From Flexivirga aerilata (GTDB lineage Bacteria > Actinomycetota > Actinomycetes > Actinomycetales > Dermatophilaceae): a stretch of 64,000 nucleotides of DNA. Position 1 is the first letter of the stretch; each line of letters opens with the position of its first letter. Positions 1 through 64,000 of this stretch are shown piece after piece. A program made the translations under genes and the position numbers. The stretch lies in NCBI RefSeq assembly GCF_013002715.1, contig NZ_JABENB010000001.1, forward strand, positions 186,001 to 250,000, given 5' to 3'. The notes beneath the pieces were generated by a model that ran no database searches, was not told the DNA's origin, and worked only from the letters and a program-made list of their open reading frames with translations.

Positions 1-31
1 ACGCCGGGAGCGGGCCGCTAGGCTGACGCGC

Positions 32-589
32 GTGACGCAACGACTGCCCCTCAGCCACTCCAAGGCATCCCGTGCGGCGCTCGGTGCGCTGACACTGGCG
101 ACCGCGGCGACCACCCTCAGCGGGTGCATGTACCTCTCGCCGGACCAGACCACCAAGAGCTACATCGCCTCCGACGGCACCACCGCCAAGGTCGGCGACG
201 TGCAGCTGCAGAACGTGCTGATCGTCACCAGCGACAAGGGTCAGCCGGGCACGTTGTCCGGCCTCGCGGTCAACAACTCGCAGGCACCGGTCAAACTGAC
301 CATCTCCTCCCCCGGCGCCGCCAAGCGCGAGATCACCATCGCCGGCTCGACCGCGGTGCGGCTGGACGGCAAGCCCAACGGCGACGACAAGGCCGCGGTC
401 TCCCCCGCGGTGAGCATCTCCTCGGTCGCCTCCCAGCCGGGCCTCGCCCAGCAGGTGGTCTTCTCCACGCCCGGCTCCGGCCCCACCCAGGTGCAGGTGC
501 CGATCATGCTCGACCAGCCGCCGTACGGCTCGGCCGAACCGTCGCACCCGACGTTCACCCCGCCGCCGACCACCGGCCACGGCGAGTGA
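32..589 (+). CDS. LpqE-like secreted lipoprotein
   Basis: 185 aa. The N-terminus has a basic start, a hydrophobic stretch and an L-S-G-C lipobox with Cys32, so the protein should be lipid-anchored outside the membrane. The rest is a beta-rich domain of about 150 residues ending in a Pro/Thr-rich tail. Actinobacterial lipoproteins of this size (LpqE in mycobacteria) sit beside carD, and in streptomycetes carD lies near phoU/phoRP. The neighbourhood therefore fits, although carD itself would lie outside the window. The start is GTG. Function is unknown; a copper-chaperone-like fold is possible but not shown here. Confidence 0.75.
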   Translation: MTQRLPLSHSKASRAALGALTLATAATTLSGCMYLSPDQTTKSYIASDGTTAKVGDVQLQNVLIVTSDKGQPGTLSGLAVNNSQAPVKLTISSPGAAKREITIAGSTAVRLDGKPNGDDKAAVSPAVSISSVASQPGLAQQVVFSTPGSGPTQVQVPIMLDQPPYGSAEPSHPTFTPPPTTGHGE

Positions 590-610
590 CCTGAGGGACC
601 ACACGCACAA

Positions 611-646
611 CCCACTGAACCCACTGGACCCACTGAATGCACTGAG
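611..646. repeat. Four 9-bp direct repeats
   Basis: Tandem copies of CCCACTGAA (611-619, 620-628 with one change, 629-637, and a diverged fourth) lie between the lipoprotein stop and the terminator hairpin. The fourth copy runs into the hairpin arm. No function is evident. Confidence 0.7.
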
Positions 647-679
647 CGCCGACCGCCCGAGCGGTCGGCGCTCAGTGCA
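638..679. terminator. Perfect 19-bp hairpin between convergent genes
   Basis: Arms 638-656 and 661-679 are perfectly complementary around a CCGA loop. It lies between the convergent lipoprotein gene and regX3. There is no T-run, as is common in high-GC actinobacteria, so it probably acts in both directions. Confidence 0.85.
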
Positions 680-691
680 TCACTCGGTGGC

Positions 692-1375
692 TCACGGCGC
701 CTCGAACTTGTAGCCCAGCCCCCGCACCGTCACGATGTAGCGCGGGCTCGCCGGGTCCGGCTCGACCTTGGCCCGCAGCCGTTTGATGTGCACGTCGAGC
801 GTCTTGGTGTCGCCGACGTAGTCGCTGCCCCACACCCGGTCGATCAGCTGCCCGCGCGTCAGCACCCGGCCGGTGTTGCGCAGCAGCAACTCCAGCAGCT
901 CGAACTCCTTCAGCGGCAACGCCGTCGGCTCCCCGTCGACGACCACCGTGTGCCGGTCGACGTCCATCCGCACCGGGCCGCTCTGCAGCGTCGCCGGCAG
1001 CAGCTCGTCGGCCTCCTGACCACGCCGCAGCACCGCCTTGATGCGGGCCAGCAGCTCACGCGAGGAGTAGGGCTTGGTCACGTAGTCGTCGGCGCCGAGC
1101 TCCAGCCCGACCACCTTGTCGACCTCGGAGTCCTTGGCGGTGAGCATGATCACCGGGACGTTCGACTTCTGGCGCAGCGCCCGGCATACGTCGACCCCCG
1201 ACATACCCGGCAGCATCAGGTCCAGCAGCACCAGGTCCGCACCGCCCCGGTCGAACTCCACCAGAGCGTCCGGCCCGGTCTCGACGAGCGCGACGTCGTA
1301 GCCCTCCTTGCCGAGCAGGTAACCGAGCGGGTCGGAGATCGACTCTTCGTCTTCGACCACGAGGATGCGCGTCAT
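692..1375 (-). CDS. regX3: Two-component response regulator RegX3/PhoP type
   Basis: 227 aa, OmpR/PhoB family. The receiver domain (about 1-115) has the acidic pair Asp9/Glu10, phospho-acceptor Asp52 in LLDLMLPGMSG, and the conserved Lys in the YVTKPY segment. A winged-helix DNA-binding domain follows (about 130-225) with the PRYIVTVRGLGYKF signature. It is the cognate regulator of the kinase just upstream, with a 4-bp ATGA overlap, and would control phosphate-starvation genes such as pst. Direct-repeat PHO boxes near senX3/phoU and pstS are its likely targets. The sequence closely follows mycobacterial RegX3, and phoU and gpmA are neighbours as expected. Confidence 0.95.
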   Translation of the reverse strand: MTRILVVEDEESISDPLGYLLGKEGYDVALVETGPDALVEFDRGGADLVLLDLMLPGMSGVDVCRALRQKSNVPVIMLTAKDSEVDKVVGLELGADDYVTKPYSSRELLARIKAVLRRGQEADELLPATLQSGPVRMDVDRHTVVVDGEPTALPLKEFELLELLLRNTGRVLTRGQLIDRVWGSDYVGDTKTLDVHIKRLRAKVEPDPASPRYIVTVRGLGYKFEAP

Positions 1376-2655
1376 GGGGTGACCTTCCTGGGAGTGTTGT
1401 GCTCAGGCGTTCGTTCTGCGGGTATGACGGGAGCCGCGGGCGCCGGGCGCGCGGCAGGCAGCCGGATCGTGAAGGTCGAGCCCTGGCCCTCCTCGGACCA
1501 GACGCTCACCTCGCCGCCGTGATTGGCGCTCACGTGCTTCACGATCGCCAGGCCGAGGCCGGTGCCGCCGGTGCGGCGCGAGCGCGCCGCGTCCACGCGG
1601 TAGAACCGCTCGAAGACGCGGTCGAGGTCGGCCGGCGGGATGCCACGCCCCTGATCCTTCACGACCAGCGTGATCAGGTCCGGCCCGGGCTGCACGGTGA
1701 CCCCGACGCGGGTGCCGGAGTCGGAGTAGTTGAGGGCGTTCTCGACCAGGTTGCGGACCGCGGTGGTGATCAGGTTGCCGTCGCCGTAGATCAGCGCCGG
1801 CTCCGACGGGTCGCCGAGCGCGGTCGAGATCTCGATGTCGCGGTCGGCGGCGACGACCTGCAGGTGCTCGACCGCTTCGCGCACGCAGACTCGCACGTCG
1901 ACCAGCACCGGCTCGTCGAGGGTGTCGGCGACCTGCAACCGCGAGAGTTCGATGATCTCCTGCACCAGCCGCGCCAGGCGTGAGGTCTCCACGCGCATCC
2001 GGCCGGCGAAGCGGTGCACCGCCTCCGGGTCGTCGCGGGCGTCGTCCATCGCCTCGGCGAGCAGGGTCAGGCCGCTCACCGGCGTCTTCAGCTCGTGCGA
2101 GACGTTGACCACGAAATCGCGGCGGGTCTCCTCGACCCGGCGGGAGTGGGTGCGGTCCTCGACGAGGACCAGCACGTGCTGCTGCGAGAGCGGCGCCACC
2201 CGCACACCGATCGTGAGCCGGCCCTGCCCGAGCGGGCCCCGCGCGACGTCGAGCTCGACCTCGCGCACGTCGGCGTCCCGGCGCACGTCGCGCACCAGCC
2301 CGCGCAGTTGCGCGTGCGACAGCTCGGCGTCGCGGACGAGGCCGAGCGCCTGCGCACTCGCGCTGGAGCGGACCACCCGGTCCGATGCGTCGATGACCAT
2401 CGCCACCGAGCGCAACGCGTCGAGCACGTCGATCGCCGGCGAAGCCAGTGGGGAGAGCGGCTCCGGCGGCGTCATACGGGCTGCGGGGGCGGGGCCGGGG
2501 CGGCGGGCACGCAGCGCGTAACCGACGACGGCGCCCACGACCAGGGCCACCACCACGGCGACGACTGCGAGCAACACGGCGCCCAATGTACGCACTCGGC
2601 CGGGTCGCTCCGCACCGCCAGTGCGCCGTATGCCGCCGGTCTGCCCGTTGTTCAC
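1372..2655 (-). CDS. senX3: Phosphate-sensing histidine kinase SenX3/PhoR
   Basis: Up to 427 aa. One membrane helix (about 22-48) is followed by a PAS-like sensor domain, a HisKA domain with phospho-accepting His187 in VNVSHELKTP, and an ATPase domain with an N-box (NLVENALNY) and G-boxes (DQGRGIPP, GTGLGLAIV). It phosphorylates RegX3. The GTG start at 2655 overlaps a PHO-box repeat, so a downstream GTG near 2595, just before the membrane helix, may be the true start. Divergent from phoU, with a shared 140-bp control region. Confidence 0.93.
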   Translation of the reverse strand: MNNGQTGGIRRTGGAERPGRVRTLGAVLLAVVAVVVALVVGAVVGYALRARRPGPAPAARMTPPEPLSPLASPAIDVLDALRSVAMVIDASDRVVRSSASAQALGLVRDAELSHAQLRGLVRDVRRDADVREVELDVARGPLGQGRLTIGVRVAPLSQQHVLVLVEDRTHSRRVEETRRDFVVNVSHELKTPVSGLTLLAEAMDDARDDPEAVHRFAGRMRVETSRLARLVQEIIELSRLQVADTLDEPVLVDVRVCVREAVEHLQVVAADRDIEISTALGDPSEPALIYGDGNLITTAVRNLVENALNYSDSGTRVGVTVQPGPDLITLVVKDQGRGIPPADLDRVFERFYRVDAARSRRTGGTGLGLAIVKHVSANHGGEVSVWSEEGQGSTFTIRLPAARPAPAAPVIPAERTPEHNTPRKVTP

Positions 2656-2682
2656 CTTGCGTCCCGACCGAGTTCACCACGT
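2650..2682. promoter_or_regulatory. Putative PHO box in the senX3/phoU divergent region
   Basis: Three contiguous 11-nt units: GTTCACCTTGC (2650), a degenerate middle unit (2661), and GTTCACCACGT (2672). The two good units start exactly 22 bp apart, matching the 11-nt direct-repeat architecture of actinobacterial PhoP/RegX3 boxes. It overlaps the annotated senX3 start codon and lies upstream of phoU, suggesting autoregulation. Confidence 0.6.
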
Positions 2683-2795
2683 CCTGCCACGGTCGACCCC
2701 GTCAGGCGCTTCGCGCTGCCCGGATGTGGCGCGGGACGACTTTCGACATACAGTGCTTCGGCCAACGGCCCGACGAGCGAGGATCTGAGACCACC

Positions 2796-3461
2796 ATGCG
2801 CGATGCATTCCACGACGATCTCGACCGGATCTCCGACGACCTGGTCGAGATGACCTCGATGGTCGACGCCGCGATGAAGCGCGCGACCAGCGCGCTGCTC
2901 GACACCGACCTGGCGACGGCCGAGAGCGTCATCGCCGCGGACGACGACATCGACCAGCTGCGCCGGGACGTCGACGACCGCGCGGTGGACCTGCTCGCGC
3001 GGCAGCAGCCGGTCGCGACCGACCTGCGCATGGTCGTCACCGCGATGCACATGGCGAGCGACATCGAGCGCATGGGCGACCTGGCCCGCCACGTCGCCAA
3101 GGTGGCCCGGATGCGCTACCCCGAGTCGGCGGTGCCGCAGCCGCTACGCGACACCATCGCGGAGATGGCCGTCGTCGCCGAGCGGCTCGCCGCCGCCACC
3201 GGCAAGGCGATCGCCGACAAGGACGTGCGCGGCGCCAACGAGATCGAGAAGATCGACGACGAGATGGACCAGCTGCACCGCAAGATCTTCGGCGAGCTGC
3301 TCAACCAGCACTGGGAGCACGGCACCGAGGCCGCGGTCGACGCGACCCTGATCAGCCGCTACTACGAGCGCTTCGGTGACCACGCGGTCGCCGTCGCCAA
3401 CCGGATCGTCTACCTGGTGACCGGTCGCTACGGCACCGAGGACGAGGGCCTGCAGGACTGA
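2796..3461 (+). CDS. phoU: Phosphate signalling protein PhoU
   Basis: 221 aa, made of two three-helix PhoU repeats with the usual metal-binding acidic motifs, for example DLRMVVTAMHMASDIERMGDLA in the first half and RYYERFGDHAVAVANRI in the second. PhoU links the Pst transporter to the SenX3 kinase and keeps the phosphate response off when phosphate is plentiful. The chosen ATG follows a GAGGA-like ribosome site; longer upstream reading has no family similarity. It is separated from pst by 21 kb, as in other actinobacteria, and transcribed away from senX3. Confidence 0.94.
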   Translation: MRDAFHDDLDRISDDLVEMTSMVDAAMKRATSALLDTDLATAESVIAADDDIDQLRRDVDDRAVDLLARQQPVATDLRMVVTAMHMASDIERMGDLARHVAKVARMRYPESAVPQPLRDTIAEMAVVAERLAAATGKAIADKDVRGANEIEKIDDEMDQLHRKIFGELLNQHWEHGTEAAVDATLISRYYERFGDHAVAVANRIVYLVTGRYGTEDEGLQD

Positions 3462-3483
3462 CGCCCGGCGCGGCCGCGGGCGA

Positions 3484-3710
3484 TCTCGTAAGCGACGGTG
3501 ACGCCAGCCGCACGCTTCGTCACCAGACGCGCCACCCCAGCGGTCCCGTAAGCGACGGTGACACCAGCCGCACGCTTCCTCACCAGACGCGCACCCCTCC
3601 CAGCGGTCCCGTAAGCGAAGGTGACGCCAGCCGCACGCTTCGTCACCAGACGCGCCACCCCAGCGGTCCCGTAAGCAACGGTGACACCAGCCGCACGCTG
3701 GCTTACGAGA
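3484..3710. repeat. Four ~60-bp tandem repeats with CGTAAGC core
   Basis: CGTAAGC recurs at 3487, 3547, 3610 and 3670 (periods 60, 63, 60). Each copy is followed by a conserved GGTGAC...CAGCCGCACGC segment. The last copy ends in the inverted core GCTTACGAGA at 3701, which also supplies the stop codon of the adjacent minus-strand gene. All periods are multiples of three. The same core recurs beyond the other end of that gene. Confidence 0.9.
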
Positions 3711-4683
3711 CGCGCGAGACGCCGGCGGCGCGCAGCCGGTATGCCGTGACAACCTGCTGCATGAACGCATCCTCCTGGATCCGCAGGCCCAGCAACGGGA
3801 TCCGGAGCACGGTCTCACCTCCGACGACGACGGAGTTCTGCCGCAGCGCGTCAGCCAGGACGTTGGCCGGCTCCTGGTGGTGGGCGCCGTCGATCTCCAC
3901 GAACAGCCGCACTCGGGGCCAACCGGCGTCGAGATAGATGCGGCCGTGCGGACCGCGGCGGATGACCTGCCGGGCCGGTGGTGGCAGACCGTGGCGACGG
4001 CAGGCCGCACCGAAGTCGAGCTCGCCAAGCGCCTGCGCACCGTCGATGACGTCGGCGACCACGGTGCGGATGAGCTTGCGGCGGCGATAGAGCCCCGCCT
4101 GCGGCAGCGTCCGTGCGAGCAGGTCGGTCGCCACCAGCCGCTGTTGCACCGCCATCGCGATGACGAGCGCCGCCGCCCGGTCGCTGATCGCCCACTGCGC
4201 AGCCCGCAGCACCGCCAACTCGCTGCGCACCCACGGAAGGTCTTCCGCGATCACCTGATCGGGGCCGTGCTCCCAGAGATCACCACGGATCGGCACCACG
4301 TGCCGGCTCACACCGGTCACGGCGATCGGGCTGCGCCCGTGCGGGACGGAGATGTGGACGGTCGGCTCGTGCCAGCCGGTCAGCCCGGCGTGCTGCAGCG
4401 CGCTGACACCGTCGAGCGCACTCACCCGGCCGCTCTCCCAGACGGCACGATGTCGCAACGCCACCTCGTCGAGCTGTGCGGCAGTGAGGCCGATCGTGCG
4501 CAGACCGTGCGCCCGCCATACACCGGCGGCGAGGAGTCGGCGCACCTGCCACCGGTCGACCCCGAGGGTCCGCAACTGCGCTCGGGACAGCACCCATCCC
4601 TGCTGCTCGGCAGCCGCATGCAGGCGGCGCAACGTCATGGCGTCCACCCGAGCCACGGTGGTCGCAGATCGGCAGCCCGTCAT
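3703..4683 (-). CDS. AbiEi-like / DUF559 endonuclease-fold protein
   Basis: 326 aa. The N-terminal ~130 residues resemble AbiEi antitoxin-type winged-helix domains (LRTLGVDRWQVRRLLAAGVW). The C-terminus carries a DUF559/Vsr-like PD-(D/E)XK-type core: Asp in YLDAGW, then FVEIDGAHHQ, then a beta strand near VVVGGETVLRI. Such proteins are frequent in actinobacteria and their biological role is unsettled; nuclease activity is inferred from the fold. The start is ATG at 4683, with an alternative ATG at 4638. The TAA stop lies inside a repeat core, and repeat arrays flank the gene on both sides, suggesting a transposed or recombined cassette. Confidence 0.75.
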   Translation of the reverse strand: MTGCRSATTVARVDAMTLRRLHAAAEQQGWVLSRAQLRTLGVDRWQVRRLLAAGVWRAHGLRTIGLTAAQLDEVALRHRAVWESGRVSALDGVSALQHAGLTGWHEPTVHISVPHGRSPIAVTGVSRHVVPIRGDLWEHGPDQVIAEDLPWVRSELAVLRAAQWAISDRAAALVIAMAVQQRLVATDLLARTLPQAGLYRRRKLIRTVVADVIDGAQALGELDFGAACRRHGLPPPARQVIRRGPHGRIYLDAGWPRVRLFVEIDGAHHQEPANVLADALRQNSVVVGGETVLRIPLLGLRIQEDAFMQQVVTAYRLRAAGVSRVS

Positions 4684-4748
4684 CGCGGGTCGCGAAAGTT
4701 GTGGACGGATGCGGCAATTCGCGGGAGATGTGGACGCGCACTAGCCGC

Positions 4749-4985
4749 GGATCCCGTAAGCGACAGTGCGCCTGACGTCACCCCCGCTTACGAGATGCGC
4801 GGGGCCTCGCCGATCCCGTAAGCAACAGTGCGCCCGGCGTCACCCCCGCTTACGAGATGCGCGCAACCGCACGCCCGCTTACGAGATGCGCGGGGGCTTG
4901 CCGATCCCGTAAGCAACAGTGCGCCTGACGTCACCCCCGCTTACGAGACGCGCGCAACCGCACGCGGCTTACGAGACGCGCGCGC
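4749..4985. repeat. GTAAGC/GCTTAC inverted-core repeat array
   Basis: This fills the roughly 300-bp gap between the DUF559 gene and gpmA. CGTAAGC cores lie at 4755, 4817 and 4908, and the inverted core GCTTACGAGA at 4786, 4848, 4877, 4939 and 4967. Each CGTAAGC is followed about 31 bp later by GCTTACG, so each unit can fold into a hairpin around GTCACCCCC. No gene is visible in this gap. Confidence 0.9.
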
Positions 4986-4986
4986 G

Positions 4987-5730
4987 TCAGCGGCCCTGGT
5001 TGGCGACGGCTTCGGCGGCCGCCTTCGCCGCGACGGGGTCGAGGTATTCGCCGCCGGGGACGGTCGGCTTGAGGTCGTCGTCGAGGCGGTAGACCAGCGG
5101 CTGGCCGGTCGGGATGTTGAGGCCGACGATCTCCTCGTCGCCGATGCCGTCGAGGTGCTTGACCAGCGCGCGCAGCGAGTTGCCGTGCGCGGCGACCAGC
5201 ACGACCTTGCCGTCCTTCAGGTCGGGCACGATCGACTCCTCCCAGTAGGGCAGGAAGCGCTCGATGACGTCCTTCAGGCACTCGGTGCGCGGCATGTCGT
5301 CGCCGAGGCCGGCGTAGCGGACGTCACCGTCCTGGCTGAACTCGCTGCCCGGCTCGATCGGCGGCGGCGGCACGTCGAACGACCGCCGCCAGGTCATGAA
5401 CTGCTCCTCGCCGAACTCCTCCAGCGTGGCCTTCTTGTCCTTGCCCTGCAGCGCGCCGTAGTGCCGCTCGTTGAGCCGCCAGTTGCGCCGCACCGGGATC
5501 CAGTGCCGGTCGGCGGCGTCGAGGGCGAGGTTGGCGGTGGTGATCGCCCGGCGCAGCAGCGAGGTGTGCACCACGTCCGGCTGCACGCCGCCGTCCTTGA
5601 TCAGCGAGCCGCCGTGCTCGGCCTCGGCGCGACCCTTGTCGCTGAGCGGCACGTCGACCCAGCCGGTGAAGAGGTTCTGGGCGTTCCACTCGGACTCGCC
5701 ATGACGAAGCAGCACCAGGGTGTAGGTCAT
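4987..5730 (-). CDS. gpmA: 2,3-bisphosphoglycerate-dependent phosphoglycerate mutase
   Basis: 247 aa, typical length for GpmA. It interconverts 3- and 2-phosphoglycerate in glycolysis and gluconeogenesis. [10 protein letters not shown] holds the phospho-accepting His10, [12 protein letters not shown] the catalytic Glu, and [13 protein letters not shown] the second catalytic His. It lies downstream of ybjN and mshA on the same strand, the same company gpm1 keeps in mycobacteria. The gap to ybjN is about 9 bp, so co-transcription is likely. Confidence 0.96.
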
Positions 5731-5739
5731 GGCGCCATC

Positions 5740-6249
5740 CTAGGAGCGGGCCTCGCCGCCGTCGCCACGGTCCAGCAGGTGGCGGAACGCCTCCAGGTTG
5801 CGCGTCGACTCGCCGCGGCTGATGCGCCAGTCCCACTCCCGCTGCATCGAACTGCGGAAGCCGAGCACCAGCAGGTCGTTGAACACCTCGTCGGACGCCT
5901 CCAGCACGGTGCCGAGCAACGTGTCGAGGTAGTCGTCGTCGACCGCCGCGACCGGCACCCGGGCCACCACGTAGACGTCGCCGTGCTCGTCGGTCGCGTA
6001 GGCGACGCCCGGACGGCGCAGGTTGCGGCGCAACAGGAACTGGGCAAACTCGGCGTGGTTCTCGTCAGGATGCCGTATGACGAAAGCGGTTGCGGTCAAA
6101 GCGGTTTCGCCGGCAACCAGGGACACCACGGTCTTCAGCTTGCGCTCCCCCGGGAGGCTGACCACAAACTCTCCGTCGCGGGCGCCGAGCTCCCACTCGA
6201 CGTCCGTGTCGGTGAGGTAGCGCTCGACGATGTCGGTGGTCCGGGTCAT
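5740..6249 (-). CDS. YbjN domain-containing protein
   Basis: 169 aa, a single YbjN (type III secretion chaperone-like) domain. It is rich in alternating beta strands followed by a helical tail (DEVFNDLLVLGFRSSMQREWDWR). Its position between mshA and gpmA is conserved in actinobacteria. It starts immediately at the end of mshA, so the two are probably translationally coupled. The molecular role is unknown. Confidence 0.85.
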   Translation of the reverse strand: MTRTTDIVERYLTDTDVEWELGARDGEFVVSLPGERKLKTVVSLVAGETALTATAFVIRHPDENHAEFAQFLLRRNLRRPGVAYATDEHGDVYVVARVPVAAVDDDYLDTLLGTVLEASDEVFNDLLVLGFRSSMQREWDWRISRGESTRNLEAFRHLLDRGDGGEARS

Positions 6250-7560
6250 TCAGATCGCTCTCTCGGTGCGGGGAAACTCGGAAATGCCGGTGACGACGCC
6301 AGACGCCTCACCGCGGGCACGTGCGTAGACGTGCAGCAGCTGGTCGGCCGTGGCGTCCCACCCGAAAGCTGCGGCGTGCCGGATCGCGTTGGCCGACAAG
6401 GCTGCCCGGCCCTCCGGGTCGTCGAGCATCTCGGCGATGGCCGCTGCCCACTCGCCGGGGTCGTGGCCGGCGACCAGGCGGCCGGCGTCGCCTACGGCCA
6501 TCGGAAGGCCGCCCACGTCAGCGGCGACGACCGGTGTGCCGCACGCCTCCGCCTCGAGTGCGACGAGACCGAAGGACTCCGAATATGAAGGCACCGCAAG
6601 CAGATCCGCCGCGCGATACCACTGCGCCAATTCGGCTCGCGAGACCGGTGGCACAAACTGCACCACGTCGGCGATGCCCAGGTCGCGGGCGAGCTGCTGC
6701 AGCGCACGGGGCTTGTCGAGACCGCTCCCGCTCGGGCCGCCGAGCACGGCCACGACCAGCCGCGAGCGCCGGTCCGGATCCTGCTCCAGCAACCGGGCGG
6801 CCGACCGCAGGAGCACGTCGGGCGCCTTCAGCGGCTGGATGCGCCCGACGAACAGCACCACCTCCGCGTCGTCCGGCAGACAGACCGCGGCGCGGGCCGC
6901 CGACCGGTCACCGGGCGTGAAGGTCGCCAGATCGACTCCGGGAGAGACGATTTCGACGCGTGCGGGGTCTGCGTCATACAGCTCGATCAGCTCGCGCGCC
7001 TCCCGGCGGGTGTTGGCCACCAGCACGCTCGCGGCGCGCACGACCTGCTCCTCGCCGATCTCCCGGCCGGAGGGTTCGGGACGATCGCCGTCGGCGAGCG
7101 AGGAGTTCTTCACCTTCGCCATCGTGTGCATCGTGTGCACCAGCGGCACGTCCCAGCGGTCCGCCGCGAGCCAGCCGACCTGACCGCTCAACCAGTAGTG
7201 CGAGTGCACCAGGTCGTAATGACCCTCGGGGTGGCGCGCCACGTGCCGCATCACGCCCGCCGCGAAGGCGCACAACTGGCCGGGCAGGTCGTCCTTCGCC
7301 AGCCCCTCGTAGGGGCCGGCGTCGATGTGCCGCACCAACACGCCCGGGCACAGCTGCACCGTGTCGGCGAGCGCAGCCGAGGTGCGGCGGGTGAAGATCT
7401 CGACCGCCACTCCCCTGGCCGCCAGCCGCTTCGCGGTCTCCACGACGTAGACGTTGAGCCCACCCGCGTCGCCGGTGCCCGGCTGATCGAGCGGCGACGT
7501 GTGCACACTGATCATCGCCACCCGTCGCGCCGGCGCGGCAGCCTCGGTGTCCACAGTCAC
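6250..7560 (-). CDS. mshA: D-inositol-3-phosphate glycosyltransferase MshA
   Basis: 436 aa, GT4 family with GT-B fold. It catalyses the first committed step of mycothiol synthesis, transferring GlcNAc from UDP-GlcNAc to inositol-3-phosphate. The N-terminal domain begins [19 protein letters not shown], and the nucleotide-sugar domain has [14 protein letters not shown] and a [20 protein letters not shown] motif with the catalytic Glu pair. The GTG at 7560 precedes the conserved start by about 15 residues; a longer reading frame upstream has no family similarity. mshD lies 13 kb away in this window. Confidence 0.94.
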
Positions 7561-7631
7561 CCCACCAGTCTCGCACCGCCGCCGATTCGGGTCGCCGGCG
7601 CGCACGGCAGGCGAGATCGCCGGTGTCCGGG

Positions 7632-7647
7632 ACCGCCCACGGGCGGT
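7632..7647. promoter_or_regulatory. Inverted repeat in mshA/regulator divergent gap
   Basis: ACCGCC and GGCGGT arms flank CACG, 23 bases before the AfsR-type gene in the 109-bp divergent region with mshA. The arms are short and GC-rich, so chance is possible; it could be an operator or a leader hairpin. Confidence 0.3.
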
Positions 7648-7669
7648 GATCTTCAGTACCTTGATCGAC

Positions 7670-10600
7670 ATGCGAGGGGCGAGCGCACACCTGCAGGTGC
7701 TGTGCGCGGTCCAGCTCCGCTGCGACACCGACCCGCTCCCCCTGAGCCAGCTGGAGCGGGCGCTGCTCGCACGCGTCGCGGTCGGCACCGGGGCCGCGGC
7801 CACCATCGACGCCCTCGTGCCCTGGATCTGGGGCGACGACCGGCCGTCGTCGGCCCGCAACCGGGTGCAGGCGCTCGTCTCCGGGCTGCGCCGCAAGTGC
7901 GACCGGCCGCTGCTCGAGACCACCAAGGTCGGCTACCGGCTGGCGGACGGCGTCAGCTGTGACCTCGCGTCCTGGCGCGCACTCGTCGGCGCAGACCCCG
8001 ACCTCTCCCCGCAGCAACGCTGGCGCGCCCTGGACACAGCGCTGACGGTCTTCGCCGAAGAGCCGCTGCAGAACATCCCGCCCACCGGCGACGTGCGGCT
8101 CGCACAGGACGCGCTGCGCGCCGAGCGACTCGCGGTGCTCGAGGAGCGCGGCGACCTCGCGCTGCGGCTGGGCGAGCTGCGTGGTCTCACCACCGCGCTC
8201 ACCGGGCTGGTGCAGGAGCACCCCTTCCACGAGACGTTCATCGCACAGCTGATGCGGGCACTCGCCGCGACCGGGCGGCAGGAGGAGGCGCTGCGGGTCT
8301 ACCGGGACACCTACCGGCGGCTCAACGACGAGCTGGGTGTCGGACCGTCGGAGGTGCTGCGCGCTGCCCACCACGACGTGCTGCACGGCACCCCGTCCCA
8401 CGGCAACCGGTCGCACGGCAACCCGTCGCACGCCACCGCGCTGGCGGCGGCACCCGTCGACGAGCCCGAAACCCTTGTGGCACCGAAACTTCCGGTCCCG
8501 CGGATGCTGCCCCGCAACCCGTCCAACTTCGTCGGCCGGGACGCCGACGTCGACCGCATCCGGCACGCCGCGACCGGGGCCCGCCGTGCGCCGACGGTCG
8601 TGCACCTCACCGGCACCACCGGCGTCGGCAAGAGCGCACTCGCCATACGGTGCGGACGCCTGGTGCAGGACTCCTTCCCCGACGGCACGCTGTATGCCGA
8701 TCTCGGCAACCGCGAGGAGGCGCCCGCGCCGGCGGAGGTGCTGGGGTCCTTCCTGCGCCTGCTCGGTCTGCGGGGCGACGCGATACCCGACGACCTGGTG
8801 GCGAGGGTCGGGCTCTTCCGGTCGATCCTGGAGCAGCGGCGGGTGCTGATCGTGCTGGACAACGTCGCCGAGATGTCGGCGCAGGTCGCCTCGGCGCTCG
8901 AGCTCATGGTGCCGGTCACCGCCGGCTCCATGGCGATCGTCACCTCCCGCACCGTGCACCAGGAGCTGCCCGACGCACTGCCGATTCGCCTGCGGTCGTT
9001 GCAGATTGGCGATGCGACCGACCTGCTGTCTGCGATGCTCGGCGAGCAACGGGTGGCCGCGGACCCCGACGGTGCGATCGCGCTGCTCGACGCCACCGGG
9101 CGGTTGCCGCTCGCGATCCGCCTGGTCGCCGGCCGCCTGGTCAATCGCCCCGATCGCGGATTTCCCGACATGGCGCGGCGTCTCGTCGCGCCGTCACACC
9201 GCGACCGCGATCCCCTCGACAAGCTGCGCGAGAGCGTGCGGATGGTCTGGGAGCGTCGCTCGCCGGCGCAGCAGGACGCCATCGCACTGCTCGCCCGGCT
9301 GCCGGTCACCGGCTTCAGCGCGTGGCTGCCCGGGGCACTGCTCGGCGACGAGGACGCCGGCGACGAACTCCTCGAAACCCTCCTTGCCACCAACCTGATC
9401 GAACCGGTCACCAGCGACGACGGTATGACGCTCTACCGCCTCCACGACCTGGTCACGCACGTCGCCCGGGCCGCCCGCCCGCTCACCGACGCCGATGTCA
9501 CCGACGCGACCATGCGGATCGGCCGCGCGCTGCTGCGCCGGGCGACCGCCTGCCACCTCGCCTTTCACCGCCGGCTCGTGCCCGCCCCGCCGGCGCTGGA
9601 CGACGAGGAGGCACGGCCGGTCGGCGCGCTCGCGGCCGCCGACTTCTTCCGCACCGACGGCGCGGCGCTGCTGACCGTCGCTGACGCCCTCGCCGGCCGG
9701 GCGCCCGATCTCGCCTGGCGGCTGGTGCTCTCGGCCGCGAACGCACAGCACACCTTCGGCGGTCACCGCAGCTGGCTGGGTGTCGCGACCCGGGTGCGGG
9801 CCGCGCTCTCCGCGCCGAGCGCCGACCAGCAGCTCGGCCGGGCGCTGCTGCAGCTCGCGGAGGCGTGGCACCGGGAGGATCTGCGGTCGCAGTCACTGCG
9901 CGCCCTGCTGCTCGCCGAGGCCGCGCGCAAGGCGCTCACCCTCCTCGGCGAGGCGGACACCGCGGCCGCCGCCGACATCGTCGCCGCACGCGCCGCGGTG
10001 TCCCTCGGCCGGCGCACCACCGCCGAGCGGGCGCTCGACCGGGCCGAGAGCCTGCTCCGGCAGCACCCGGACGCGACCTATGCCGGGTGGGCCTGCGCGA
10101 TACGCGGTCTGCTGCACAACGACTACGACGAACTCGATGCCGCCGAGCAGGAGCTGACCCGCGCCCGCGAGATCCTGGCCGACGACGGCGACCGCATCGC
10201 CTACGCGGCGGCGACGATCGAGCTGGCCCGCGTGACCTGGCGACAGCACAAGCTCGGCTCGGTGAATGTCCTTCTCAGCGAAGTGATTTCACTGCTGCAG
10301 CACTATGACGAGCAGCACCTGCTCTCCTACGCGCTCGATGCCCGCTCCGAGATGAGCTACCAGCTGGGCCGCGACGAGCAGGCACTCCACGAAGCCGATG
10401 TCGTATGGCGCAGGGCCGTCGACTCGGCCGACGACTTCCTCGCGGCGCGCGTGCGACGCACCCGCGCCCGCGCACTCGCAGCGCTCGACCGGCTGGACGA
10501 CGCCGAGGCCGACCTGCGGGCCAGCATCGAGGAGTGCACCGCGCTGGACCGCCCGCTCAGCGTGGCGGCGGCGATGCACGACCTCTCGTCGGTGCTGAGC

Positions 10601-10744
10601 CGCCAGGGCAAGCACGTCGCGGCAGCCGAGTTGCTCCGGCAGGAGCGCGCCGCGCGTGCGTCGGCGGAGCTGGCGTGCCGCGAGGAGTTCGACGAGGCCT
10701 ACGGCCGCGAGGTCGGCGACGACGCCGGACCCGTCCGGCGGTGA
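7670..10744 (+). CDS. AfsR/SARP-type transcriptional regulator with NB-ARC and TPR domains
   Basis: 1024 aa. Order: OmpR-like winged helix (about 15-95), bacterial transcriptional activation domain (about 100-235), a linker with three copies of a S/N-HGN-type motif, an NB-ARC ATPase with Walker A GTTGVGKS near residue 315 and Walker B RVLIVLDN, then about 450 residues of helical TPR-like repeats. These large regulators usually switch on secondary metabolism or development. No biosynthetic cluster is next to it; instead it is divergent from mshA. The start is ATG at 7670; the frame is open upstream but overlaps mshA. Target genes cannot be told from the sequence. Confidence 0.88.
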
Positions 10745-10754
10745 GTCGCGGGCG

Positions 10755-11891
10755 TCAGCCGCTCAGGCCGGTGGTGGCCAGGTAGAGCGTGCCCTGGCCC
10801 GACGCCTCCGCGTCCGCGACGGATGCGTCGAGGAAGCAGGACTCTCCGGGCGCGAGTTGGACTGTGCCGTCAGGGCATTCGACCCGCACGGTGCCGCCGA
10901 GTGCGAGGGCGATGCGCGGGCCACCGTGACCGGGCAGGCCGACGGGGGTGTCGTCCGGCTGCACCACGTGTAGCTGGAAGTGCGGCACGTCGACCGGGAA
11001 GGACTGCACCCGGCAGCCGGCTGCCTGCTCCGGCACCATCGCGCGGTGCACGTCGACGATCCGCAGCAGCTCCTCGACGTTGATCTGCTTCGGGGTCAGC
11101 CCGGCCCGCACGATGTTGTCGGAGTTGGCGAGGATCTCCACGCACGTGCCGCGCACGTAGGCGTGCAGCACCCCGGCCGGCACGAAGACGTAGTCACCGG
11201 GCTGCAGCACGCGGTGCACCATCATCGGCAGCACCACCAGCCCGATGTCGCCGGGGAACTGCTCGGCGATGCGCAGCACCGCCCCGATCGCATCGGCCGC
11301 CGGACCGTGATCCCCCACGCGGCACGCCCCCACCACCGAGTCCACGAGGCGGGCGCGTTCGGCGCCCTCGGTGCGGAGCACGGCCGCGAGAAGCGCTGCC
11401 ATCGGCTCGGATTGGGCCGCTGCGCCGTCGACGAGCCGGGTCAGCTGCGCCACCCGCAGCGACCTCAGCAGCGCGGCCGCCTCGTCATACGGCCGGAGCC
11501 CGGCGAAGATCTCGTAGGGCGTGACGGCGACCAGCGCCTCGGGTTTGGGCCAGGCGTCGGCATAGGTGCCGGCTGGCGCGTCGAGCGCTTCCTGCGCGTT
11601 GGGATGGGTCTGGATCGACAGCGCGCGCTCCGGAGCAAGCACCTTGAGCAGGAACGGGAAGCGCCCGCCGAACCGCTCCACCACCGCGGCACCCATCGTG
11701 CCGACCGGGTCGTCGGCGACGAGCTTGTCGAGCGTGCTGCCGGCGATGCCGGACGGCGCCGCCTCGTGCGCGCCCATCCAGAGCTCGGCCTCGGGCTCGG
11801 GGGTCGGGGCGGGACGGCCGGTGAGTTCGGCGAGGACAGTGCGCGAACCCCAGGCGTATGCCTGGATCTGCGGGCTGAGCTTGCCGATCAT
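10755..11891 (-). CDS. manA: Mannose-6-phosphate isomerase, class I
   Basis: 378 aa, cupin-type PMI. It interconverts fructose-6-phosphate and mannose-6-phosphate, feeding GDP-mannose for mannosylated wall lipids and glycans. Zinc-site motifs are visible: SIQTHPN, AELWMGAHEAAPS, and FVPAGVLHAY followed by NSDNIVRAGLTPK. The ATG overlaps the stop of the upstream hydrolase gene by 4 bp, and the 3' end converges on the AfsR-type gene with only 10 bp between them. Confidence 0.95.
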   Translation of the reverse strand: MIGKLSPQIQAYAWGSRTVLAELTGRPAPTPEPEAELWMGAHEAAPSGIAGSTLDKLVADDPVGTMGAAVVERFGGRFPFLLKVLAPERALSIQTHPNAQEALDAPAGTYADAWPKPEALVAVTPYEIFAGLRPYDEAAALLRSLRVAQLTRLVDGAAAQSEPMAALLAAVLRTEGAERARLVDSVVGACRVGDHGPAADAIGAVLRIAEQFPGDIGLVVLPMMVHRVLQPGDYVFVPAGVLHAYVRGTCVEILANSDNIVRAGLTPKQINVEELLRIVDVHRAMVPEQAAGCRVQSFPVDVPHFQLHVVQPDDTPVGLPGHGGPRIALALGGTVRVECPDGTVQLAPGESCFLDASVADAEASGQGTLYLATTGLSG

Positions 11892-12715
11892 CTACGGGCC
11901 TTTCGGGTGAGGAAGTCACCGATCAGCGACCTGACACGTGACCGGTGCGTCCATAGGATGCCACCCGGCGGGAGCACCTCGAGACGGGCGTCCGGCAGCA
12001 GGGCGGCGAGTTCCTCCGCCACGTGCACCGGGTGCGCCGGGTCGTCCTCCTGCGCCAGCACCAGCACCGGGGCGGTGACCTTCCGCAGTGCCTGCCGGTC
12101 GGTCATCGCCACCTCGTAGGGGATGGTGCGCAGCGCGCGCGACACGTCGGTGCGCACGATCGTCGCCGCCTGGTCGCGGCACCAGCCGACGACCTCCGGG
12201 CGGCCGCGCTGCTGCTCCGGCTGCTCGGCGAGGAGCAGCTCCGCGACACCGTCGACATCTCGCTCCTGCGCCAGCTCGCCCATCTCCACCAGCCGGTCGA
12301 GTGCGGCGTCCTGTCGGGGCAGGTCGAGGACGGCGGGTATGACGAGCACGATGCGCTCGAAGCGGTCCGGCTGCGACTCCAGCAGGTGGCACAGCGCGCC
12401 GGCGCCCATCGACACACCGAGCGCCTGGGTCGCGCCGACGTGGTCGGCGACCGCCGCGAGCTCACCGGCGAGCGCGGCGTAGGTCCAGGGCGTCTCGGGC
12501 GAGGAGGAGGCACCGTGCCCACGGAAGTGGAAGAACGCGCGACTGCCCGGCACGGAGCCGCCGAAGGGCCGGGTCGTGGCGATCGACCCGGCGAGACCGT
12601 GCGCGAAAACCGTTGTCGGGTCACCGGATCCGGTGACGAGATATTCGAGCGCGCCGTCCTTGGTGGGCAGCAGCGAGGTGCGCGCGGTGGAGCTGGGAAG
12701 GGCGTGCGCGCTCAC
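11888..12715 (-). CDS. Alpha/beta-fold hydrolase
   Basis: 275 aa. The nucleophile elbow GVSMGAG, an oxyanion-hole HG (VFAHGLAG) and RGHG near the start mark an alpha/beta hydrolase. An acidic residue in LAQEDDPAHPVHVAEEL and a C-terminal His (ILWTHRSR) can complete the triad. The start is GTG at 12715, overlapping the upstream stop by 4 bp (GTGA), and the gene is coupled to manA downstream. The substrate cannot be predicted. Confidence 0.82.
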   Translation of the reverse strand: MSAHALPSSTARTSLLPTKDGALEYLVTGSGDPTTVFAHGLAGSIATTRPFGGSVPGSRAFFHFRGHGASSSPETPWTYAALAGELAAVADHVGATQALGVSMGAGALCHLLESQPDRFERIVLVIPAVLDLPRQDAALDRLVEMGELAQERDVDGVAELLLAEQPEQQRGRPEVVGWCRDQAATIVRTDVSRALRTIPYEVAMTDRQALRKVTAPVLVLAQEDDPAHPVHVAEELAALLPDARLEVLPPGGILWTHRSRVRSLIGDFLTRKARR

Positions 12716-13038
12716 CACGGGCCGTAGGGCCCGCTGTTGTTGCGCTTGGCGGTGCCGACCACCCGTTGCAGGGCCGGGCGCACGTCGGCGAGGTAGACCG
12801 CCGCGCCGACCACGGCGACGATGCCGAAGATGTTGAGCGGGTTGGTGATCACCAGGAAGCCGAGCACGGCGGCGACGGCGGTGATCGCCAGCCACGCGGG
12901 CTTGCTCAGCTTGCCGGCCGCGGTGAACGCGTCGGGGCGCCGCCGGATGCAGTCGGCCAGCGCAAAGACCTCCATGGCGAACAGCACGACGCCGAGCACC
13001 AGCGCCACGTATCCCTGCAGTTCGAAGAGGTTGCCCAT
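12712..13038 (-). CDS. DUF2516 family membrane protein
   Basis: 108 aa with about three membrane helices (VALVLGVVLFAMEVFALADC, AWLAITAVAAVLGFLVI, IFGIVAVVGAAVYLADV) and a basic C-terminus. DUF2516 proteins are found in actinobacteria, often near hbhA-like genes, as here. It begins a tight three-gene operon (this gene, hydrolase, manA) with 4-bp overlaps. Function unknown. Confidence 0.85.
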   Translation of the reverse strand: MGNLFELQGYVALVLGVVLFAMEVFALADCIRRRPDAFTAAGKLSKPAWLAITAVAAVLGFLVITNPLNIFGIVAVVGAAVYLADVRPALQRVVGTAKRNNSGPYGPW

Positions 13039-13074
13039 GCCCTCAAGCCTAACCCGGGCGGTGCGCGCGGACGG

Positions 13075-14046
13075 TCAGACGCCGACCGCGGTGACCGCGC
13101 CGACCGGCTCGCCGTGGCCGAGCACGTCCATCCTGGCGAGCGCGTCGACCGCGGGTCCGTCGACGCCCGCGCGCCGCAGCAACGCCGCCATCACGACCGG
13201 TCGGGCGCGCTGCCCGCCGTCGGCGATCTTCACCGCGAGACCGCGGCCGTCGGCGAGACCGACCGCGTAGACCGCCTCCGCGCCGTCCTTGGCGATCAGG
13301 CCGTCGACGCCGCGGATCAGCGCGGTCACGTCGCGGCGGGTGCCGCCCAGGTATTCGGGGTGCGCGCGGATCGCGTCCCGCACGGTCGCCTCGTGGCTGC
13401 CCTCCTTCGCCGCGGCGATCACGCCGAATGCTCGCGCCAGCCCGGCCGGCGAGATCGCCATCACCGGTGCGCCGCAGCCGTCGACCGCGGTCGCGGCGAC
13501 CTGCTCGCCGGCGAGCTCGCTGATCGTCGCCGCCATCGCCTGTTGGAGGGGGTGCGACGGGTCCCGGTAGGTCGCGGTGTCCCAGCCGTTCACCACGCAG
13601 GTGGCGAGCATCGCGGCGTGCTTGCCGGAGCAGTTCTGGGTGATCGAGGTGGGGCCGTTGCCGGCCCGGAGCCACTCGTCGCGGGCCGTCTCGTCATAGG
13701 GCAGATCGGGGGTGTTCTGCAGGTCGCCCTCGGTCAGTCCCGCCGCGGCGAGTATGGCGCGCACGCCCTCTAGGTGGAACGCCTCGCCGGAGTGGCTGGC
13801 CGCGGACAGGGCGACGAGGCGCGGCTCGGGCAGTGTCAGCCCGGAGCGCAGCATCGCGAGGGTCTGCATCGGCTTGTTCGACGACCGGGGAAAGTGCGGT
13901 GCGGTCGCGTCGCCGATCGCGAAGTCCACCTCGCCGCTCGGCGTTGTGATGACGGCCACCCCGCGGTGGACCGACTCGACGAAACCGCCGCGCTCGACCT
14001 GCGCGACGACGGGGGCTTCGGACAGTGCGGTGAACGATGCAGACAC
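13075..14046 (-). CDS. L-asparaginase, Rhizobium etli type (class 3)
   Basis: 323 aa of the PF06089 family, unrelated to E. coli AnsA/AnsB. The catalytic Ser/Lys pair is seen as SSNK (Ser55, Lys58). The metal-site Cys/Lys motif NCSGKH (Cys139, Lys142) and the further Cys191 in DGCGAP correspond to ReAV Cys135, Lys138 and Cys189. It would hydrolyse asparagine to aspartate and ammonia in the cytoplasm. The start is ATG at 14046. It lies upstream of DUF2516 on the same strand with a 36-bp gap. Confidence 0.88.
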   Translation of the reverse strand: MSASFTALSEAPVVAQVERGGFVESVHRGVAVITTPSGEVDFAIGDATAPHFPRSSNKPMQTLAMLRSGLTLPEPRLVALSAASHSGEAFHLEGVRAILAAAGLTEGDLQNTPDLPYDETARDEWLRAGNGPTSITQNCSGKHAAMLATCVVNGWDTATYRDPSHPLQQAMAATISELAGEQVAATAVDGCGAPVMAISPAGLARAFGVIAAAKEGSHEATVRDAIRAHPEYLGGTRRDVTALIRGVDGLIAKDGAEAVYAVGLADGRGLAVKIADGGQRARPVVMAALLRRAGVDGPAVDALARMDVLGHGEPVGAVTAVGV

Positions 14047-14107
14047 GACCTTGACGATAGGACCGCACCGTCATACAGCCACGAGCGGGCTGGCCCGGAA
14101 CGCCGAA

Positions 14108-14148
14108 GGCGTTGCCCGGGAAGCAGTTTCGCTTTTCCGGGCAACGCC
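14108..14148. terminator. Hairpin downstream of the HbhA-like gene
   Basis: Twelve-base arms GGCGTTGCCCGG (14108) and CCGGGCAACGCC (14137) lie between the stop of the HbhA-like gene and the asparaginase start. The inner part of the stem can extend with a bulge. Most likely it terminates the hbhA transcript on the minus strand. Confidence 0.75.
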
Positions 14149-14167
14149 TACGGTAGGTCGCTCGAGG

Positions 14168-14905
14168 TCAGGCCTTCTTGGCCGGAGCCTTCTTCGCGGT
14201 GGTCTTCTTGGCGGTCGTCTTCTTGGCCGTGGTCTTCTTGGCCGGGGCCTTCGAAGCGGTGGTCTTGCGGGTCGTCGCCTTCTTGCTCACGGCGCGACGG
14301 GTCGGACGCTTCGCGGTCGGCTTGGCAGCGCCCTCCTTGGCGGCGTTGCTGCGCTGCGCGGTCTTGGCCTCGGCCTCGAGCTCGGCGGCCTCGTCGCCCA
14401 CGCGGCCGGCAAGCTCGGCGACGCCCTTGGCGGCTTCCTTGCGGGCGGCGAACACGGCGCTCACCGCGGTGTCCTGGGTGTCGGAGACGGTCTTGCGCGC
14501 CTGGGCGACGGCAGCCTTGCCGCGGCCGGTCGCGTCCTCGACCTGCTCGGTCAGCTTCTTGGCGGCCGGCTGGTTGCGCAGCTCGCGGGTGACGTTCTCG
14601 CCGCGCTCGACCAGGCCGTCCCAGCTCTTGGTGAGCTCGTCGTAGGTGCGCTCGAAACCGTCGGTGACCGACTCGTAACGCTCGGTCGCGACCGAGGGCA
14701 GCGCCTCGACCTGCTCGCGAACACCGTTGACAGTGCTGACGATCCGGGTCTGGACGTTCTTCGGCGACAGCTCGGCGCGGAACGCGGCGGCGGCGCCGGC
14801 GGCGTTGTCGAGGGTCTCGCGGACGTTCTCGACGGCGTAGTCGGCGGCGCCGACCAGGGCGTAGAACGGAGCGGGGTCGAAGGTCTTCTTCAGGGTGTTG
14901 GCCAT
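14168..14905 (-). CDS. HbhA-like protein with Lys/Ala-rich tail
   Basis: 245 aa. The N-terminal ~170 residues are predicted coiled-coil and helical, beginning MANTLKKTFDPAPFYALVGAAD as in mycobacterial heparin-binding hemagglutinin. The last ~55 residues are repeats of K-K-T-T-A and K-K-A-P-A, like HbhA and histone H1. In mycobacteria HbhA binds heparan sulfate through this tail; here binding to polyanions, DNA or membranes is equally possible. The gene order XRE-hbhA-(asparaginase)-DUF2516 resembles Rv0474-Rv0476. No signal peptide is seen. The tail repeats make length variation between strains likely. Confidence 0.85.
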   Translation of the reverse strand: MANTLKKTFDPAPFYALVGAADYAVENVRETLDNAAGAAAAFRAELSPKNVQTRIVSTVNGVREQVEALPSVATERYESVTDGFERTYDELTKSWDGLVERGENVTRELRNQPAAKKLTEQVEDATGRGKAAVAQARKTVSDTQDTAVSAVFAARKEAAKGVAELAGRVGDEAAELEAEAKTAQRSNAAKEGAAKPTAKRPTRRAVSKKATTRKTTASKAPAKKTTAKKTTAKKTTAKKAPAKKA

Positions 14906-14956
14906 GAGATGCCTACCTTTCGGTGTTCGAATGCCGCGAAGCGGCGAGGGGTCTGA

Positions 14957-15301
14957 TCAGTCGCCCACGAAGGATTCGTAGACGTCGAGCAGCGCCTTGC
15001 GCTGCCGGTCGGTCAGCCTGGGGTCGGCCTTGATCGCGCGACGCACGTCGAGCTCGGTCGCGCCGTCCGGGACGGCATCGAGGATGCCAGCCTGCACGTA
15101 GAGCTGCTCGGCCGAGATGCGCAGACCCTTGGCGATGGCCTGCAGGATCTCGGCACTGGGCCGCTTGAGCCCTCTCTCGATCTGCGAGAGATAGGGGTTG
15201 GAGATCCCGGTGCGCTCCGCGAGCTGCCGCAGAGAAAGCTCCGCCTGCTGGCGCTGCTCCTTGAGGTAGCTGCCCACATCGCTCACCGGGTTCGGACTCA
15301 C
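14957..15301 (-). CDS. XRE-family regulator upstream of hbhA
   Basis: 114 aa. The helix-turn-helix (about 10-65) contains LRQLAERTGISNPYLSQIERGLKRPS, and a short C-terminal helical region follows. The GTG start at 15301 is preceded by a strong GGGGG ribosome site. It is the counterpart of mycobacterial Rv0474, next to hbhA. An 18-of-20 palindrome lies just upstream and is the natural candidate for self-binding. The gap of 51 bp to hbhA suggests an operon. Confidence 0.88.
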   Translation of the reverse strand: MSPNPVSDVGSYLKEQRQQAELSLRQLAERTGISNPYLSQIERGLKRPSAEILQAIAKGLRISAEQLYVQAGILDAVPDGATELDVRRAIKADPRLTDRQRKALLDVYESFVGD

Positions 15302-15310
15302 GCCCCCATC

Positions 15311-15330
15311 ATGCTAACTACAGTTAGCAT
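15311..15330. promoter_or_regulatory. Palindromic operator before the XRE gene
   Basis: Nine-base arms ATGCTAACT and AGTTAGCAT are separated by AC and end about 10 bp before the GTG start. A related half-site (CTGTAGTGAGC) follows at about 15339. It is AT-rich in a very GC-rich region. The likely ligand is the XRE protein encoded directly downstream. Confidence 0.65.
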
Positions 15331-15381
15331 TTTGCAAGCTGTAGTGAGCGTGAAGCACGTCACACGGGTTGCGAGCCGCGG

Positions 15382-16428
15382 CTACGGCGCGACGATCGGC
15401 GTCTGCGCGGCCGCGACCTCACCGGCATACAGCGCGGCGTCGACGGGGGTGTTGCGCTTCACCACGCCGAGCGCGATCGGACCGTCGTCGACGTGCCGGG
15501 CGACGGAGGTGATCCGGCCGACTGGGCGCTCCCCCGGCGCGGTGACGAGGTCGGCTCCCGCGTCCGGCAGCACGTGCCCGGAGCCGTCGAGGTGCAGGAA
15601 GACCAGCCGTCGCGGCGGACGGCCGAGGTTGTGCACGCGGGCGATCGTCTCCTGCCCGCGGTAGCAGCCCTTGTGCAGGTGGACGGCGGTGCGCAGCCAG
15701 TCGAGCTCGTGCGGGATCGTGCGGTGGTCGGTGTCGACGCCGAGACGCGGACGCCACGCCGCGACCCGCTCGGCCTCGGCGGCCCAGGTGCCGGCGAGCG
15801 GCCGGTCGCCGATCTCGGCCACCAGCCGGTCGCGCGGCACGATCAACTCCCGCCAGGCCCGACCGGTCGCCGGGTGCACCTCCACCTCGCTGTATGGCGC
15901 AGAGTCGGCGCCCAGCTCCGGCCACGGATCGCGCCAGGCGATCACGCCTCGCGAATCCAGCTCTGCGGGAAGGGATTCGGACCCGATCGGCTCGCCGAGC
16001 ACCGCGTAGGCGTCGGTCACGTCGGCGACCTCGACGCGCAGCATGAAACGCATCTTGTCCAGCCACTCCACGAGCGCGGGAGCGGTGCCGGGCTCGACGC
16101 TCAGCCAGGTGGTGGTGCCGTCGTCGAGGACGTGCAGGGCGTGTTCGACGTGCCCGTGCGGGCTCAGCACGAGCGACTCGGTCGAGGTGTGCGGCGGGAG
16201 GTCGGTGAGCGACTGGGTGGTCATCGAGTGCAGCCAGCTGCGCCGGTCCGGCCCGGTGACGGTGACGACGCCGCGGTGGGAGAGGTCGACGGCGGCGAGC
16301 CCCTGCTCCAGCAGGCGCTGCTCGCGCATCGGGTCGCCGTAGTGGGCGGCGACGCCTGCGTCGAGTCCCTCGCCGGGCACCGCGCCGTGCCGGTCGAGCA
16401 GCGGGCTGTGGTTGGTCGTCGTGGTCAC
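15382..16428 (-). CDS. ygfZ: Folate-binding protein YgfZ (GcvT-like)
   Basis: 348 aa. The GcvT-type folate-binding fold carries the diagnostic KGCYRGQE motif in the C-terminal half. YgfZ assists iron-sulfur enzymes such as MiaB in E. coli; the same role is inferred here. The GTG at 16428 (or the adjacent GTG at 16431) follows GGAG. The longer upstream frame is Pro-rich antisense of the divergent LCP gene. Divergent from lcp with a gap of about 64 bp. Confidence 0.9.
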   Translation of the reverse strand: MTTTTNHSPLLDRHGAVPGEGLDAGVAAHYGDPMREQRLLEQGLAAVDLSHRGVVTVTGPDRRSWLHSMTTQSLTDLPPHTSTESLVLSPHGHVEHALHVLDDGTTTWLSVEPGTAPALVEWLDKMRFMLRVEVADVTDAYAVLGEPIGSESLPAELDSRGVIAWRDPWPELGADSAPYSEVEVHPATGRAWRELIVPRDRLVAEIGDRPLAGTWAAEAERVAAWRPRLGVDTDHRTIPHELDWLRTAVHLHKGCYRGQETIARVHNLGRPPRRLVFLHLDGSGHVLPDAGADLVTAPGERPVGRITSVARHVDDGPIALGVVKRNTPVDAALYAGEVAAAQTPIVAP

Positions 16429-16492
16429 CACTCCAGCGTACGTCCGGCGCGGGTGACCGTCGGCGGCACACCGCCCACCTACACTTTGCGCC

Positions 16493-17884
16493 ATGACTCG
16501 GGACGACCGCGGCGCATTCGACGACTTCTCGTTCGATGACGTGGCTGGCCAACGACGCCTACCCCAGCATGGCGAGCATGCCGCCGGCGCCCGCCGGGAG
16601 CCCGAGCAGCGGTCCGGGACACCGCGATCCACCGCGCAGGGATCCACCGCGCAGGCAACCGCCGAGACGACCGAACCCGATACGCGCCAGGAGCCCCAGC
16701 AGCCCCGGCAGCCGGCAAGCCCCGCCCCGTTCGCCGACGAGGACCTCAGCGCGCTGCCGGGCGCCGCACCGTCGGGTTCCGGCGGCTCCGACGGACCGGG
16801 CAGCTCCGGCAGTTCGGGAGGCGGCTCCGGTCGGGGTGGCGACGGCGGCTCCGGTGGCGCGGGCGGCTCCGGCCGCGGCCGCCGCGGCGGGAGGAAGACC
16901 AGAAAGAAAGCCGGCTGGCTGAAAGTCACCCTGCTCACCCTGCTGTCGATGGTGCTGGTGATCGCGCTCGCGCTCGGCGGCTTCCTGCTCTACCTCAACC
17001 ACGTGCTGGGCTCCAACATCAAACACGGCGCCGCACTGCCGAGCAGCACGGTGAAACCCGCTGCGGACGCGGGAGATTCGCAGAACATCCTGCTCATGGG
17101 CAGCGACACCCGCTCCACCGACGTGAAGAACACCACCGACGGGCGCTCCGACGTCATACAGCTGGTGCACATCAGCAGCGGCAACAAGGCCGTGCAGGTC
17201 ATCCACTTCCCCCGCGACATGTACGTCTCGATCCCGGGGCACGGCAAGAACAAGATCAACGCGGCCTACGCCTACGGCGGTCCGGCGCTGCTCGCGCAGA
17301 CCATCTCGGATCTGCTCGGCGGGGTGGTGATCAACCGCTACGCGATGATCGACTTCAAGGGTTTCGCCGACCTGACCGACGACCTCGGCGGCGTGAACGT
17401 CTACGTCGCCCAGCCGTTCAACGAGAAGGGTTACGGCAACTTCAAGCAGGGCTACAACATGATGAACGGCGAGCAGGCGCTCGGCTTCGTGCGCGAGCGC
17501 CACCAGCTCGCCCAGGGCGACGTCGACCGCGGCCGCAACCAGCAGGCCTGGATCAGCGCGGTGGTCAAGAAGACGCTCTCGGCCGGCACCCTGCTCAACC
17601 CGGTCAAGCTGACCGACACGGTCAAGGACCTCACCAAGTACACGACCGTCGACCAGGGCACCTCGACCGCCGACATCCGCAACCTGGCCTTCGACCTGCG
17701 CAACCTGCGCTCGGGCGACATCACCTATTACACGGCGCCGCTCGACGCGAACAACCCGTTCGGCAACGACCCGGTCGCGGGCTCGATCGACAACGTCGAC
17801 ATGGCGCAGATCAAGCGGCTCGGGCAGGCGATCTACCACGACAAGATGACGTCCTACACCTCCGGCAGGAACGACATCCGCTGA
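16493..17884 (+). CDS. LytR-CpsA-Psr (LCP) family wall-polymer ligase
   Basis: 463 aa. A disordered cytoplasmic tail of about 135 residues ends in Gly/Ser repeats and a basic patch. One membrane helix (about 140-165) and an extracellular LCP domain follow. The domain has ILLMGSDTRS, RSDVIQLVHI, HFPRDMYVSIPG and GEQALGFVRERH with the pyrophosphate-binding Arg and Asp residues. LCP enzymes attach teichoic acid-like or arabinogalactan-type polymers to peptidoglycan. The ATG at 16493 is the first in frame. The long low-complexity tail is unusual but common in actinobacterial LCPs. Confidence 0.92.
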   Translation: MTRDDRGAFDDFSFDDVAGQRRLPQHGEHAAGARREPEQRSGTPRSTAQGSTAQATAETTEPDTRQEPQQPRQPASPAPFADEDLSALPGAAPSGSGGSDGPGSSGSSGGGSGRGGDGGSGGAGGSGRGRRGGRKTRKKAGWLKVTLLTLLSMVLVIALALGGFLLYLNHVLGSNIKHGAALPSSTVKPAADAGDSQNILLMGSDTRSTDVKNTTDGRSDVIQLVHISSGNKAVQVIHFPRDMYVSIPGHGKNKINAAYAYGGPALLAQTISDLLGGVVINRYAMIDFKGFADLTDDLGGVNVYVAQPFNEKGYGNFKQGYNMMNGEQALGFVRERHQLAQGDVDRGRNQQAWISAVVKKTLSAGTLLNPVKLTDTVKDLTKYTTVDQGTSTADIRNLAFDLRNLRSGDITYYTAPLDANNPFGNDPVAGSIDNVDMAQIKRLGQAIYHDKMTSYTSGRNDIR

Positions 17885-17915
17885 CGACCGGCTGACCGAT
17901 CAGCGGCTGACTACG

Positions 17916-18503
17916 ATGGGCCGGGTGCCGATCGAACTCGACCCGACCATGCATCCCGATCTCGCACCGCTCGCCTGGCTGCTCGGCCAGTGGGAGGGCA
18001 CCGGCATCGCCGGCTACCCCGACCAGGAGGAGGTGCAGTTCGTTCAGCAGGTGAGCTGCACCCACGAGGGCGGGCCGTTCCTGCGCTGGGAGGCGCGTAG
18101 CTGGCGCCTCGGCGCCGACGGCGGGCGCGGCGAGCTCTTCGAGACCGAGCTGGGTTTCTGGCGCCCGCTGCCCGACTCCGAGGTCGAGCTGCTGCTCACG
18201 CACCCGACCGGCGTCGTCGAGCTCTACTACGGCAAGACCGAGCCGGCCAAGGCCGAGTTGCGCACCGACGGGGTGCTGCGCAGCCCGAGCGCGCGTGAAT
18301 ACACCGCGGGTCACCGTCTCTACGGCTACGTGCAGGGCGGACTGATGTGGGCGGCCGACATCGCCGCGATGGGTCACCCGCTGCAGAGTTACGCCTCCGC
18401 GCAGCTGCAGCGCGCCGCCGGGCCGGTCTTCACCGACGACGCGGGCGACGAGCCGCCGGCCGATGCCGGCGCGCCGGACGAGTCGCCCAAGGGCGAGGTA
18501 TGA
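17916..18503 (+). CDS. Nitrobindin-like heme-binding beta-barrel protein
   Basis: 195 aa. It has the family's opening GQWEGTG motif, a 10-stranded beta-barrel pattern and the C-terminal MGHPLQSYASAQLQR segment whose His is the heme ligand in nitrobindins (DUF1794, formerly FABP-like; compare Rv2717c). It probably binds heme and handles nitric oxide or peroxynitrite. The last ~25 residues are an Asp/Pro-rich tail beyond the barrel. The TGA stop overlaps a GTATGACG motif. Confidence 0.85.
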   Translation: MGRVPIELDPTMHPDLAPLAWLLGQWEGTGIAGYPDQEEVQFVQQVSCTHEGGPFLRWEARSWRLGADGGRGELFETELGFWRPLPDSEVELLLTHPTGVVELYYGKTEPAKAELRTDGVLRSPSAREYTAGHRLYGYVQGGLMWAADIAAMGHPLQSYASAQLQRAAGPVFTDDAGDEPPADAGAPDESPKGEV

Positions 18504-18506
18504 CGC

Positions 18507-19286
18507 TCAGCGATTGATCGCCCACTGCGCGGCGTAGGCGACGACGCCCGTCGAGAGCACGGCGGCTGCGCCATACGCCAGGCGGGCGGCGGGCTCGGTC
18601 GCCGGCAGCCCCGACAGCACGCGGCGCACCGCGGTGGCGACCGCCGCGGCGACCAGGCCGGCGATGAGCAGGACGTTCCAGTGGCCGTCGGTGCCGATGC
18701 CGACCAGCACGCCGACGGCGGCACCGAGCAGCAGGCCCACCGGCAGCACCCACTCCGCGGACGCCCCGCGGCCGAGCAGCGCCTCGGCGACCAGGCCGAG
18801 CGCGCTCGCCCCGGCGACCACCGCGACCGCGTGGTCGCCGAAGGGATGGGACGCGGCACCGGCGTAGAAGGCACCGCTGGCGAGCAGCGCCAGCCCGAGT
18901 GCGCTGCCGGCGAGCGACACCACCAACTGGTGGCGTCCGTCGGTGCGCAGCAGTTCGTGCAGGAAGGCCAGCACCAGCGCGATCGCGAGCACCACGCTGA
19001 GTGCCCGCATGCCGTCCTCTCCGTCACCGGAGAAGGCCACGATGCCGGCCGCGCCGAGGGCGCCGACCGCGAGCACCGCACTGGTGCCGGGTGGTCGCGG
19101 CAGATCGAGCAGCACCGGCCAGCCCCAGGCCAGCACCAGGCCGGCGAGCAGTCCGGCATACGCGGTCACGTCGTGCCCGGTGTAGGCGCCGAGGATCAGC
19201 AGCGCGGCCGCGATCAGCCCGGCGACCACGCCGAGCGGGGCGGCGGTGAGACGGGCGGTTGACGCGGTCACGCTGGCGGATGGCAC
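18507..19286 (-). CDS. Multi-pass membrane protein of unknown function
   Basis: 259 aa with about eight hydrophobic helices and short loops. No catalytic motif is recognised. The start at GTG 19286 is preferred because a GGGAGG ribosome site lies 9 bases upstream; ATG 19295 overlaps that site. It sits 16 bp downstream of the MoaD gene and is convergent with the nitrobindin gene. A permease-like role is possible but unsupported. Confidence 0.72.
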   Translation of the reverse strand: MPSASVTASTARLTAAPLGVVAGLIAAALLILGAYTGHDVTAYAGLLAGLVLAWGWPVLLDLPRPPGTSAVLAVGALGAAGIVAFSGDGEDGMRALSVVLAIALVLAFLHELLRTDGRHQLVVSLAGSALGLALLASGAFYAGAASHPFGDHAVAVVAGASALGLVAEALLGRGASAEWVLPVGLLLGAAVGVLVGIGTDGHWNVLLIAGLVAAAVATAVRRVLSGLPATEPAARLAYGAAAVLSTGVVAYAAQWAINR

Positions 19287-19302
19287 AGGGGGCATCCTCC
19301 CA

Positions 19303-19542
19303 TCACCCGCCGGCGAACGGCGGCAGCACCTCGACGGTGCTCCCGGCCGCGAACGCCGCGCCGGGCTCGACCCGGCGGCCGTCCACCAGCAGCGAGGCGA
19401 CCGCGAAGACCGGGGCAAGCTTGGGGTGCGCGGCCACGGCGGCGGCGCGCAGTTCGTCGGTGTTCGCGGCGTCGAGGGTCTCCTCGTGCACGCCGGCGGC
19501 CGCCTGGGCGCCGGCCCAATAGCGGACCGTGACCTGCTGCAT
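19303..19542 (-). CDS. moaD: MoaD/ThiS-family sulfur carrier
   Basis: 79 aa with a ubiquitin-like beta-grasp fold, ending in the obligatory Gly-Gly (PPFAGG) that is thiocarboxylated to carry sulfur. The length matches MoaD, the small subunit of molybdopterin synthase. No MoaE or MoeB lies nearby, so a role in another sulfur-transfer pathway is possible. Divergent from glnR. Confidence 0.85.
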   Translation of the reverse strand: MQQVTVRYWAGAQAAAGVHEETLDAANTDELRAAAVAAHPKLAPVFAVASLLVDGRRVEPGAAFAAGSTVEVLPPFAGG

Positions 19543-19672
19543 GAAGGGCCTTTCTGCGTGTGCGGCGCGGTGTGGCGCCGGTCACCGCGGGGGCGAACCC
19601 GGTGAGCGACGCCGGCGGATTCTCTATTGTTGCAAGGTATGACGTCATCCCCGGACCACGGATAGCCGTCTC

Positions 19673-20380
19673 GTGGCCCGCCTCCTGCTGCTCACCGACT
19701 CGCCGGGCGCGAGTGTCGAGGTGCTGCCCGCGCTCGGCCTGCTGGGCCACCGGGTGCGCATCCTGCCGCCGGAGCCGCAGGCGCTCGTCGAGCCGCCGGA
19801 CTGCGACGTGGTGCTGGTCGACGCCCGCCGCGACCTGGCCGGCGCCCGCGGCCTCAGCCGGCTACTGCGCACGAGCGGGCAGTCAGCGCCGCTGCTGGCG
19901 GTCTTTACCGAGGGCGGGCTGGCCGCACTCACCGCGGAGTGGCAGATCGACGACGTGATCCTCGAAACCGCGGGCCCGGCCGAGGTGGAGGCCCGCATCC
20001 GGCTGGCGACCAGCCGGGCCGCCCCCGAGGAGTCCGACGAACCGGCCCGCATCACCGCCGGCGAACTGACCATCGACGAGGAGGCGTATGCCGCGCGGAT
20101 CCGCGGCCGCACGCTCGACCTGACCTACAAGGAGTTCGAGCTGCTCAAGCACCTCGCGGCCCACCCGGGGCGGGTCTTCACCCGGGCCCAGCTGCTGCAG
20201 GAGGTGTGGGGCTACGACTACTTCGGCGGCACCCGCACGGTCGACGTGCACGTGCGCCGCCTGCGCGCGAAGCTCGGCCCGGAACACGAGGCGCTGATCG
20301 GCACCGTCCGCAACGTCGGCTACCGCTTCGTCGGCTCGTCCGAGCAGCGGCAGCAGCAGGAGGCGCCGAGCAACGCGTGA
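19673..20380 (+). CDS. glnR: Nitrogen regulator GlnR (orphan OmpR family)
   Basis: 235 aa. The atypical receiver (about 1-115) retains Asp in VLVDARRDL but lacks the usual acidic pocket, as in known GlnR proteins that work without phosphorylation. The winged helix (about 125-225) carries [20 protein letters not shown] and VRNVGYRFV. GlnR controls glutamine synthetase, ammonium uptake and other nitrogen genes. The position directly before mshD matches other actinobacteria. The start is GTG. A Gln-rich tail of about 15 residues is extra. Confidence 0.92.
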
Positions 20381-20398
20381 CCGGGCGGCGTCATACGC

Positions 20399-20602
20399 GT
20401 GCACAACCCGCGACGGTCGCGCCCTACGCACGCCCCACCACCCGAAACCGTGCACAACCCGCAACGGTCGCGCCCTACGCACGCCCCGCCACCCGAAACC
20501 GTGCACAACCCGCAACGGTCGCGACGTCTGCACGCCCCGGCACCCGCAACCGTGCACAACCCGCAACGGTCGCGACCTATGCACGCGCCGCCACCCGTGC
20601 GG
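20399..20602. repeat. Four 51-bp tandem repeats before mshD
   Basis: GTGCACAACCCGC starts at 20399, 20450, 20501 and 20552, exactly 51 bp apart, with a few substitutions between copies. The repeats are in frame with mshD and contain no stop. They would encode a 17-residue unit (V-H-N-P-Q-R-S-R-P-T-H-A-P-P-P-E-T) if translation began upstream of the likely GTG at 20615. Confidence 0.92.
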
Positions 20603-20614
20603 CAGGATGATCCC

Positions 20615-21520
20615 GTGACTGCCGCACCCCCACCTGCCGCCGACGAACTCCTCGCCATCGCCGCCCGCGCCACCGCCGCCGACCGCGTCGAACCCTTTTC
20701 GGAGGCAACGCGATTGGCGTTGCGGCACACCGAGCCCCAGCACGTGATCCGCACCGACGGAGCCGTCACCGCCGGCGCGTATGTCGCGGACGACGGCTCG
20801 GCCGAGATCGTCGTCGACCCCGACCACCGCCGCCGCGGCCACGGCGAGCGCCTCGCCACCGAGGTGCTCGAGCAGCGGCCGGACGCCCGGCTGTGGGCGC
20901 ACGGCGACCTGCTCGGCGCCCGGGCGATCGCGGACAAGCTCGGGCTGCAGGTGGTGCGCAACCTGTGGCAGATGCGCCGCGCGGTCGACGCCGACCCGCA
21001 GATCGCCGCGCCGCAGGTGCCGGAGGGCTTCACCGCGCGCACCTTCCGCCCCGGCGACGAGGATGCCTGGCTCGATCTCAACGCGCGCGCGTTCGTGCAC
21101 CACCCCGAGCAGGGCCGTATGACGAGGGCCGACCTCGACGAACGGATGTCGGAGGAGTGGTGGGACCCGCAGGGCCTGATCCTGATCGTCGACGACACCA
21201 CCGGCGACCCCGCCGCCTCGGCTCCTCCTCCAGCCGAAGCTCGCGGGCTCGCCCCGGCTGGCATCGTCGCCTCGCACTGGACCAAGATCGAGCCGGCCGA
21301 CCCGGCCGAGGGCGAGGTCTACGTCGTCGCGGTCGACCCGGGCCGGCAGGGCCACGGCCTGGGAAAGGTCGTCACCGCGCTCGGCCTGCAGCACCTGAAA
21401 AGCCGTGGAGTGCAACGCATTTCCCTCTACGTGGAGGGCGACAACGAGCCGGCGGTCGCGACCTACACCCGGCTCGGTTTCGCCCGGAGCGCCGTCGACG
21501 TGATGTACGCGCGGCCTTAG
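20615..21520 (+). CDS. mshD: Mycothiol synthase MshD
   Basis: 301 aa, two fused GNAT acetyltransferase domains. The second (about 150-300) has the acetyl-CoA loop [13 protein letters not shown]; the first has [17 protein letters not shown]. It acetylates Cys-GlcN-Ins, the last step of mycothiol synthesis. The GTG at 20615 follows AGGA. The frame stays open through the 51-bp repeats to 20399, so an N-terminal repeat extension cannot be excluded. A short Ala/Pro-rich insert sits in the middle of domain 2. Confidence 0.92.
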
Positions 21521-21557
21521 GCTGCGGCCCCGCCCGAGCTTTGCAACGATAGGGACC

Positions 21558-23825
21558 ATGGACGCCACGGAGCCGGCCACTTCTCCCGCCGTCGACCCGG
21601 CCACTCAGACGGCAGCCAGCGACGCGTCGCTGGTGCGACTGCAGACCCGCGCGGCCCAGCGCGCCCGCGGCGCGAACGGCCGCTTCATCCGGGTCGCCCC
21701 CGAGCTGGAGAAACCGGACGAGCACCTGCCCGACGACCGGTTCCTCGACCGCGAGATCTCGTGGCTGCAGTTCAACGAGCGCGTCCTGCAGCTGGCCGGC
21801 GACCCGCTGGTGCCGCTGCTCGAACGCGCCCGCTTCCTCGCGATCTTCGCCAGCAACCTCGACGAGTTCTTCATGGTGCGGGTCGCCGGCCTGAAGCGCC
21901 GCATCGCCACCGGCCTCGCCGTCCGCTCCGCATCGGGGCTCGAGCCGCGCGAGGTGCTCGACGAGATCAGCAACGCCGCTCACGAGCTGATGCAGGTGCA
22001 CGCGCGGATGTTCCAGACCCACATCCGGCCCGCGCTGGCCGACGAGGGCATCCGCATCGTCCGCCCCGGCGAGTGGACCGAGGGCGACCGCGAGCACCTC
22101 AACACGCTGTTCCGCAACCAGATCTACCCGGTGCTGACCCCGCTCGCGGTCGACCCGGCCCACCCGTTCCCCTACATCTCCGGCCTGTCGCTCAACCTCG
22201 CGGTCGTGCTGATCAACCCCAAGACCGGCCGCGAGCACTTCGCCCGCGTCAAGGTGCCGCCGCTGCTCCCCCGGCTGATCAAACTGCCTGCGGGCGAGCA
22301 GGACGACAAGCTGTATGACGCGCGTTTCGTGGCGATCGAGGACGTCATGGCCGAGCACCTGCAATACCTCTTCCCCGGCATGGAGGTGCGCGAGCACTTC
22401 ACCTTCCGGGTCACCCGCAACGAGGACCTCGAGGTCGAGGAGGACGACGCCGAAAACCTCCTCACCGCGCTGGAGAAGGAGCTCACCCGCCGGCGCTTCG
22501 GGCCACCGGTGCGCCTCGAGGTCGCCGACGACATGGACGACCACGTGATGGACCTGCTGGTGCGCGAGCTCGGCGTCCGCGACGACGAGGTCTACCGCCT
22601 GCCTGAGCCGCTCGACCTGCGGGGGCTGAACACCGTTGCCGATCTTGACCGTTCGGAGTTGCGCTGGCCACCGTTCGTCGCCAAGGCGCACCCCGACCTC
22701 GCACCGGTCGAGCGGTCCGCACAGTCCGACGTGATGGACGCGATGCGGGCCGGCGACATCCTGCTGCACCACCCCTACGACTCGTTCTCGACGTCGGTGC
22801 AGGCCTTCATCGAGCAGGCGGCTGCCGACCCGCACGTGCTCGCGATCAAGCAGACGCTCTACCGCACCAGCGGTGACTCGCCGATCATCGACGCCCTCAT
22901 CGACGCCGCCGAGTCCGGCAAGCAGGTGCTCGCCGTGGTGGAGATCAAGGCCCGCTTCGACGAGGAGAACAACATCACCTGGGCCCGCAAGCTGGAGCGC
23001 GCGGGCGTGCACGTGGTCTACGGCATGGTCGGGCTGAAGACCCACGCCAAGCTGTGCCTCGTCGTGCGCGAGGAGGGCGGCGAGATGCGCCGCTACGCGC
23101 ACGTCGGCACCGGCAACTACAACCCCAAAACCGCTCGCCTCTATGAGGATCTGGGTCTGCTGACCACCGACCGCGAGGTCGGCGAGGACCTGTCGCGGTT
23201 GTTCAACCAGCTGTCCGGCATGGCTCCGCGCAGCAAGTTCAAGCGGCTGCTGGTCGCGCCGCGCTCGGTGCGCACCGGCCTGATCGAGCAGATCGAGCGC
23301 ACCATCGCCGCGGCGCGGGACGGCAAGCAGGCGCGGGTGCAGATCAAGGTCAACTCGATGGTCGACGAGGAGGTCATCGACGCCCTCTACCGCGCGTCGC
23401 AGGCCGGGGTCGACGTCGACATCTGGGTGCGCGGCATCTGCGCCATACGGCCCGGGGTGGAGGGACTGTCCGACCGCATCACCGTGCGGTCGATCCTCGG
23501 CCGGTTCCTGGAGCACTCGCGGGTGTTCCGCTTCGCGATCGAGGGCGAGGACGACGTCGTCTTCATCGGCAGCGCCGACATGATGCACCGCAACCTGGAC
23601 CGCCGCGTCGAGGCGCTGGTGCGGCTGCAGTCGCCCAAGCACATCGAGACCCTCAGCCGGCTGCTGGACCAGGCGATGTCACCGGACACCTCCTCCTGGC
23701 ACCTGCACGGCGACGGCCGCTGGGAGCGGCACCACCTCGACGGCGAGGGCAATCCGCTGCCCGACCTGCAGGCCGGGCTCGTCGAGAGCTACGCCAAACG
23801 CAAGCGCAAGGCCCGCCGCCGGTGA
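21558..23825 (+). CDS. ppk: Polyphosphate kinase 1
   Basis: 755 aa, full length. It polymerises phosphate from ATP into polyphosphate. The N, head and two catalytic domains are present; His496 in [11 protein letters not shown] is the residue that is autophosphorylated, and [21 protein letters not shown] is characteristic. It is flanked by mshD and the Nudix gene, which overlaps it by 4 bp (GTGA). Lying between PhoU/SenX3 and pst genes, it belongs functionally to the phosphate system. An N-terminal extension of about 45 residues is poorly conserved. Confidence 0.96.
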
Positions 23826-24796
23826 CGGCGCGCACCGTCACCCGGCGCCCGACCACGGTGCCGGCAGCCGGAGCCGTGCTCTGGCGCCGCAAGAACGACC
23901 AGCTGCAGGTCGCGCTGGTCCACCGGCCGAAGTACGACGACTGGTCGTGGGCCAAGGGCAAGCTCGACCCGGGCGAGACCTGGGTGAGCGCGGCGGCGCG
24001 AGAAGTGTTGGAGGAGACCGGCTTCCGGCCGCGCATCGGCATCCCCCTGCCGCGCTCGGTCTACTCGATGCAACGCGGCCAGCTCAAGGAGATCCGCTAC
24101 TGGGCCGCGGAGGTCATGGGCGGCAGCGGCGAGCTGGAGAACGAGATCGACGAGGTCGCGTGGCTGACCCCGGCGCAGGCGCAGACCCGTTTCAGCTACG
24201 TGCGCGACGCGCTGCAGCTGCAGGCGGTCGTCGACGCCGATCGCGGCAGGCTGCTGCAGACCTGGCCGCTCGTAGTGATCCGGCACGGCGACGCGGTGGC
24301 GCGCAAGGGCTGGTCCGGCGACGACTGGGACCGGCCGCTGGACGACCTCGGCAAGCGCCGCGCGCGGGCCCTCGTGCCGGTGCTTGCGGCATACGGCATC
24401 GAGCGGGTGGTGACCTCACCTTCCGCACGCTGTTACGCGACGGTGCAGCCGTATGCCGCAGCGGCCGGCCTGCGTCTGCGCACCAAGCGGGGGTTGTCCG
24501 AGGAGGGCTTCGCCGCCGAGCCGGCCAAGGCGACCCGGCACACCGACCGGGTGCTCGAGCACGGGGAGCCCGCGGCGATCTGCACCCACCGCCCGGTGCT
24601 GCCCGCCGTCCTCGCCGACCTGCGGCGACGCACGGCCCCGGGGTCCGCTGCCGCGCGGACCCTCGGCGAGGTGACCCGTGCCGGTATGGACAAGGGCGAG
24701 GCACTCGTCCTGCAGGTGGTCGGCACCGGCGCGACCGCCCGGGTGGTCAGCGTCGAGCGGCAGCGACCGGCAGGGGCGTTTCTTCCCACGTTGTAA
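23822..24796 (+). CDS. mutT1: MutT1-like Nudix hydrolase fused to histidine phosphatase
   Basis: 324 aa. The N-terminal Nudix domain (about 10-140) has the box [22 protein letters not shown]. The C-terminal domain has [16 protein letters not shown] and a second His in CTHRPVLP, marking a SixA-type histidine phosphatase. Mycobacterial MutT1 has this same fusion and cleans 8-oxo-dGTP/GTP and dinucleoside polyphosphates. It is translationally coupled to ppk (GTGA overlap), suggesting a link with polyphosphate or nucleotide pools. Confidence 0.9.
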
Positions 24797-24822
24797 CGGC
24801 ATTCACCCGTTGTTCACCAACT
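24790..24822 (+). promoter_or_regulatory. PHO box upstream of pstS
   Basis: Units ATTCACCCGTT (24801) and GTTCACCAACT (24812) are contiguous 11-nt direct repeats. A weaker third unit (GTTGTAACGGC, 24790) precedes them and overlaps the mutT1 stop. The layout matches PhoP/RegX3 boxes and lies about 95 bp before pstS. RegX3 encoded at 692-1375 is the likely activator. Confidence 0.65.
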
Positions 24823-24915
24823 CGGCGGTAGTGCGTCACGCGGCGTCCCTACCGTCGGCGCGACGGGTCAATCGCTCGTCCTCGCTGACCTGGAATCCCT
24901 CGAAAGGCACCACTC

Positions 24916-26049
24916 GTGAAGATCACCCGTATCGGGCGCGCGTCCAGCGTCGCCGTTGTCGCGGCGCTCGCGCTCGCCGCCTGCGGTAGCTCCTCCAACA
25001 GCGACTCCTCCGGAAACTCGGCCGGGTCCGGTGGCTCGGGTTCGGGTGCGGCCGCTGGCTCGGCTACCGCTTCCGGCGCGGGGGACTGCTTCTCCGGCAG
25101 CCTGAACGCAGAGGGTTCGACCGCGCAGCAGAACGCGATCACCCAGGCGATCTCGAGCTACCAGACCAAGTGCAGCGGCGCCAAGGTGTCCTACAACGGC
25201 ACCGGCTCGGGCGCGGGCATCACGTCCTTCATCGCCAAGCAGGTCGACTTCGCCGGCTCCGACTCGGCGCTCAACGCCGACAAGGGCGAGCCGGCCAAGG
25301 CCAAGGCCGCCTGCGGCTCGGACGCGCTCAACCTGCCGATGGTCACCGGCCCGATCGCGGTCGCCTTCAACGTCAAGGGTGTCGACAAGCTCAACCTCAC
25401 GCCCGACCTGATCGCCAAGATCTTCTCCGGCAAGATCAAGAAGTGGAACGACCCGGCGATCGCCGCCGCCAACCAGGGCGCGAAGCTGCCCGACACCAAC
25501 ATCTCGGTGTTCTTCCGGTCGGACGAGTCGGGCACCACCGACAACTTCACCAACTACATGAACAAGACCGCCCCCACCGTGTGGACCGAGAAGAAGTCCA
25601 AGAAGTGGACCGGCACCGTCGGCCAGGGCAAGTCCAAGACCGCCGGCGTCGCCACCGCGGTCAAGGCCACCGACGGCGGCATCGGCTACATCGAGTGGGG
25701 CTACGCGGTCCAGAACAAGCTCCACTTCGCCTCGGTCAACGGCGTGGAGCTGACCGGCGCGTCGGCCGGCAACGCCGTCGAGGCCGCGAAGGTCGTCGGC
25801 ACGGGCAAGGACCTGTCGCTGAAGCTGGACTACACGACCAAGGAGGCCGGCGCCTACCCGATCGTCCTGGTCACCTACGAGATCGTCTGCTCCAAGTACG
25901 CCGACGCCACCAAGGGCAAGAACGTCAAGGCGTTCCTTTCCTACATGGCCTCGCCGGACTTCCAGAAGACGCTCGAGGGCGTCGGCGCGGCCCCGCTGCC
26001 CGCCGCGATCCAGACCAAGGTCGTCGACTCGATCAACTCGATCAGCTGA
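24916..26049 (+). CDS. pstS: Phosphate-binding lipoprotein PstS
   Basis: 377 aa. The signal peptide ends in the lipobox L-A-A-C (Cys23) and is followed by a Ser/Gly-rich linker. The phosphate-binding domain has EGSTAQQNAI, YNGTGSGAGI, FAGSDSAL and FFRSDESGTTDNF, the loops that grip phosphate. It delivers phosphate to PstCA. The start is GTG at 24916 with a GAAAGG ribosome site. A strong hairpin separates it from pstC, allowing PstS to be made in excess. Confidence 0.96.
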   Translation: MKITRIGRASSVAVVAALALAACGSSSNSDSSGNSAGSGGSGSGAAAGSATASGAGDCFSGSLNAEGSTAQQNAITQAISSYQTKCSGAKVSYNGTGSGAGITSFIAKQVDFAGSDSALNADKGEPAKAKAACGSDALNLPMVTGPIAVAFNVKGVDKLNLTPDLIAKIFSGKIKKWNDPAIAAANQGAKLPDTNISVFFRSDESGTTDNFTNYMNKTAPTVWTEKKSKKWTGTVGQGKSKTAGVATAVKATDGGIGYIEWGYAVQNKLHFASVNGVELTGASAGNAVEAAKVVGTGKDLSLKLDYTTKEAGAYPIVLVTYEIVCSKYADATKGKNVKAFLSYMASPDFQKTLEGVGAAPLPAAIQTKVVDSINSIS

Positions 26050-26065
26050 CGACCCGAGAGCATCA

Positions 26066-26104
26066 CCTGCGGGGGTATCGCGAACCACGCGATACCCCCG
26101 CAGG
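26066..26104 (+). terminator. 17-bp perfect hairpin between pstS and pstC
   Basis: Arms 26066-26082 and 26088-26104 pair perfectly around AACCA. It probably stops most transcripts after pstS while some read through into pstCAB, or it protects the 3' end of pstS mRNA. Confidence 0.88.
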
Positions 26105-26199
26105 CACGAGACCTGCATGATGAGAGCGAAACTCCCCGCCCCACGCACCATCAGCCGGCGATCAGGTATGACGCCGCCTGAGCACCTCACGGAGATCAG

Positions 26200-27207
26200 A
26201 TGAGTTCATCCACCGGAGCCTCGCTCACGGACGGGCTGCCCGGCCCCGACGGGCAACCGCCACTGCGCGGCGACGACGCAAACACCGGCCGCGCCGGTGA
26301 CAAGGTCTTCGGCGGCCTCGCCATCGGCAGCGGCATCCTCGTCATCGCAGCGGTCGTGCTCATCGCGCTCTTCCTGCTCTTCCAGGCGATCCCGGCGATC
26401 GGCGACGACAAGGTCAACTTCCTCACCAGCCGCGAGTGGAACGTCTCGGGTCGCCGTTTCGGCATCGCGCAGATGCTGTGGACCACCGTCGCGACCTCGA
26501 TCGTCGCCCTGGTGATCGCGGTGCCGTTCGCCATCGCGATCGCGCTCTTCCTCACCCACTACGCGCCCCGGTGGCTCGCCGGACCGGCCGCCACGCTGAT
26601 CGACCTGCTGGCCGCGGTGCCGTCGATCGTCTACGGCCTGTGGGGCGTCTTCGTCGTGGCGCCGAAGTACGAACCGGTGCAGAACTGGCTGAGCGACGCG
26701 TTCGGCTGGTTCCCGCTCTTCGCCAAGGTGCCCAGCGTCGGCGGCGGCACCACGATGTTCCTCGTCGGCATCGTGCTGGCGATCATGGTGTTGCCGATCG
26801 TCACCGCGCTGACCCGCGAGGTCTTCTCGCAGGCCCCGGCCGCCCACCAGGAGGCGGCGCTCGCGCTCGGCGCGACCAAGTGGGAGATGATCCGCACCGC
26901 GGTGCTGCCGTTCGGCAAGCCCGGCATCATCAGCGCCTCGATGCTCGGCCTCGGCCGCGCGCTCGGCGAGACGGTCGCCGTGCTCTACATCCTGTCCGCG
27001 CTGCCCGACGGGTCGAAGTGGACCTGGTCGCTGTTCAACGGCGGTGAGACCTTCGCCTCCAAGATCGCCAACAGCGCCTCGGAGTTCTCCGGCGGCACCT
27101 CGACCGGCGCCTACATCGCGGCGGGTCTGGTCCTCTTCATCCTGACCTTCGTGGTCAACGCGGTGGCGCGAGTCGTCATCGAGCGTAGGAAGGCATTCAG
27201 CGAATGA
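26200..27207 (+). CDS. pstC: Phosphate ABC transporter permease PstC
   Basis: 335 aa with about six membrane helices and a cytoplasmic N-tail of about 35 residues. The EAA loop reads QEAALALGATKWEMIRTAVLP and contacts PstB. It forms the membrane channel with PstA. The ATG at 26200 follows GGAGAT. Its stop overlaps the pstA start (ATGA). Confidence 0.95.
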   Translation: MSSSTGASLTDGLPGPDGQPPLRGDDANTGRAGDKVFGGLAIGSGILVIAAVVLIALFLLFQAIPAIGDDKVNFLTSREWNVSGRRFGIAQMLWTTVATSIVALVIAVPFAIAIALFLTHYAPRWLAGPAATLIDLLAAVPSIVYGLWGVFVVAPKYEPVQNWLSDAFGWFPLFAKVPSVGGGTTMFLVGIVLAIMVLPIVTALTREVFSQAPAAHQEAALALGATKWEMIRTAVLPFGKPGIISASMLGLGRALGETVAVLYILSALPDGSKWTWSLFNGGETFASKIANSASEFSGGTSTGAYIAAGLVLFILTFVVNAVARVVIERRKAFSE

Positions 27208-28136
27208 GCCTCGACGTGAAGGACATTCCCGCATCCGAGGCCGGCGACCTGGGCGGCATCGACCACGGCAAGTCCGGCATCCGGGTGCTGAAGAACAACA
27301 TCGCCACCGTCGTCATCTGGGCGGCGTTCCTCATCGCGCTGATCCCGCTGGTGTGGATCCTCTGGACCGTGCTGTCCAAGGGCCTTTCGACGATGCTCTC
27401 GGTCACCTGGTGGCAGAAGGACCAGTCCGGTGTCGGCGCGCCCGGCTTCGACACCAACGTGCGCGGTGCCCGGCACGCGATCGTCGGCACGCTGGAGATC
27501 GCCGCGCTGACCTCGGTCATCGCGATCCCGGTCGCGGTGATGACCGCGATCTACCTGGTGGAGTACGGCCGCGGCACACTCGCCCGCGCGGTCAGCTTCA
27601 TGGTCGACATCCTCTCCGGTGTCCCCTCGATCGTCGCCGGTCTGTTCCTCTACGCCGTGTGGGTGACGTTCTTCGGCTGGCAGCTCAACGCGTTCTGCAG
27701 CTCGCTCGCTCTCGTGCTGCTGATGGTGCCGGTCGTCTGTCGCTCGACCGAGGAGATGCTCAAGCTCGTCCCGAACGAGCTGCGGGAGGCGTCATACGCA
27801 CTCGGGGTGCCGAAGTGGAAGACGATCGTCAAGGTCGTGCTGCCCACGTCGTTCTCCGGCATCGTCACCGGTTCGCTGCTCGGCTTCGCCCGCGTAGCCG
27901 GCGAGACCGCGCCGCTGCTGATCCTCGCGCAGTACACGCAGTTCCTCAACCAGAACCCGTTCTCCGGCAACATGGCCGCGCTGCCTACGCTGATCAACAC
28001 CAACCTGTTGAACATGTCCAGCGACCAGGTCAGCGCCGACCGGGTCTGGGGCGCGGCCTGCACGCTGATCCTGATCGTCCTGGTCATCAACCTGCTCGGC
28101 CGGCTCATCGGCCGTCTCACCCGGGTCAAGAGCTGA
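27204..28136 (+). CDS. pstA: Phosphate ABC transporter permease PstA
   Basis: 310 aa with six membrane helices. The EAA loop is REASYALGVPKWKTIVKVVLP, and a periplasmic segment of about 40 residues lies between helices 1 and 2. It partners PstC. Translationally coupled to pstC by a 4-bp overlap, and followed after 48 bp by pstB. Confidence 0.95.
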   Translation: MSLDVKDIPASEAGDLGGIDHGKSGIRVLKNNIATVVIWAAFLIALIPLVWILWTVLSKGLSTMLSVTWWQKDQSGVGAPGFDTNVRGARHAIVGTLEIAALTSVIAIPVAVMTAIYLVEYGRGTLARAVSFMVDILSGVPSIVAGLFLYAVWVTFFGWQLNAFCSSLALVLLMVPVVCRSTEEMLKLVPNELREASYALGVPKWKTIVKVVLPTSFSGIVTGSLLGFARVAGETAPLLILAQYTQFLNQNPFSGNMAALPTLINTNLLNMSSDQVSADRVWGAACTLILIVLVINLLGRLIGRLTRVKS

Positions 28137-28184
28137 CCCTTCGGGCGACCGACACCCACCACTAGCAGCTAGGAAAGCAACGAC

Positions 28185-28961
28185 ATGGGCAAGCGCATCG
28201 ACGTCAAGGACCTGAACGTCTTCTACGGCGACTTCAAGGCCGTCGAAGGTGTCTCGATGACGGTCGAGCCGCGTTCGGTGACCGCGTTCATCGGTCCGTC
28301 GGGCTGCGGGAAGTCGACCTTCCTGCGCACCCTCAACCGGATGCACGAGGTGATCCCCGGCGGTCACGTGCAGGGCAAGGTCATGCTCGACGACGAGGAC
28401 CTCTACGCGCCGGGCGTCGACCCGGTGGCCGTGCGCCGCACCGTCGGGATGGTCTTCCAGCGCCCGAACCCCTTCCCCACCATGTCGATTCGCGACAACG
28501 TCGTCGCCGGGCTGCGGCTCAACGGGGTCAAGAACAAGAAGGTGCTCGACCAGAAGGTCGAGGAGTCGCTGCAGGGCGCGAACCTCTGGAACGAGGTCAA
28601 GGACCGGTTGAACAAGCCCGGCGCGGGCCTCTCCGGTGGTCAGCAGCAGCGCCTCTGCATCGCCCGCGCGATCGCGGTCGAGCCGCAGGTGCTGCTCATG
28701 GACGAGCCGTGCTCGGCGCTCGATCCGATCTCGACGCTCGCGATCGAGGATCTGATCGGCAAGCTCAAGGAGCAGTACACGATCGTCATCGTGACCCACA
28801 ACATGCAGCAGGCCGCCCGCGTCTCGGACAAGACCGCGTTCTTCAACCTCGAGGCCACCGGCAAGCCGGGCAACCTGATCGAGATGGACGACACGCAGCA
28901 GATCTTCAACAACCCGACCAAGAAGGCCACCGAGGACTACATCTCCGGCCGCTTCGGCTGA
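28185..28961 (+). CDS. pstB: Phosphate ABC transporter ATPase PstB
   Basis: 258 aa. Walker [10 protein letters not shown], signature LSGGQQQRL, Walker B VLLMDEP with the catalytic Glu, and switch His in [12 protein letters not shown] are all intact. It powers phosphate import. A ribosome site AGGAAAG precedes the ATG. It is the last gene of the operon; an inverted pair of GTATGACG motifs follows the stop. Confidence 0.97.
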
Positions 28962-28982
28962 CCGACGGCACCCGCGGTGCCC

Positions 28983-29005
28983 GTATGACGTGAGCTTCGT
29001 CATAC
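28983..29005. terminator. Inverted GTATGACG pair after pstB
   Basis: GTATGACG (28983-28990) and CGTCATAC (28998-29005) form a perfect 8-bp stem around TGAGCTT, 21 bp after the pstB stop. It is positioned as a terminator. It is built from two copies of the window-wide GTATGNCG word, as uptake sequences are in some competent bacteria. Confidence 0.65.
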
Positions 29006-29066
29006 ACATCGGATGTTTGGCGGGAACCGGTGACGCGCGCGCCCGCCGGTCCGGCATCATTGCAGG

Positions 29067-29351
29067 GTGGCCAAGGACAAGGAGTCCAGGCGCCCGAAGT
29101 TTCTCGCCCGCAAGGGCGACAAGCTGAAGGTCGCCGATTCCGCAGGGAAGAAACGCACCGCGCAGGTCGTCAGCCTCGACGACGACCTCACCAAGGAGCA
29201 GGGCAGCTTCGCCTTCGGCTACTGCAAGAGCTGCGACTGGACCGGGCGTGCCCGCCGGTCACGCGACAAGGCGCGCGACGACGCCCGCGACCATCGGGGC
29301 AGCTGCGACGGCAAGGGCAAGGTCGTGCTCGGCGTCACCGACCACCGCTGA
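29067..29351 (+). CDS. Small basic protein with C2HC zinc-finger pattern
   Basis: 94 aa, rich in Lys and Arg. Cys53-x2-Cys56-x19-His76-x3-Cys80 fits a C2HC zinc knuckle, set in an RARRSRDKARDDARDH helix. The N-terminal half has an SH3-like stretch (KGDKLKVADSAGKKRTAQVVSL). Nucleic-acid binding is a reasonable inference, but no family is recognised. The start is GTG at 29067. Confidence 0.7.
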   Translation: MAKDKESRRPKFLARKGDKLKVADSAGKKRTAQVVSLDDDLTKEQGSFAFGYCKSCDWTGRARRSRDKARDDARDHRGSCDGKGKVVLGVTDHR

Positions 29352-29486
29352 AGCGGGCACGAGGTGCCGAGAACGAGCCGGGCCGAGGCCGGTGCCGGCA
29401 CCGGCGTGGCATGAATCACCCAGTCGATCGGGATCGCCGCCCCCGCGGATGGAACAAACCACCGGGTGGATGCCGTTACGCTTGTC

Positions 29487-29573
29487 GTTGCGTCGGGCCG
29501 CGGCAGCCCCGGGTCCCAAAATTCGCCGCTACGAGCGGCCGTGCGCCGTGAGGCGCTCCCGGCCCGACGCAAC
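29487..29573. other. 14-bp inverted repeat enclosing 59 bp
   Basis: GTTGCGTCGGGCCG (29487-29500) and its exact complement (29560-29573) lie in the 260-bp gap between two convergent genes. The enclosed part contains further pairing and an AT-rich CCCAAAATTC. An 18-bp self-complementary palindrome also occurs at 29388-29405. It could be a structured RNA, a small non-autonomous element or a terminator. No coding sequence is supported in the gap. Confidence 0.5.
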
Positions 29574-29611
29574 CACTTCTTCCCTCGTGTCCAGGTCCTT
29601 CAGGCCGTGCT

Positions 29612-30256
29612 TCAGGTCAGGTCGCCTGCACGCCAGGCGGCCGCCGCCCGGTGCAGATCCTGGGCGGTGCTGAGCAGTTGCGCCGCGCTGCGGGTGGCAC
29701 CGGACGCCGACTCCTCGTCATACCCGTCGTGCTCGTCGGCACGGTAGGCCCGGCCGATCGACACCACCCGGCAGAACGCCGAGGCGCGCTCCAGCGCCAC
29801 CGCCAGATCCCCATCGAAGACCCCCGTCAGGATCGCGTCGACGAGCTCGCGCAACGCCTCGGGCGACGGCGGCTCGGCGGCGCCGGCGACCGCGTGCGAC
29901 ACGTCGGCGTGGTGCCGGCCGAGGTCGTAATCGATCGCCACGCCCACCCCGTCGCGGCGCACCCACTCACGGATCGCGTAGAGACGCCACAGCGCGCCCG
30001 GCAGGCTCACCGCAGGGCGCCCGGCCCACAACTGCGCGACCGTGGACATCCCGAGCTCGTCGACCAGACTGACCAGCCTCCTGGTCAGGTCCGGGTCGTC
30101 GGCGGCCCGTCCCGTGCCGACCAGCACCGCGGCCGTCTCATGGGCGACCTCGGAGACCTCCGCGGGATCGAGCCCGCTCTCCTGTGCGTCGAGGGCGCCG
30201 GGGCTGAACATCGCCGGCCGGCGCGGCTTGCGCGGCTCGTCGCCCTGGTCGGTCAT
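29612..30256 (-). CDS. Conserved actinobacterial protein of unknown function
   Basis: 214 aa, mostly helical and acidic, beginning MTDQGDEPRKPRRPAMFSPG. No motif of known function is visible. A long open stretch upstream in the same frame is antisense to the helicase gene. The ATG at 30256 follows a GGAG-like site. It lies about 100 bp downstream of the DUF3516 helicase on the same strand. Confidence 0.75.
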   Translation of the reverse strand: MTDQGDEPRKPRRPAMFSPGALDAQESGLDPAEVSEVAHETAAVLVGTGRAADDPDLTRRLVSLVDELGMSTVAQLWAGRPAVSLPGALWRLYAIREWVRRDGVGVAIDYDLGRHHADVSHAVAGAAEPPSPEALRELVDAILTGVFDGDLAVALERASAFCRVVSIGRAYRADEHDGYDEESASGATRSAAQLLSTAQDLHRAAAAWRAGDLT

Positions 30257-30354
30257 GTCGCTCCTTCGCTGCGAGGGATTGATCCGACCGCACGAGCGTA
30301 GGCGATCGGCCTGGGAGCGGCGGCTCCGCTCCTCACCGGATCTCTGGGGTGCAC

Positions 30355-32913
30355 TCAGTCCATGCGGTTGAGACCGAGCACGACGATCACCGCCTGACCG
30401 GCGGCGTTGCTGGCGGCCAGGTCCACCTCGGCGTCGATGCCCCAGTCCCGGTCGCCCTCGGGGTCGGAGACGACCTGGCGCACCTGCCACTTCTGCGCGC
30501 CCTCCTCGATCCGCAGGTAGGACGGGCCCCGCGCGTCCGCGTCGGTGCGCATCTCGTCGTGGTCGGCGAAGTATGCGGAAAGGTCGTCGTGCCAGGCGGA
30601 TTCGTCCATGACCGTCTCGGTGGGCGGCTCGGTGGACGAGGCGACCGAGCGCTCCAGAGCAGCGAGCGCCACCACGTCCCGGCGAGCAGCAAGCTCCAGC
30701 CGGTGGAACATGCCCCGTCGCACCTGCACCCGGAAAGCCTTGGCGTTGGCGGTGATCGGTCGCGGCGTGAGGGGCACCTCGGCGGCGCGCTCCTCGTGCA
30801 GCGACGGGTTGGCCAGCTCCTCCCACTCGTCGAGCAGGCTGGAGTCGGTCTGCCGGATCACCTCGCCGAGCCACTCGATGAGGTCGTCGAGCTCGTCGTT
30901 CTTGCGCGCGTCGGGCACGGTCTGCCGCAGGGTGCGATAGGCGTCGGTCAGGTAGCGCAGCACGATGCCCTCGGACCGCGCGATGTCGTAGTGGCGCACG
31001 AGATCGCCGAAGCTCCAGGCGTTTTCGTACATCTCGCGCACGACGGACTTCGGGGACAGCTCGGTCTCCCTCACCCACGGCTGACTCGCGCGGTAGGTCT
31101 CGAAGGCGGCGTCGAGCAGCTCGGCGAGCGGCTGGGGCCAGGTGACGTCCTCCAGCAGCTCCATCCGCTCGTCATACTCGATGCCGTCGGCCTTCATCTG
31201 CGCGACGGCCTCGCCGCGCGCCTTGCGGCGCTGAGCCAGCAGCACCGGTCGCGGGTCCTCCAGGATCGACTCGATCACCGACACCACGTCGAGGGCGTCG
31301 ACCTCACCGTCGGTGCCCTCGACCGCCGGGAGCACGTCGAGAGCGGCGAGCGCGAAGGGCGCGAGCGGCTGGTTGAGCGCGAAGCCGGACTGCAGGTCGG
31401 TCACCAGTTGCAGTCCGCGACCGTCGGGCAGCGGCTGCGGCAGGCGCTCCACGACACCGGCGGTGAGCAACTCCCGAGTGAGCGTGATCGCCCGACGGGC
31501 AAGGCGCCGGCGGCGCCGCTCGTCCTCGTGATTGCCGCGCACGAGGTCGCGCACCGCGGTATACGGATCGCCTTGTCGCGCAATGAGATTGAGCAGCATC
31601 GAGTGGGTGATGCGCATCCGCGACTGCAGCGGCTCCGGGTCGGCGCCGACGAGACGTTCGAAGGTCTCCTCGGTGTAGTTGACGAAGCCCTCGGGCGGCT
31701 TCTTGCGTTGCACCTTGCGCAGCTTCTTCGGGTCGTCGCCGGCCTTCGCCAGCGCACGCGCGTTCTCGATCTGATATTCCGGCGCCTGCACCACGACCGA
31801 GCCGCTCGTGTCGAAGCCGGCGCGCCCCGCCCGGCCGGCGATCTGGTGAAACTCCCGCGCCTTCAGCAGCCGCTGCCGGCTGCCGTCGAACTTGGTGAGG
31901 CCGGTGAAGACCACCGTGCGGATCGGCACGTTGATGCCGACCCCGAGGGTGTCGGTGCCGCAGATGACCTTGAGCAGGCCGTCCTGCGCGAGGGTCTCGA
32001 CCAGCCGGCGATATTTCGGCAGCATCCCGGCGTGGTGCACCCCGATCCCGTGGCGCACCAGGCGATTGAGCGTGCGGCCGAAACCGGCCGAGAAACGAAA
32101 GCCGCCGATGATCTCGCCGATGCGGTCCTTCTCCTCCCGGCTCAGCATGTTGATGCTCATCAGCGCCTGGGCCTGCTCCAGCGCCGCGGCCTGGGTGAAG
32201 TGCACGACGTATGCCGGCGCCTCCTTGGCCTGCAGCAGGTCCTCGATCGTCTCGTGCAGCGGCGTCATCGCCCACCGGTAGGCGAGCGGCACGGGACGCT
32301 CGGTGGTGGCGACGGTCGCGGTCGGGCGGCCGGTGCGGGCCGTCAGCTCCTCCTCGAAGAGCGTCACGTCACCCAACGTGGCCGACATCAGCAGGAATTG
32401 CGCCTGCGGCAGCTCCAGCAGCGGCACCTGCCAGGCCCAGCCGCGTTCGGGCTCGGAGTAGAAGTGGAACTCGTCCATGATCACCAGGCCGACGTCGGCG
32501 CCGGCCCCCTCACGGAGCGCGATGTTGGCGAGCACCTCCGCCGTACAACAGATCACGGGGGCGTCCGGGTTGACCGAGGCGTCGCCGGTGAGCATCCCGA
32601 CGTTGTCGGCGCCGAAGATCTCGCAGAGCGCGAAGAACTTCTCCGAGACCAGGGCCTTGATCGGCCCGGTGTAGAAGCTCACCCGGTCGCCGGCGAGCGC
32701 CGCGAAGTGCCCGGCGGTGGCGACCAGTGACTTCCCCGAGCCGGTGGGGGTGGCGAGGATGACGTTGGCGCCGGCGAGCAGCTCGATGATCGCCTCGTCC
32801 TGGTGCGGGTAGAGCCGGAGGCCACGATCGTTCGCCCAGGCGACGAAGCGCGCGTAGATCTCGTCGGCGTCGTCGGTCGCGGGCAGGTGGTCGGTGAGGT
32901 TCTTCTCGGTCAT
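30355..32913 (-). CDS. DEAD/DEAH-box RNA helicase with DUF3516 domain
   Basis: 852 aa. The helicase core (about 20-480) has Walker A TPTGSGKS, motif II DEFH, motif III SAT and motif VI QIAGRAGR, a Ski2-like arrangement. The C-terminal ~350 residues form DUF3516, ending in WGIDAEVDLAASNAAGQAVIVV. It likely unwinds RNA during decay or ribosome assembly. The ATG overlaps the stop of the upstream esterase by 4 bp, an odd pairing of a membrane esterase with a helicase. Confidence 0.9.
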   Translation of the reverse strand: MTEKNLTDHLPATDDADEIYARFVAWANDRGLRLYPHQDEAIIELLAGANVILATPTGSGKSLVATAGHFAALAGDRVSFYTGPIKALVSEKFFALCEIFGADNVGMLTGDASVNPDAPVICCTAEVLANIALREGAGADVGLVIMDEFHFYSEPERGWAWQVPLLELPQAQFLLMSATLGDVTLFEEELTARTGRPTATVATTERPVPLAYRWAMTPLHETIEDLLQAKEAPAYVVHFTQAAALEQAQALMSINMLSREEKDRIGEIIGGFRFSAGFGRTLNRLVRHGIGVHHAGMLPKYRRLVETLAQDGLLKVICGTDTLGVGINVPIRTVVFTGLTKFDGSRQRLLKAREFHQIAGRAGRAGFDTSGSVVVQAPEYQIENARALAKAGDDPKKLRKVQRKKPPEGFVNYTEETFERLVGADPEPLQSRMRITHSMLLNLIARQGDPYTAVRDLVRGNHEDERRRRRLARRAITLTRELLTAGVVERLPQPLPDGRGLQLVTDLQSGFALNQPLAPFALAALDVLPAVEGTDGEVDALDVVSVIESILEDPRPVLLAQRRKARGEAVAQMKADGIEYDERMELLEDVTWPQPLAELLDAAFETYRASQPWVRETELSPKSVVREMYENAWSFGDLVRHYDIARSEGIVLRYLTDAYRTLRQTVPDARKNDELDDLIEWLGEVIRQTDSSLLDEWEELANPSLHEERAAEVPLTPRPITANAKAFRVQVRRGMFHRLELAARRDVVALAALERSVASSTEPPTETVMDESAWHDDLSAYFADHDEMRTDADARGPSYLRIEEGAQKWQVRQVVSDPEGDRDWGIDAEVDLAASNAAGQAVIVVLGLNRMD

Positions 32914-34163
32914 GGCGCGCCCATGATCGCAGGCGCGCCTCCCTCCGGGGCGTATGCACTGTGGGTGCGGGCCAGCCACTGCAGTGCGTCGGGTATGGCG
33001 GAGATCCACACACTCATCCGGTGACCGACCCGGCGCCACGTCATCGAGGTGACCGACATCGGCGGCCGGGCGTCGTGCGCGAAGCGCTGGCTGACCCGCC
33101 CCGAGACCGGGTCCTGCAGGGCGACCTGCACCCACGCGGTCAGTCGCGGCGGCGCCTCACGCTCCATGCGCAGCAGGTCGTAACGGGCCGGGAGTGACCT
33201 GCCGAAAGGCTTCCAGGAGTTGAAGATCGGCTTGAAGTAGCCGCCGAGCACGATCATCGAACCGAACCGGTCGGGGTGGTTCATCGCGGTCACCGCGGCG
33301 CACCAGCCGCCGGCGCTGTAGCCGAGCGTGGTCCACGACGCCGGGTCGGGGCGCACCCGCAGATTGCGGATCACCCACTGCGGCACGTCCTTGCTCAGCC
33401 AGGTGTTCATCGGCAGGCCCGGGGCGTCGACACACTCGGTGTCGAGCGCGCCGGGGGTGTAGTCCGGGGCGACGACGACCGTCGGCGCAATAAGGCGTTC
33501 GGCGACCAGCTCGGAGATGGTGGCGCCCAGCCCGATCGGCCGGCGCAGGTCACCGGGGCCGCCGGGGACGCCGTGGAAGGCCTCGATGACCGGGAAGGTC
33601 CGCGACGCCTGTGCGGGGTCGGTGTATGCCGCGGGCAGCCAGATCAGCAGGCGCGCCGGTTTGCCGGTCGGTCCCGGGATGCGCACCTTGACGTACTGCC
33701 CGCCGGCGCCGGGGTTCGGCCGCAGCCGGAGACTTCCTTCGGTGCGCTCGCGGCTCGCGGCATACGACGAACGGGCCTGCTCGTCCGCAGTCACAGCGGA
33801 CGGCACCGGACCGAGCGGCGGAGGGCTCGCGCCGTGCGTTGCTTCGACCCCGTGCGGCGTCGCCTGCCCGAGCAGGTCGCCGCGCAGGTCACTCCAGTCG
33901 GCATACCAGCCGTTCTGCTCGTTCAGCGTCGCGCCGACGGCGAGCACGACCAATAACGTTGTCAGCGCTTGCATTCCGACACGGCCGGCGACGGCGCGCA
34001 CGGTCCGCCCGGCAAGCTTCGGCCACAGCAGCACGACGCCGACGAAGGCGCCTGCGGCGAGCAGCCAGCAGATCAGCACCGTCCCGGTGCCATTGGGTTC
34101 CACGACGACAAATCCCCCGATTTCCGCCCACACCGTGGGCGCCCCGATGCGCCCAGCCTCCAC
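32910..34163 (-). CDS. Membrane-anchored esterase-D-like hydrolase (copy B)
   Basis: About 417 aa. About three membrane helices lie near the N-terminus (GTVLICWLLAAGAFVGVVLLW and AVAGRVGMQALTTLLVVLAVGATL). An extracytoplasmic alpha/beta hydrolase follows with nucleophile elbow GYSAGGW and a C-terminal His in RRVGHRMSVWISAIP. The fold matches putative esterases related to mycolyltransferases. It is a tandem paralogue of the next gene upstream. The start is uncertain: GTG 34163 is used, but a GTG nearer the first helix is possible. Confidence 0.82.
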   Translation of the reverse strand: MEAGRIGAPTVWAEIGGFVVVEPNGTGTVLICWLLAAGAFVGVVLLWPKLAGRTVRAVAGRVGMQALTTLLVVLAVGATLNEQNGWYADWSDLRGDLLGQATPHGVEATHGASPPPLGPVPSAVTADEQARSSYAASRERTEGSLRLRPNPGAGGQYVKVRIPGPTGKPARLLIWLPAAYTDPAQASRTFPVIEAFHGVPGGPGDLRRPIGLGATISELVAERLIAPTVVVAPDYTPGALDTECVDAPGLPMNTWLSKDVPQWVIRNLRVRPDPASWTTLGYSAGGWCAAVTAMNHPDRFGSMIVLGGYFKPIFNSWKPFGRSLPARYDLLRMEREAPPRLTAWVQVALQDPVSGRVSQRFAHDARPPMSVTSMTWRRVGHRMSVWISAIPDALQWLARTHSAYAPEGGAPAIMGAP

Positions 34164-34188
34164 ATCATGCCTGGTCAGGCTGAACGTT

Positions 34189-35442
34189 TCACGAGGAGGC
34201 ACCCTTGGCGGGCGCGAAGGACGGGAGCGTCCTGCCCAGCCAGTCGAGCCCGACGGGCAGCGCCGCCATGAAGACCGAGATCCGGTGGCCGACGCCGGGC
34301 TGGTTGAAGGTGGTGACCGACAAGGGTGGTCGCGCGACGCGCGCGAGCTGCGCCGACGCCTTGCCGGAGGTGGGGTCGTCGGCGGCCACTTGGAGCCAGA
34401 GGTTGGTGCGTGGCGCGTGGTCCGCGGCGAGTTGCAGCAGGTCGTAGCGCGCAGGGGGGCCGGCCGTGCCGAACGGGTTCCAGTTGGTGAGCTCCGGTGT
34501 GAAGTAGCCGCCGATGACGATGCTCGCGGCATACCGGTCGGGGTGCAGCAGGCCGGCCATGGCCGAGCACCAGCCGCCGGCGCTGTAGCCCATCGTCGCC
34601 CACGAGTCCGCGCTGGTGCGCACGCGGAAGTGCTCGGTGATCCACTGCGGCACCGTCCGGGTCAGCCAGGTCTCCATCTGCACGGCACCGCCGTTGAGGC
34701 ATTCGGTGTCGACCGCGCCGGGCATGTAGTCGGGGAAGACGAGGATCGGCTCGCCGACCGACTTGTCGGCGACCGCCTTGGCGATCACGCCCTCGACGTG
34801 GTCGACGCGTGCCCAGTCCAGCGGCCCGCCGGGGGCGCCGTGGAAACCTTCGATGACCGGGTAGAGGCGATCCTGCTGCGTCGGGTCGGTGTATGACGCA
34901 GGCAGCCACACGATCACCCGCCCGAGGCGTTTGCTCTGCGGCAGTCCGGTCAGGCCCGGCACGGTCACCCGCACGTACTGCCCGGTCGCGCCGGGCTTCG
35001 GGGCGAGCCGGAGGTCGCGCTGGGTCGCGTCGCGCGTCGCGCGGTATTTGACGACCGCCGAATTGTCCTGCTGCTTCTCCTGTTTGGCGTCGATGCGCGG
35101 TTGCGCCTTCGCACCGGCGACCTTGGTCTCCCCCTTCGCCGCCGACGCCTGCACGCCGAACACCGCGTCGCGCACCTCGCCCCAGCCGACGTACCAGTCG
35201 TACTGGTGGTTGAGGGTCGCGGTGGCCGCGGCGAGCGCGCAGACGATGACCACCACCTGGCTGGCGATCCGGGCGGCGATGCCGCGGATGCTGCGCTCCC
35301 CGATGAAATGCCAGAACCAGACCGTCGCGCCGACCACGGCCGTGGTCAGCAGCCACAGCACGATCACGGTGCCCAGACCGTTGGGACCCACGACCCACCC
35401 ACTTTCCCCCGCTACGCATCCGCCCGCGATCCTCATCGTCAT
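34189..35442 (-). CDS. Membrane-anchored esterase-D-like hydrolase (copy A)
   Basis: 417 aa, with the same architecture as copy B: N-terminal helices (GTVIVLWLLTTAVVGATVWFW and SQVVVIVCALAAATATL), a linker rich in Lys/Ala, then a hydrolase domain with GYSAGGW and a C-terminal His in PGVGHRISVFMAALP. The ATG at 35442 (or 35436) is chosen. A 25-bp gap separates it from copy B, so the two esterases and the helicase appear to be one transcription unit. A role in envelope ester chemistry is inferred. Confidence 0.85.
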   Translation of the reverse strand: MTMRIAGGCVAGESGWVVGPNGLGTVIVLWLLTTAVVGATVWFWHFIGERSIRGIAARIASQVVVIVCALAAATATLNHQYDWYVGWGEVRDAVFGVQASAAKGETKVAGAKAQPRIDAKQEKQQDNSAVVKYRATRDATQRDLRLAPKPGATGQYVRVTVPGLTGLPQSKRLGRVIVWLPASYTDPTQQDRLYPVIEGFHGAPGGPLDWARVDHVEGVIAKAVADKSVGEPILVFPDYMPGAVDTECLNGGAVQMETWLTRTVPQWITEHFRVRTSADSWATMGYSAGGWCSAMAGLLHPDRYAASIVIGGYFTPELTNWNPFGTAGPPARYDLLQLAADHAPRTNLWLQVAADDPTSGKASAQLARVARPPLSVTTFNQPGVGHRISVFMAALPVGLDWLGRTLPSFAPAKGASS

Positions 35443-35569
35443 CGGTCAAACTGGACGGACGGTGGCAGCCCCCTGCACGTAGGGCGCAGGCTACGTGACA
35501 GCCCGGGTGTGCGGTCGGGCGGATGTGACGGGCGCGCGGGCGCCGACTACGCTTGACCAGCGCACGCCG

Positions 35570-35645
35570 GGGCCTTTAGCTCAATTGGTAGAGCTGCGGA
35601 CTTTTAATCCGTAGGTTGTGGGTTCGAGCCCCACAGGGCCCACCA
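35570..35645 (+). tRNA. tRNA-Lys (anticodon TTT)
   Basis: A full cloverleaf is seen: acceptor GGGCCTT pairs with AGGGCCC, D-arm GCTC/GAGC, anticodon stem GCGGA/TCCGT with loop CTTTTAA (TTT), T-arm GTGGG-TTCGAGC-CCCAC, and discriminator A. The CCA end is encoded (35643-35645). Confidence 0.98.
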
Positions 35646-35681
35646 GTCTCACGGCCAACCGATTCGTCCTAGTGTGGTCGG

Positions 35682-36335
35682 ATGGTCAGTCCGCGCAACA
35701 CGTCACCCAGATCTGCCTCACGAGGCGGGGCGAGAGCCGGTGGCGAGAGAGCTGCTGTCCTGGAGGCAGCCGCGAAACTCTTCGAGTCCCAAGGGTATTC
35801 GAGGACGACGATGGATGAGATCGCCCGTTCCGCGGGCGTCAGCGCGCAGGCGATCCGCGCCCACGGCCCGAAGGTGGCACTGCTCGGGGCGGCCTTCTTC
35901 GCTCGTTTCATGGGCCGGGAGCAGGAACGAGCACTCGCATCGTTCGAGATGGCACCCTTCGATTGCTTCGACGAGCCCTCCATCGCGCGCATCCTTCGTC
36001 CGCTGATCGACGGCATCGCGGCGTCCGTCGGCGTCTTCCGGGCGATCGAGGTCGCCGCTGCGAGCGATCCGGAGGTCGCCGCGCTGCTGACCGACCTCCG
36101 CTTCGCCCACCGCACCGACATGCTGCTCATGCTCGCGCAGCACCCGGCGCTGTCGGCCCGGCGCCGGCAAGGCGTCGCGGACGTGCTGATCCTGACGGTC
36201 TCGCACGCCGGCTACGACCACCTGGTGTTGCGCTGCGGGTGGTCCCGCGACCGCTTCCGCCGGTGGTCCGCCGCCCAGATCGTCACGTCCGTCGAGGCGG
36301 TGCTGCCGCAGCCGACAGTCAAGGACGGCCGCTGA
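35682..36335 (+). CDS. TetR-family transcriptional regulator
   Basis: 217 aa. The N-terminal helix-turn-helix has AAAKLFESQGYSRTTMDEIARSAGVSAQAIRAHGPKVALL; the ligand-binding helical domain follows. It begins 37 bp after tRNA-Lys. The downstream minus-strand gene is a decayed glycosyltransferase, and no obvious target gene is adjacent. The ligand is unknown. Confidence 0.87.
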   Translation: MVSPRNTSPRSASRGGARAGGERAAVLEAAAKLFESQGYSRTTMDEIARSAGVSAQAIRAHGPKVALLGAAFFARFMGREQERALASFEMAPFDCFDEPSIARILRPLIDGIAASVGVFRAIEVAAASDPEVAALLTDLRFAHRTDMLLMLAQHPALSARRRQGVADVLILTVSHAGYDHLVLRCGWSRDRFRRWSAAQIVTSVEAVLPQPTVKDGR

Positions 36336-37184
36336 CCGCCGCGACGATGCTGTCGAGTCCGGGCGCTTCGGCTGCCTGCCGCTGCAAGCGGGCCGCGGCC
36401 TGACGATATGCCGGCTGCATCAGCAACCGGCCCAGTTCCCGCCCCGCACGAGCAGGCGGGATCCGGTTTCGCCGGATCCCGATGCCGAGACCGCTCCAGC
36501 GCACTCGTGCCGCGACCTCACCCTTGTCCTCGGACGCCCCGACCGAGAGCACCGGGACGCCGTGCCGGATCGCGAAGCCGACTCCGCCATACCCGCCGTT
36601 GGTGACGAACGCCGACAGCCGGGGAAACACAGCGTCATACGGAAGGAACGGGCTGCGGCGTGCGTATGACGGCAGCCGCCCGAGCTCCATGACATCCGGG
36701 GCCGAGACGACCAGATTGAGCGCCATTCCCTCGGCCGCCTCGACGACGGGCAGGATCAGGTTGTGCGGATCGGGGACGGCCGAGCCCTGCGTCACCAGCA
36801 CGGTCGGCCGATTCGGATCGAGGCCCGCCCACCAGTCCGGCAGCGGATGGTCGCTGTCGCCGCTGCGCGAGAGCGGCCCGGCAAAGCGCACCGGCACCGT
36901 ACTTTCCCGCGGGTACTCGAACCCGGGGACGGTCAGTTGCACGATCTCGTCGACCCACGACAGCCAGTCCATGACGGGCCCGGCAGTCGAACGCCTGCGC
37001 CGGCTGCTGCCTCACCCGCCGCCGACTGCAACGAACCGAGGACGAGGCGCTCGATCGCCCAGCGCGCCGCCGCGTTGCGGACTCGGCCGGCAACGCCGGT
37101 GGTAGGCGCCCACCCCGCGCCGACCGGCGGCACGCCGGCGGTGGGCAGGTTGAGTGGGTTGCAGCCGAGCACAACGTCGGGCAA
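36319..37184 (-). pseudogene. Decayed UGT/MGT-type glycosyltransferase
   Basis: Two reading frames together give the C-terminal two thirds of a macrolide-type UDP-glycosyltransferase. Frame one (about 37184-36980) reads LPDVVLGCNPLNLP...AAGAGVRLPGP; frame two (from 36972 down to the stop) continues MDWLSWVDEIVQLTVPGFEYPR, with the later donor-site motifs FVTNGGYGGVGFAIRHGVPVLS and EDKGEV. A one-base deletion near 36974 explains the break. The N-terminal acceptor domain is absent because the LLM gene begins there. The stop overlaps the 3' end of the TetR gene. A start at 36972 giving a 217-aa stub is possible, but it would lack half the enzyme. Confidence 0.75.
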
Positions 37185-37240
37185 CCGTCTGAAAGACTGA
37201 TCATCCACTGGCCACGACACGTGCAGGGGTGATGCGTCGC

Positions 37241-38407
37241 ATGAGCGAAATGCAGTTCGGGATCTTCACAGTCGGGGACATCACCCGCGATCCGACCACC
37301 CTCAAGACGCCGAGCGAGCACGAGCGCATCAAGGCGACGGTGGCGATCGCCAAGAAGGCCGAGGAGGTCGGCCTCGACGTCTTCGCGACCGGCGAGCACC
37401 ACAACCCGCCCTTCGTGCCGTCGTCGCCGACGACCCTGCTCGCCTACATCGCCGCGCAGACCGAACGCCTCCTGCTGTCGACCTCGACCACGCTGATCAC
37501 CACCAACGACCCGGTGAAGATCGCCGAGGACTTCAGCGTGCTGCAACACCTCTGCGACGGCCGCACCGACGTCATGCTCGGGCGCGGCAACACCGGCCCG
37601 GTCTACCCGTGGTTCGGCAAGGACATCCGCGCCGCCATACCGCTGACGGTCGAGAACTACCAGCTGCTGCGCTCGGTCTGGGACGACGAGGTCGTCAACT
37701 GGAGCGGCAAGTTCCGCGCCGCACTCCAGGGCTTCACGCTCGCACCGCGCCCCCTGGACGACGTGCCGCCGTTCGTTTGGCACGCCTCGATCAGGTCACC
37801 CGAAATTGCAGAGTTGGCAGGCTATTTCGGCGACGGCTTCTTCGCCAACCACATCTTCTGGCCACCGTCGCACACCCAGCAGCAGGTCGAGCTCTACCGG
37901 CAACGGTTCTCCGACTACGGCCACGGCACGCCGCAGCAGGCGATCGTCGGACTCGGCGGCCAGGTGTTCATGCGGCCCAACAGCCAGGACGCGGTGCGCG
38001 AGTTCCGGCCCTACTTCAACGAGGCGCCGGTCTACGGCCACGGCCCGTCCCTGGAGGAGTTCACCCGCGAGACGCCGCTGACCGTGGGGTCGCCGCAGGA
38101 GGTCATCGAGCGCACGCTCGGCTTCCGCGACTATGTCGGCGACTACCAGCGGCAGCTCTTCCTGCTCGACCACGCCGGGCTGCCGTTGAAGACCGTGCTG
38201 GAGCAGCTCGACCTGCTCGGCGAGGAGGTCGTGCCGGTGTTGCGGGAGGAGTTTGCCAAGGGGCGCCCGGCGGACGTGCCCGACGCACCGACGCACGCGT
38301 CGCTGGTCGCGGCCAAGGAAGCCAAGGAAGCCAAGGAAGCAGCCGACGCGACCCCCGCGGCCGAAAAACCAGACACAGCAACAACATCGGAGGGTGACCA
38401 GGCATGA
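37241..38407 (+). CDS. LLM-class FMN-dependent monooxygenase (CE1758 family)
   Basis: About 388 aa with a luciferase-like TIM barrel. FGIFTVGDITRDP, ATGEHHNPPFVPSSPTTLLAYIAAQT and LGRGNTGPVYPWFG are typical of the family that pairs with a dedicated FMN reductase (CE1759 type), which follows with a 4-bp overlap. Substrate unknown. The C-terminal ~45 residues are an added Ala/Lys/Glu tail containing three exact 9-bp repeats (38322-38348, A-K-E units). The start is ATG 37241 with AGGGG 11 bases upstream; ATG 37232 and GTG 37229 are alternatives. Confidence 0.88.
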   Translation: MSEMQFGIFTVGDITRDPTTLKTPSEHERIKATVAIAKKAEEVGLDVFATGEHHNPPFVPSSPTTLLAYIAAQTERLLLSTSTTLITTNDPVKIAEDFSVLQHLCDGRTDVMLGRGNTGPVYPWFGKDIRAAIPLTVENYQLLRSVWDDEVVNWSGKFRAALQGFTLAPRPLDDVPPFVWHASIRSPEIAELAGYFGDGFFANHIFWPPSHTQQQVELYRQRFSDYGHGTPQQAIVGLGGQVFMRPNSQDAVREFRPYFNEAPVYGHGPSLEEFTRETPLTVGSPQEVIERTLGFRDYVGDYQRQLFLLDHAGLPLKTVLEQLDLLGEEVVPVLREEFAKGRPADVPDAPTHASLVAAKEAKEAKEAADATPAAEKPDTATTSEGDQA

Positions 38408-39030
38408 CGACGATCGCGGTCGTGACCGCCGGGCTTCGCGAGCCGTCCAGCACGCGCCTGCTCGCCGACCGGCTCGCCGAGGCGGTCCGCAAGGACCTGC
38501 CGGCCGGCAGCGTCGAGCTCCCGATGATCGATCTGCGGCTCTACGGCAAGGCGCTGATGGACGCCACGCTCACCGGCTTCATCAGCCCGGAGCTGCAGGC
38601 GGCGTTCGACACCCTGACCTCGGCCGACGGGCTGATCGCCGTGACTCCCGCCTTCAACGCCTCCTACAGCGGGCTCTTCAAGTTGTTCTTCGACGTGCTG
38701 CCACTGCCCAGCCTCGACGGCATGCCGGTACTCATCGCCGCGACCGGCGGCACCGAGCGCCACTCTCTGGTGCTCGAGCACTCCCTGCGGCCGATGTTCT
38801 CCTACCTGCACGCGATCGTCGCGCCGACCGCCGTGTATGCCGCCACCGGTGACTTCGGCGGCGACGGCAACAGCGGGCTCAGCTCCCGGATCGACCGCGC
38901 CGCAGAGGGATTCGTCCGGTTGCTGACAGCCTGCGGGCCGCGCTCCGCACCGGCACCGTCCGGCGGCGACGAGCTCGACCAGATGCGGGCGCTGCTCGGC
39001 GGCATACCCAAAGGCAACAACCCCAACTGA
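38404..39030 (+). CDS. LLM-partner FMN reductase (CE1759 family)
   Basis: 208 aa with a flavodoxin-like fold. The flavin-binding opening is GLREPSSTRLLADRLAEAV, and FNASYSGLFKLFFDVL forms the isoalloxazine loop. It reduces FMN with NAD(P)H for the upstream monooxygenase. The ATGA overlap indicates coupled expression in a two-component oxygenase system. Confidence 0.88.
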   Translation: MTTIAVVTAGLREPSSTRLLADRLAEAVRKDLPAGSVELPMIDLRLYGKALMDATLTGFISPELQAAFDTLTSADGLIAVTPAFNASYSGLFKLFFDVLPLPSLDGMPVLIAATGGTERHSLVLEHSLRPMFSYLHAIVAPTAVYAATGDFGGDGNSGLSSRIDRAAEGFVRLLTACGPRSAPAPSGGDELDQMRALLGGIPKGNNPN

Positions 39031-39043
39031 ACGGAGACCACCG

Positions 39044-40003
39044 ATGAGCGACACCGAGACCTGGCCGGCCCTGGCGGTCGACAGTTGGACCGACACCCGC
39101 AAGACGCTGCACCTGTGGCTGCAGATCGTCGGCAAGATGGAGATGGTCTCCACCCCGCTGGTCAATCACTGGTGGAATGTCACCTTCCAGGTGAGCGCCC
39201 GCGGGTTCCGCACCGGGATGATGTTCTTCGAGGGTCATCCCTTCGACGCCGAGTTCGACTTCATCGACCACAAGTTCTACCTGCGCCGCGCCGACGGCCG
39301 GCAGGTCTCCATCGCGCTGGAGGCCAAGTCGGTCGCGACCTTCTACGACGAGGTGCAGGAGGCGCTGCAAGAGCTGCGCCTGCGCTGCGACATCGTGCCC
39401 AGCCCCAACGAGGTCGACCCGGCGGTGCCGTTCGCCGAGGACACCGAGGACCGCCCGTACGACGCGCAGGCGGTGCAGACGTTCTGGCGCCAATTGGTCG
39501 CTGTGCAAAGGAGTTTCATGATCTGGCGGGCCGGTTTCGCCGGCAAGGACAGCCCGATCCAGCTCTTCTGGGGGTCACTCGACCTGTCCTGCGTGCGGTT
39601 CTCGGGCCGGGGCGCGCCGAAGCCGCCGCCCGCGCTGCACGTGCCCAACCTGCCGTCGTGGGTGATGGACGAGGCGGAGAGCCGGGAGAACTTCGCGGCG
39701 GGCTTTTGGGCCGGGGGCTCGCCTGAGGGGTCGTTCTACTCCTACGCCTACCCCGAGCCCGACGGCTTCCGGAGCGGCAAGGTCAGCGTCGGCAGGTTCG
39801 ACGACACGCTGGGCGAGTGGATCCTGCCCTACGACGAGGTGCGCACCAGCGACGACCCGGACACCATGGTGCTGACCTTCCTCAACGAAACCTATGGATT
39901 GGCAGCCGATCTCGCCAAGTGGGACCGCAAACTGCTCGACGTGGACCCCCACCGGCTCGACGCGGAGATCTATCACGGCGCCGACCGGTCGCCCCTCTAC
40001 TGA
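39044..40003 (+). CDS. DUF5996 family protein
   Basis: 319 aa. It starts with WPALAVDSWTDTRKTLHLWLQIVGKM and contains HWWNVTFQVSARG and a central LDLSCVRFSGRGAPKPPP, typical of DUF5996. No catalytic function is established. It lies 13 bp after the FMN reductase with a GGAG ribosome site, so it probably belongs to the same operon. Confidence 0.82.
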   Translation: MSDTETWPALAVDSWTDTRKTLHLWLQIVGKMEMVSTPLVNHWWNVTFQVSARGFRTGMMFFEGHPFDAEFDFIDHKFYLRRADGRQVSIALEAKSVATFYDEVQEALQELRLRCDIVPSPNEVDPAVPFAEDTEDRPYDAQAVQTFWRQLVAVQRSFMIWRAGFAGKDSPIQLFWGSLDLSCVRFSGRGAPKPPPALHVPNLPSWVMDEAESRENFAAGFWAGGSPEGSFYSYAYPEPDGFRSGKVSVGRFDDTLGEWILPYDEVRTSDDPDTMVLTFLNETYGLAADLAKWDRKLLDVDPHRLDAEIYHGADRSPLY

Positions 40004-40052
40004 CCCACTCCCATTGACCCGTTCCCACTGAACCATTTCCTACTGACCTCTT
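40001..40052. repeat. Degenerate ~15-bp tandem repeats
   Basis: Units of roughly (A/T)CTGACCC-TTCCC recur three to four times between the DUF5996 stop and the PAP2 gene. They resemble the CCCACTGAA repeats at 611-646. Divergence is high, so the unit boundary is approximate. Confidence 0.45.
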
Positions 40053-40073
40053 ACCCGGAAGGCGCCACCACCG

Positions 40074-41540
40074 ATGCCCGACTGGACAGCCCGCATCGTG
40101 CAGGACGTCGACGACCTCGACGTCTCGGTGTTCGAGGCGTTGGCCACCACCGACAGCCCGCTGCTCGACCGCCTGATGCCCCGGCTCACCAATGCTGCCG
40201 ACCACTCCAAGCTCTGGTTCGGCATCGCCGCCCTGCTCGGGGTGAGCCGCAAACGGCGCGCGCAACGTGCGGCGATGCGTGGTGTCGCGACCATCGCGGT
40301 GAGCAGCCTGATCACCAATCAGATTGCGAAACGGACCAATCGGCGCCCGCGGCCGTCGTTGCGCTCGGTGCCACTGAGCCGGATGTCGCGGCGACTGCCG
40401 ACCTCGACCAGCTTCCCGAGTGGCCATGCCGCAAGTGCGGCCGCGTTCGTGACCGCGGTGAGTCTCGAGCTGCCGGCCCTCGCCTACCCGCTGCGCGCAC
40501 TCGCCGGACTGGTCGGGGTGTCCCGGGTCGCGACCGGCGCGCACTACCCGTCGGACGTCGTCGCCGGCTGGTTCCTCGGCAGCACGGTGGCCCGCATCGG
40601 CGGCAAGCTCGTGCCACCGGCGGCGCCACCTGAGAAGCACCTGCACCACCGCGCTCCCCTGCAGCTCGGCGAGCGCCCCACCGGCCGCGGCGTCGTGCTC
40701 GTGGTCAACCCCGCGTCGCACAGCGGGCAGGGCGCCGACGTGCTGCGCAAGGTGCAACGCAAGCTGCCGGACGTGGAGGTCGTCGAGCTCCGCAAGGAGG
40801 ACGACGTTGAGCAGGTGATGCGCCAATCCGCCTCTCGCGCACAGGTGCTCGGCGTCGCGGGCGGCGACGGCACCGTCCGCTCCGCGGCGTCGGCCGCGAT
40901 CGCGGCCGACGTGCCGCTCGCGGTCTTCCCCGCCGGCACCTTCAACCACTTCGCCAAGGACGTCGGCGCGTTCGGCCTGGACGCCGCGATAACGGCAGTC
41001 AAACGAGGCACCGCGGACAAGGTCGACGCGGCATACCTCAACGACAAGATCTTCCTCAACACCGCGAGCATCGGCGCCTACACCGACTTCGTGCAGATCC
41101 GAGAGAAGTACGAGGGACGCGTCGGCAAGCCGCTCGCCGCGGTGTGGGCGGCGCTCGTCGTCAAGGACCGCACCCTGCGGGTGCGGGTGGACGACACCAC
41201 CAGCGAGATCAACCTACTCTTCCTCGGCAACGGCAGGTATCAGCCGAGCGGCTTCGCGCCGGCCTTCCGGGAGCAGATGAGCGACGGCCTGGTCGACCTT
41301 CGCATGCTCGACGTCGCCGGACCGATCGGGCAGCTGAAAGTGTTGGCAGCGTTGCTGACCGGGCAGCTGGCGCGCAACAAGCGCTACCACGAACTCAGCG
41401 CGCCGGAGCTGCAGATCGACGTGCTGAGCGGGCCGGTCCGGGTCGCCCGCGACGGCGAGCTCGGCGAGACGACCGACGCGCTGCACGTGCGCGTCGACCG
41501 GCGCGCGCTCACGGTGTTCTGTCACGACGCGGCGTTCTGA
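40074..41540 (+). CDS. PAP2 phosphatase fused to diacylglycerol/sphingosine-type lipid kinase
   Basis: 488 aa. The PAP2 half (about 1-190) has the three phosphatase motifs: KRTNRRPRP, PSGH, and SRVATGAHYPSD. The kinase half (about 200-485) has VVNPASHSGQGAD and the GGDGTVRSAA phosphate-binding loop of DAG kinases. Similar bifunctional proteins are widespread in actinobacteria and may recycle undecaprenyl or phosphatidic acid lipids. Few clear membrane helices are visible in the PAP2 half, which is unusual for a lipid phosphatase but typical of this fused group. Confidence 0.9.
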   Translation: MPDWTARIVQDVDDLDVSVFEALATTDSPLLDRLMPRLTNAADHSKLWFGIAALLGVSRKRRAQRAAMRGVATIAVSSLITNQIAKRTNRRPRPSLRSVPLSRMSRRLPTSTSFPSGHAASAAAFVTAVSLELPALAYPLRALAGLVGVSRVATGAHYPSDVVAGWFLGSTVARIGGKLVPPAAPPEKHLHHRAPLQLGERPTGRGVVLVVNPASHSGQGADVLRKVQRKLPDVEVVELRKEDDVEQVMRQSASRAQVLGVAGGDGTVRSAASAAIAADVPLAVFPAGTFNHFAKDVGAFGLDAAITAVKRGTADKVDAAYLNDKIFLNTASIGAYTDFVQIREKYEGRVGKPLAAVWAALVVKDRTLRVRVDDTTSEINLLFLGNGRYQPSGFAPAFREQMSDGLVDLRMLDVAGPIGQLKVLAALLTGQLARNKRYHELSAPELQIDVLSGPVRVARDGELGETTDALHVRVDRRALTVFCHDAAF

Positions 41541-41790
41541 GCGCGGCTCGTCTCGATAGGAGGCTGGGTCTCGATACGCCGTCCCCCGCTGCGCTCCTCC
41601 CGGCTACTCGACCAGCACAGCTTCGCTGATCGAGCGGCAGTCTTCGCTGATCGAGTAGCGGCGAGGAACGAGCCGCGTATCGAGATCAGCCCAGCAACGA
41701 CCCCGCGAAAGCCGCCGGTGGTCTCGATACGCCGTCCCCCGCTGCGCTCCTCCCGGCTACTCGACCAACAAGACCCGGCTACTCGACCAG
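41541..41790. repeat. CGATACG / CTACTCGACCA intergenic repeat cluster
   Basis: Two near-identical direct copies (about 41568-41616 and 41721-41765) begin GGTCTCGATACGCCGTC and end GGCTACTCGACCA. An inverted copy (GATCGAGTAGCGG...CGTATCGAGATC, about 41651-41685) lies between them. This family of mobile-looking palindromic units is common in actinobacterial gene gaps. It fills the space between the lipid kinase gene and furA; no gene is seen. Confidence 0.85.
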
Positions 41791-41835
41791 CGCAGAAGAC
41801 TTGACTTGGTCCAGAAAACCCGAAAGGGTGATCAC

Positions 41836-42297
41836 GTGCCGGGCCACTTCGAGGAGACGCTGCGCGGGGCCGGTCTGCGCGTGACGCAACCTCGCCTCGC
41901 GGTGCTGAGTGCCGTGCACGACCACCCGCACGCCGACAGCGCGGTGATCGCCGAGGCGGTCCGCGAGCAGTTGCCGGCCGTCTCCCGGCAGGCGATCTTC
42001 GACTGCCTCAACACCTTCGCCGACAGCCGGTTGGTGCGACGCATCCAGCCGGCCGGCTCCAGCGCGCGCTACGAGCTGCGTGTCGGTGACAACCACCATC
42101 ATCTGGTCTGCCGCTCCTGCGGCGCGGTCGTCGACGTCGACTGCGCCGTGGGCGAGGCCCCGTGTCTGCACACCCCGGACGACCACGGCTTCCGCATCGA
42201 CGAAGCCGAGGTCATCTACTGGGGGGTGTGTCCCGATTGCGCTGCCGCGCAACGAGTTTCGCCCACCCTTCAGCAGGACACCGAAAGGAAGTCATGA
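41836..42297 (+). CDS. furA: Fur-family peroxide-sensing repressor FurA
   Basis: 153 aa. The winged-helix domain is at about 1-85 and the metal-binding domain carries the HHHLVCRSC motif, then CPDC near the C-terminus for structural zinc. It represses itself and katG and is relieved by peroxide. The GTG at 41836 has AAAGGG seven bases upstream; the longer TTG frame is less likely. TTGACTTGGTC at 41801 may be part of its promoter or operator. The stop overlaps the katG start (ATGA). Confidence 0.93.
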
Positions 42298-44489
42298 GCA
42301 CCACCGACGAACAGCCTCTGGCTGAGATCAACGATGAGGATGCGGGCGGCAAATGCCCGGTCATGCACAACCTCATCCCGCCGACGCAAGGTGACGCCAA
42401 CCAGCAGTGGTGGCCGGAGCGCCTCAACCTGAAGATCCTGGCCAAGAACCCCGCGGTCGCCAACCCGCTGGGCGAGGACTTCGACTACGCGGCCGCGTTC
42501 GAAAAGCTCGACCTCGCAGCGGTCAAGGCCGACATCAACACGATGCTCACCGACTCGCAGGAGTGGTGGCCGGCCGACTTCGGCAACTACGGCCCGCTGA
42601 TGATCCGTATGGCGTGGCACAGCGCCGGCACCTACCGCGTCCAGGACGGCCGCGGCGGCGGTGGCACCGGTCAGCAGCGCTTCGCCCCGCTCAATTCCTG
42701 GCCGGACAACGTGCTGCTCGACCGCGCCCGCCGCCTGCTGTGGCCGGTCAAGAAGAAGTACGGCCAGGCGCTGTCCTGGGGTGACCTGATGATCCTGGCC
42801 GGCAACGTGGCGCTGGAGAACATGGGCTTCAAGACCTTCGGCTTCGCCGGCGGACGGCCCGAGGCCTGGGAGCCGGACGACGACGTCTACTGGGGCCCAG
42901 AGACCGAGTGGCTCGGCGACGAGCGCTACACCGGCGACCGCGACCTGGAAAACCCGTTGGCCGCAGTGCAGATGGGTCTGATCTACGTCAACCCCGAAGG
43001 CCCGGAGGGCGAGCCCGACCCGCTGAAGTCCGCGATCGACATCCGCGAGACCTTCAGCCGGATGGCGATGAACGACGAGGAGACCGTCGCCCTCATCGCC
43101 GGCGGCCACACCTTCGGCAAGACCCACGGCGCCGCCCCGGCCGACGAGGTCGGCCCCGAGCCCGAGGGCGCCCCGATCGAGCAGAACGGCATCGGCTGGA
43201 AGCAGCCCTTCCAGACCGGCAAGACCGTCGACGTCATCGGCTCCGGCCTGGAGGTCACCTGGACCTACCACCCGACCCGCTGGGACGACGAGTTCTTCCA
43301 CATCCTGTTCGGCTACGAGTGGGAGCTCATGGACTCCCCCGCCGGCGCCAAGCAGTGGCGCCCGGTCAACAACGGCGGGGCCGACATGGTCCCGGAGGCG
43401 TCCGGTGACGGCAAGCGCGAGCCGCGCATGCTGACCTCCGACCTCGCGCTGCGCTTCGACCCGGCATACGAGAAGATCTCGCGCCGGTTCATGGAGCGCC
43501 CGGAAGAGTTCGCCGACGCGTTCGCGCGTGCGTGGTTCAAGCTGACCCACCGCGACATGGGCCCGAAGTCCCGCTACCTCGGACCGGAGGTGCCGGCCGA
43601 GGACCTCATCTGGCAGGACCCGGTGCCGGCGACCCAGGCACCGAGCCCGGAGGCGGTCGCCGCCGCCAAGCAGCAGATCGCCGACGCCGGCTTCTCGGTG
43701 TCCGACCTGGTCAAGACCGGCTGGGCGGCCGCTGCGTCATACCGCAACTCCGACAAGCGAGGCGGCGCCAACGGCGGCCGGCTGCGCCTGGAGCCGCAGA
43801 AGTCGTGGAAGGTCAACGACCCGGCGGCGATCGGCCCGGTGGTGGCCAAGCTGGAGCAAATCGCGCAGGACACCGGCATCTCCTTCGCCGACGCCACGGT
43901 GCTCGCCGGCAACGTCGGCGTCGAGCAGGCGGCCAAGGCCGCCGGGCACGAGGTCGAGGTGCCGTTCACGCCGGGTCGCGGTGACGCCACCCAGGAGCAG
44001 ACCGAGGTCGAGTCGGTGGCCTACCTGGAGCCGCGCATCGACGCGTTCCGCAACTACACCGACTTCGAGCCGGTGGCCCCGCTGGAATACCACCTGATCG
44101 ACCGGGCCAACCTGCTCAACGTGAGCGCCCCGGAGATGACGGTGCTGATCGGCGGTCTGCGGGTGCTCGGCGCCAACACCGGCGACAACAAGGACGGTGT
44201 CTTCACCGACCGCGTCGGCCAGCTGACCAACGACTTCTTCGTCAACCTGCTGGCGCTCACCACCGACTGGAAGCCCGGCGACACCAAGGGTTCGTATGTC
44301 GCCACCGGCCCGGACGGCCAGGCCTGGACCGGCAGCCGCGCCGACCTGGTCTTCAGCGCGAACTCCGAGCTGCGCGCGATCGCCGAGGTCTACGCCTCCG
44401 ACGACGCCGCCGAGAAGTTCGTGCGGGACTTCGTCGCCGCGTGGGCGAAGGTCATGGACAACGACCGGTTCGACGTGAAGAAGAAGTAG
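42294..44489 (+). CDS. katG: Catalase-peroxidase KatG
   Basis: 731 aa, two-domain heme enzyme. The distal triad is Arg105, Trp108 and His109 in [11 protein letters not shown]. The crosslinked Trp-Tyr-Met adduct would be Trp108, Tyr231 and Met257, and the proximal His lies in [10 protein letters not shown]. It removes hydrogen peroxide. The residue corresponding to mycobacterial Ser315 is also Ser (GSGLEVTWT). Translationally coupled to furA and followed by a strong hairpin. Confidence 0.97.
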
Positions 44490-44506
44490 TCGCACCACCT
44501 GCAACG

Positions 44507-44539
44507 GCGAAGGGTCCGCGGTATCCGCGGGCCCTTCGC
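44507..44539 (+). terminator. Terminator hairpin after katG
   Basis: Arms 44507-44521 and 44525-44539 pair over 15 bp with one G-T wobble and a 3-base loop, 17 bp after the katG stop. Confidence 0.88.
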
Positions 44540-44647
44540 TGTCTCCCCGCTGGTTTCCCGGCCCGTTCCCTCGCCCGTTGTCTGACCGCTTCCTCCCAAC
44601 GGGTGGCGGCCGCGGCATATCGTCGGACGCATGACCGACAGGGGGAA

Positions 44648-44929
44648 ATGTCAGCAGCCGCGCCGGCCCGGCGGTCCCGCATGGCGAGGCCAGTGCTGCG
44701 CGAGGGAGCCATGGCGGCGTCGGTCGTCGCCGGCGGCTTCGCCTGGGTGTCCGCGCGACGGATGCGCCCCAGGGCGGTGGACCTGCCGGGCGCGGTGCGC
44801 AGCGGCGTGATCGCGATCGTCATCCTGCTGATCGGCCCCAACACCCTCGGTGCAACACGATCGAGCTGCTCGCCCTGGTCGCGCTGGAGGTATGGCGCAG
44901 GCCGGCCGCGGAGTCCGCGACCGCCTGAA
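44648..44929 (+). pseudogene. Possible remnant of a small membrane protein
   Basis: This lies in the 477-bp gap after katG. From ATG 44648 (after AGGGGG) a frame reads MSAAAPARRSRMARPVLREG...DLPGAVRSGVIAIVILLIGPNTLG with one membrane helix. A second frame then continues NTIELLALVALEVWRRPAAESATA to a stop at 44929. The join near 44851 looks like a frameshift. No family is recognised; it may simply be non-coding. The rest of the gap holds only the katG terminator. Confidence 0.3.
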
Positions 44930-44966
44930 GCGCCGGGCGTCTACGCTGCGCCAAACCGCTGGGGGT

Positions 44967-45401
44967 CTACCGCTGGGCGCGGCCGTCGCGGTGCGCCACG
45001 TCGTACTCGTGCTGCTTCTCGGCTGCCCGGAAGAACAGCGCGCCGCCGCCGAAGCCGACGAAGAAGGTGGCGAGCGTCTGGCCGATCCACTGGGCGTCGC
45101 CCTGGAAGAACTCGCAGAGGATGACCAGCACCAGCACGACCCCGGGCACCACCCAGGACTGCACCTGCCAGCTGCGCGGCTTGACCAGCAGCGAGGCGAT
45201 GATGCCGACCACGAAGCCGATCACCGGGCCGGTGAGCCAGGTCGGACCGGGCAGCGAGGACGTGTCCGGCTGGAAGATGAAGTTGAGGAAGAGCAGCAGG
45301 AGGAAGGAGCCGAGGGTGACGACTACCCAGAGGAGCCCCTCCTGCTTAGCGTTCAGGTCAGAGCCGGGCGCGGCCTTGACGGGCGAGCTGAAGATTCCCA
45401 T
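44967..45401 (-). CDS. Four-helix membrane protein of unknown function
   Basis: 144 aa with four hydrophobic helices (for example LLWVVVTLGSFLLLLFLNFIF and VVPGVVLVLVILCEFF) and a charged C-terminus. The ATG at 45401 is preceded by GAGGAG at 6 bases; a longer start at 45425 lacks such a site. Divergent from the capA gene. No known domain. Confidence 0.7.
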   Translation of the reverse strand: MGIFSSPVKAAPGSDLNAKQEGLLWVVVTLGSFLLLLFLNFIFQPDTSSLPGPTWLTGPVIGFVVGIIASLLVKPRSWQVQSWVVPGVVLVLVILCEFFQGDAQWIGQTLATFFVGFGGGALFFRAAEKQHEYDVAHRDGRAQR

Positions 45402-45563
45402 GCGCACTCCTCGGACGGGGATCATCCCCCGTACTGATCGGTCACTTACCCGGAAGTTACCGCAGATCGGGCTGCTGTGGTGTGCCTTACACGTCCCGAG
45501 GCGGTAACGGCGCGCGTCGCGGGCGAGCAGTCCGGTCAGCCGGCCCGGTTACCATCGGCGGCC

Positions 45564-46856
45564 ATGAGGGCACATTTCGGGGGAAGCCGCCGCGTGCTCG
45601 CGGCGGTCGCGGCCACCGGTCTGCTGGGGTTGACCGCCTGCAGCGGCGGCGGCTCCGGCGCGGGCGCACCGGCGTCGGCGTCGGGTGGCGGGGCGACGTC
45701 GCAGGGCGCCGCGGGCGGTCCTTCGACAGCTCCGGGTTCATCGGCGCCGGGTTCATCAGCTTCGGCGTCGTCGGGTTCGTCAGGTTCGGCAGAATCGTCA
45801 GGGCCTGCCCAGCCCGCTCCCCGGGTCACCGGCAAGCCCGCGTCGGTCACCGTCCTGGTGTCGGGCGACGAGTTGCCGCACCCGCAGCTCATCGCCGACG
45901 CGCGGCGCAACGCCGGCGGCAAGGGTTACGACTTCTCCCCGATGTTCGCGGGCGTGAAGGACACGGTGAGCGCGGCCGATGTGGCGATCTGCCAGATGGA
46001 GGCGCCGCTGACGCGGACCGACACCGATCTGTCCCACGGCATCAGCATCAACGGTCCGCACGAGTTCGCCACCGCGATCAAGGGCGCCGGGTATGACGGC
46101 TGCAGCACCGCCAACAACCACGCCTTCGACCGAGGACTGGCCGGGGCGCGGTCGACGCGGGAGATCATGCAGGAGGTCGGGCTGAAGGCGGCCGGGCCGG
46201 GGCCGGACGCCTCGACCCCGGGACAGCCGGTCTTCTACGAGGCCAAGGGGCTGAAGATCGCGCAGCTGTCCTACAGCTGGACGCTGGACAACACGATCGG
46301 CAACCAGACCAAGCTGCCCAACGGCGCTCCGTGGTTCGGCAAGAACCTTTACTTGGTCGTGGGGGTCGCGGGCATCGTCAACGATGCCAAGGCCGCCCGC
46401 GCGCAGGGCGCGGACCTGGTGCTGGTCTCGATGCACTGGGGCATCGAATACACACCGCAGGTCAGCCCCGAGCAACGGCAGTTCGCCACCGGCATCCTCA
46501 ACTCCGGCCAGGTCGACTACATCATCGGCAACCACCCGCACGAGGTGCAGCCGTGCGAGAAGATCAACGGCAAGTTGGTCAACTACAGCCTCGGCAACGC
46601 CATCTCCTCGCAGGGTGCCGGCGTGCTGAGCCTGCCGGCCGCGACCCAGGACGGCGTGCTCATGAACGTCACCTTCAACCGGGACGCCGCCGGCAACGTC
46701 AGCATCAGCGAGAAGTTCCACCCGACCTACGTCGACCGTTTGCGCGGACACGTCATACAGCTCGTCACGCCCACCTCCAATCCGCAGTCGTGGCAGCGCA
46801 CTACGTCGGTGCTGACCGCGAACGGCAACCCCTGCGGGGCGCAGGCGGTGCAGTAG
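45564..46856 (+). CDS. CapA/PgsA-family lipoprotein
   Basis: 430 aa. A signal peptide with an L-T-A-C lipobox is followed by a long Ser/Gly/Ala linker, then the CapA metallophosphatase-like domain. That domain has SGDELPHP, CQMEAPLTR, STANNHAFDRG, VSMHWGIEYT and IIGNHPHEVQ, the last two carrying metal-binding His residues. Such proteins are linked to poly-gamma-glutamate capsules or wall remodelling; no pgsBC genes are near, so the substrate is open. Confidence 0.87.
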   Translation: MRAHFGGSRRVLAAVAATGLLGLTACSGGGSGAGAPASASGGGATSQGAAGGPSTAPGSSAPGSSASASSGSSGSAESSGPAQPAPRVTGKPASVTVLVSGDELPHPQLIADARRNAGGKGYDFSPMFAGVKDTVSAADVAICQMEAPLTRTDTDLSHGISINGPHEFATAIKGAGYDGCSTANNHAFDRGLAGARSTREIMQEVGLKAAGPGPDASTPGQPVFYEAKGLKIAQLSYSWTLDNTIGNQTKLPNGAPWFGKNLYLVVGVAGIVNDAKAARAQGADLVLVSMHWGIEYTPQVSPEQRQFATGILNSGQVDYIIGNHPHEVQPCEKINGKLVNYSLGNAISSQGAGVLSLPAATQDGVLMNVTFNRDAAGNVSISEKFHPTYVDRLRGHVIQLVTPTSNPQSWQRTTSVLTANGNPCGAQAVQ

Positions 46857-46904
46857 CGGGGTAGTGCTGGGGCTGCTGGTTGCGCGGCGTCGCTGGTTGC
46901 GCTG

Positions 46905-47070
46905 GTTGCGCTGGTTTCGATACGCGCTCCTCCGCTTCGCTCCCCCGCGCTACTCAACCAGCGAGAGTGGTCGCTCCCCCGCGCTACTCGGGCCAGCGAG
47001 AGTGGTCGCTCCCCAGCGCTACTCGGGCCAGCGAGAGTGGTCGCTCCCCTGCGCTACTAGGGCCAGCGTC
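46905..47070. repeat. CGATACG repeat plus three 35-bp tandem copies
   Basis: GGTTTCGATACGCGCTCC opens a unit of the same family as at 41541. It is followed by a 35-bp tandem with GCGAGAGTGG at 46961, 46996 and 47031, each containing TCGCTCCCC-GCGCTACT. It lies directly before treY. No gene is supported. Confidence 0.88.
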
Positions 47071-47092
47071 GGCGCTTCGGCATGATGGGCAC

Positions 47093-49507
47093 ATGGCTCG
47101 AGGAGTGACCGGCACCTACCGGCTGCAGCTGCACGCGGGGTTCACCTTCGCCGACGCGGCAGCGCAGGTGGACTATCTCGCCGACCTCGGCGTCTCGCAC
47201 CTCTACCTGTCGCCGATCCTGCAGGCGGCGCCCGGCTCGATGCACGGGTATGACGTCGTCGACCACTCCCGCGTGAGCGACGAACTGGGTGGCCTCGCCG
47301 GCTTCGAGGCACTGGCCGCCGCGGCGCACGAGCGCGACCTCGGCATCGTCGTGGACGTGGTGCCCAACCACATGGCGTTCGTGGCCCCCGAGGTGCTCAA
47401 CGGGCAGGTCTGGCAGGTGCTGCGCGACGGCCGCGACGCCGCGACCGCCGACTGGTTCGACATCGACTGGAAGGCCGGCGGCGGCCGCATCGGCCTGCCG
47501 GTGCTCGGCAAACCGCTCGACGAGGTGCTCGCCGACGGTGAGATCACCCTCGAGAAGGAGCCGGACGGCGACGAGCCGGTGTTGCGCTACTACGACCACG
47601 TGTGGCCGCTCGCGCTCGGCACCGACACCACGGACGACGTCGCCGAACTCCTGCAACGCCAGCACTATCGACTCACGTCGTGGCGCGACAAGGACGAGGT
47701 GCTCAACTACCGCCGGTTCTTCGAGGTGGACGGGCTGATCGCGGTCCGCGTCGAACTGCCGGAGGTCTTCGACCAGACCCACCGGCTCCTGCTGCAGCTG
47801 CACCATCGCGGGCTCATCGACGGCTTCCGCATCGACCATCCCGACGGGCTCGCCGACCCGACCGCTTATCTCGAACGCCTCACCGCGGCCTGCGCGAAGG
47901 GGACGCCGATCTGGGTCGAGAAGATCCTCGAGCCGGGCGAACGCCTGCCGTCGTCGTGGGCGTGCGCCGGCACCACCGGGTATGACGCGCTGCGCGTCGT
48001 CCAGGAGGCGCTCACCGACCCGGCCGACGCGTCCGTGCTCCGCGACACCTGGGTCGCCGCCGGTGGCGACCCCGACTACGCGCACGTGGTGGAAACCGCC
48101 AAACGTCAGGTGGTCGACAAGTCGCTCGGCCCCGAGGTGGACCGACTCACCCGGCGGGCTCGCGAGACGCTGCCGGACCTCGACCCGGAGCGCCTGCGGG
48201 AGGCGGTCGTCGAGCTGCTCGTGGCCGGCGAGGTCTACCGCGCATATGTGCGGCCCGACCATCGACTCTCGGCGACGGCGCGCGCCAGGCTGAGCGACGC
48301 CTTCACCGAGGCCGTCAGCCGCCGCCCGGACCTGCGACCCGAGCTCGATGCTCTCGTCCCCCTGACGACGTTGGCCGAAGACGAAGCATCCGCAACGGAT
48401 TTCGGCGTCCGGCTGCAGCAGACCTGGGGTCCGGTGATGGCGAAGGGCATCGAGGACACCACGTTCTACCGCTGGCACGAGTTCATCGCCCTCAACGAGG
48501 TCGGCAGCGACCCGAGCCGCCTGCCGATCTCCTCGCCGGGAGCCCTGCACGACTGGGCACTGGACCAGCAGGAGCACTGGCCGCGCACGATGACGACCCT
48601 GTCCACCCACGACACCAAGCGCAGCGAGGACGTGCGCGCCCGGCTGCTGGCGGTGGGTGGCGATCCGCAATCGTGGCAGTCGATTTCGGCTGCCTCGCTG
48701 GCAGCTGCCGAGGCCGCGGGGGTGGACGGGCCGACCGCGCACTTCGTGTGGCAGACGCTGCTCGGCGTCGGGCCGATCGGCGAGGAGCGACTCTCGGCAT
48801 ACCTGGAGAAGGCGCTGCGTGAGGCGAAGCTGCACACCGCATGGGTCGACGGCGACCCCGAATATGAGCGCCGCGTCATCGATTTCGCGCTTGCCGCCGC
48901 GACCGGTGGACCGGTGCGGGAGGCGATCGACCGGGCGCTGGCGGCCAACGCCCGCGCGATCCGCGCCACGGTGCTCGGTGCCAAAATGCTGCAACTGACC
49001 ATGCCGGGGATGGCCGACTCCTACCAGGGCGCCGAGCTGGTCGACCTCTCGCTGGTCGACCCGGACAACCGGCGACCGGTCGACTACGACCGGCGGCGCG
49101 AGTTGCTGGGCCGGCCCGGCGACGGATCGCTGGACGCGGAGAAGCTGCACGTGGTGACCACCGCGTTGCGTGCCCGCCGTGAGCATCCGCGCGTGTTCGG
49201 GGCCGAATCGTCATACCGACCGGTCGAATCCAGCTCCGAGCACCTGCTCGGCTTCAGTCGGTCGGCGCATGCCGGGCGGCTCGCCGAGGCCTTCGGGCGT
49301 GGCGGCCGCAAGACGTTCATGACGCTCGCGACGCGCGCTCCGGCACGGCTGTCACGCAGCGGCGGCTGGGCCAATGCGACCTTCCAGCTCGGCGCCGGCA
49401 GGTGGCGCGATCGCATCTCCGGCGTCACGCACGTCAGCGACGGGCATCTCGGCGTGGCCGATGTGCTCGGCACCTGGCCCGTCGCGCTGCTGGAGAACGA
49501 GGACTAG
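47093..49507 (+). CDS. treY: Malto-oligosyltrehalose synthase TreY
   Basis: 804 aa, GH13 family. It converts the reducing-end alpha-1,4 bond of maltodextrins to an alpha,alpha-1,1 bond. Visible motifs are GTYRLQLHAGFTFADA, VDVVPNHMAF, DGFRIDHPDGLADP and a late TLSTHDTKRSEDVRAR. The ATG at 47093 follows the intergenic repeats; longer starts run into repeat DNA. It is followed after 5 bp by treZ. TreX/GlgX, usually first in this operon, is absent here. Confidence 0.95.
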   Translation: MARGVTGTYRLQLHAGFTFADAAAQVDYLADLGVSHLYLSPILQAAPGSMHGYDVVDHSRVSDELGGLAGFEALAAAAHERDLGIVVDVVPNHMAFVAPEVLNGQVWQVLRDGRDAATADWFDIDWKAGGGRIGLPVLGKPLDEVLADGEITLEKEPDGDEPVLRYYDHVWPLALGTDTTDDVAELLQRQHYRLTSWRDKDEVLNYRRFFEVDGLIAVRVELPEVFDQTHRLLLQLHHRGLIDGFRIDHPDGLADPTAYLERLTAACAKGTPIWVEKILEPGERLPSSWACAGTTGYDALRVVQEALTDPADASVLRDTWVAAGGDPDYAHVVETAKRQVVDKSLGPEVDRLTRRARETLPDLDPERLREAVVELLVAGEVYRAYVRPDHRLSATARARLSDAFTEAVSRRPDLRPELDALVPLTTLAEDEASATDFGVRLQQTWGPVMAKGIEDTTFYRWHEFIALNEVGSDPSRLPISSPGALHDWALDQQEHWPRTMTTLSTHDTKRSEDVRARLLAVGGDPQSWQSISAASLAAAEAAGVDGPTAHFVWQTLLGVGPIGEERLSAYLEKALREAKLHTAWVDGDPEYERRVIDFALAAATGGPVREAIDRALAANARAIRATVLGAKMLQLTMPGMADSYQGAELVDLSLVDPDNRRPVDYDRRRELLGRPGDGSLDAEKLHVVTTALRARREHPRVFGAESSYRPVESSSEHLLGFSRSAHAGRLAEAFGRGGRKTFMTLATRAPARLSRSGGWANATFQLGAGRWRDRISGVTHVSDGHLGVADVLGTWPVALLENED

Positions 49508-49512
49508 GACCG

Positions 49513-51324
49513 ATGACCGCATTCGCAGTCTGGGCACCACTCGCCGAGCGTGGCGTCGATCTCGTGCTCGACGGCACGCGCGTCCCCATGGCGGGCGAGG
49601 ACGGGTGGTGGCGCGCGAACGTCGAGGCGGCGCCCGGCGCGCGCTACGCGTTCAGCGTCGACGGAGGCGACGAGCGGCCCGACCCGCGGTCGCTGTCCCA
49701 GCCGGACGGACCGCACGCGTCGTCGGCTCTGGTCGACCTGGACGCTCATCGGTGGAGCGACACCGACTGGCCGGGCACTCCCCTGCAGGGCGCGGTCATC
49801 TACGAGTTGCACGTCGGCACGTTCACCGAGGGCGGCACGTTCGATGCCGCGATCGAGCGACTCGATCACCTTGTGCGGCTTGGCATTTCGATGGTCGAGC
49901 TGATGCCGGTGGTCGGCTTCCCGGGTGAGCGCGGCTGGGGTTATGACGGGGTGTCTCCCTACGCGGTGCACGAGGCGTATGGCGGAGCGGCGGGCCTGCA
50001 ACGGTTCGTCGACGCCTGCCACGCCCGGGGACTCGGCGTGTGCCTGGACGTCGTCTACAACCACCTGGGACCGAGCGGCAACTACCTGCCGGTCTACGGC
50101 CCGTACTTCACCGACCGCTATCAGACGCCGTGGGGCTGGGCGGTCAATCTCGACGGACCCGAAAGTGACCAGGTCCGTGGCTATTTCATCGACAACGCCC
50201 TGATGTGGTTGCGCGACTTCCACCTGGACGCGCTGCGGCTCGACGCGGTGCACGCGCTCTTCGACGAGCGTGCGGTGCACTTCCTGGAGGAGCTCGCGGA
50301 GCGGGTCGACGACCTGTCGGCGGCGCTTCGCCGTCCGCTGTCGCTGATCGCCGAGTCCGATCGCAACGACCCGCGCACGGTGAGCCCGCGCGACGGCCAC
50401 GGCGCCGGCCTCGGTCTGCACGGACAGTGGGCGGATGACGTGCACCACGGGCTGCATGTCGCCCTGACTGGCGAATCCCAGGGCTATTACGCGGATTTCG
50501 CGCACACCGACGCTCTGGCGAAGGTGCTCACGACGCCGTTCTTCCATGACGGCACCTGGTCAAGCTTCCGTGGACGACACCACGGCCGGCCGGTCGACCT
50601 GGCCACGGTCGCACCGTGGCGTTTCGTGGTCTCGCTGCAGACCCACGACCAGGTCGGCAACCGGGCGACCGGGGACCGGCTCTCCCAGCTGGTCGGCACC
50701 CGCCGCCTCGCCTGCGGTGCGGCGTTGCTGCTCACCAGCCCCTACACCCCGATGCTCTTCATGGGCGAGGAGTTCGGCGCGTCCACGCCGTGGCAATACT
50801 TCACCGACCACCAGGATCCAGAGCTCGCCGACGCGGTGTCCAAGGGCCGTCGCGCGGAGTTCAGTGAGCACGGCTGGTCGGCGGATGTGCCTGACCCGCA
50901 AGCACTTTCGACGTTTCAGGACTCCAAGCTCCGGTGGTCCGAAGCCGACGAGGGCGAGCACGCGCAGCTTTTTGCCTGGTATGCCGAACTCATCCGGTTG
51001 CGTCGCGAGATCCCGGCACTCGGCAGCGGACATCCGGGGCGTCCCGTTGCGTTGCCGGTCGTGCGCCTGGCCGGCAGCGGCGTCACCGTGCGCCGCGACG
51101 ACTACCTCGTGGTGTGCAATCTGGGCGACTACGAGATGGCGTCCCCCGGTGACCTGGTCGCCGCTTTCGGCGACGTCGACGCGGCCGATGGTGCGGTGAC
51201 GGTCGGCGCCGAGTCGGTCGCGATCGTGCGGCTATCCGACCACGCGAGTCCCGCGAGCGTGCAGTCCGACCACGCAAGTCCAGCGAGCGTGCCGTCACCC
51301 GGCACCGCCGATCCGGCCACGTGA
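49513..51324 (+). CDS. treZ: Malto-oligosyltrehalose trehalohydrolase TreZ
   Basis: 603 aa, GH13. It releases trehalose from the TreY product. An N-terminal beta domain is followed by the barrel with VYNHLGPSGNYLP, LRLDAVHALFD, the catalytic Glu in LIAESDRNDPR, and QTHDQVGNR. The last ~30 residues consist of a duplicated 10-residue unit (SDHASPASVQ / SDHASPASVP) from a 30-bp tandem repeat, beyond the normal enzyme end. The stop overlaps the next gene (GTGA). Confidence 0.94.
   Translation: MTAFAVWAPLAERGVDLVLDGTRVPMAGEDGWWRANVEAAPGARYAFSVDGGDERPDPRSLSQPDGPHASSALVDLDAHRWSDTDWPGTPLQGAVIYELHVGTFTEGGTFDAAIERLDHLVRLGISMVELMPVVGFPGERGWGYDGVSPYAVHEAYGGAAGLQRFVDACHARGLGVCLDVVYNHLGPSGNYLPVYGPYFTDRYQTPWGWAVNLDGPESDQVRGYFIDNALMWLRDFHLDALRLDAVHALFDERAVHFLEELAERVDDLSAALRRPLSLIAESDRNDPRTVSPRDGHGAGLGLHGQWADDVHHGLHVALTGESQGYYADFAHTDALAKVLTTPFFHDGTWSSFRGRHHGRPVDLATVAPWRFVVSLQTHDQVGNRATGDRLSQLVGTRRLACGAALLLTSPYTPMLFMGEEFGASTPWQYFTDHQDPELADAVSKGRRAEFSEHGWSADVPDPQALSTFQDSKLRWSEADEGEHAQLFAWYAELIRLRREIPALGSGHPGRPVALPVVRLAGSGVTVRRDDYLVVCNLGDYEMASPGDLVAAFGDVDAADGAVTVGAESVAIVRLSDHASPASVQSDHASPASVPSPGTADPAT
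51235..51294. repeat. 30-bp tandem repeat at the treZ 3' end
   Basis: Two copies (51235-51264 and 51265-51294) begin TCCGACCACGC and end in AGCGTGC-G. They differ at about four positions and are in frame with treZ. Confidence 0.9.
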
Positions 51325-51779
51325 GCGCGCAACTGCTGGTGCTGCACCACTCCCCGACGCCACTGCTGCGCGACCTGCTCGACGCGGTGCTCGCCGGGGC
51401 GACGCTCGATGAGATCGAGGGCGTCGACGTCCGCGTCGTCGAGGCGCTGTCGGTCACCATCGACGACTTCCTGGACGCCGACGGCTACCTGCTCGGGACG
51501 CCGGCCAACTTCGGCTACATGTCCGGCGCGATGAAGCACGCCTTCGACTCCACCTACGACGACACCCGCGGCAAGGTCTCGCGGCGGCCGTTCTCCTTCT
51601 GGATCCACGGCAGGTCGGACACCACCGGCGCCCGCCGCTCGCTGGAGTCGATCACCACCGGGCTGGAGTGGCGCCTCGCCGCCGAACCGGTCGAGATCCT
51701 GCGCGCACCCACCGACGCGCAACGCGAGGCACTGGTCGAACTCGGCGGCACCCTCGCCGCCCTCGTCGCGGCCGGCTGA
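51321..51779 (+). CDS. Flavodoxin-like NAD(P)H-dependent oxidoreductase
   Basis: 152 aa with a flavodoxin fold. It has a short phosphate loop (HHSPTPLLRDLL), GTPANFGYMSGAMKHAFD for flavin binding, and WIHGRSDTTGARRSLE. It may be an FMN reductase or WrbA-like protein. The GTG start overlaps the treZ stop by 4 bp, although no functional link to trehalose is known. Confidence 0.8.
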   Translation: MSAQLLVLHHSPTPLLRDLLDAVLAGATLDEIEGVDVRVVEALSVTIDDFLDADGYLLGTPANFGYMSGAMKHAFDSTYDDTRGKVSRRPFSFWIHGRSDTTGARRSLESITTGLEWRLAAEPVEILRAPTDAQREALVELGGTLAALVAAG

Positions 51780-51819
51780 GCGCTCTCCCACGCCGATCTC
51801 TCACCGGAGTCGGATACTT

Positions 51820-51878
51820 CTCGCCGCGATCCGCAACCTGGTTGCGCCGGCCGCAACCAGGTTGCCGATCGCGGCGAG
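51820..51878. terminator. 27-bp hairpin after the flavodoxin-like gene
   Basis: Arms 51820-51846 and 51852-51878 pair with a single mismatch around CCGGC. Each arm contains the self-complementary GCAACC-GGTTGC. It sits 41 bp after the stop and before the next gene, so it acts as a terminator or a processing site. Confidence 0.85.
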
Positions 51879-51973
51879 GACTGCATCGTTCCGGCGGCCG
51901 CGCGGCCTGCTCGCGAACGCCGGGCCCTGTGGACAACCGATTTCGCCGGTCGCACCGGAGCACAATCGACGGG

Positions 51974-52630
51974 ATGACCCACCACCCCGAGGGGCGAGGA
52001 CCCGAGCTGCACAAGGCACCGGCGCTCGAGCCGATCACCGGGCCCGAGCCACTCCCCGGGCCGGCGCCGATCCCGATGCCAGAGGAGTTGCTGTCGCCGA
52101 ACAAGCGATTCGTCATACCGGATGTCTGGGAGCACCTCGATCCGGCGGACCGGCGCGATGGCAATCTCGAAGAGCGGCCGACCCTGGACGACCTGCCCTT
52201 CTACCTGCGGGCGGCGCGGGACGCCCTGGACAACGCGATGCTGCAGGACGCCGCGACGTTCGTCGGCGCGGACGGCTCGACCTATGCGCAGCTGACGTTG
52301 TCCGATGTGCGCGTCATCGAGGCACTGGGCATCCGTAGCCGCGCCATCTCCGAACTCGCGCAGGGCTTGCGGGTCTCCCGGCAGGCGGCGGGCAAGCGCG
52401 TGGCACGCCTCGAAGAGTGGGGCTTGCTGTGGCGCAAGGAGTTCTACGTCGGCGCAGGCGACCGGATCGAGCTGACGCGGCAGGGTGACGCGCTGGCACG
52501 GCACCTTCGGCAGAAGCTGATCCGGCGCACTTCACTGGCGTGGAAGGCGCTGCCGATGGGTGCCGACCGGCTCGTGCTCGTCACGCTGGGACTGATCTCG
52601 GGGTGCGACTACCGCTGGGTGTCCGACTGA
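51974..52630 (+). CDS. Winged-helix (MarR-like) regulator
   Basis: 218 aa. A Pro-rich N-terminal tail of about 45 residues is followed by a helical region and a winged helix (about 120-185) with SELAQGLRVSRQAAGKRVARLEEWGLLWRKEF. The length and tail are unlike standard MarR proteins. The ATG at 51974 follows a GACGGG site. It lies 30 bp before menD, but promoter sharing is uncertain. Targets unknown. Confidence 0.75.
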   Translation: MTHHPEGRGPELHKAPALEPITGPEPLPGPAPIPMPEELLSPNKRFVIPDVWEHLDPADRRDGNLEERPTLDDLPFYLRAARDALDNAMLQDAATFVGADGSTYAQLTLSDVRVIEALGIRSRAISELAQGLRVSRQAAGKRVARLEEWGLLWRKEFYVGAGDRIELTRQGDALARHLRQKLIRRTSLAWKALPMGADRLVLVTLGLISGCDYRWVSD

Positions 52631-52660
52631 CGCAGCGAGCCGGTGCGGCAGGATGCTCGG

Positions 52661-54409
52661 GTGAACCCTTCCACCGCGATAGCGACCGTGCTGCTCGACG
52701 AGTTGATCCGGCAGGGAGTCCGCGAGGTCGTCCTGGCTCCGGGCTCACGCTCGGCTCCGCTGGCGTATGCCGCGGAAGCCGCCGAGCGGGCCGGTCGGCT
52801 GCGGCTGCACGTCCGCGTGGACGAACGCTCGGCGGCGTTCCTCGCTCTCGGCCTCGGCAAGGCGACCCGCGTGCCGGTGCCGGTGATCACCACGAGCGGG
52901 ACCGCGGTCGCCAACCTGCACCCGGCGGTGCTCGAGGCGGCACAGGGTTATGTCCCGATGATCCTGCTAACCGCCGACCGCCCGCAGGAGTTGCGCGGCA
53001 CCGGCGCCAACCAGACCACCGACCAGGTGAAGCTCTTCGGCGGCGCGACCCGGTGGTTCCACGAGTTCGGCACCCCGGAGCGGCGCGACGGACAACAGGG
53101 CATCTGGCGGTCGGTCATCGGGCGCGCCATGGCCGAGTCGCAGGGGTATCCCTCCGGAGACCCGGGACCGGTGCACCTCAACGTGCCGCTGCGCGACCCG
53201 CTGGTGCCCGACGCCCTCGCCGATGTCGGCGACACCGAGCCCTCCGACTGGCCCGAGTCACTGAGCGGCCGGCCCCACGGCGAGGCCTGGCTCAGCCTGC
53301 GAAACCCGCACTCGCACAAGAAGTCCGCGGTCGAGGGACCGGGCATCGCGCCGGTGCCGCGGACCCTCGTGCTGCTCGGCGACCTGCCCGACCCGCAGGA
53401 CGCGGCGGAGCTGGCCGAGCTCGCCGACGCGGCCGGCTGGCCGATGATGGCCGAGCCGTTCGGTGCCTACCGACGCGGCCGGGTCACCCCGCACGGTCCG
53501 CTGCTGTTGCGCGCACACGGCTGGGTCGAGCAGCAGCTGCCCGAGCGCGTGCTCGTCGGCGGCCGGGTCACGCTGGACCGTGCGGTCGTCGCGCTGCTGC
53601 GCAACCCGGCCGTCACCGTCGAGGCGGTCACCCCGCTGACGTCATGGTCCGACCCGGGTCACGTGGTGCGCCGGGTGCACGACTGGGACGACATCGAGCG
53701 CAGCCACGAGGCGGTGTCGTCGTGCGCCGACCGGGCGTGGGCGTCCGCGTGGCGCTCCGCCGGCCAGGTCGTCTCGGCCACGGCCGCGCCGCTGATCGAG
53801 GCGAGCTGGCCGAGCGGGCCGGCAGTCGCGCGCACCGTGGCGCGAAGCCTGCCGGAGCGCGCCGGCATCTACCTGGGCTCGTCCAACACGATCCGTGACC
53901 TGGATCTCGCACGGGACCCGCGCGAGATCGCCCGCGGCGTGGTCGCGGTCGCCAACCGCGGTCTGGCCGGCATCGACGGCGTCGTCTCGTCGGCGATCGG
54001 TTTCGCACTCGCCCGGGCGCCGCACCCGACCGTCGCCATGATGGGCGACCTGACCTTCCTGCACGACGGCAACGCGCTGCTGATCGGGCCCGACGAACCT
54101 CGCCCGGACCTGACGATCGTCGTCATCAACGACAACGGCGGCGGCATCTTCGGCACCCTCGAGTCCGGCAAGCCGGATCTCGCCGCCCCCTACGAGCGCA
54201 TCTTCGGCACCCCGACCAACACCAGCATCGAGCAACTCTGCGCGGCGCACGGCGTGACCCATGAGGTCATCAGCGATCAGGAGACCATGAGCGAGCGGAT
54301 CAGCAAGCCGGGCAAGGGGATTCGGGTGTGCGAGGTGCGCGTGCCGCGCACCGGGCAGCGCGAGTTCCGCGCGTTGCTCGGCGACGCCGTGGCCGCCGCG
54401 CTCAGCTGA
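52661..54409 (+). CDS. menD: SEPHCHC synthase MenD
   Basis: 582 aa, thiamine-diphosphate enzyme. It condenses isochorismate with 2-oxoglutarate in menaquinone synthesis. LAPGSRSAPL, RVDERSAAFLALG and TSGTAVANLHPAV are in the N-domain; the cofactor site is GDLTFLHDGNALL through INDNGGGIF. The GTG at 52661 follows AGGA. The 3' end overlaps the convergent epimerase gene by 8 bp. No other men gene is in the window. Confidence 0.95.
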   Translation: MNPSTAIATVLLDELIRQGVREVVLAPGSRSAPLAYAAEAAERAGRLRLHVRVDERSAAFLALGLGKATRVPVPVITTSGTAVANLHPAVLEAAQGYVPMILLTADRPQELRGTGANQTTDQVKLFGGATRWFHEFGTPERRDGQQGIWRSVIGRAMAESQGYPSGDPGPVHLNVPLRDPLVPDALADVGDTEPSDWPESLSGRPHGEAWLSLRNPHSHKKSAVEGPGIAPVPRTLVLLGDLPDPQDAAELAELADAAGWPMMAEPFGAYRRGRVTPHGPLLLRAHGWVEQQLPERVLVGGRVTLDRAVVALLRNPAVTVEAVTPLTSWSDPGHVVRRVHDWDDIERSHEAVSSCADRAWASAWRSAGQVVSATAAPLIEASWPSGPAVARTVARSLPERAGIYLGSSNTIRDLDLARDPREIARGVVAVANRGLAGIDGVVSSAIGFALARAPHPTVAMMGDLTFLHDGNALLIGPDEPRPDLTIVVINDNGGGIFGTLESGKPDLAAPYERIFGTPTNTSIEQLCAAHGVTHEVISDQETMSERISKPGKGIRVCEVRVPRTGQREFRALLGDAVAAALS

Positions 54410-55337
54410 CGGCACCGGCCTGCACGCCCCATGCGGCCGACCAGGTCTGCCCCGGTTGAAGCACGATCAGCCCCTCACCGGTCGCGAAGGCACCCGCCGG
54501 GCAGGTCATCGGCTCCACCGCGACACCGGTATGCCGGGCACGCCCGGCCGGCAGGCTGTCTCCGGTGAAGACCTGCGCATAGCCGAAGTCGGCCGCGTCG
54601 GCCCACAGCGTGGTGCGCCACCGCTCGTCCGACACGCTGATCCGCCACCGCCCGTCGTCGCCGGCGGCCAGGCCGGTGAAGGCCGTGTCGATCACGGCTG
54701 CCCCGATCTGACGCGGCGACCGGAAGTCGACGTCACTTCCGGCGACCTCGGCCCGCCCGGTCGGCAACAGCCGGTCGTCCACGGTGAGATATTGCCCGGC
54801 CGGTAGCGAGAGGGTGAGCTCGTCCACCGACCCCTCGCCGACCGTCAGGTAGGGGTGCGCGCCGAAGCCGAACGGCGCCGGGCTCGTGCCGACATTGGTG
54901 GCCGACGGGGTGGCCGTCAACCCGTCGTCGCCGAGCTCGTAACGCACGGCCAGGTCCAGGATGCCGTCCCAGCCGGGGCTCGGCATTAGCCGGTGCGCGA
55001 CGGTCAGCGCGGCATCGGTCTGCTCGACCAGCTGCCAGGTCGCCCACCGCACCAGACCGTGAGAGGCGTTGTGTTTGGCCGGTTCGGTCAGCGGCAGCTG
55101 CTGGTCCTTGCCACCGAAGGTGTAGCGCCCGTCGGCGATCCGGTTGGGCCAGGGCACCAGCAGCTGTCCGCGGCCGGCGTCCGCCTTCGCATCGGCCGGG
55201 TAGCCGAACAGTGCCGGGCGACCGGCCACGTCATACGAGCGGATGCCGCCTCCGACGCCGACCACCGTGAGCCGCTGGTCGCCGCGCTCGATGACCCACT
55301 GCTCCCCGGACGGCGAAACTGCTTGTGTGTCAGGCAT
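54402..55337 (-). CDS. Aldose 1-epimerase family protein
   Basis: 311 aa, galactose-mutarotase fold. [31 protein letters not shown] with the catalytic His region, FGFGAHPYL and a late Glu in VAVEPMTCP match the family. It interconverts sugar anomers; the exact sugar is unknown. It overlaps the upstream acyl-CoA ligase stop by 8 bp and menD at its 3' end. Confidence 0.9.
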
Positions 55338-56967
55338 TCCCGAGGATCTCCCTCGCCTGCTCGCGCATCTCCACCTTGCGGATCTTGCCGGTCACGGTCA
55401 TCGGGAACGCGTCGGTGACGTGCACATACTTCGGGATCTTGTAGTGCGCGAGCTTGCCGTCGGCGAACTTCCGCACGGCATCGGCGTCGAGCGGCGGCTC
55501 GCCGGACCGCATGATGATCCAGGCCATCAGCTCCTCGCCGTACTTCGCGTCGGGCACCCCCACGACCTGCACGTCGGCGATCGCCGGGTGGGTATAGAGG
55601 AACTCCTCGATCTCGCGGGGGTAGATGTTCTCGCCGCCCCGGATCACCAGGTCCTTGATCCGGCCGACGATCGCGACGTAGCCGTCGTCGTCCATCGTGG
55701 CGAGGTCGCCGGTGTGCATCCAGCGAGCCTGGTCGATCGCCTCCGCGGTCTTGTCGGGCTGCTCCCAGTAGCCGAGCATCACGCTGTAGCCGCGGGTGCA
55801 GAACTCGCCGGTCGCGCCGCGCGGCACGGTCAGCCCGGTCGCCGGGTCCACCACCTTGACCTCGAGCATCGGCATCACCCGGCCGACGGTCTCGGTGCGG
55901 CGCGCGAGGTCGTCGTCGGTGCGGGTCATGGTCGACACCGGCGACGTCTCGGTCATGCCGTAACAGATCGCGACCTCACCCATGTTCATCTCGGCGATGA
56001 CCCGCTTCATCACCTCGACCGGGCACGGCGAGCCGGCCATGATGCCGGTCCGCAGCGTGCTCAGGTCGTATGACGCCTCGCCCTTGTCCAGGAGCGCGAG
56101 CTCGGCGATGAACATCGTCGGCACACCGTAGAGCGACGTGCAGCTTTCTGCCGCAACGGCTTCCAGTGTTGCGGCCGGCTCGAACGACGGGGCCGGGATG
56201 ACCATGCAGGAGCCGTGCGAGGTCGCCGCGAGGTTGCCCATCACCATGCCGAAGCAGTGGTAGAACGGCACCGGCAGACAGATGCGGTCCTGCTCGGTGT
56301 AGCCGACGAGCTCACCGACGAAATAGCCGTTGTTGAGGATGTTGTGGTGCGACAGCGTCGCGCCCTTGGGGAATCCGGTTGTGCCCGAGGTGTATTGGAT
56401 GTTGATCGGGTCGTCGGCGGACAGGCCGGCGGACCGGGTCGCGAGGTCGTCGTCGGTCGTCGACGACGCCTTGGCCAGCAGCTCGTCCCAGCTCGGGTCG
56501 CCGATGTATACGACCTGCTTGAGGCCGCGCACGTCGGGGCGCACCTGCTCGACCATCGCGCGATAGTCGGAGGTCTTGTGCTGGGTGGCACTGACGAGCA
56601 TCGACATGCCGGACTGCTTGACGACATAGGCCAATTCGTGTGATCGGTAGGCCGGGTTGACGTTGACCAGGACGGCACCGATGCGCGCGGTGGCATATTG
56701 CAGCAGGGTCCACTCGGGGCAGTTGGGCGACCAGATGCCGACGCGGTCGCCCTTGTCGATGCCTGCCGCCATGAGCGCCTTGGCGAGCTCGTCGACCGCC
56801 GCGTCGAACTCGGCGTAGGTCCAGCGACGACCACTGGGCAGATCGACGAGCGCGTCACGCCCGGAGTGCTTCTCGGCGGTGCGCCGCAGGTTGTCGGCGA
56901 TCGTGTCGCCGAGCAGCGGGGTGTCGGAGATGCCGCTGCTGTAGGACGGCTGGGCGGTGGTGGACAT
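55330..56967 (-). CDS. Fatty-acyl-CoA synthetase (AMP-binding)
   Basis: 545 aa, ANL superfamily. The P-loop is [49 protein letters not shown] and the catalytic Lys in [10 protein letters not shown] follow. Acyl-CoA synthetases of the FadD35/AcsF2 type are the nearest match from memory. It activates fatty acids with ATP and CoA. Divergent from the gene at 57036; the chain-length preference cannot be read. Confidence 0.9.
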
Positions 56968-57035
56968 GCTGACTGCTCCTCATGTGACCGGCGACACGTT
57001 CAGCTTAGGCGCGGTCGGCGGCATAGGCTTCCGGG

Positions 57036-59240
57036 GTGCCCCGATCCGCACGCAGCTTCGCCGACGACATCCGGGCGCGCAGTGACGACCAGCTGCGCGC
57101 CCTGCTGCGCGCACGCCGCGACCTGGCCCGGCCCGCACCGGCCGACCTGACCGCACTCGCCGCGCGGGCGGCAACCCGCGCCAGCGTGCAGCGCGCACTC
57201 GAGAGCCTCACCGCCGACCAGCTCCGGGTGCTCGAGGCACTCGTCGTCGGCGGCCCCGACGATGTCGCGAAGCTGCTGGACGCACCGGCCCGGTCCGTGC
57301 GCGCCACCCTCACCGCGCTCTGGGACCTCGCGCTCGTATGGCGCAGCCCGGAGGGCTTCCGCGCCGCGCGGGCGGTCCCGGAGATCCTCGGCGCGCCGGC
57401 CCGGCTCGGTCCGACCGCCCGTGAGCTCGGCGTGCGCGACCGGAGCGCCGACGCATCGGCTGCGGCCGAAAACCTTTCGCCTGCAGCCCGATCGGCGATC
57501 GACCGACTGCGCTGGAACCATCCGCGCGCGAGCTTCGACGGGGAGTCGGCCCGGGCCATCCGGGACGAACTCGTCCAGGCGGGTCTCGCGGCGCCGACCG
57601 ACGACGGCATCGTCATACCCCGGGAAGTGGGCGTGGCCCTGCGCGGTGGGCGGCTCTACCGCGACGGGCTGACCCCGCCGACCGCGCCGGAAGCCGTGCT
57701 CGCACAAGCGGATGTCGATGCGGCGGCCGGCGCCGAGGCCCTCGAACTGCTCTGGCGCGTGGAGGCGCTGGCGCTGCGGTGGGAGGCCGAGCCACCGCGC
57801 GTGCTGCGCTCCGGCGGCCTCAGTGTGCGCGATCACCGGGCGGTCGCCACCGCGCTGGAGGCGACACCCGAACTCGCCGCATTCGTCATCGAGATCGCGT
57901 ATGCCGCCGGCCTGCTCGGACCGGACGGCGACTTCGAGCCGAGCTGGCTGCCCACCCGGTCGTATGACGAATGGGCCGCGGCCGCCCCGGCCGAGCGCTG
58001 GGCGGCACTGGCGGAGGCGTGGCTGGACACCGCTCGCGCGCCGTCTCTGGCGGGCACCAGCTCGGCACAGGGCGGCGTGATCAATGTGCTGAGCACCGAC
58101 GTCGGCTGGCCGATGATGCGCAACCGTCGCCTGGATGTGCTGCACATCCTCCACGACCTCGACGAAGGCACAGTCGCGGCAACGGAATTCACCGACGCGA
58201 TGCTCCACTGGCGCAGGCCGCTCCGGCTGCCGGAGGGAGCGCCGACGCGCGCTCACGAGGTGTTGCGGGAGGCGGCCTGGCTCGGCGTCACCGGGCGTGG
58301 CGCGCTGTCGACCCCGGGTCGTGCGCTCATCGACGGCCGCGACGCCGCAGCTGCCATGGCTGCCGCGTTGCCGGTCGCGGTGGATCACGTGCTGTTGCAG
58401 GCCGACCTGACGGCGATCGCTCCCGGACCGCTCACCGAGGACCTGCGGCGGCTGATGCAACTTGCTGCCGATGTCGAATCCCGAGGTGGCGCAACGGTTT
58501 ACCGCTTCACCGAGGGCAGTGTGCGGCGGGCACTCGACACGGGCCTGCCAGCCGCGGAGTTGATCGCCAAACTGACCGATGCGAGCCGCACCCCGGTGCC
58601 GCAGCCGTTGGAATATCTCGTGCTCGACGCCGGCCGCCGGCACGGTCAGACGCGCATCGGCGCGGCCGGCTGCTACCTGCGCAACGACGACGTGGCGGCA
58701 CTCGACGCGGTCGTCGCCGACCGGCGACTCTCGCCATTGCAGCTGCACAAGATCGCGCCCACGGTGGTCGTCTCCCCTGCGCACCCCGGTACAGTGCTGG
58801 AAATGCTGCGCCAGCACGGATATTCGCCGGTCGCCGAGGGCGCGGACGGGCACGTCGTCCATGCCGGCCGGGACCACCCGCGCGCGCCGCAGCGGCGGGA
58901 GAGCGCGGCAGGCATCCGCCTGGACAGCGTCGACGACCGGGTGATCGACCAGTTGCTGACCCGGCTACGCCAGGGCGACGCCGTTGCGGCGCAGGCCGCG
59001 CAGAAGGAAGGTCCGCGCATCCCCTCGACCGACCCGACCGTGACGCTCACCCGCCTGCAGGACGCGGTGGCCGACCGGGCCCCGGTCTGGATCGGCTACG
59101 TCGACACCGACGGCGAACTGCGCCGCACACTCTTCCGGCCCGAGCGCGTCGAGGGTGGCCGGGCGACCGGGTCGGTCGGCGAGGGCAACGACCGGCGGAC
59201 CTTCTCGATCCACCGCATCTCCGGCGTGGTGCCCGCCTAG
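57036..59240 (+). CDS. Helicase-associated domain protein (Rv0862c-like)
   Basis: 734 aa. The N-terminal winged-helix-like repeats (SADQLRALLRARRDLARPAP region and ASVQRALESLTADQLRVLEALVVGG) and the middle helicase-associated domain (PF13625-like) are present, but there is no Walker A motif, so it is not itself a helicase. In mycobacteria the homologue neighbours an XPB-type helicase; that helicase is not seen here. A C-terminal WYL-like segment (PVWIGYVDTDGELRR) may bind ligand or nucleic acid. The start is GTG. Confidence 0.85.
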   Translation: MPRSARSFADDIRARSDDQLRALLRARRDLARPAPADLTALAARAATRASVQRALESLTADQLRVLEALVVGGPDDVAKLLDAPARSVRATLTALWDLALVWRSPEGFRAARAVPEILGAPARLGPTARELGVRDRSADASAAAENLSPAARSAIDRLRWNHPRASFDGESARAIRDELVQAGLAAPTDDGIVIPREVGVALRGGRLYRDGLTPPTAPEAVLAQADVDAAAGAEALELLWRVEALALRWEAEPPRVLRSGGLSVRDHRAVATALEATPELAAFVIEIAYAAGLLGPDGDFEPSWLPTRSYDEWAAAAPAERWAALAEAWLDTARAPSLAGTSSAQGGVINVLSTDVGWPMMRNRRLDVLHILHDLDEGTVAATEFTDAMLHWRRPLRLPEGAPTRAHEVLREAAWLGVTGRGALSTPGRALIDGRDAAAAMAAALPVAVDHVLLQADLTAIAPGPLTEDLRRLMQLAADVESRGGATVYRFTEGSVRRALDTGLPAAELIAKLTDASRTPVPQPLEYLVLDAGRRHGQTRIGAAGCYLRNDDVAALDAVVADRRLSPLQLHKIAPTVVVSPAHPGTVLEMLRQHGYSPVAEGADGHVVHAGRDHPRAPQRRESAAGIRLDSVDDRVIDQLLTRLRQGDAVAAQAAQKEGPRIPSTDPTVTLTRLQDAVADRAPVWIGYVDTDGELRRTLFRPERVEGGRATGSVGEGNDRRTFSIHRISGVVPA

Positions 59241-59312
59241 CGCCTCCCCGCGCGGCCGGCCGTTCGCCACGGGTCAGCGACTGACGCCCTTCGCCGCCCA
59301 CTGACGTCCGCG

Positions 59313-59350
59313 GCAACGAGTGACGTCGTTGCACGGACGTCACTCGTTGC
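59313..59350. terminator. 15-bp hairpin between convergent genes
   Basis: Arms GCAACGAGTGACGTC (59313) and GACGTCACTCGTTGC (59336) pair perfectly around an 8-base loop. Further partial copies of GTGACGTC/AACGACGTCAC lie on both sides (59301-59370), so the whole 100-bp gap is a cluster of the same word. It probably terminates both flanking genes. Confidence 0.82.
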
Positions 59351-59376
59351 GAACGACGTCACTCACCGGGCAGCCC

Positions 59377-61323
59377 TCAGAAGATGCGCACGCGCTGGTC
59401 CTCGGGCAGGGCCATGCCGTCGCCCTCACCGACGCCGAACGCCTCGTCGAACTCCGTCAGGTTGCGCGCGACGTTGGCGCGCGCGTCGATCGGCGAGTGC
59501 GGGTCGATCGTGAGCAGTCGCTTGGCCTCCGCCTCGCGCGCCTTGCCGCACCAGACCTGCGCCCAACCGACGAAGAACCGCTGCTCGGGGGTGAATCCGT
59601 CGAGCTCGGGCGACTTCTCGGCCTCCTGCGCGATCTGGAACGCCTTGTAGCCGATCGTCAGGCCGCCGAGGTCGCCGATGTTCTCGCCGACGGTGAGCGC
59701 GCCGTTGACGGTGTTGCCCGGTGCGTCCCGCGGCTCCACTCCGTTGAACTGCTCGATCAGCTTGCCCGCCAACGCATCGAAGCGCTCACGGTCGCCGGCG
59801 GTCCACCAGTCGGTGAGGTTGCCGTCGCCGTCATAGCGGGACCCCTGGTCGTCGAAGCCGTGGCCGATCTCGTGCCCGATCACGCCGCCGATGCCGCCGT
59901 AGTTGACCGCGTCCTCGGCGTCGACGTCGAAGAACGGCGGCTGCAGGATCGCGGCCGGGAAGACGATCTCGTTCATCACCGGCATGTAGTAGGCGTTGAC
60001 CGTCTGCGGGGTCATGAACCACTCGCCGGAGTCGACGTCGTCCCCGACCCGGTCGACCATCCGGTCGACCTCCCAGGCGGTCGCGGCGGCGATGTTGCCG
60101 ATCAGGTCGTCGGGGCGAATCTCTATGGAGGAGTAGTCCTTCCACTCCTGCGGGTAACCGATCTTCGGGGTGAACTTGGCGAGCTTCTCCAGCGCCTTGG
60201 CACGGGTCTCCTCGCCCATCCACGGCAGCGTCTCGAAGTCGCGCCGGTAGGCCTCGACGATGTTGGCGACCAGCTGCTCCATCCGCTCCTTGGCGTGCGG
60301 CGGGAAGTGCTTGTCGACATACAACTGTCCGGCGGCCTCGCCGATGAGCCCCTCGACCAGGGCGACGCCACGCTTCCAGCGCTCCCGATTTTCCGGGATG
60401 CCCGACAGGGTGCGTCCGGCGAAGTCGAACCGCTCGTCGACCATCGCCTGGTGCAGGTATGGCGCACGCTCCGACACCAGCCGCCAGGTCAGCCAGGCCT
60501 TCCACTTCTCCAACGGCTCGTCCCGCAATGCCTCGGCGAATCCCGTGAGATATGAGGGCTGTTCGACGTTGACCGGGTCGAGGATGCGTGCCTCGGCACC
60601 GACCCCGTCGAGCCAGGCGTCCCAGTCGACGCCCGGGCTGAGCTCGTCCAGCTCGGCCCGCGTGAGCTTGTTGTAGGTCTTCACCGCGTCACGCGAGGCG
60701 ACCCGGTCCCAGTGCGCCTTCGCCAGCCGGGTCTCGAGCTCCATCACCTGATCGGCAAGCGACTCGTGGATGCCGGCCAGCCCGAGCAGCCGCCGCATGT
60801 GCGCGACATACTTGTCCCGCGTCTCGGAGTGCTGCTCCTCGCGGTAGTAGGACTCGTCGGGCAGGCCGATGCCGGCCTGCATGACGTAGAGGATGTAATG
60901 CGCCGAATCCTTCGCATCCGCAACGGAATAGAAGCCGACGAACCCGTCGACGCCGCGGCGGGTGAGCTGTCCGGAGACGCGCAACAGGTCGGAGGTGGAC
61001 TGCACCTCGTCGATCAGCTCCAGCTCCTCGGCGATCGCGCCGGCACCGAGCTTCTCGATGCGCTCGGTGTCCATAAACGACGCGAAGAGGTCACCGACCT
61101 GCCGGCGCGGCGTGCCCGGCTCGGAGTTGCTCGCCGCAGCCTCCTCGATCAGCTCGTGCACCGCCTGCTCGGCATCCTCACGCAGCTTGTCGAAGGTGCC
61201 GTATCGCCCACGGTCGGAAGGGATTTCGTTGTTCGCGACCCACCCGCCGTTGACGAACCCGAAGAGGTCGTCCTGCGGGCGGACCGAACGGTCGAAATTC
61301 TCCAGGATCACGCCGGACTTCAT
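59377..61323 (-). CDS. M13-family zinc metallopeptidase
   Basis: 648 aa, the usual length for PepO/neprilysin homologues. The zinc motif HEIGH in VIGHEIGHGFDDQGSRYDG and the third ligand Glu in ENIGDLGG are intact, and NAYYMPVMNEIVFPAAILQ is the substrate-binding NAYY segment. No signal peptide is seen, so it may act in the cytoplasm on peptides. The start is ATG at 61323. Confidence 0.95.
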   Translation of the reverse strand: MKSGVILENFDRSVRPQDDLFGFVNGGWVANNEIPSDRGRYGTFDKLREDAEQAVHELIEEAAASNSEPGTPRRQVGDLFASFMDTERIEKLGAGAIAEELELIDEVQSTSDLLRVSGQLTRRGVDGFVGFYSVADAKDSAHYILYVMQAGIGLPDESYYREEQHSETRDKYVAHMRRLLGLAGIHESLADQVMELETRLAKAHWDRVASRDAVKTYNKLTRAELDELSPGVDWDAWLDGVGAEARILDPVNVEQPSYLTGFAEALRDEPLEKWKAWLTWRLVSERAPYLHQAMVDERFDFAGRTLSGIPENRERWKRGVALVEGLIGEAAGQLYVDKHFPPHAKERMEQLVANIVEAYRRDFETLPWMGEETRAKALEKLAKFTPKIGYPQEWKDYSSIEIRPDDLIGNIAAATAWEVDRMVDRVGDDVDSGEWFMTPQTVNAYYMPVMNEIVFPAAILQPPFFDVDAEDAVNYGGIGGVIGHEIGHGFDDQGSRYDGDGNLTDWWTAGDRERFDALAGKLIEQFNGVEPRDAPGNTVNGALTVGENIGDLGGLTIGYKAFQIAQEAEKSPELDGFTPEQRFFVGWAQVWCGKAREAEAKRLLTIDPHSPIDARANVARNLTEFDEAFGVGEGDGMALPEDQRVRIF

Positions 61324-61421
61324 CTGCTCACTCCTACTTCGAGGTATGACGAGGCACGCTGCTCGTTCAACCTACGTGGTCGGCTCGGGGTTCCGCAGCC
61401 GGTATCAGGTGGGGGCGGTGG

Positions 61422-62384
61422 TCAGCCCGCGAGCGCCTTGACCACTCGCGACGGCGAAGGCCGGCCGAGCTGCTGCGCCATCCAGGTAGAGGTCTGCACC
61501 AGCTTGTCCAGGTCGACGCCGGTTTCGACGCCGAGCCCGCGGCACATCCAGACCAAATCCTCGGTGGCGAGGTTGCCGGTGGCCGACTTGGCGTAGGGGC
61601 ACCCGCCGAGTCCGCCGGTCGATGCGTCGACCACGGTGACTCCGTGGCCCATGGCAGTGACGGTGTTGGCGAGCGCCTGGCCGTAGGTGTCGTGGAAGTG
61701 GACGGCCGTGGACTGCGCCGGGATGCCCTGGGCGTCCAGCGCCGCGAGCAGCTCGGTGACATGCCCCGGCGTACCCACGCCGATCGTGTCGCCCAGGCTG
61801 AGCTGGTCGCAGCCGAGATCCATCATCCGCCGCGACACGTCGACGACCTGGTCGACCGGCACCGGGCCCTCCCACGGGTCGCCGAAACACATGGAGACAT
61901 AGGCGCGCACCCACAGCCCCGCGTCCCGCGCCCGCTCGACCACCGGCGCGAACATCCGGATCGACTCCTCGACCGACCGGTTGAGGTTCTTGCGGGCGAA
62001 GGTCTCAGTCGCCGACCCGAAGATCGCGACCGCGCCGACCCCGGCCGCGAGCGCGCCGTCCAGACCCCGCTCGTTGGGCACCAGCACCGGCCGCTTAGGG
62101 CCGCGGCAGACCTCGCCGAGCTGCGCCAGCAGGTCGGACGCGTCGGCCAGTTGCGGGATCCACGAGGGCGGCACGAAGGAGGTGGTCTCGACCGTCTCCA
62201 GTCCTGCGTCGACCAGTCGTCGGACGAACTCCGCCTTCACGTCGGTCGGGACGACCGCCTTCTCGTTCTGCAGTCCGTCCCGCGGTCCGACCTCGTAGAT
62301 CGTGATCGCCTCGGGCATCGTCGGCATTGACGCAACCTGTGGCAAGTCCATGTCGCCATGGTCGCACCACGTGCTCGACGTCAC
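61422..62384 (-). CDS. mvaB: Hydroxymethylglutaryl-CoA lyase
   Basis: Up to 320 aa, TIM-barrel lyase. It cleaves HMG-CoA to acetyl-CoA and acetoacetate in leucine breakdown. EVGPRDGLQNE is the opening motif and GLGGCPYA holds the catalytic Cys. HFHDTYGQALAN supplies metal-binding His residues. The GTG at 62384 overlaps the upstream stop (GTGA); ATG at 62351 or 62327 would trim an unconserved N-tail and is equally possible. Confidence 0.9.
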   Translation of the reverse strand: MTSSTWCDHGDMDLPQVASMPTMPEAITIYEVGPRDGLQNEKAVVPTDVKAEFVRRLVDAGLETVETTSFVPPSWIPQLADASDLLAQLGEVCRGPKRPVLVPNERGLDGALAAGVGAVAIFGSATETFARKNLNRSVEESIRMFAPVVERARDAGLWVRAYVSMCFGDPWEGPVPVDQVVDVSRRMMDLGCDQLSLGDTIGVGTPGHVTELLAALDAQGIPAQSTAVHFHDTYGQALANTVTAMGHGVTVVDASTGGLGGCPYAKSATGNLATEDLVWMCRGLGVETGVDLDKLVQTSTWMAQQLGRPSPSRVVKALAG

Positions 62385-63961
62385 ACCGGCGACGTCACAG
62401 CTGGGACGTCATGCCGGCGTCGCCGCAGCCGCCGTGCATCGGCGCGCACGTTGTCGGCGACGATCCGGCTGCCGAGCACGCAGGCGACGGTGCCGACGCC
62501 CGGCCACACCGAGTCGCCCACGAGATGCACGCCGCGGATCCCGAGGTGGTGCGGGATCGCACGCCGGTTGCTGTTCGCGGGTGACTGCCGCACTCCGCCG
62601 ACGGCTCCGTCCGGGCGTCCCGCGAATCGGGCGAACGCCCGCGGCGTGGCGACGCTGAGCACGTCGGCATTGTCGCCGAGGCCCGGGTAGGCCCGCCGGG
62701 CCTGTGTCAGGAGCTCCTCGCCGATCCGCTTCTTGGCGAGGTGGTGATCGGACTCGCTCAGGCCGCGCCAGTCGTCGAGCTCGACATGGGTCGAGATCAT
62801 CACGGCGCGCCGACCCTCCGGGGCGCTCACCCGGTCACCCGCAGCGGAGACCGAGACGAACATGTTGTTGCCGCTGCCGAGCGGTCTGTCGTAGCTGTGC
62901 ATGAACTGGTGGTGGGTGAACTCCTGGTCGGCCACCTCCGCGTCGGGGACGCCCAGGAACAGCACCACGGCACCGCCGTACGAGCGCTCATCCCGTTGCA
63001 GGTATGACGAAAGTCGTTGCGCGACAAGCCCGCCGAAGATCCGCGAGGTCGTCTCCGCGGGCAGCGCCGAGACCACCTGGACGGCGTGGTGTTCCCCGCG
63101 TGAGGTCGCGACGACATACTCCCCAGGGCGTCCCGAGACCGCCTGCGCCACGGTTGCGACGCGCAGGTCGCCCCCGAGCGCCCGGTAACGAGCGACGAGA
63201 CGTCGCCAGAAGCCGCGCATGCCGCCGGTGTGCCGGGTGAGCCCGGCTCCGCGGATGGTGATCCCGAGCGCGGCGTTGATCAGCGGTGCGTCCTCGACGG
63301 TGGTGTGCACCGTGTCCTCGACCATCATGCTGAGCAGACCGCGCAGCGGTCGGTCGGCCGATATCCCGTGCCGCCGCATCGAGTCGGCGAGCGTGCGCGG
63401 CAGGTGCCGCACCGCCAGCGGGTGGTAACCCACTGCTCGCGCATTACGCAGCACATCCAGCGGCGTGCGCATCGGCAGCCGCACACCGCGGCGGCTCGCC
63501 GACCAGAAGGTGTCGGCCACCGTGTCGAGGTGTGCCCAGAACGCACGATGGGCCGGGTCATCGCCGAACACCCGGAGCCGCTCGGCATGCCAGCGTTCCC
63601 GTTCCCGGTGCAACCGGACCTCCCGGTCGGGCAGCCAGGCGAGGTAGCCGGGGAGCAGCTCGCCCTCGACCGGGCCGACGCCCACCTCGTCCAGCAGGTC
63701 ACCGCCGACACCGCCCGGTTCGAAGTCGACCAGGGTGGTCGCGCCCACGTCGAAGGAGTAGCCGCGATGCGACCAATAGCCCGAGCAGCCGCCGGCATGA
63801 CCGTGCGCCTCGATCAGCACGGTGCGGTAGCCGTCGGCCTGGAGGCGGAGCGCGGTCGCCATACCTGCCAGTCCGGCACCCAGGATCGCCACGTCATACA
63901 CCACGGTTGCCCTCCGGTTGCTCGTCGGCACGGACGGCCGCGGGCGGACGTCCGGTTCCAC
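62381..63961 (-). CDS. CrtI/phytoene-desaturase-like FAD oxidoreductase
   Basis: 526 aa. The FAD-binding motif is [22 protein letters not shown] followed by GHAGGCSGYWSHRGYSFDVGATTL, the carotenoid desaturase-isomerase pattern. A C-terminal FAD contact reads HLVGDSVWPGVGTVACVLGSRI. Substrate unknown; no crtB or crtE is in the window. The GTG at 63961 gives about 20 residues before the Rossmann motif; a GTG near 63904 is possible. Coupled to the HMG-CoA lyase gene. Confidence 0.85.
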   Translation of the reverse strand: MEPDVRPRPSVPTSNRRATVVYDVAILGAGLAGMATALRLQADGYRTVLIEAHGHAGGCSGYWSHRGYSFDVGATTLVDFEPGGVGGDLLDEVGVGPVEGELLPGYLAWLPDREVRLHRERERWHAERLRVFGDDPAHRAFWAHLDTVADTFWSASRRGVRLPMRTPLDVLRNARAVGYHPLAVRHLPRTLADSMRRHGISADRPLRGLLSMMVEDTVHTTVEDAPLINAALGITIRGAGLTRHTGGMRGFWRRLVARYRALGGDLRVATVAQAVSGRPGEYVVATSRGEHHAVQVVSALPAETTSRIFGGLVAQRLSSYLQRDERSYGGAVVLFLGVPDAEVADQEFTHHQFMHSYDRPLGSGNNMFVSVSAAGDRVSAPEGRRAVMISTHVELDDWRGLSESDHHLAKKRIGEELLTQARRAYPGLGDNADVLSVATPRAFARFAGRPDGAVGGVRQSPANSNRRAIPHHLGIRGVHLVGDSVWPGVGTVACVLGSRIVADNVRADARRLRRRRHDVPAVTSPV

Positions 63962-64000
63962 TCGGAAGGATTCCCGACTGCCGGTCGTTATGGCTAGGCG

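Follow-up and report, generated by a model that had tools for sequence, protein, structure and literature searches.

Occurrence of an eight-base word in Flexivirga

Why should one eight-base word, GTATGNCG, recur throughout a Flexivirga chromosome, on both strands? In the 64-kb stretch of DNA analysed here (the window), GTATGNCG occurs 83 times between a first start at 1182 and a last end at 63899, exactly the number and end points given in the initial annotation. There are 42 sites on the plus strand and 41 on the minus strand (Table 1), at a mean spacing of 765 bp, in agreement with the earlier estimate of about 770 bp over both strands. The proposed enrichment holds; its size, put at 'twelve-fold', depends on the null. 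One hundred dinucleotide shuffles of the window gave a mean of 3.57 copies and a maximum of 8 (ca. 23-fold enrichment), and 300 within-gene shuffles of synonymous codons gave 8.0 ± 2.7 copies with a maximum of 17, compared with 72 observed within genes (9-fold). Under the same synonymous-codon null, 29 copies of GTATGACG within genes compare with 3.0 expected, and the three top octamers are GTATGACG, GTATGCCG and GTATGGCG; the word thus leads the octamer list, as the initial annotation had suggested it might, in a ranking that covers the window genes, while the whole-genome figures below are for chosen words only. Neither a codon-null ratio near 1 nor equal enrichment of shuffled words, the two outcomes named there as speaking against the pattern, was found: four shuffled words (GTAGTACG and three others) have 0 copies in the window.

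Table 1. Sites of the word, close pairs and predicted genes in the window (the sign after a start gives the strand)
Feature	Position	Remark
GTATGNCG starts, 1-10 kb	1182-, 1199-, 1422+, 2470-, 2628+, 2744-, 3739+, 4514-, 6075+, 6972-, 8641-, 8692+, 9423+	
GTATGNCG starts, 10-20 kb	10403+, 11483-, 12337+, 13752+, 14069-, 15423-, 15892+, 17152-, 18498+, 18569-, 19154-, 19637+	
GTATGNCG starts, 20-30 kb	20086+, 20389-, 20779+, 21117+, 22313+, 23441-, 24387-, 24451+, 26166+, 27790-, 28983+, 28998-, 29716-	
GTATGNCG starts, 30-40 kb	31170-, 32209+, 32993+, 33624+, 33758-, 33899-, 34527-, 34891+, 36585-, 36633-, 36664+, 37633-, 38835+, 39000-	
GTATGNCG starts, 40-50 kb	41029-, 42607+, 43462-, 43735-, 44294+, 44890+, 46091+, 46751-, 47248+, 47980+, 48795-, 49209-, 49977+	
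GTATGNCG starts, 50-60 kb	50979+, 52111-, 52765+, 54529+, 55229-, 56068+, 57336+, 57611-, 57899+, 57962+	
GTATGNCG starts, 60-64 kb	60315-, 60457+, 60804-, 61344+, 63002+, 63112-, 63857-, 63892-	
Inverted pair GTATGACG-N7-CGTCATAC	28983..29005	hairpin-like, between two predicted genes
Second close pair, opposite orientation	36633..36671	36633 -, 36664 +
54 predicted protein genes	128..63904	own simple gene finder; coordinates approximate

Position 6 of the word is variable (A 37, C 23, G 16 and T 7 among the 83 window sites), and a longer motif was rejected, the flanks of the window sites all holding 0.2 bit or less per position. With respect to the 54 predicted genes, 72 of the 83 sites are intragenic, 10 intergenic and one partial. 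In the pooled word-positive stretches, densities of 1.45 per kb between genes and 0.97 per kb within them, obtained with a crude gene finder, amount to a mild intergenic excess. Rare codons are concentrated in the word, which contains 32 of the 82 TAT codons and 13 of the 19 ATA codons of the window genes.

The whole 4.0-Mb genome (G000) has 5019 copies of GTATGNCG, compared with 853 of the reversed word, or 1.25 per kb (per-kb densities are calculated from rounded genome sizes). Enrichment of the word is real, genome-wide and independent of codon usage. Word counts in high-G+C genomes are strongly skewed, and the word could in principle reflect nothing more than biases in mutation, codon usage or amino-acid composition; the synonymous-codon null already contradicts this for Flexivirga, and the low count of the reversed word and the recruitment of disfavoured TAT and ATA codons argue against it as well, so that such an origin is almost certainly not the answer.

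Chi sites, which direct nucleases of the AddAB, AdnAB or RecBCD type in recombination, are likewise short, enriched and clade-specific. Chi acts in one orientation, however, and is skewed along each replichore, whereas the Flexivirga word is unbiased by strand: in five genomic stretches, the plus strand carries 42/83, 11/22, 14/27, 12/23 and 12/25 of the sites. The genome-wide strand counts are 2555 and 2464, a ratio that says nothing on replichores. The dismissal of chi and FtsK-orienting sites in the initial annotation for want of strand bias is upheld, and a chi-like signal appears very unlikely.

The spacing of the sites is significantly regular in the window (CV 0.71, p 0.0008) and mixed in six 20-kb stretches (CV 0.55 to 1.14). 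In Neisseria and Haemophilus, close inverted pairs of uptake words serve as terminators, a common rather than a defining feature. Such pairs are not in excess in the pooled word-positive stretches, with 36 close pairs in all orientations compared with 33.7 expected, which speaks against a terminator use of the inverted pairs; the stretches pooled for pairs, spacing and density are those other than L046, L217, L220, L221 and L047-L076.

Dialects and taxonomic spread

Related genera share the word, as had been predicted, in the form of dialects. GTATGNCG is present in all five Flexivirga genomes and in G007, and the GTATGCCG dialect in roughly twelve genera. The GAATGCCG dialect is found in G016 and the GGATGCCG dialect in G020 and G030, with a weak GGATGCCG excess in G005. 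Assignment of GTATGCGG to G024 is tentative, since it led one sample (observed/expected 9/0.3) and fell outside the top seven in a larger one. A second family of the order (f19) carries CGGATGCC(G) (CGGATGCCG) or CGGATGCCTC; its member G651 has CGGATGCG as the top word, not CGGATGCC. The dialects have a common ATG core and differ between genera by single-base changes. In a sample of the phylum, the counts of GTATGNCG and CGGATGCC stand out solely in these two families, and among 17 genomes from other families of the order (13-20 kb each, three samples below 5 kb having been dropped) such a word was seen only in G055, a member of f19. In that survey G054 showed CGCTGGAA at 8/0.8. Family f4 has a weaker excess of GKATGCCG, for example 602 copies in G389 versus 114 of the reversed word.

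Within Flexivirga's family, the presence of the word is patchy. Two Intrasporangium species differ widely (2871 vs 99 copies), and in a tree of 35 genomes the word-free genomes are interspersed among the carriers. In eight word-free genomes (G006, G012, G013, G014, G023, G027, G028 and G031, 40-80 kb each) no word with the ATG core came out on top; their best words, such as GCAGCAGC in G028 (59/19.4) and CGCCGTAC in G027 (27/6.2), reach z 8-9, no lower than in the weaker carriers. G019 was called positive on its genome total (1232 vs 537 reversed), GTATGCCG not being among its top words, and in the low-G+C genome G018 genes were called over 6.5 kb of 80 in the dialect search. The word status of G387, G496, G602, G657 and G710 is taken from GKATGCCG counts alone. 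Both surveys of dialect words cover the stretches other than L046 and L047-L076, and the larger one those that are also neither short nor interrupted (L200, L202, L205, L215, L217, L220 and L221 being set aside).

In being asymmetric and leaving one position free, the word is like the methylation sites of type I, IIG or BREX-like systems, and GTATGNCG might be the recognition site of a DNA methyltransferase, of phosphorothioation or of another epigenetic or defence system. Restriction usually depletes its own site, and systems of this kind move between strains, whereas the word is common to all five genomes of the genus and changes by single bases from genus to genus; we give this explanation very little weight.

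Retention at orthologous positions and sparsity in mobile DNA

Carriers keep sites at orthologous positions more often than expected. In the ca. 20-kb comEC regions, pairs of word-carrying genomes keep the word in 768 of 2312 site comparisons, where octamers of comparable A+T content would give 383, and word-free relatives keep it in 5 of 1659. TAT codons served as a control: carriers kept 438/1117 inside the word and 314/1963 outside it, and word-free relatives 74/841 inside the word position and 144/1409 outside. Between the Flexivirga genome and F. meconopsidis, 14 of 14 sites are retained over a background of 0.57. The set comprises 17 positive genomes, 5 with another dialect and 12 negative ones (G005 among the negatives); G018 yielded no pairs, G019, G193 and G032 stand outside the set, and a site enters the count once for every pair of genomes. 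The word is also sparse in mobile DNA in the three stretches examined. An element-like 20-kb stretch of the Flexivirga genome holds 2 sites, compared with 22-27 in four other 20-kb stretches, and an 11-kb insert in G011 holds 1, compared with 8 in 7 kb of its flanks.

Retention is also compatible with a family-specific nucleoid or segregation protein whose thousands of sites are each under selection and whose specificity drifts between genera. The high density on both strands would suit DNA packing, and the mild intergenic excess (1.45 vs 0.97 per kb, crude gene finder) and the somewhat even spacing in the window could be read in the same way. However, many genera of Flexivirga's family are without the word, which varies even between the two Intrasporangium species, and we infer that a word lost so often is a poor fit to an architectural protein with 5000 sites. 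Moreover, most window sites lie inside genes and bring in rare codons, a cost for selection acting site by site. A nucleoid protein is thus an unlikely explanation. It fits less well than an uptake word, as do chi and methylation.

Competence and pilus genes

The initial annotation had put DNA-uptake words first, and the results support this as to the pattern, which is not a proof of function. It had also proposed a search for comEA, comEC and pilin genes; the Flexivirga genome encodes ComEC, ComEA and two tad clusters (L077 and L078), one of them divergent from a gene for an FHA-FtsK/SpoIIIE ATPase. In Micrococcus luteus, tad-1 adjoins an FtsK/SpoIIIE-type ATPase gene, and transformation requires tad-1, tad-2 and comEA/comEC, according to the accessible parts of two reports (PMC4322843, PMC8467076). 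The Flexivirga genes resemble that system, as judged from descriptions of its arrangement, in the two tad clusters, comEA-comEC and the FtsK/SpoIIIE-type ATPase gene at tad-1. A type IVa pilus was rejected as the word reader: of 37 family genomes, G024 and G029 alone have PilM, and Flexivirga is without it.

ComEC is found in 36 of the 37 family genomes, the exception being 58% complete, and is too nearly universal to serve as a discriminator. A ComEA homologue adjoins it in 35 of 36 regions; among the word-free genomes, no ComEA was recognised in G006 and that of G013 has just 45 aa; other word-free genomes do have ComEA. A gene for the Tad-1 ATPase or for TadB, whole or partial, is present in all 26 word-positive and in 10 of 15 word-negative genomes of the family; Fisher's test, which takes no account of kinship here, gives p 0.004. 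This association is fragile. A stricter count, with the interrupted G011, G021 and G030, and G031, taken as absent, gives 23/26 vs 9/15 (p 0.05), and counting G005 as negative or G021 as absent gives p 0.005 and p 0.018, respectively. The positives are G000-G004, G007-G009, G011, G015, G016, G019-G022, G024-G026, G029, G030, G032-G035, G193 and G710; the negatives are G006, G010, G012-G014, G017, G018, G023, G027, G028, G031, G387, G496, G602 and G657, with G005 placed in neither group.

Tad-1 is not a sufficient cause, as it is also present in word-free genomes and in most other families of the order: of 75 genomes, 58 match TadB strongly and 3 more do so weakly. Since most word-free relatives examined have both ComEC and Tad-1, the machinery is at best necessary. 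In G024, a carrier, tadC is followed by transposase-like genes, and neither flp nor tadE nor tadG was recognised; in f19, the word-positive G457 has no TadB match. Together with the interruptions in G011, G021 and G030, these cases suggest that several carriers now lack a complete Tad-1. A carrier-only gene in the Tad-1 operon was also considered and rejected: G006, G012, G013, G014, G023, G027 and G028 (regions fully read) and the weak G005 have cpaF, tadB, tadC, flp, two tadE and tadG, as do carriers. No gene was found whose presence follows the word.

A candidate uptake word and its proposed Tad-pilus reader

We propose that GTATGNCG and its dialects probably serve as DNA-uptake words, with a Tad (Flp) competence pilus as their reader, in Flexivirga presumably Tad-1. 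Such a pilus would bind extracellular double-stranded DNA, and word-bearing DNA would be preferred by a surface protein of the machine, for which a TadE/TadG-like minor pilin and ComEA are the likeliest candidates. One strand would then be imported via ComEA and ComEC and recombine at the homologous place. If word-bearing alleles were taken up more often than wordless ones, the word would accumulate chromosome-wide, lost copies would be replaced, and sites would be kept at orthologous positions in species with the same preference. A shift in preference would let the word drift to a new dialect, loss of uptake would let it decay, and newly arrived mobile DNA would be wordless.

The DNA uptake sequences (DUS) of Neisseriaceae, whose receptor is ComP, are similar in being short words strongly enriched genome-wide in hosts with competence machinery. 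They too form family dialects with a conserved inner core, according to the part of the source available (PMC12616744). Unlike them, the Flexivirga word has 8 bases rather than about 9-12, its hosts are Gram-positive, Flexivirga has Tad clusters and no PilM, and there is no excess of inverted pairs. The uptake signal sequences (USS) of Pasteurellaceae average about 1 kb in spacing, as does the Flexivirga word, but word, phylum and pilus all differ. As excerpted, the literature describes two USS types sharing a core, with PpdA/ComN as the predicted receptor (PMC12616744, PMC7811141), and ca. 1 USS per kb in H. influenzae, close to the 1.25 of Flexivirga (PMC7811141). Protein-DNA co-folding has been applied to PpdA (PMC12616744). 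Two papers on uptake words name solely Neisseriaceae and Pasteurellaceae, both Gram-negative, as having them, and the term 'uptake sequence' does not occur in the available text on M. luteus transformation (PMC4322843, PMC8467076).

On balance, we favour the view that this is an apparently independent third case of self-recognising uptake, in which two families of one actinobacterial order pick out kin DNA through a Tad (Flp) rather than a type IVa pilus, by means of an 8-base word, with ATG-core dialects, repeated losses and mobile elements repeatedly integrating into pilus genes. We know of no transformation in Flexivirga. If the uptake role is confirmed, this may be the first Gram-positive uptake-word system. 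Natural transformability would be predicted for many little-explored genera, in Flexivirga, Knoellia, Ornithinimicrobium, Terrabacter, Humibacillus, Intrasporangium oryzae and the second family, and there would be a simple tagging rule for transforming those genera. The dialects, losses and intermediates would then form a natural series for finding the receptor and for testing how such words spread.

Excess of the word over codon expectation

The degenerate octamer GTATGNCG, in which position 6 is free, occurs exactly 83 times in the window at a mean spacing of 765 bp, and its copies divide 42 to 41 between the strands, so the initial annotation was right in giving about 83 copies every 770 bp or so without strand bias. 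One hundred dinucleotide shuffles of the window yielded a mean of 3.57 copies and a maximum of 8. Our own gene finder assigns 91% of the window to coding sequence, and we therefore used a null in which synonymous codons are shuffled within each of the 54 predicted genes. These genes hold 72 copies versus 8.0 ± 2.7 under this null, and in a codon-aware ranking of all octamers, a check that the initial annotation had proposed for the whole genome, forms of the word (GTATGACG, GTATGCCG and GTATGGCG) take the top three places in the window. A by-product of composition is disfavoured, since the excess survives the codon null. The word recruits codons otherwise avoided by the genome: in the window's predicted genes, 32 of 82 TAT and 13 of 19 ATA codons lie inside it. 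At position 6 the order of preference in the window is A, C, G and T, and no flanking position beyond the eight bases exceeds 0.2 bit there.

Across the 4.0-Mb genome there are 2555 forward and 2464 reverse copies, compared with 853 of the word read backwards. The local strand symmetry of the word speaks against a chi site. Within the window the copies are spaced more regularly than chance predicts (CV 0.71 versus 0.98, p 0.0008); six other 20-kb stretches give a mixed picture (CV 0.55 to 1.14). A longer sub-form, TGCGCCATAC (GTATGGCGCA), is found seven times in the window versus about 0.1 under a third-order Markov model, and 0 or 1 time in each of seven other stretches. A different repeat, GCTTACGRGA, has 13 direct and inverted copies in the window, usually separated by some 30 or 60 bp, and is absent from seven other stretches sampled in this genome.

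Distribution and dialects

NCBI places Flexivirga in the Micrococcales, Dermacoccaceae, and Intrasporangium in the Intrasporangiaceae; the host family used here, which we take to be the Dermatophilaceae of GTDB, unites members of both NCBI families. With densities calculated from rounded genome sizes, 21 of 36 family genomes carry at least about 0.25 word per kb; the remaining 15 do not exceed about 0.17, and 22 genomes from other families of the order all lie at or below about 0.16. Outside the host family, none in a phylum sample of 296 genomes exceeds about 0.2 per kb. Five Flexivirga genomes hold 5,019 to 8,019 copies. Among named genomes, counted in a set of 22, are F. meconopsidis Q11 (2913/2832), Knoellia remsis (3459), Humibacillus xanthopallidus (3007 and 3332), Intrasporangium oryzae (2871), Ornithinimicrobium tianjinense (2772), Phycicoccus elongatus (2737), Terrabacter sp. 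Root85 (2386), I. flavum (99) and P. jejuensis (53); one genome each of Kribbella, Nocardioides, Actinopolymorpha and Streptomyces has 150 to 641 copies in 4.7 to 8.9 Mb.

The leading word differs from genus to genus in samples spanning 14 to 120 kb per genome (figures are observed/codon null). GTATGACG/CCG/GCG are on top in Flexivirga and genome G007, and GTATGCCG in about a dozen genera. G016 has GAATGCCG (19/1.3) alongside GTATGCCG; GGATGCCG leads in G020 (25/4.0) and G030 (19/3.1) and is weak in G005 (18/6.1); G022, which branches in the tree as sister to Flexivirga plus G007, has GTATGCCG together with GTATGCGG, tentatively also the dialect of G024. Genome-wide, GRATGCCG numbers 3647, 3916 and 3984 in G016, G020 and G030, versus 351 to 1,353 in the other 34 family genomes.

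Words of this kind also occur in f19, another family of the order, where CGGATGCC precedes either G (G310: GGATGCCG 48/8.0) or TC (G055: CGGATGCC 32/2.8, GGATGCCT 18/1.2). Among 396 genomes of the order, GKATGCCG exceeds 0.4 per kb in 26 of the 33 from f19, and none beyond these two families lies above about 0.35, with some of family f4 near that value. The phylum-wide dialect count covered CGGATGCC; of the 296 genomes, the f19 members, three in number, are the only ones in which it stands out, with 2791 to 4093 copies each. Both this drift of dialects and the vertical inheritance of the word disfavour a methylation site.

The f4 genus g35 (G389, G403, G456) shows a moderate GKATGCCG excess over the reversed control (602 versus 114 in 2.0 Mb in one example), the strong word being absent. 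Two word-free family genomes have other excesses: CGGCGTAC (34/9.6) and CGCCGTAC (27/6.2) in G027 (stretches L034, L087, L241 and L242), and GCAGCAGC (59/19.4) in G028.

Retention, loss and mobile DNA

Retention was scored in orthologous comEC-region genes, each site being counted once per genome pair, with expectations from octamers of similar A+T content. Between carriers, 768 of 2312 sites are kept versus 383 expected, an excess present in all divergence classes; the figures are 61 of 670 (85 expected) towards genomes of other dialects and 5 of 1659 (238 expected) towards word-free relatives. The rare codons themselves serve as a control: in carrier pairs, TAT is kept at 39% inside the word and 16% outside, and ATA at 22% and 2.6%; towards word-free relatives TAT is kept at 9% and 10%, and ATA in 0 of 276 and 0 of 131 cases. 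Conservation therefore acts on the word as such and is confined to genomes that have the system.

In a midpoint-rooted protein tree of 35 genomes, the word-free members fall at scattered places among the carriers, a pattern that we read as repeated loss, repeated gain being the alternative. The strongest rival is a binding site for a nucleoid protein, for which symmetry and retention would likewise be expected, but which accounts poorly for the many losses and for the rare-codon cost. DNA that looks recently arrived is nearly without the word in three stretches: 2 copies in a 20-kb element-like stretch of the Flexivirga genome, compared with 22 to 27 in each of four other stretches; 1 in the 11-kb insert of G011 versus 8 in 7 kb of its flanks; and no copy of the G030 dialect in an insert of about 5 kb versus 10 in 15 kb.

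Competence genes

Two further comparisons proposed in the initial annotation found the word or its dialects in many genera of the family, and ComEC, ComEA and two tad clusters in Flexivirga. Of 37 family genomes, 36 have ComEC, and a ComEA homologue was recognised in 35 of 36 comEC regions, the exception being word-free G006; Flexivirga ComEA combines SLBB and helix-hairpin-helix domains. A search across family genomes found no PilM in Flexivirga. By eye, one tad cluster has a TadZ-like gene, and the other (Tad-1), cpaF-tadB-tadC-flp-tadE-tadE-tadG, adjoins prfB; Tad-1 is divergent from the gene for a 1430-aa FHA-FtsK/SpoIIIE ATPase. A separate tad-like ATPase lies in the element-like stretch. 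Two reports state that transformation of M. luteus requires both tad loci (PMC4322843) as well as comEA and comEC, and is lowered by mutating an FtsK/SpoIIIE-family gene beside tad-1 (PMC8467076). Flexivirga resembles it in its two tad clusters, ComEA/ComEC and the ATPase gene beside Tad-1.

The Tad-1 ATPase or TadB gene is present, at least in part, in 26 of 26 word-positive versus 10 of 15 word-negative family genomes (p 0.004, kinship ignored). When interrupted clusters are scored absent, the figures become 23 of 26 and 9 of 15 (p 0.05), and the association is thus fragile; G024 is scored Tad-1-present although transposase-like genes sit at the expected flp/tadE position. Across the order, TadB has a strong match in 58 of 75 genomes, including 24 of 25 from f19, but also in many word-free families. 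In four genomes (G011, G031, G021 and G008) the gene for the tad pilus ATPase, cpaF/tadA, is broken at or beside its Walker A codons, apparently a recurrent site of integration within a competence-type gene. Behind tadC, flp and tadE/G were unrecognised in the G030 and G024 stretches. Where carriers have interrupted clusters, the damage may be recent and the word may have outlived the pilus.

Coordinates of features (G, genomes, G000 being the window's Flexivirga; L, sampled stretches; C, contigs)
Feature	Position	Strand	Description
TGCGCCATAC (GTATGGCGCA) copies	window 10405, 15894, 18567, 23439, 44892, 57338, 60459		
GCTTACGRGA clusters	window 3486-3710 and 4754-4976		either side of 314-aa gene
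314-aa gene	window 3703-4647	-	without Pfam or NCBIfam match
L046	G000:C1:2500001-2520000		element-like; tad/T2SSE-type ATPase, resolvase, two pyridine-nucleotide-disulphide oxidoreductase genes; G+C 0.67
G011	L217:3242-15506		ATPase gene split by 11-kb element; serine recombinase gene at junction (Pfam Resolvase and Recombinase)
I. flavum (G031)	L095:10202-10807 and L219:3837-4445		ATPase gene split by about 35 kb
G021	L218:9987-10526		just 5' half of ATPase gene seen
G008	L220:6276-6836 and L221:5988-6539		ATPase gene of other tad cluster, same split place, halves on two contigs
G030	L089:4600-7700		Tad-1 tadC ends at insertion with GmrSD-type restriction gene
G024	L209:1182-8150		transposase-like genes (by eye) after tadC

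A probable uptake word

Where they treat families with uptake words, PMC12616744 and PMC7811141 name Neisseriaceae and Pasteurellaceae only. In searches of a literature with few subscription journals and preprints, no paper listed described an actinobacterial or Tad-related uptake word; among the matches listed, those to the letters GTATGACG were unrelated, and none naming Flexivirga concerned its transformation in title or opening of the abstract. The candidate word may be likened to DUS and USS elements, a resemblance rather than an established membership of that class. Taken together, its density, symmetry, dialects, losses, decay where lost, retention and sparsity in mobile DNA form the pattern of an uptake word, from which we infer that it would function in DNA uptake.
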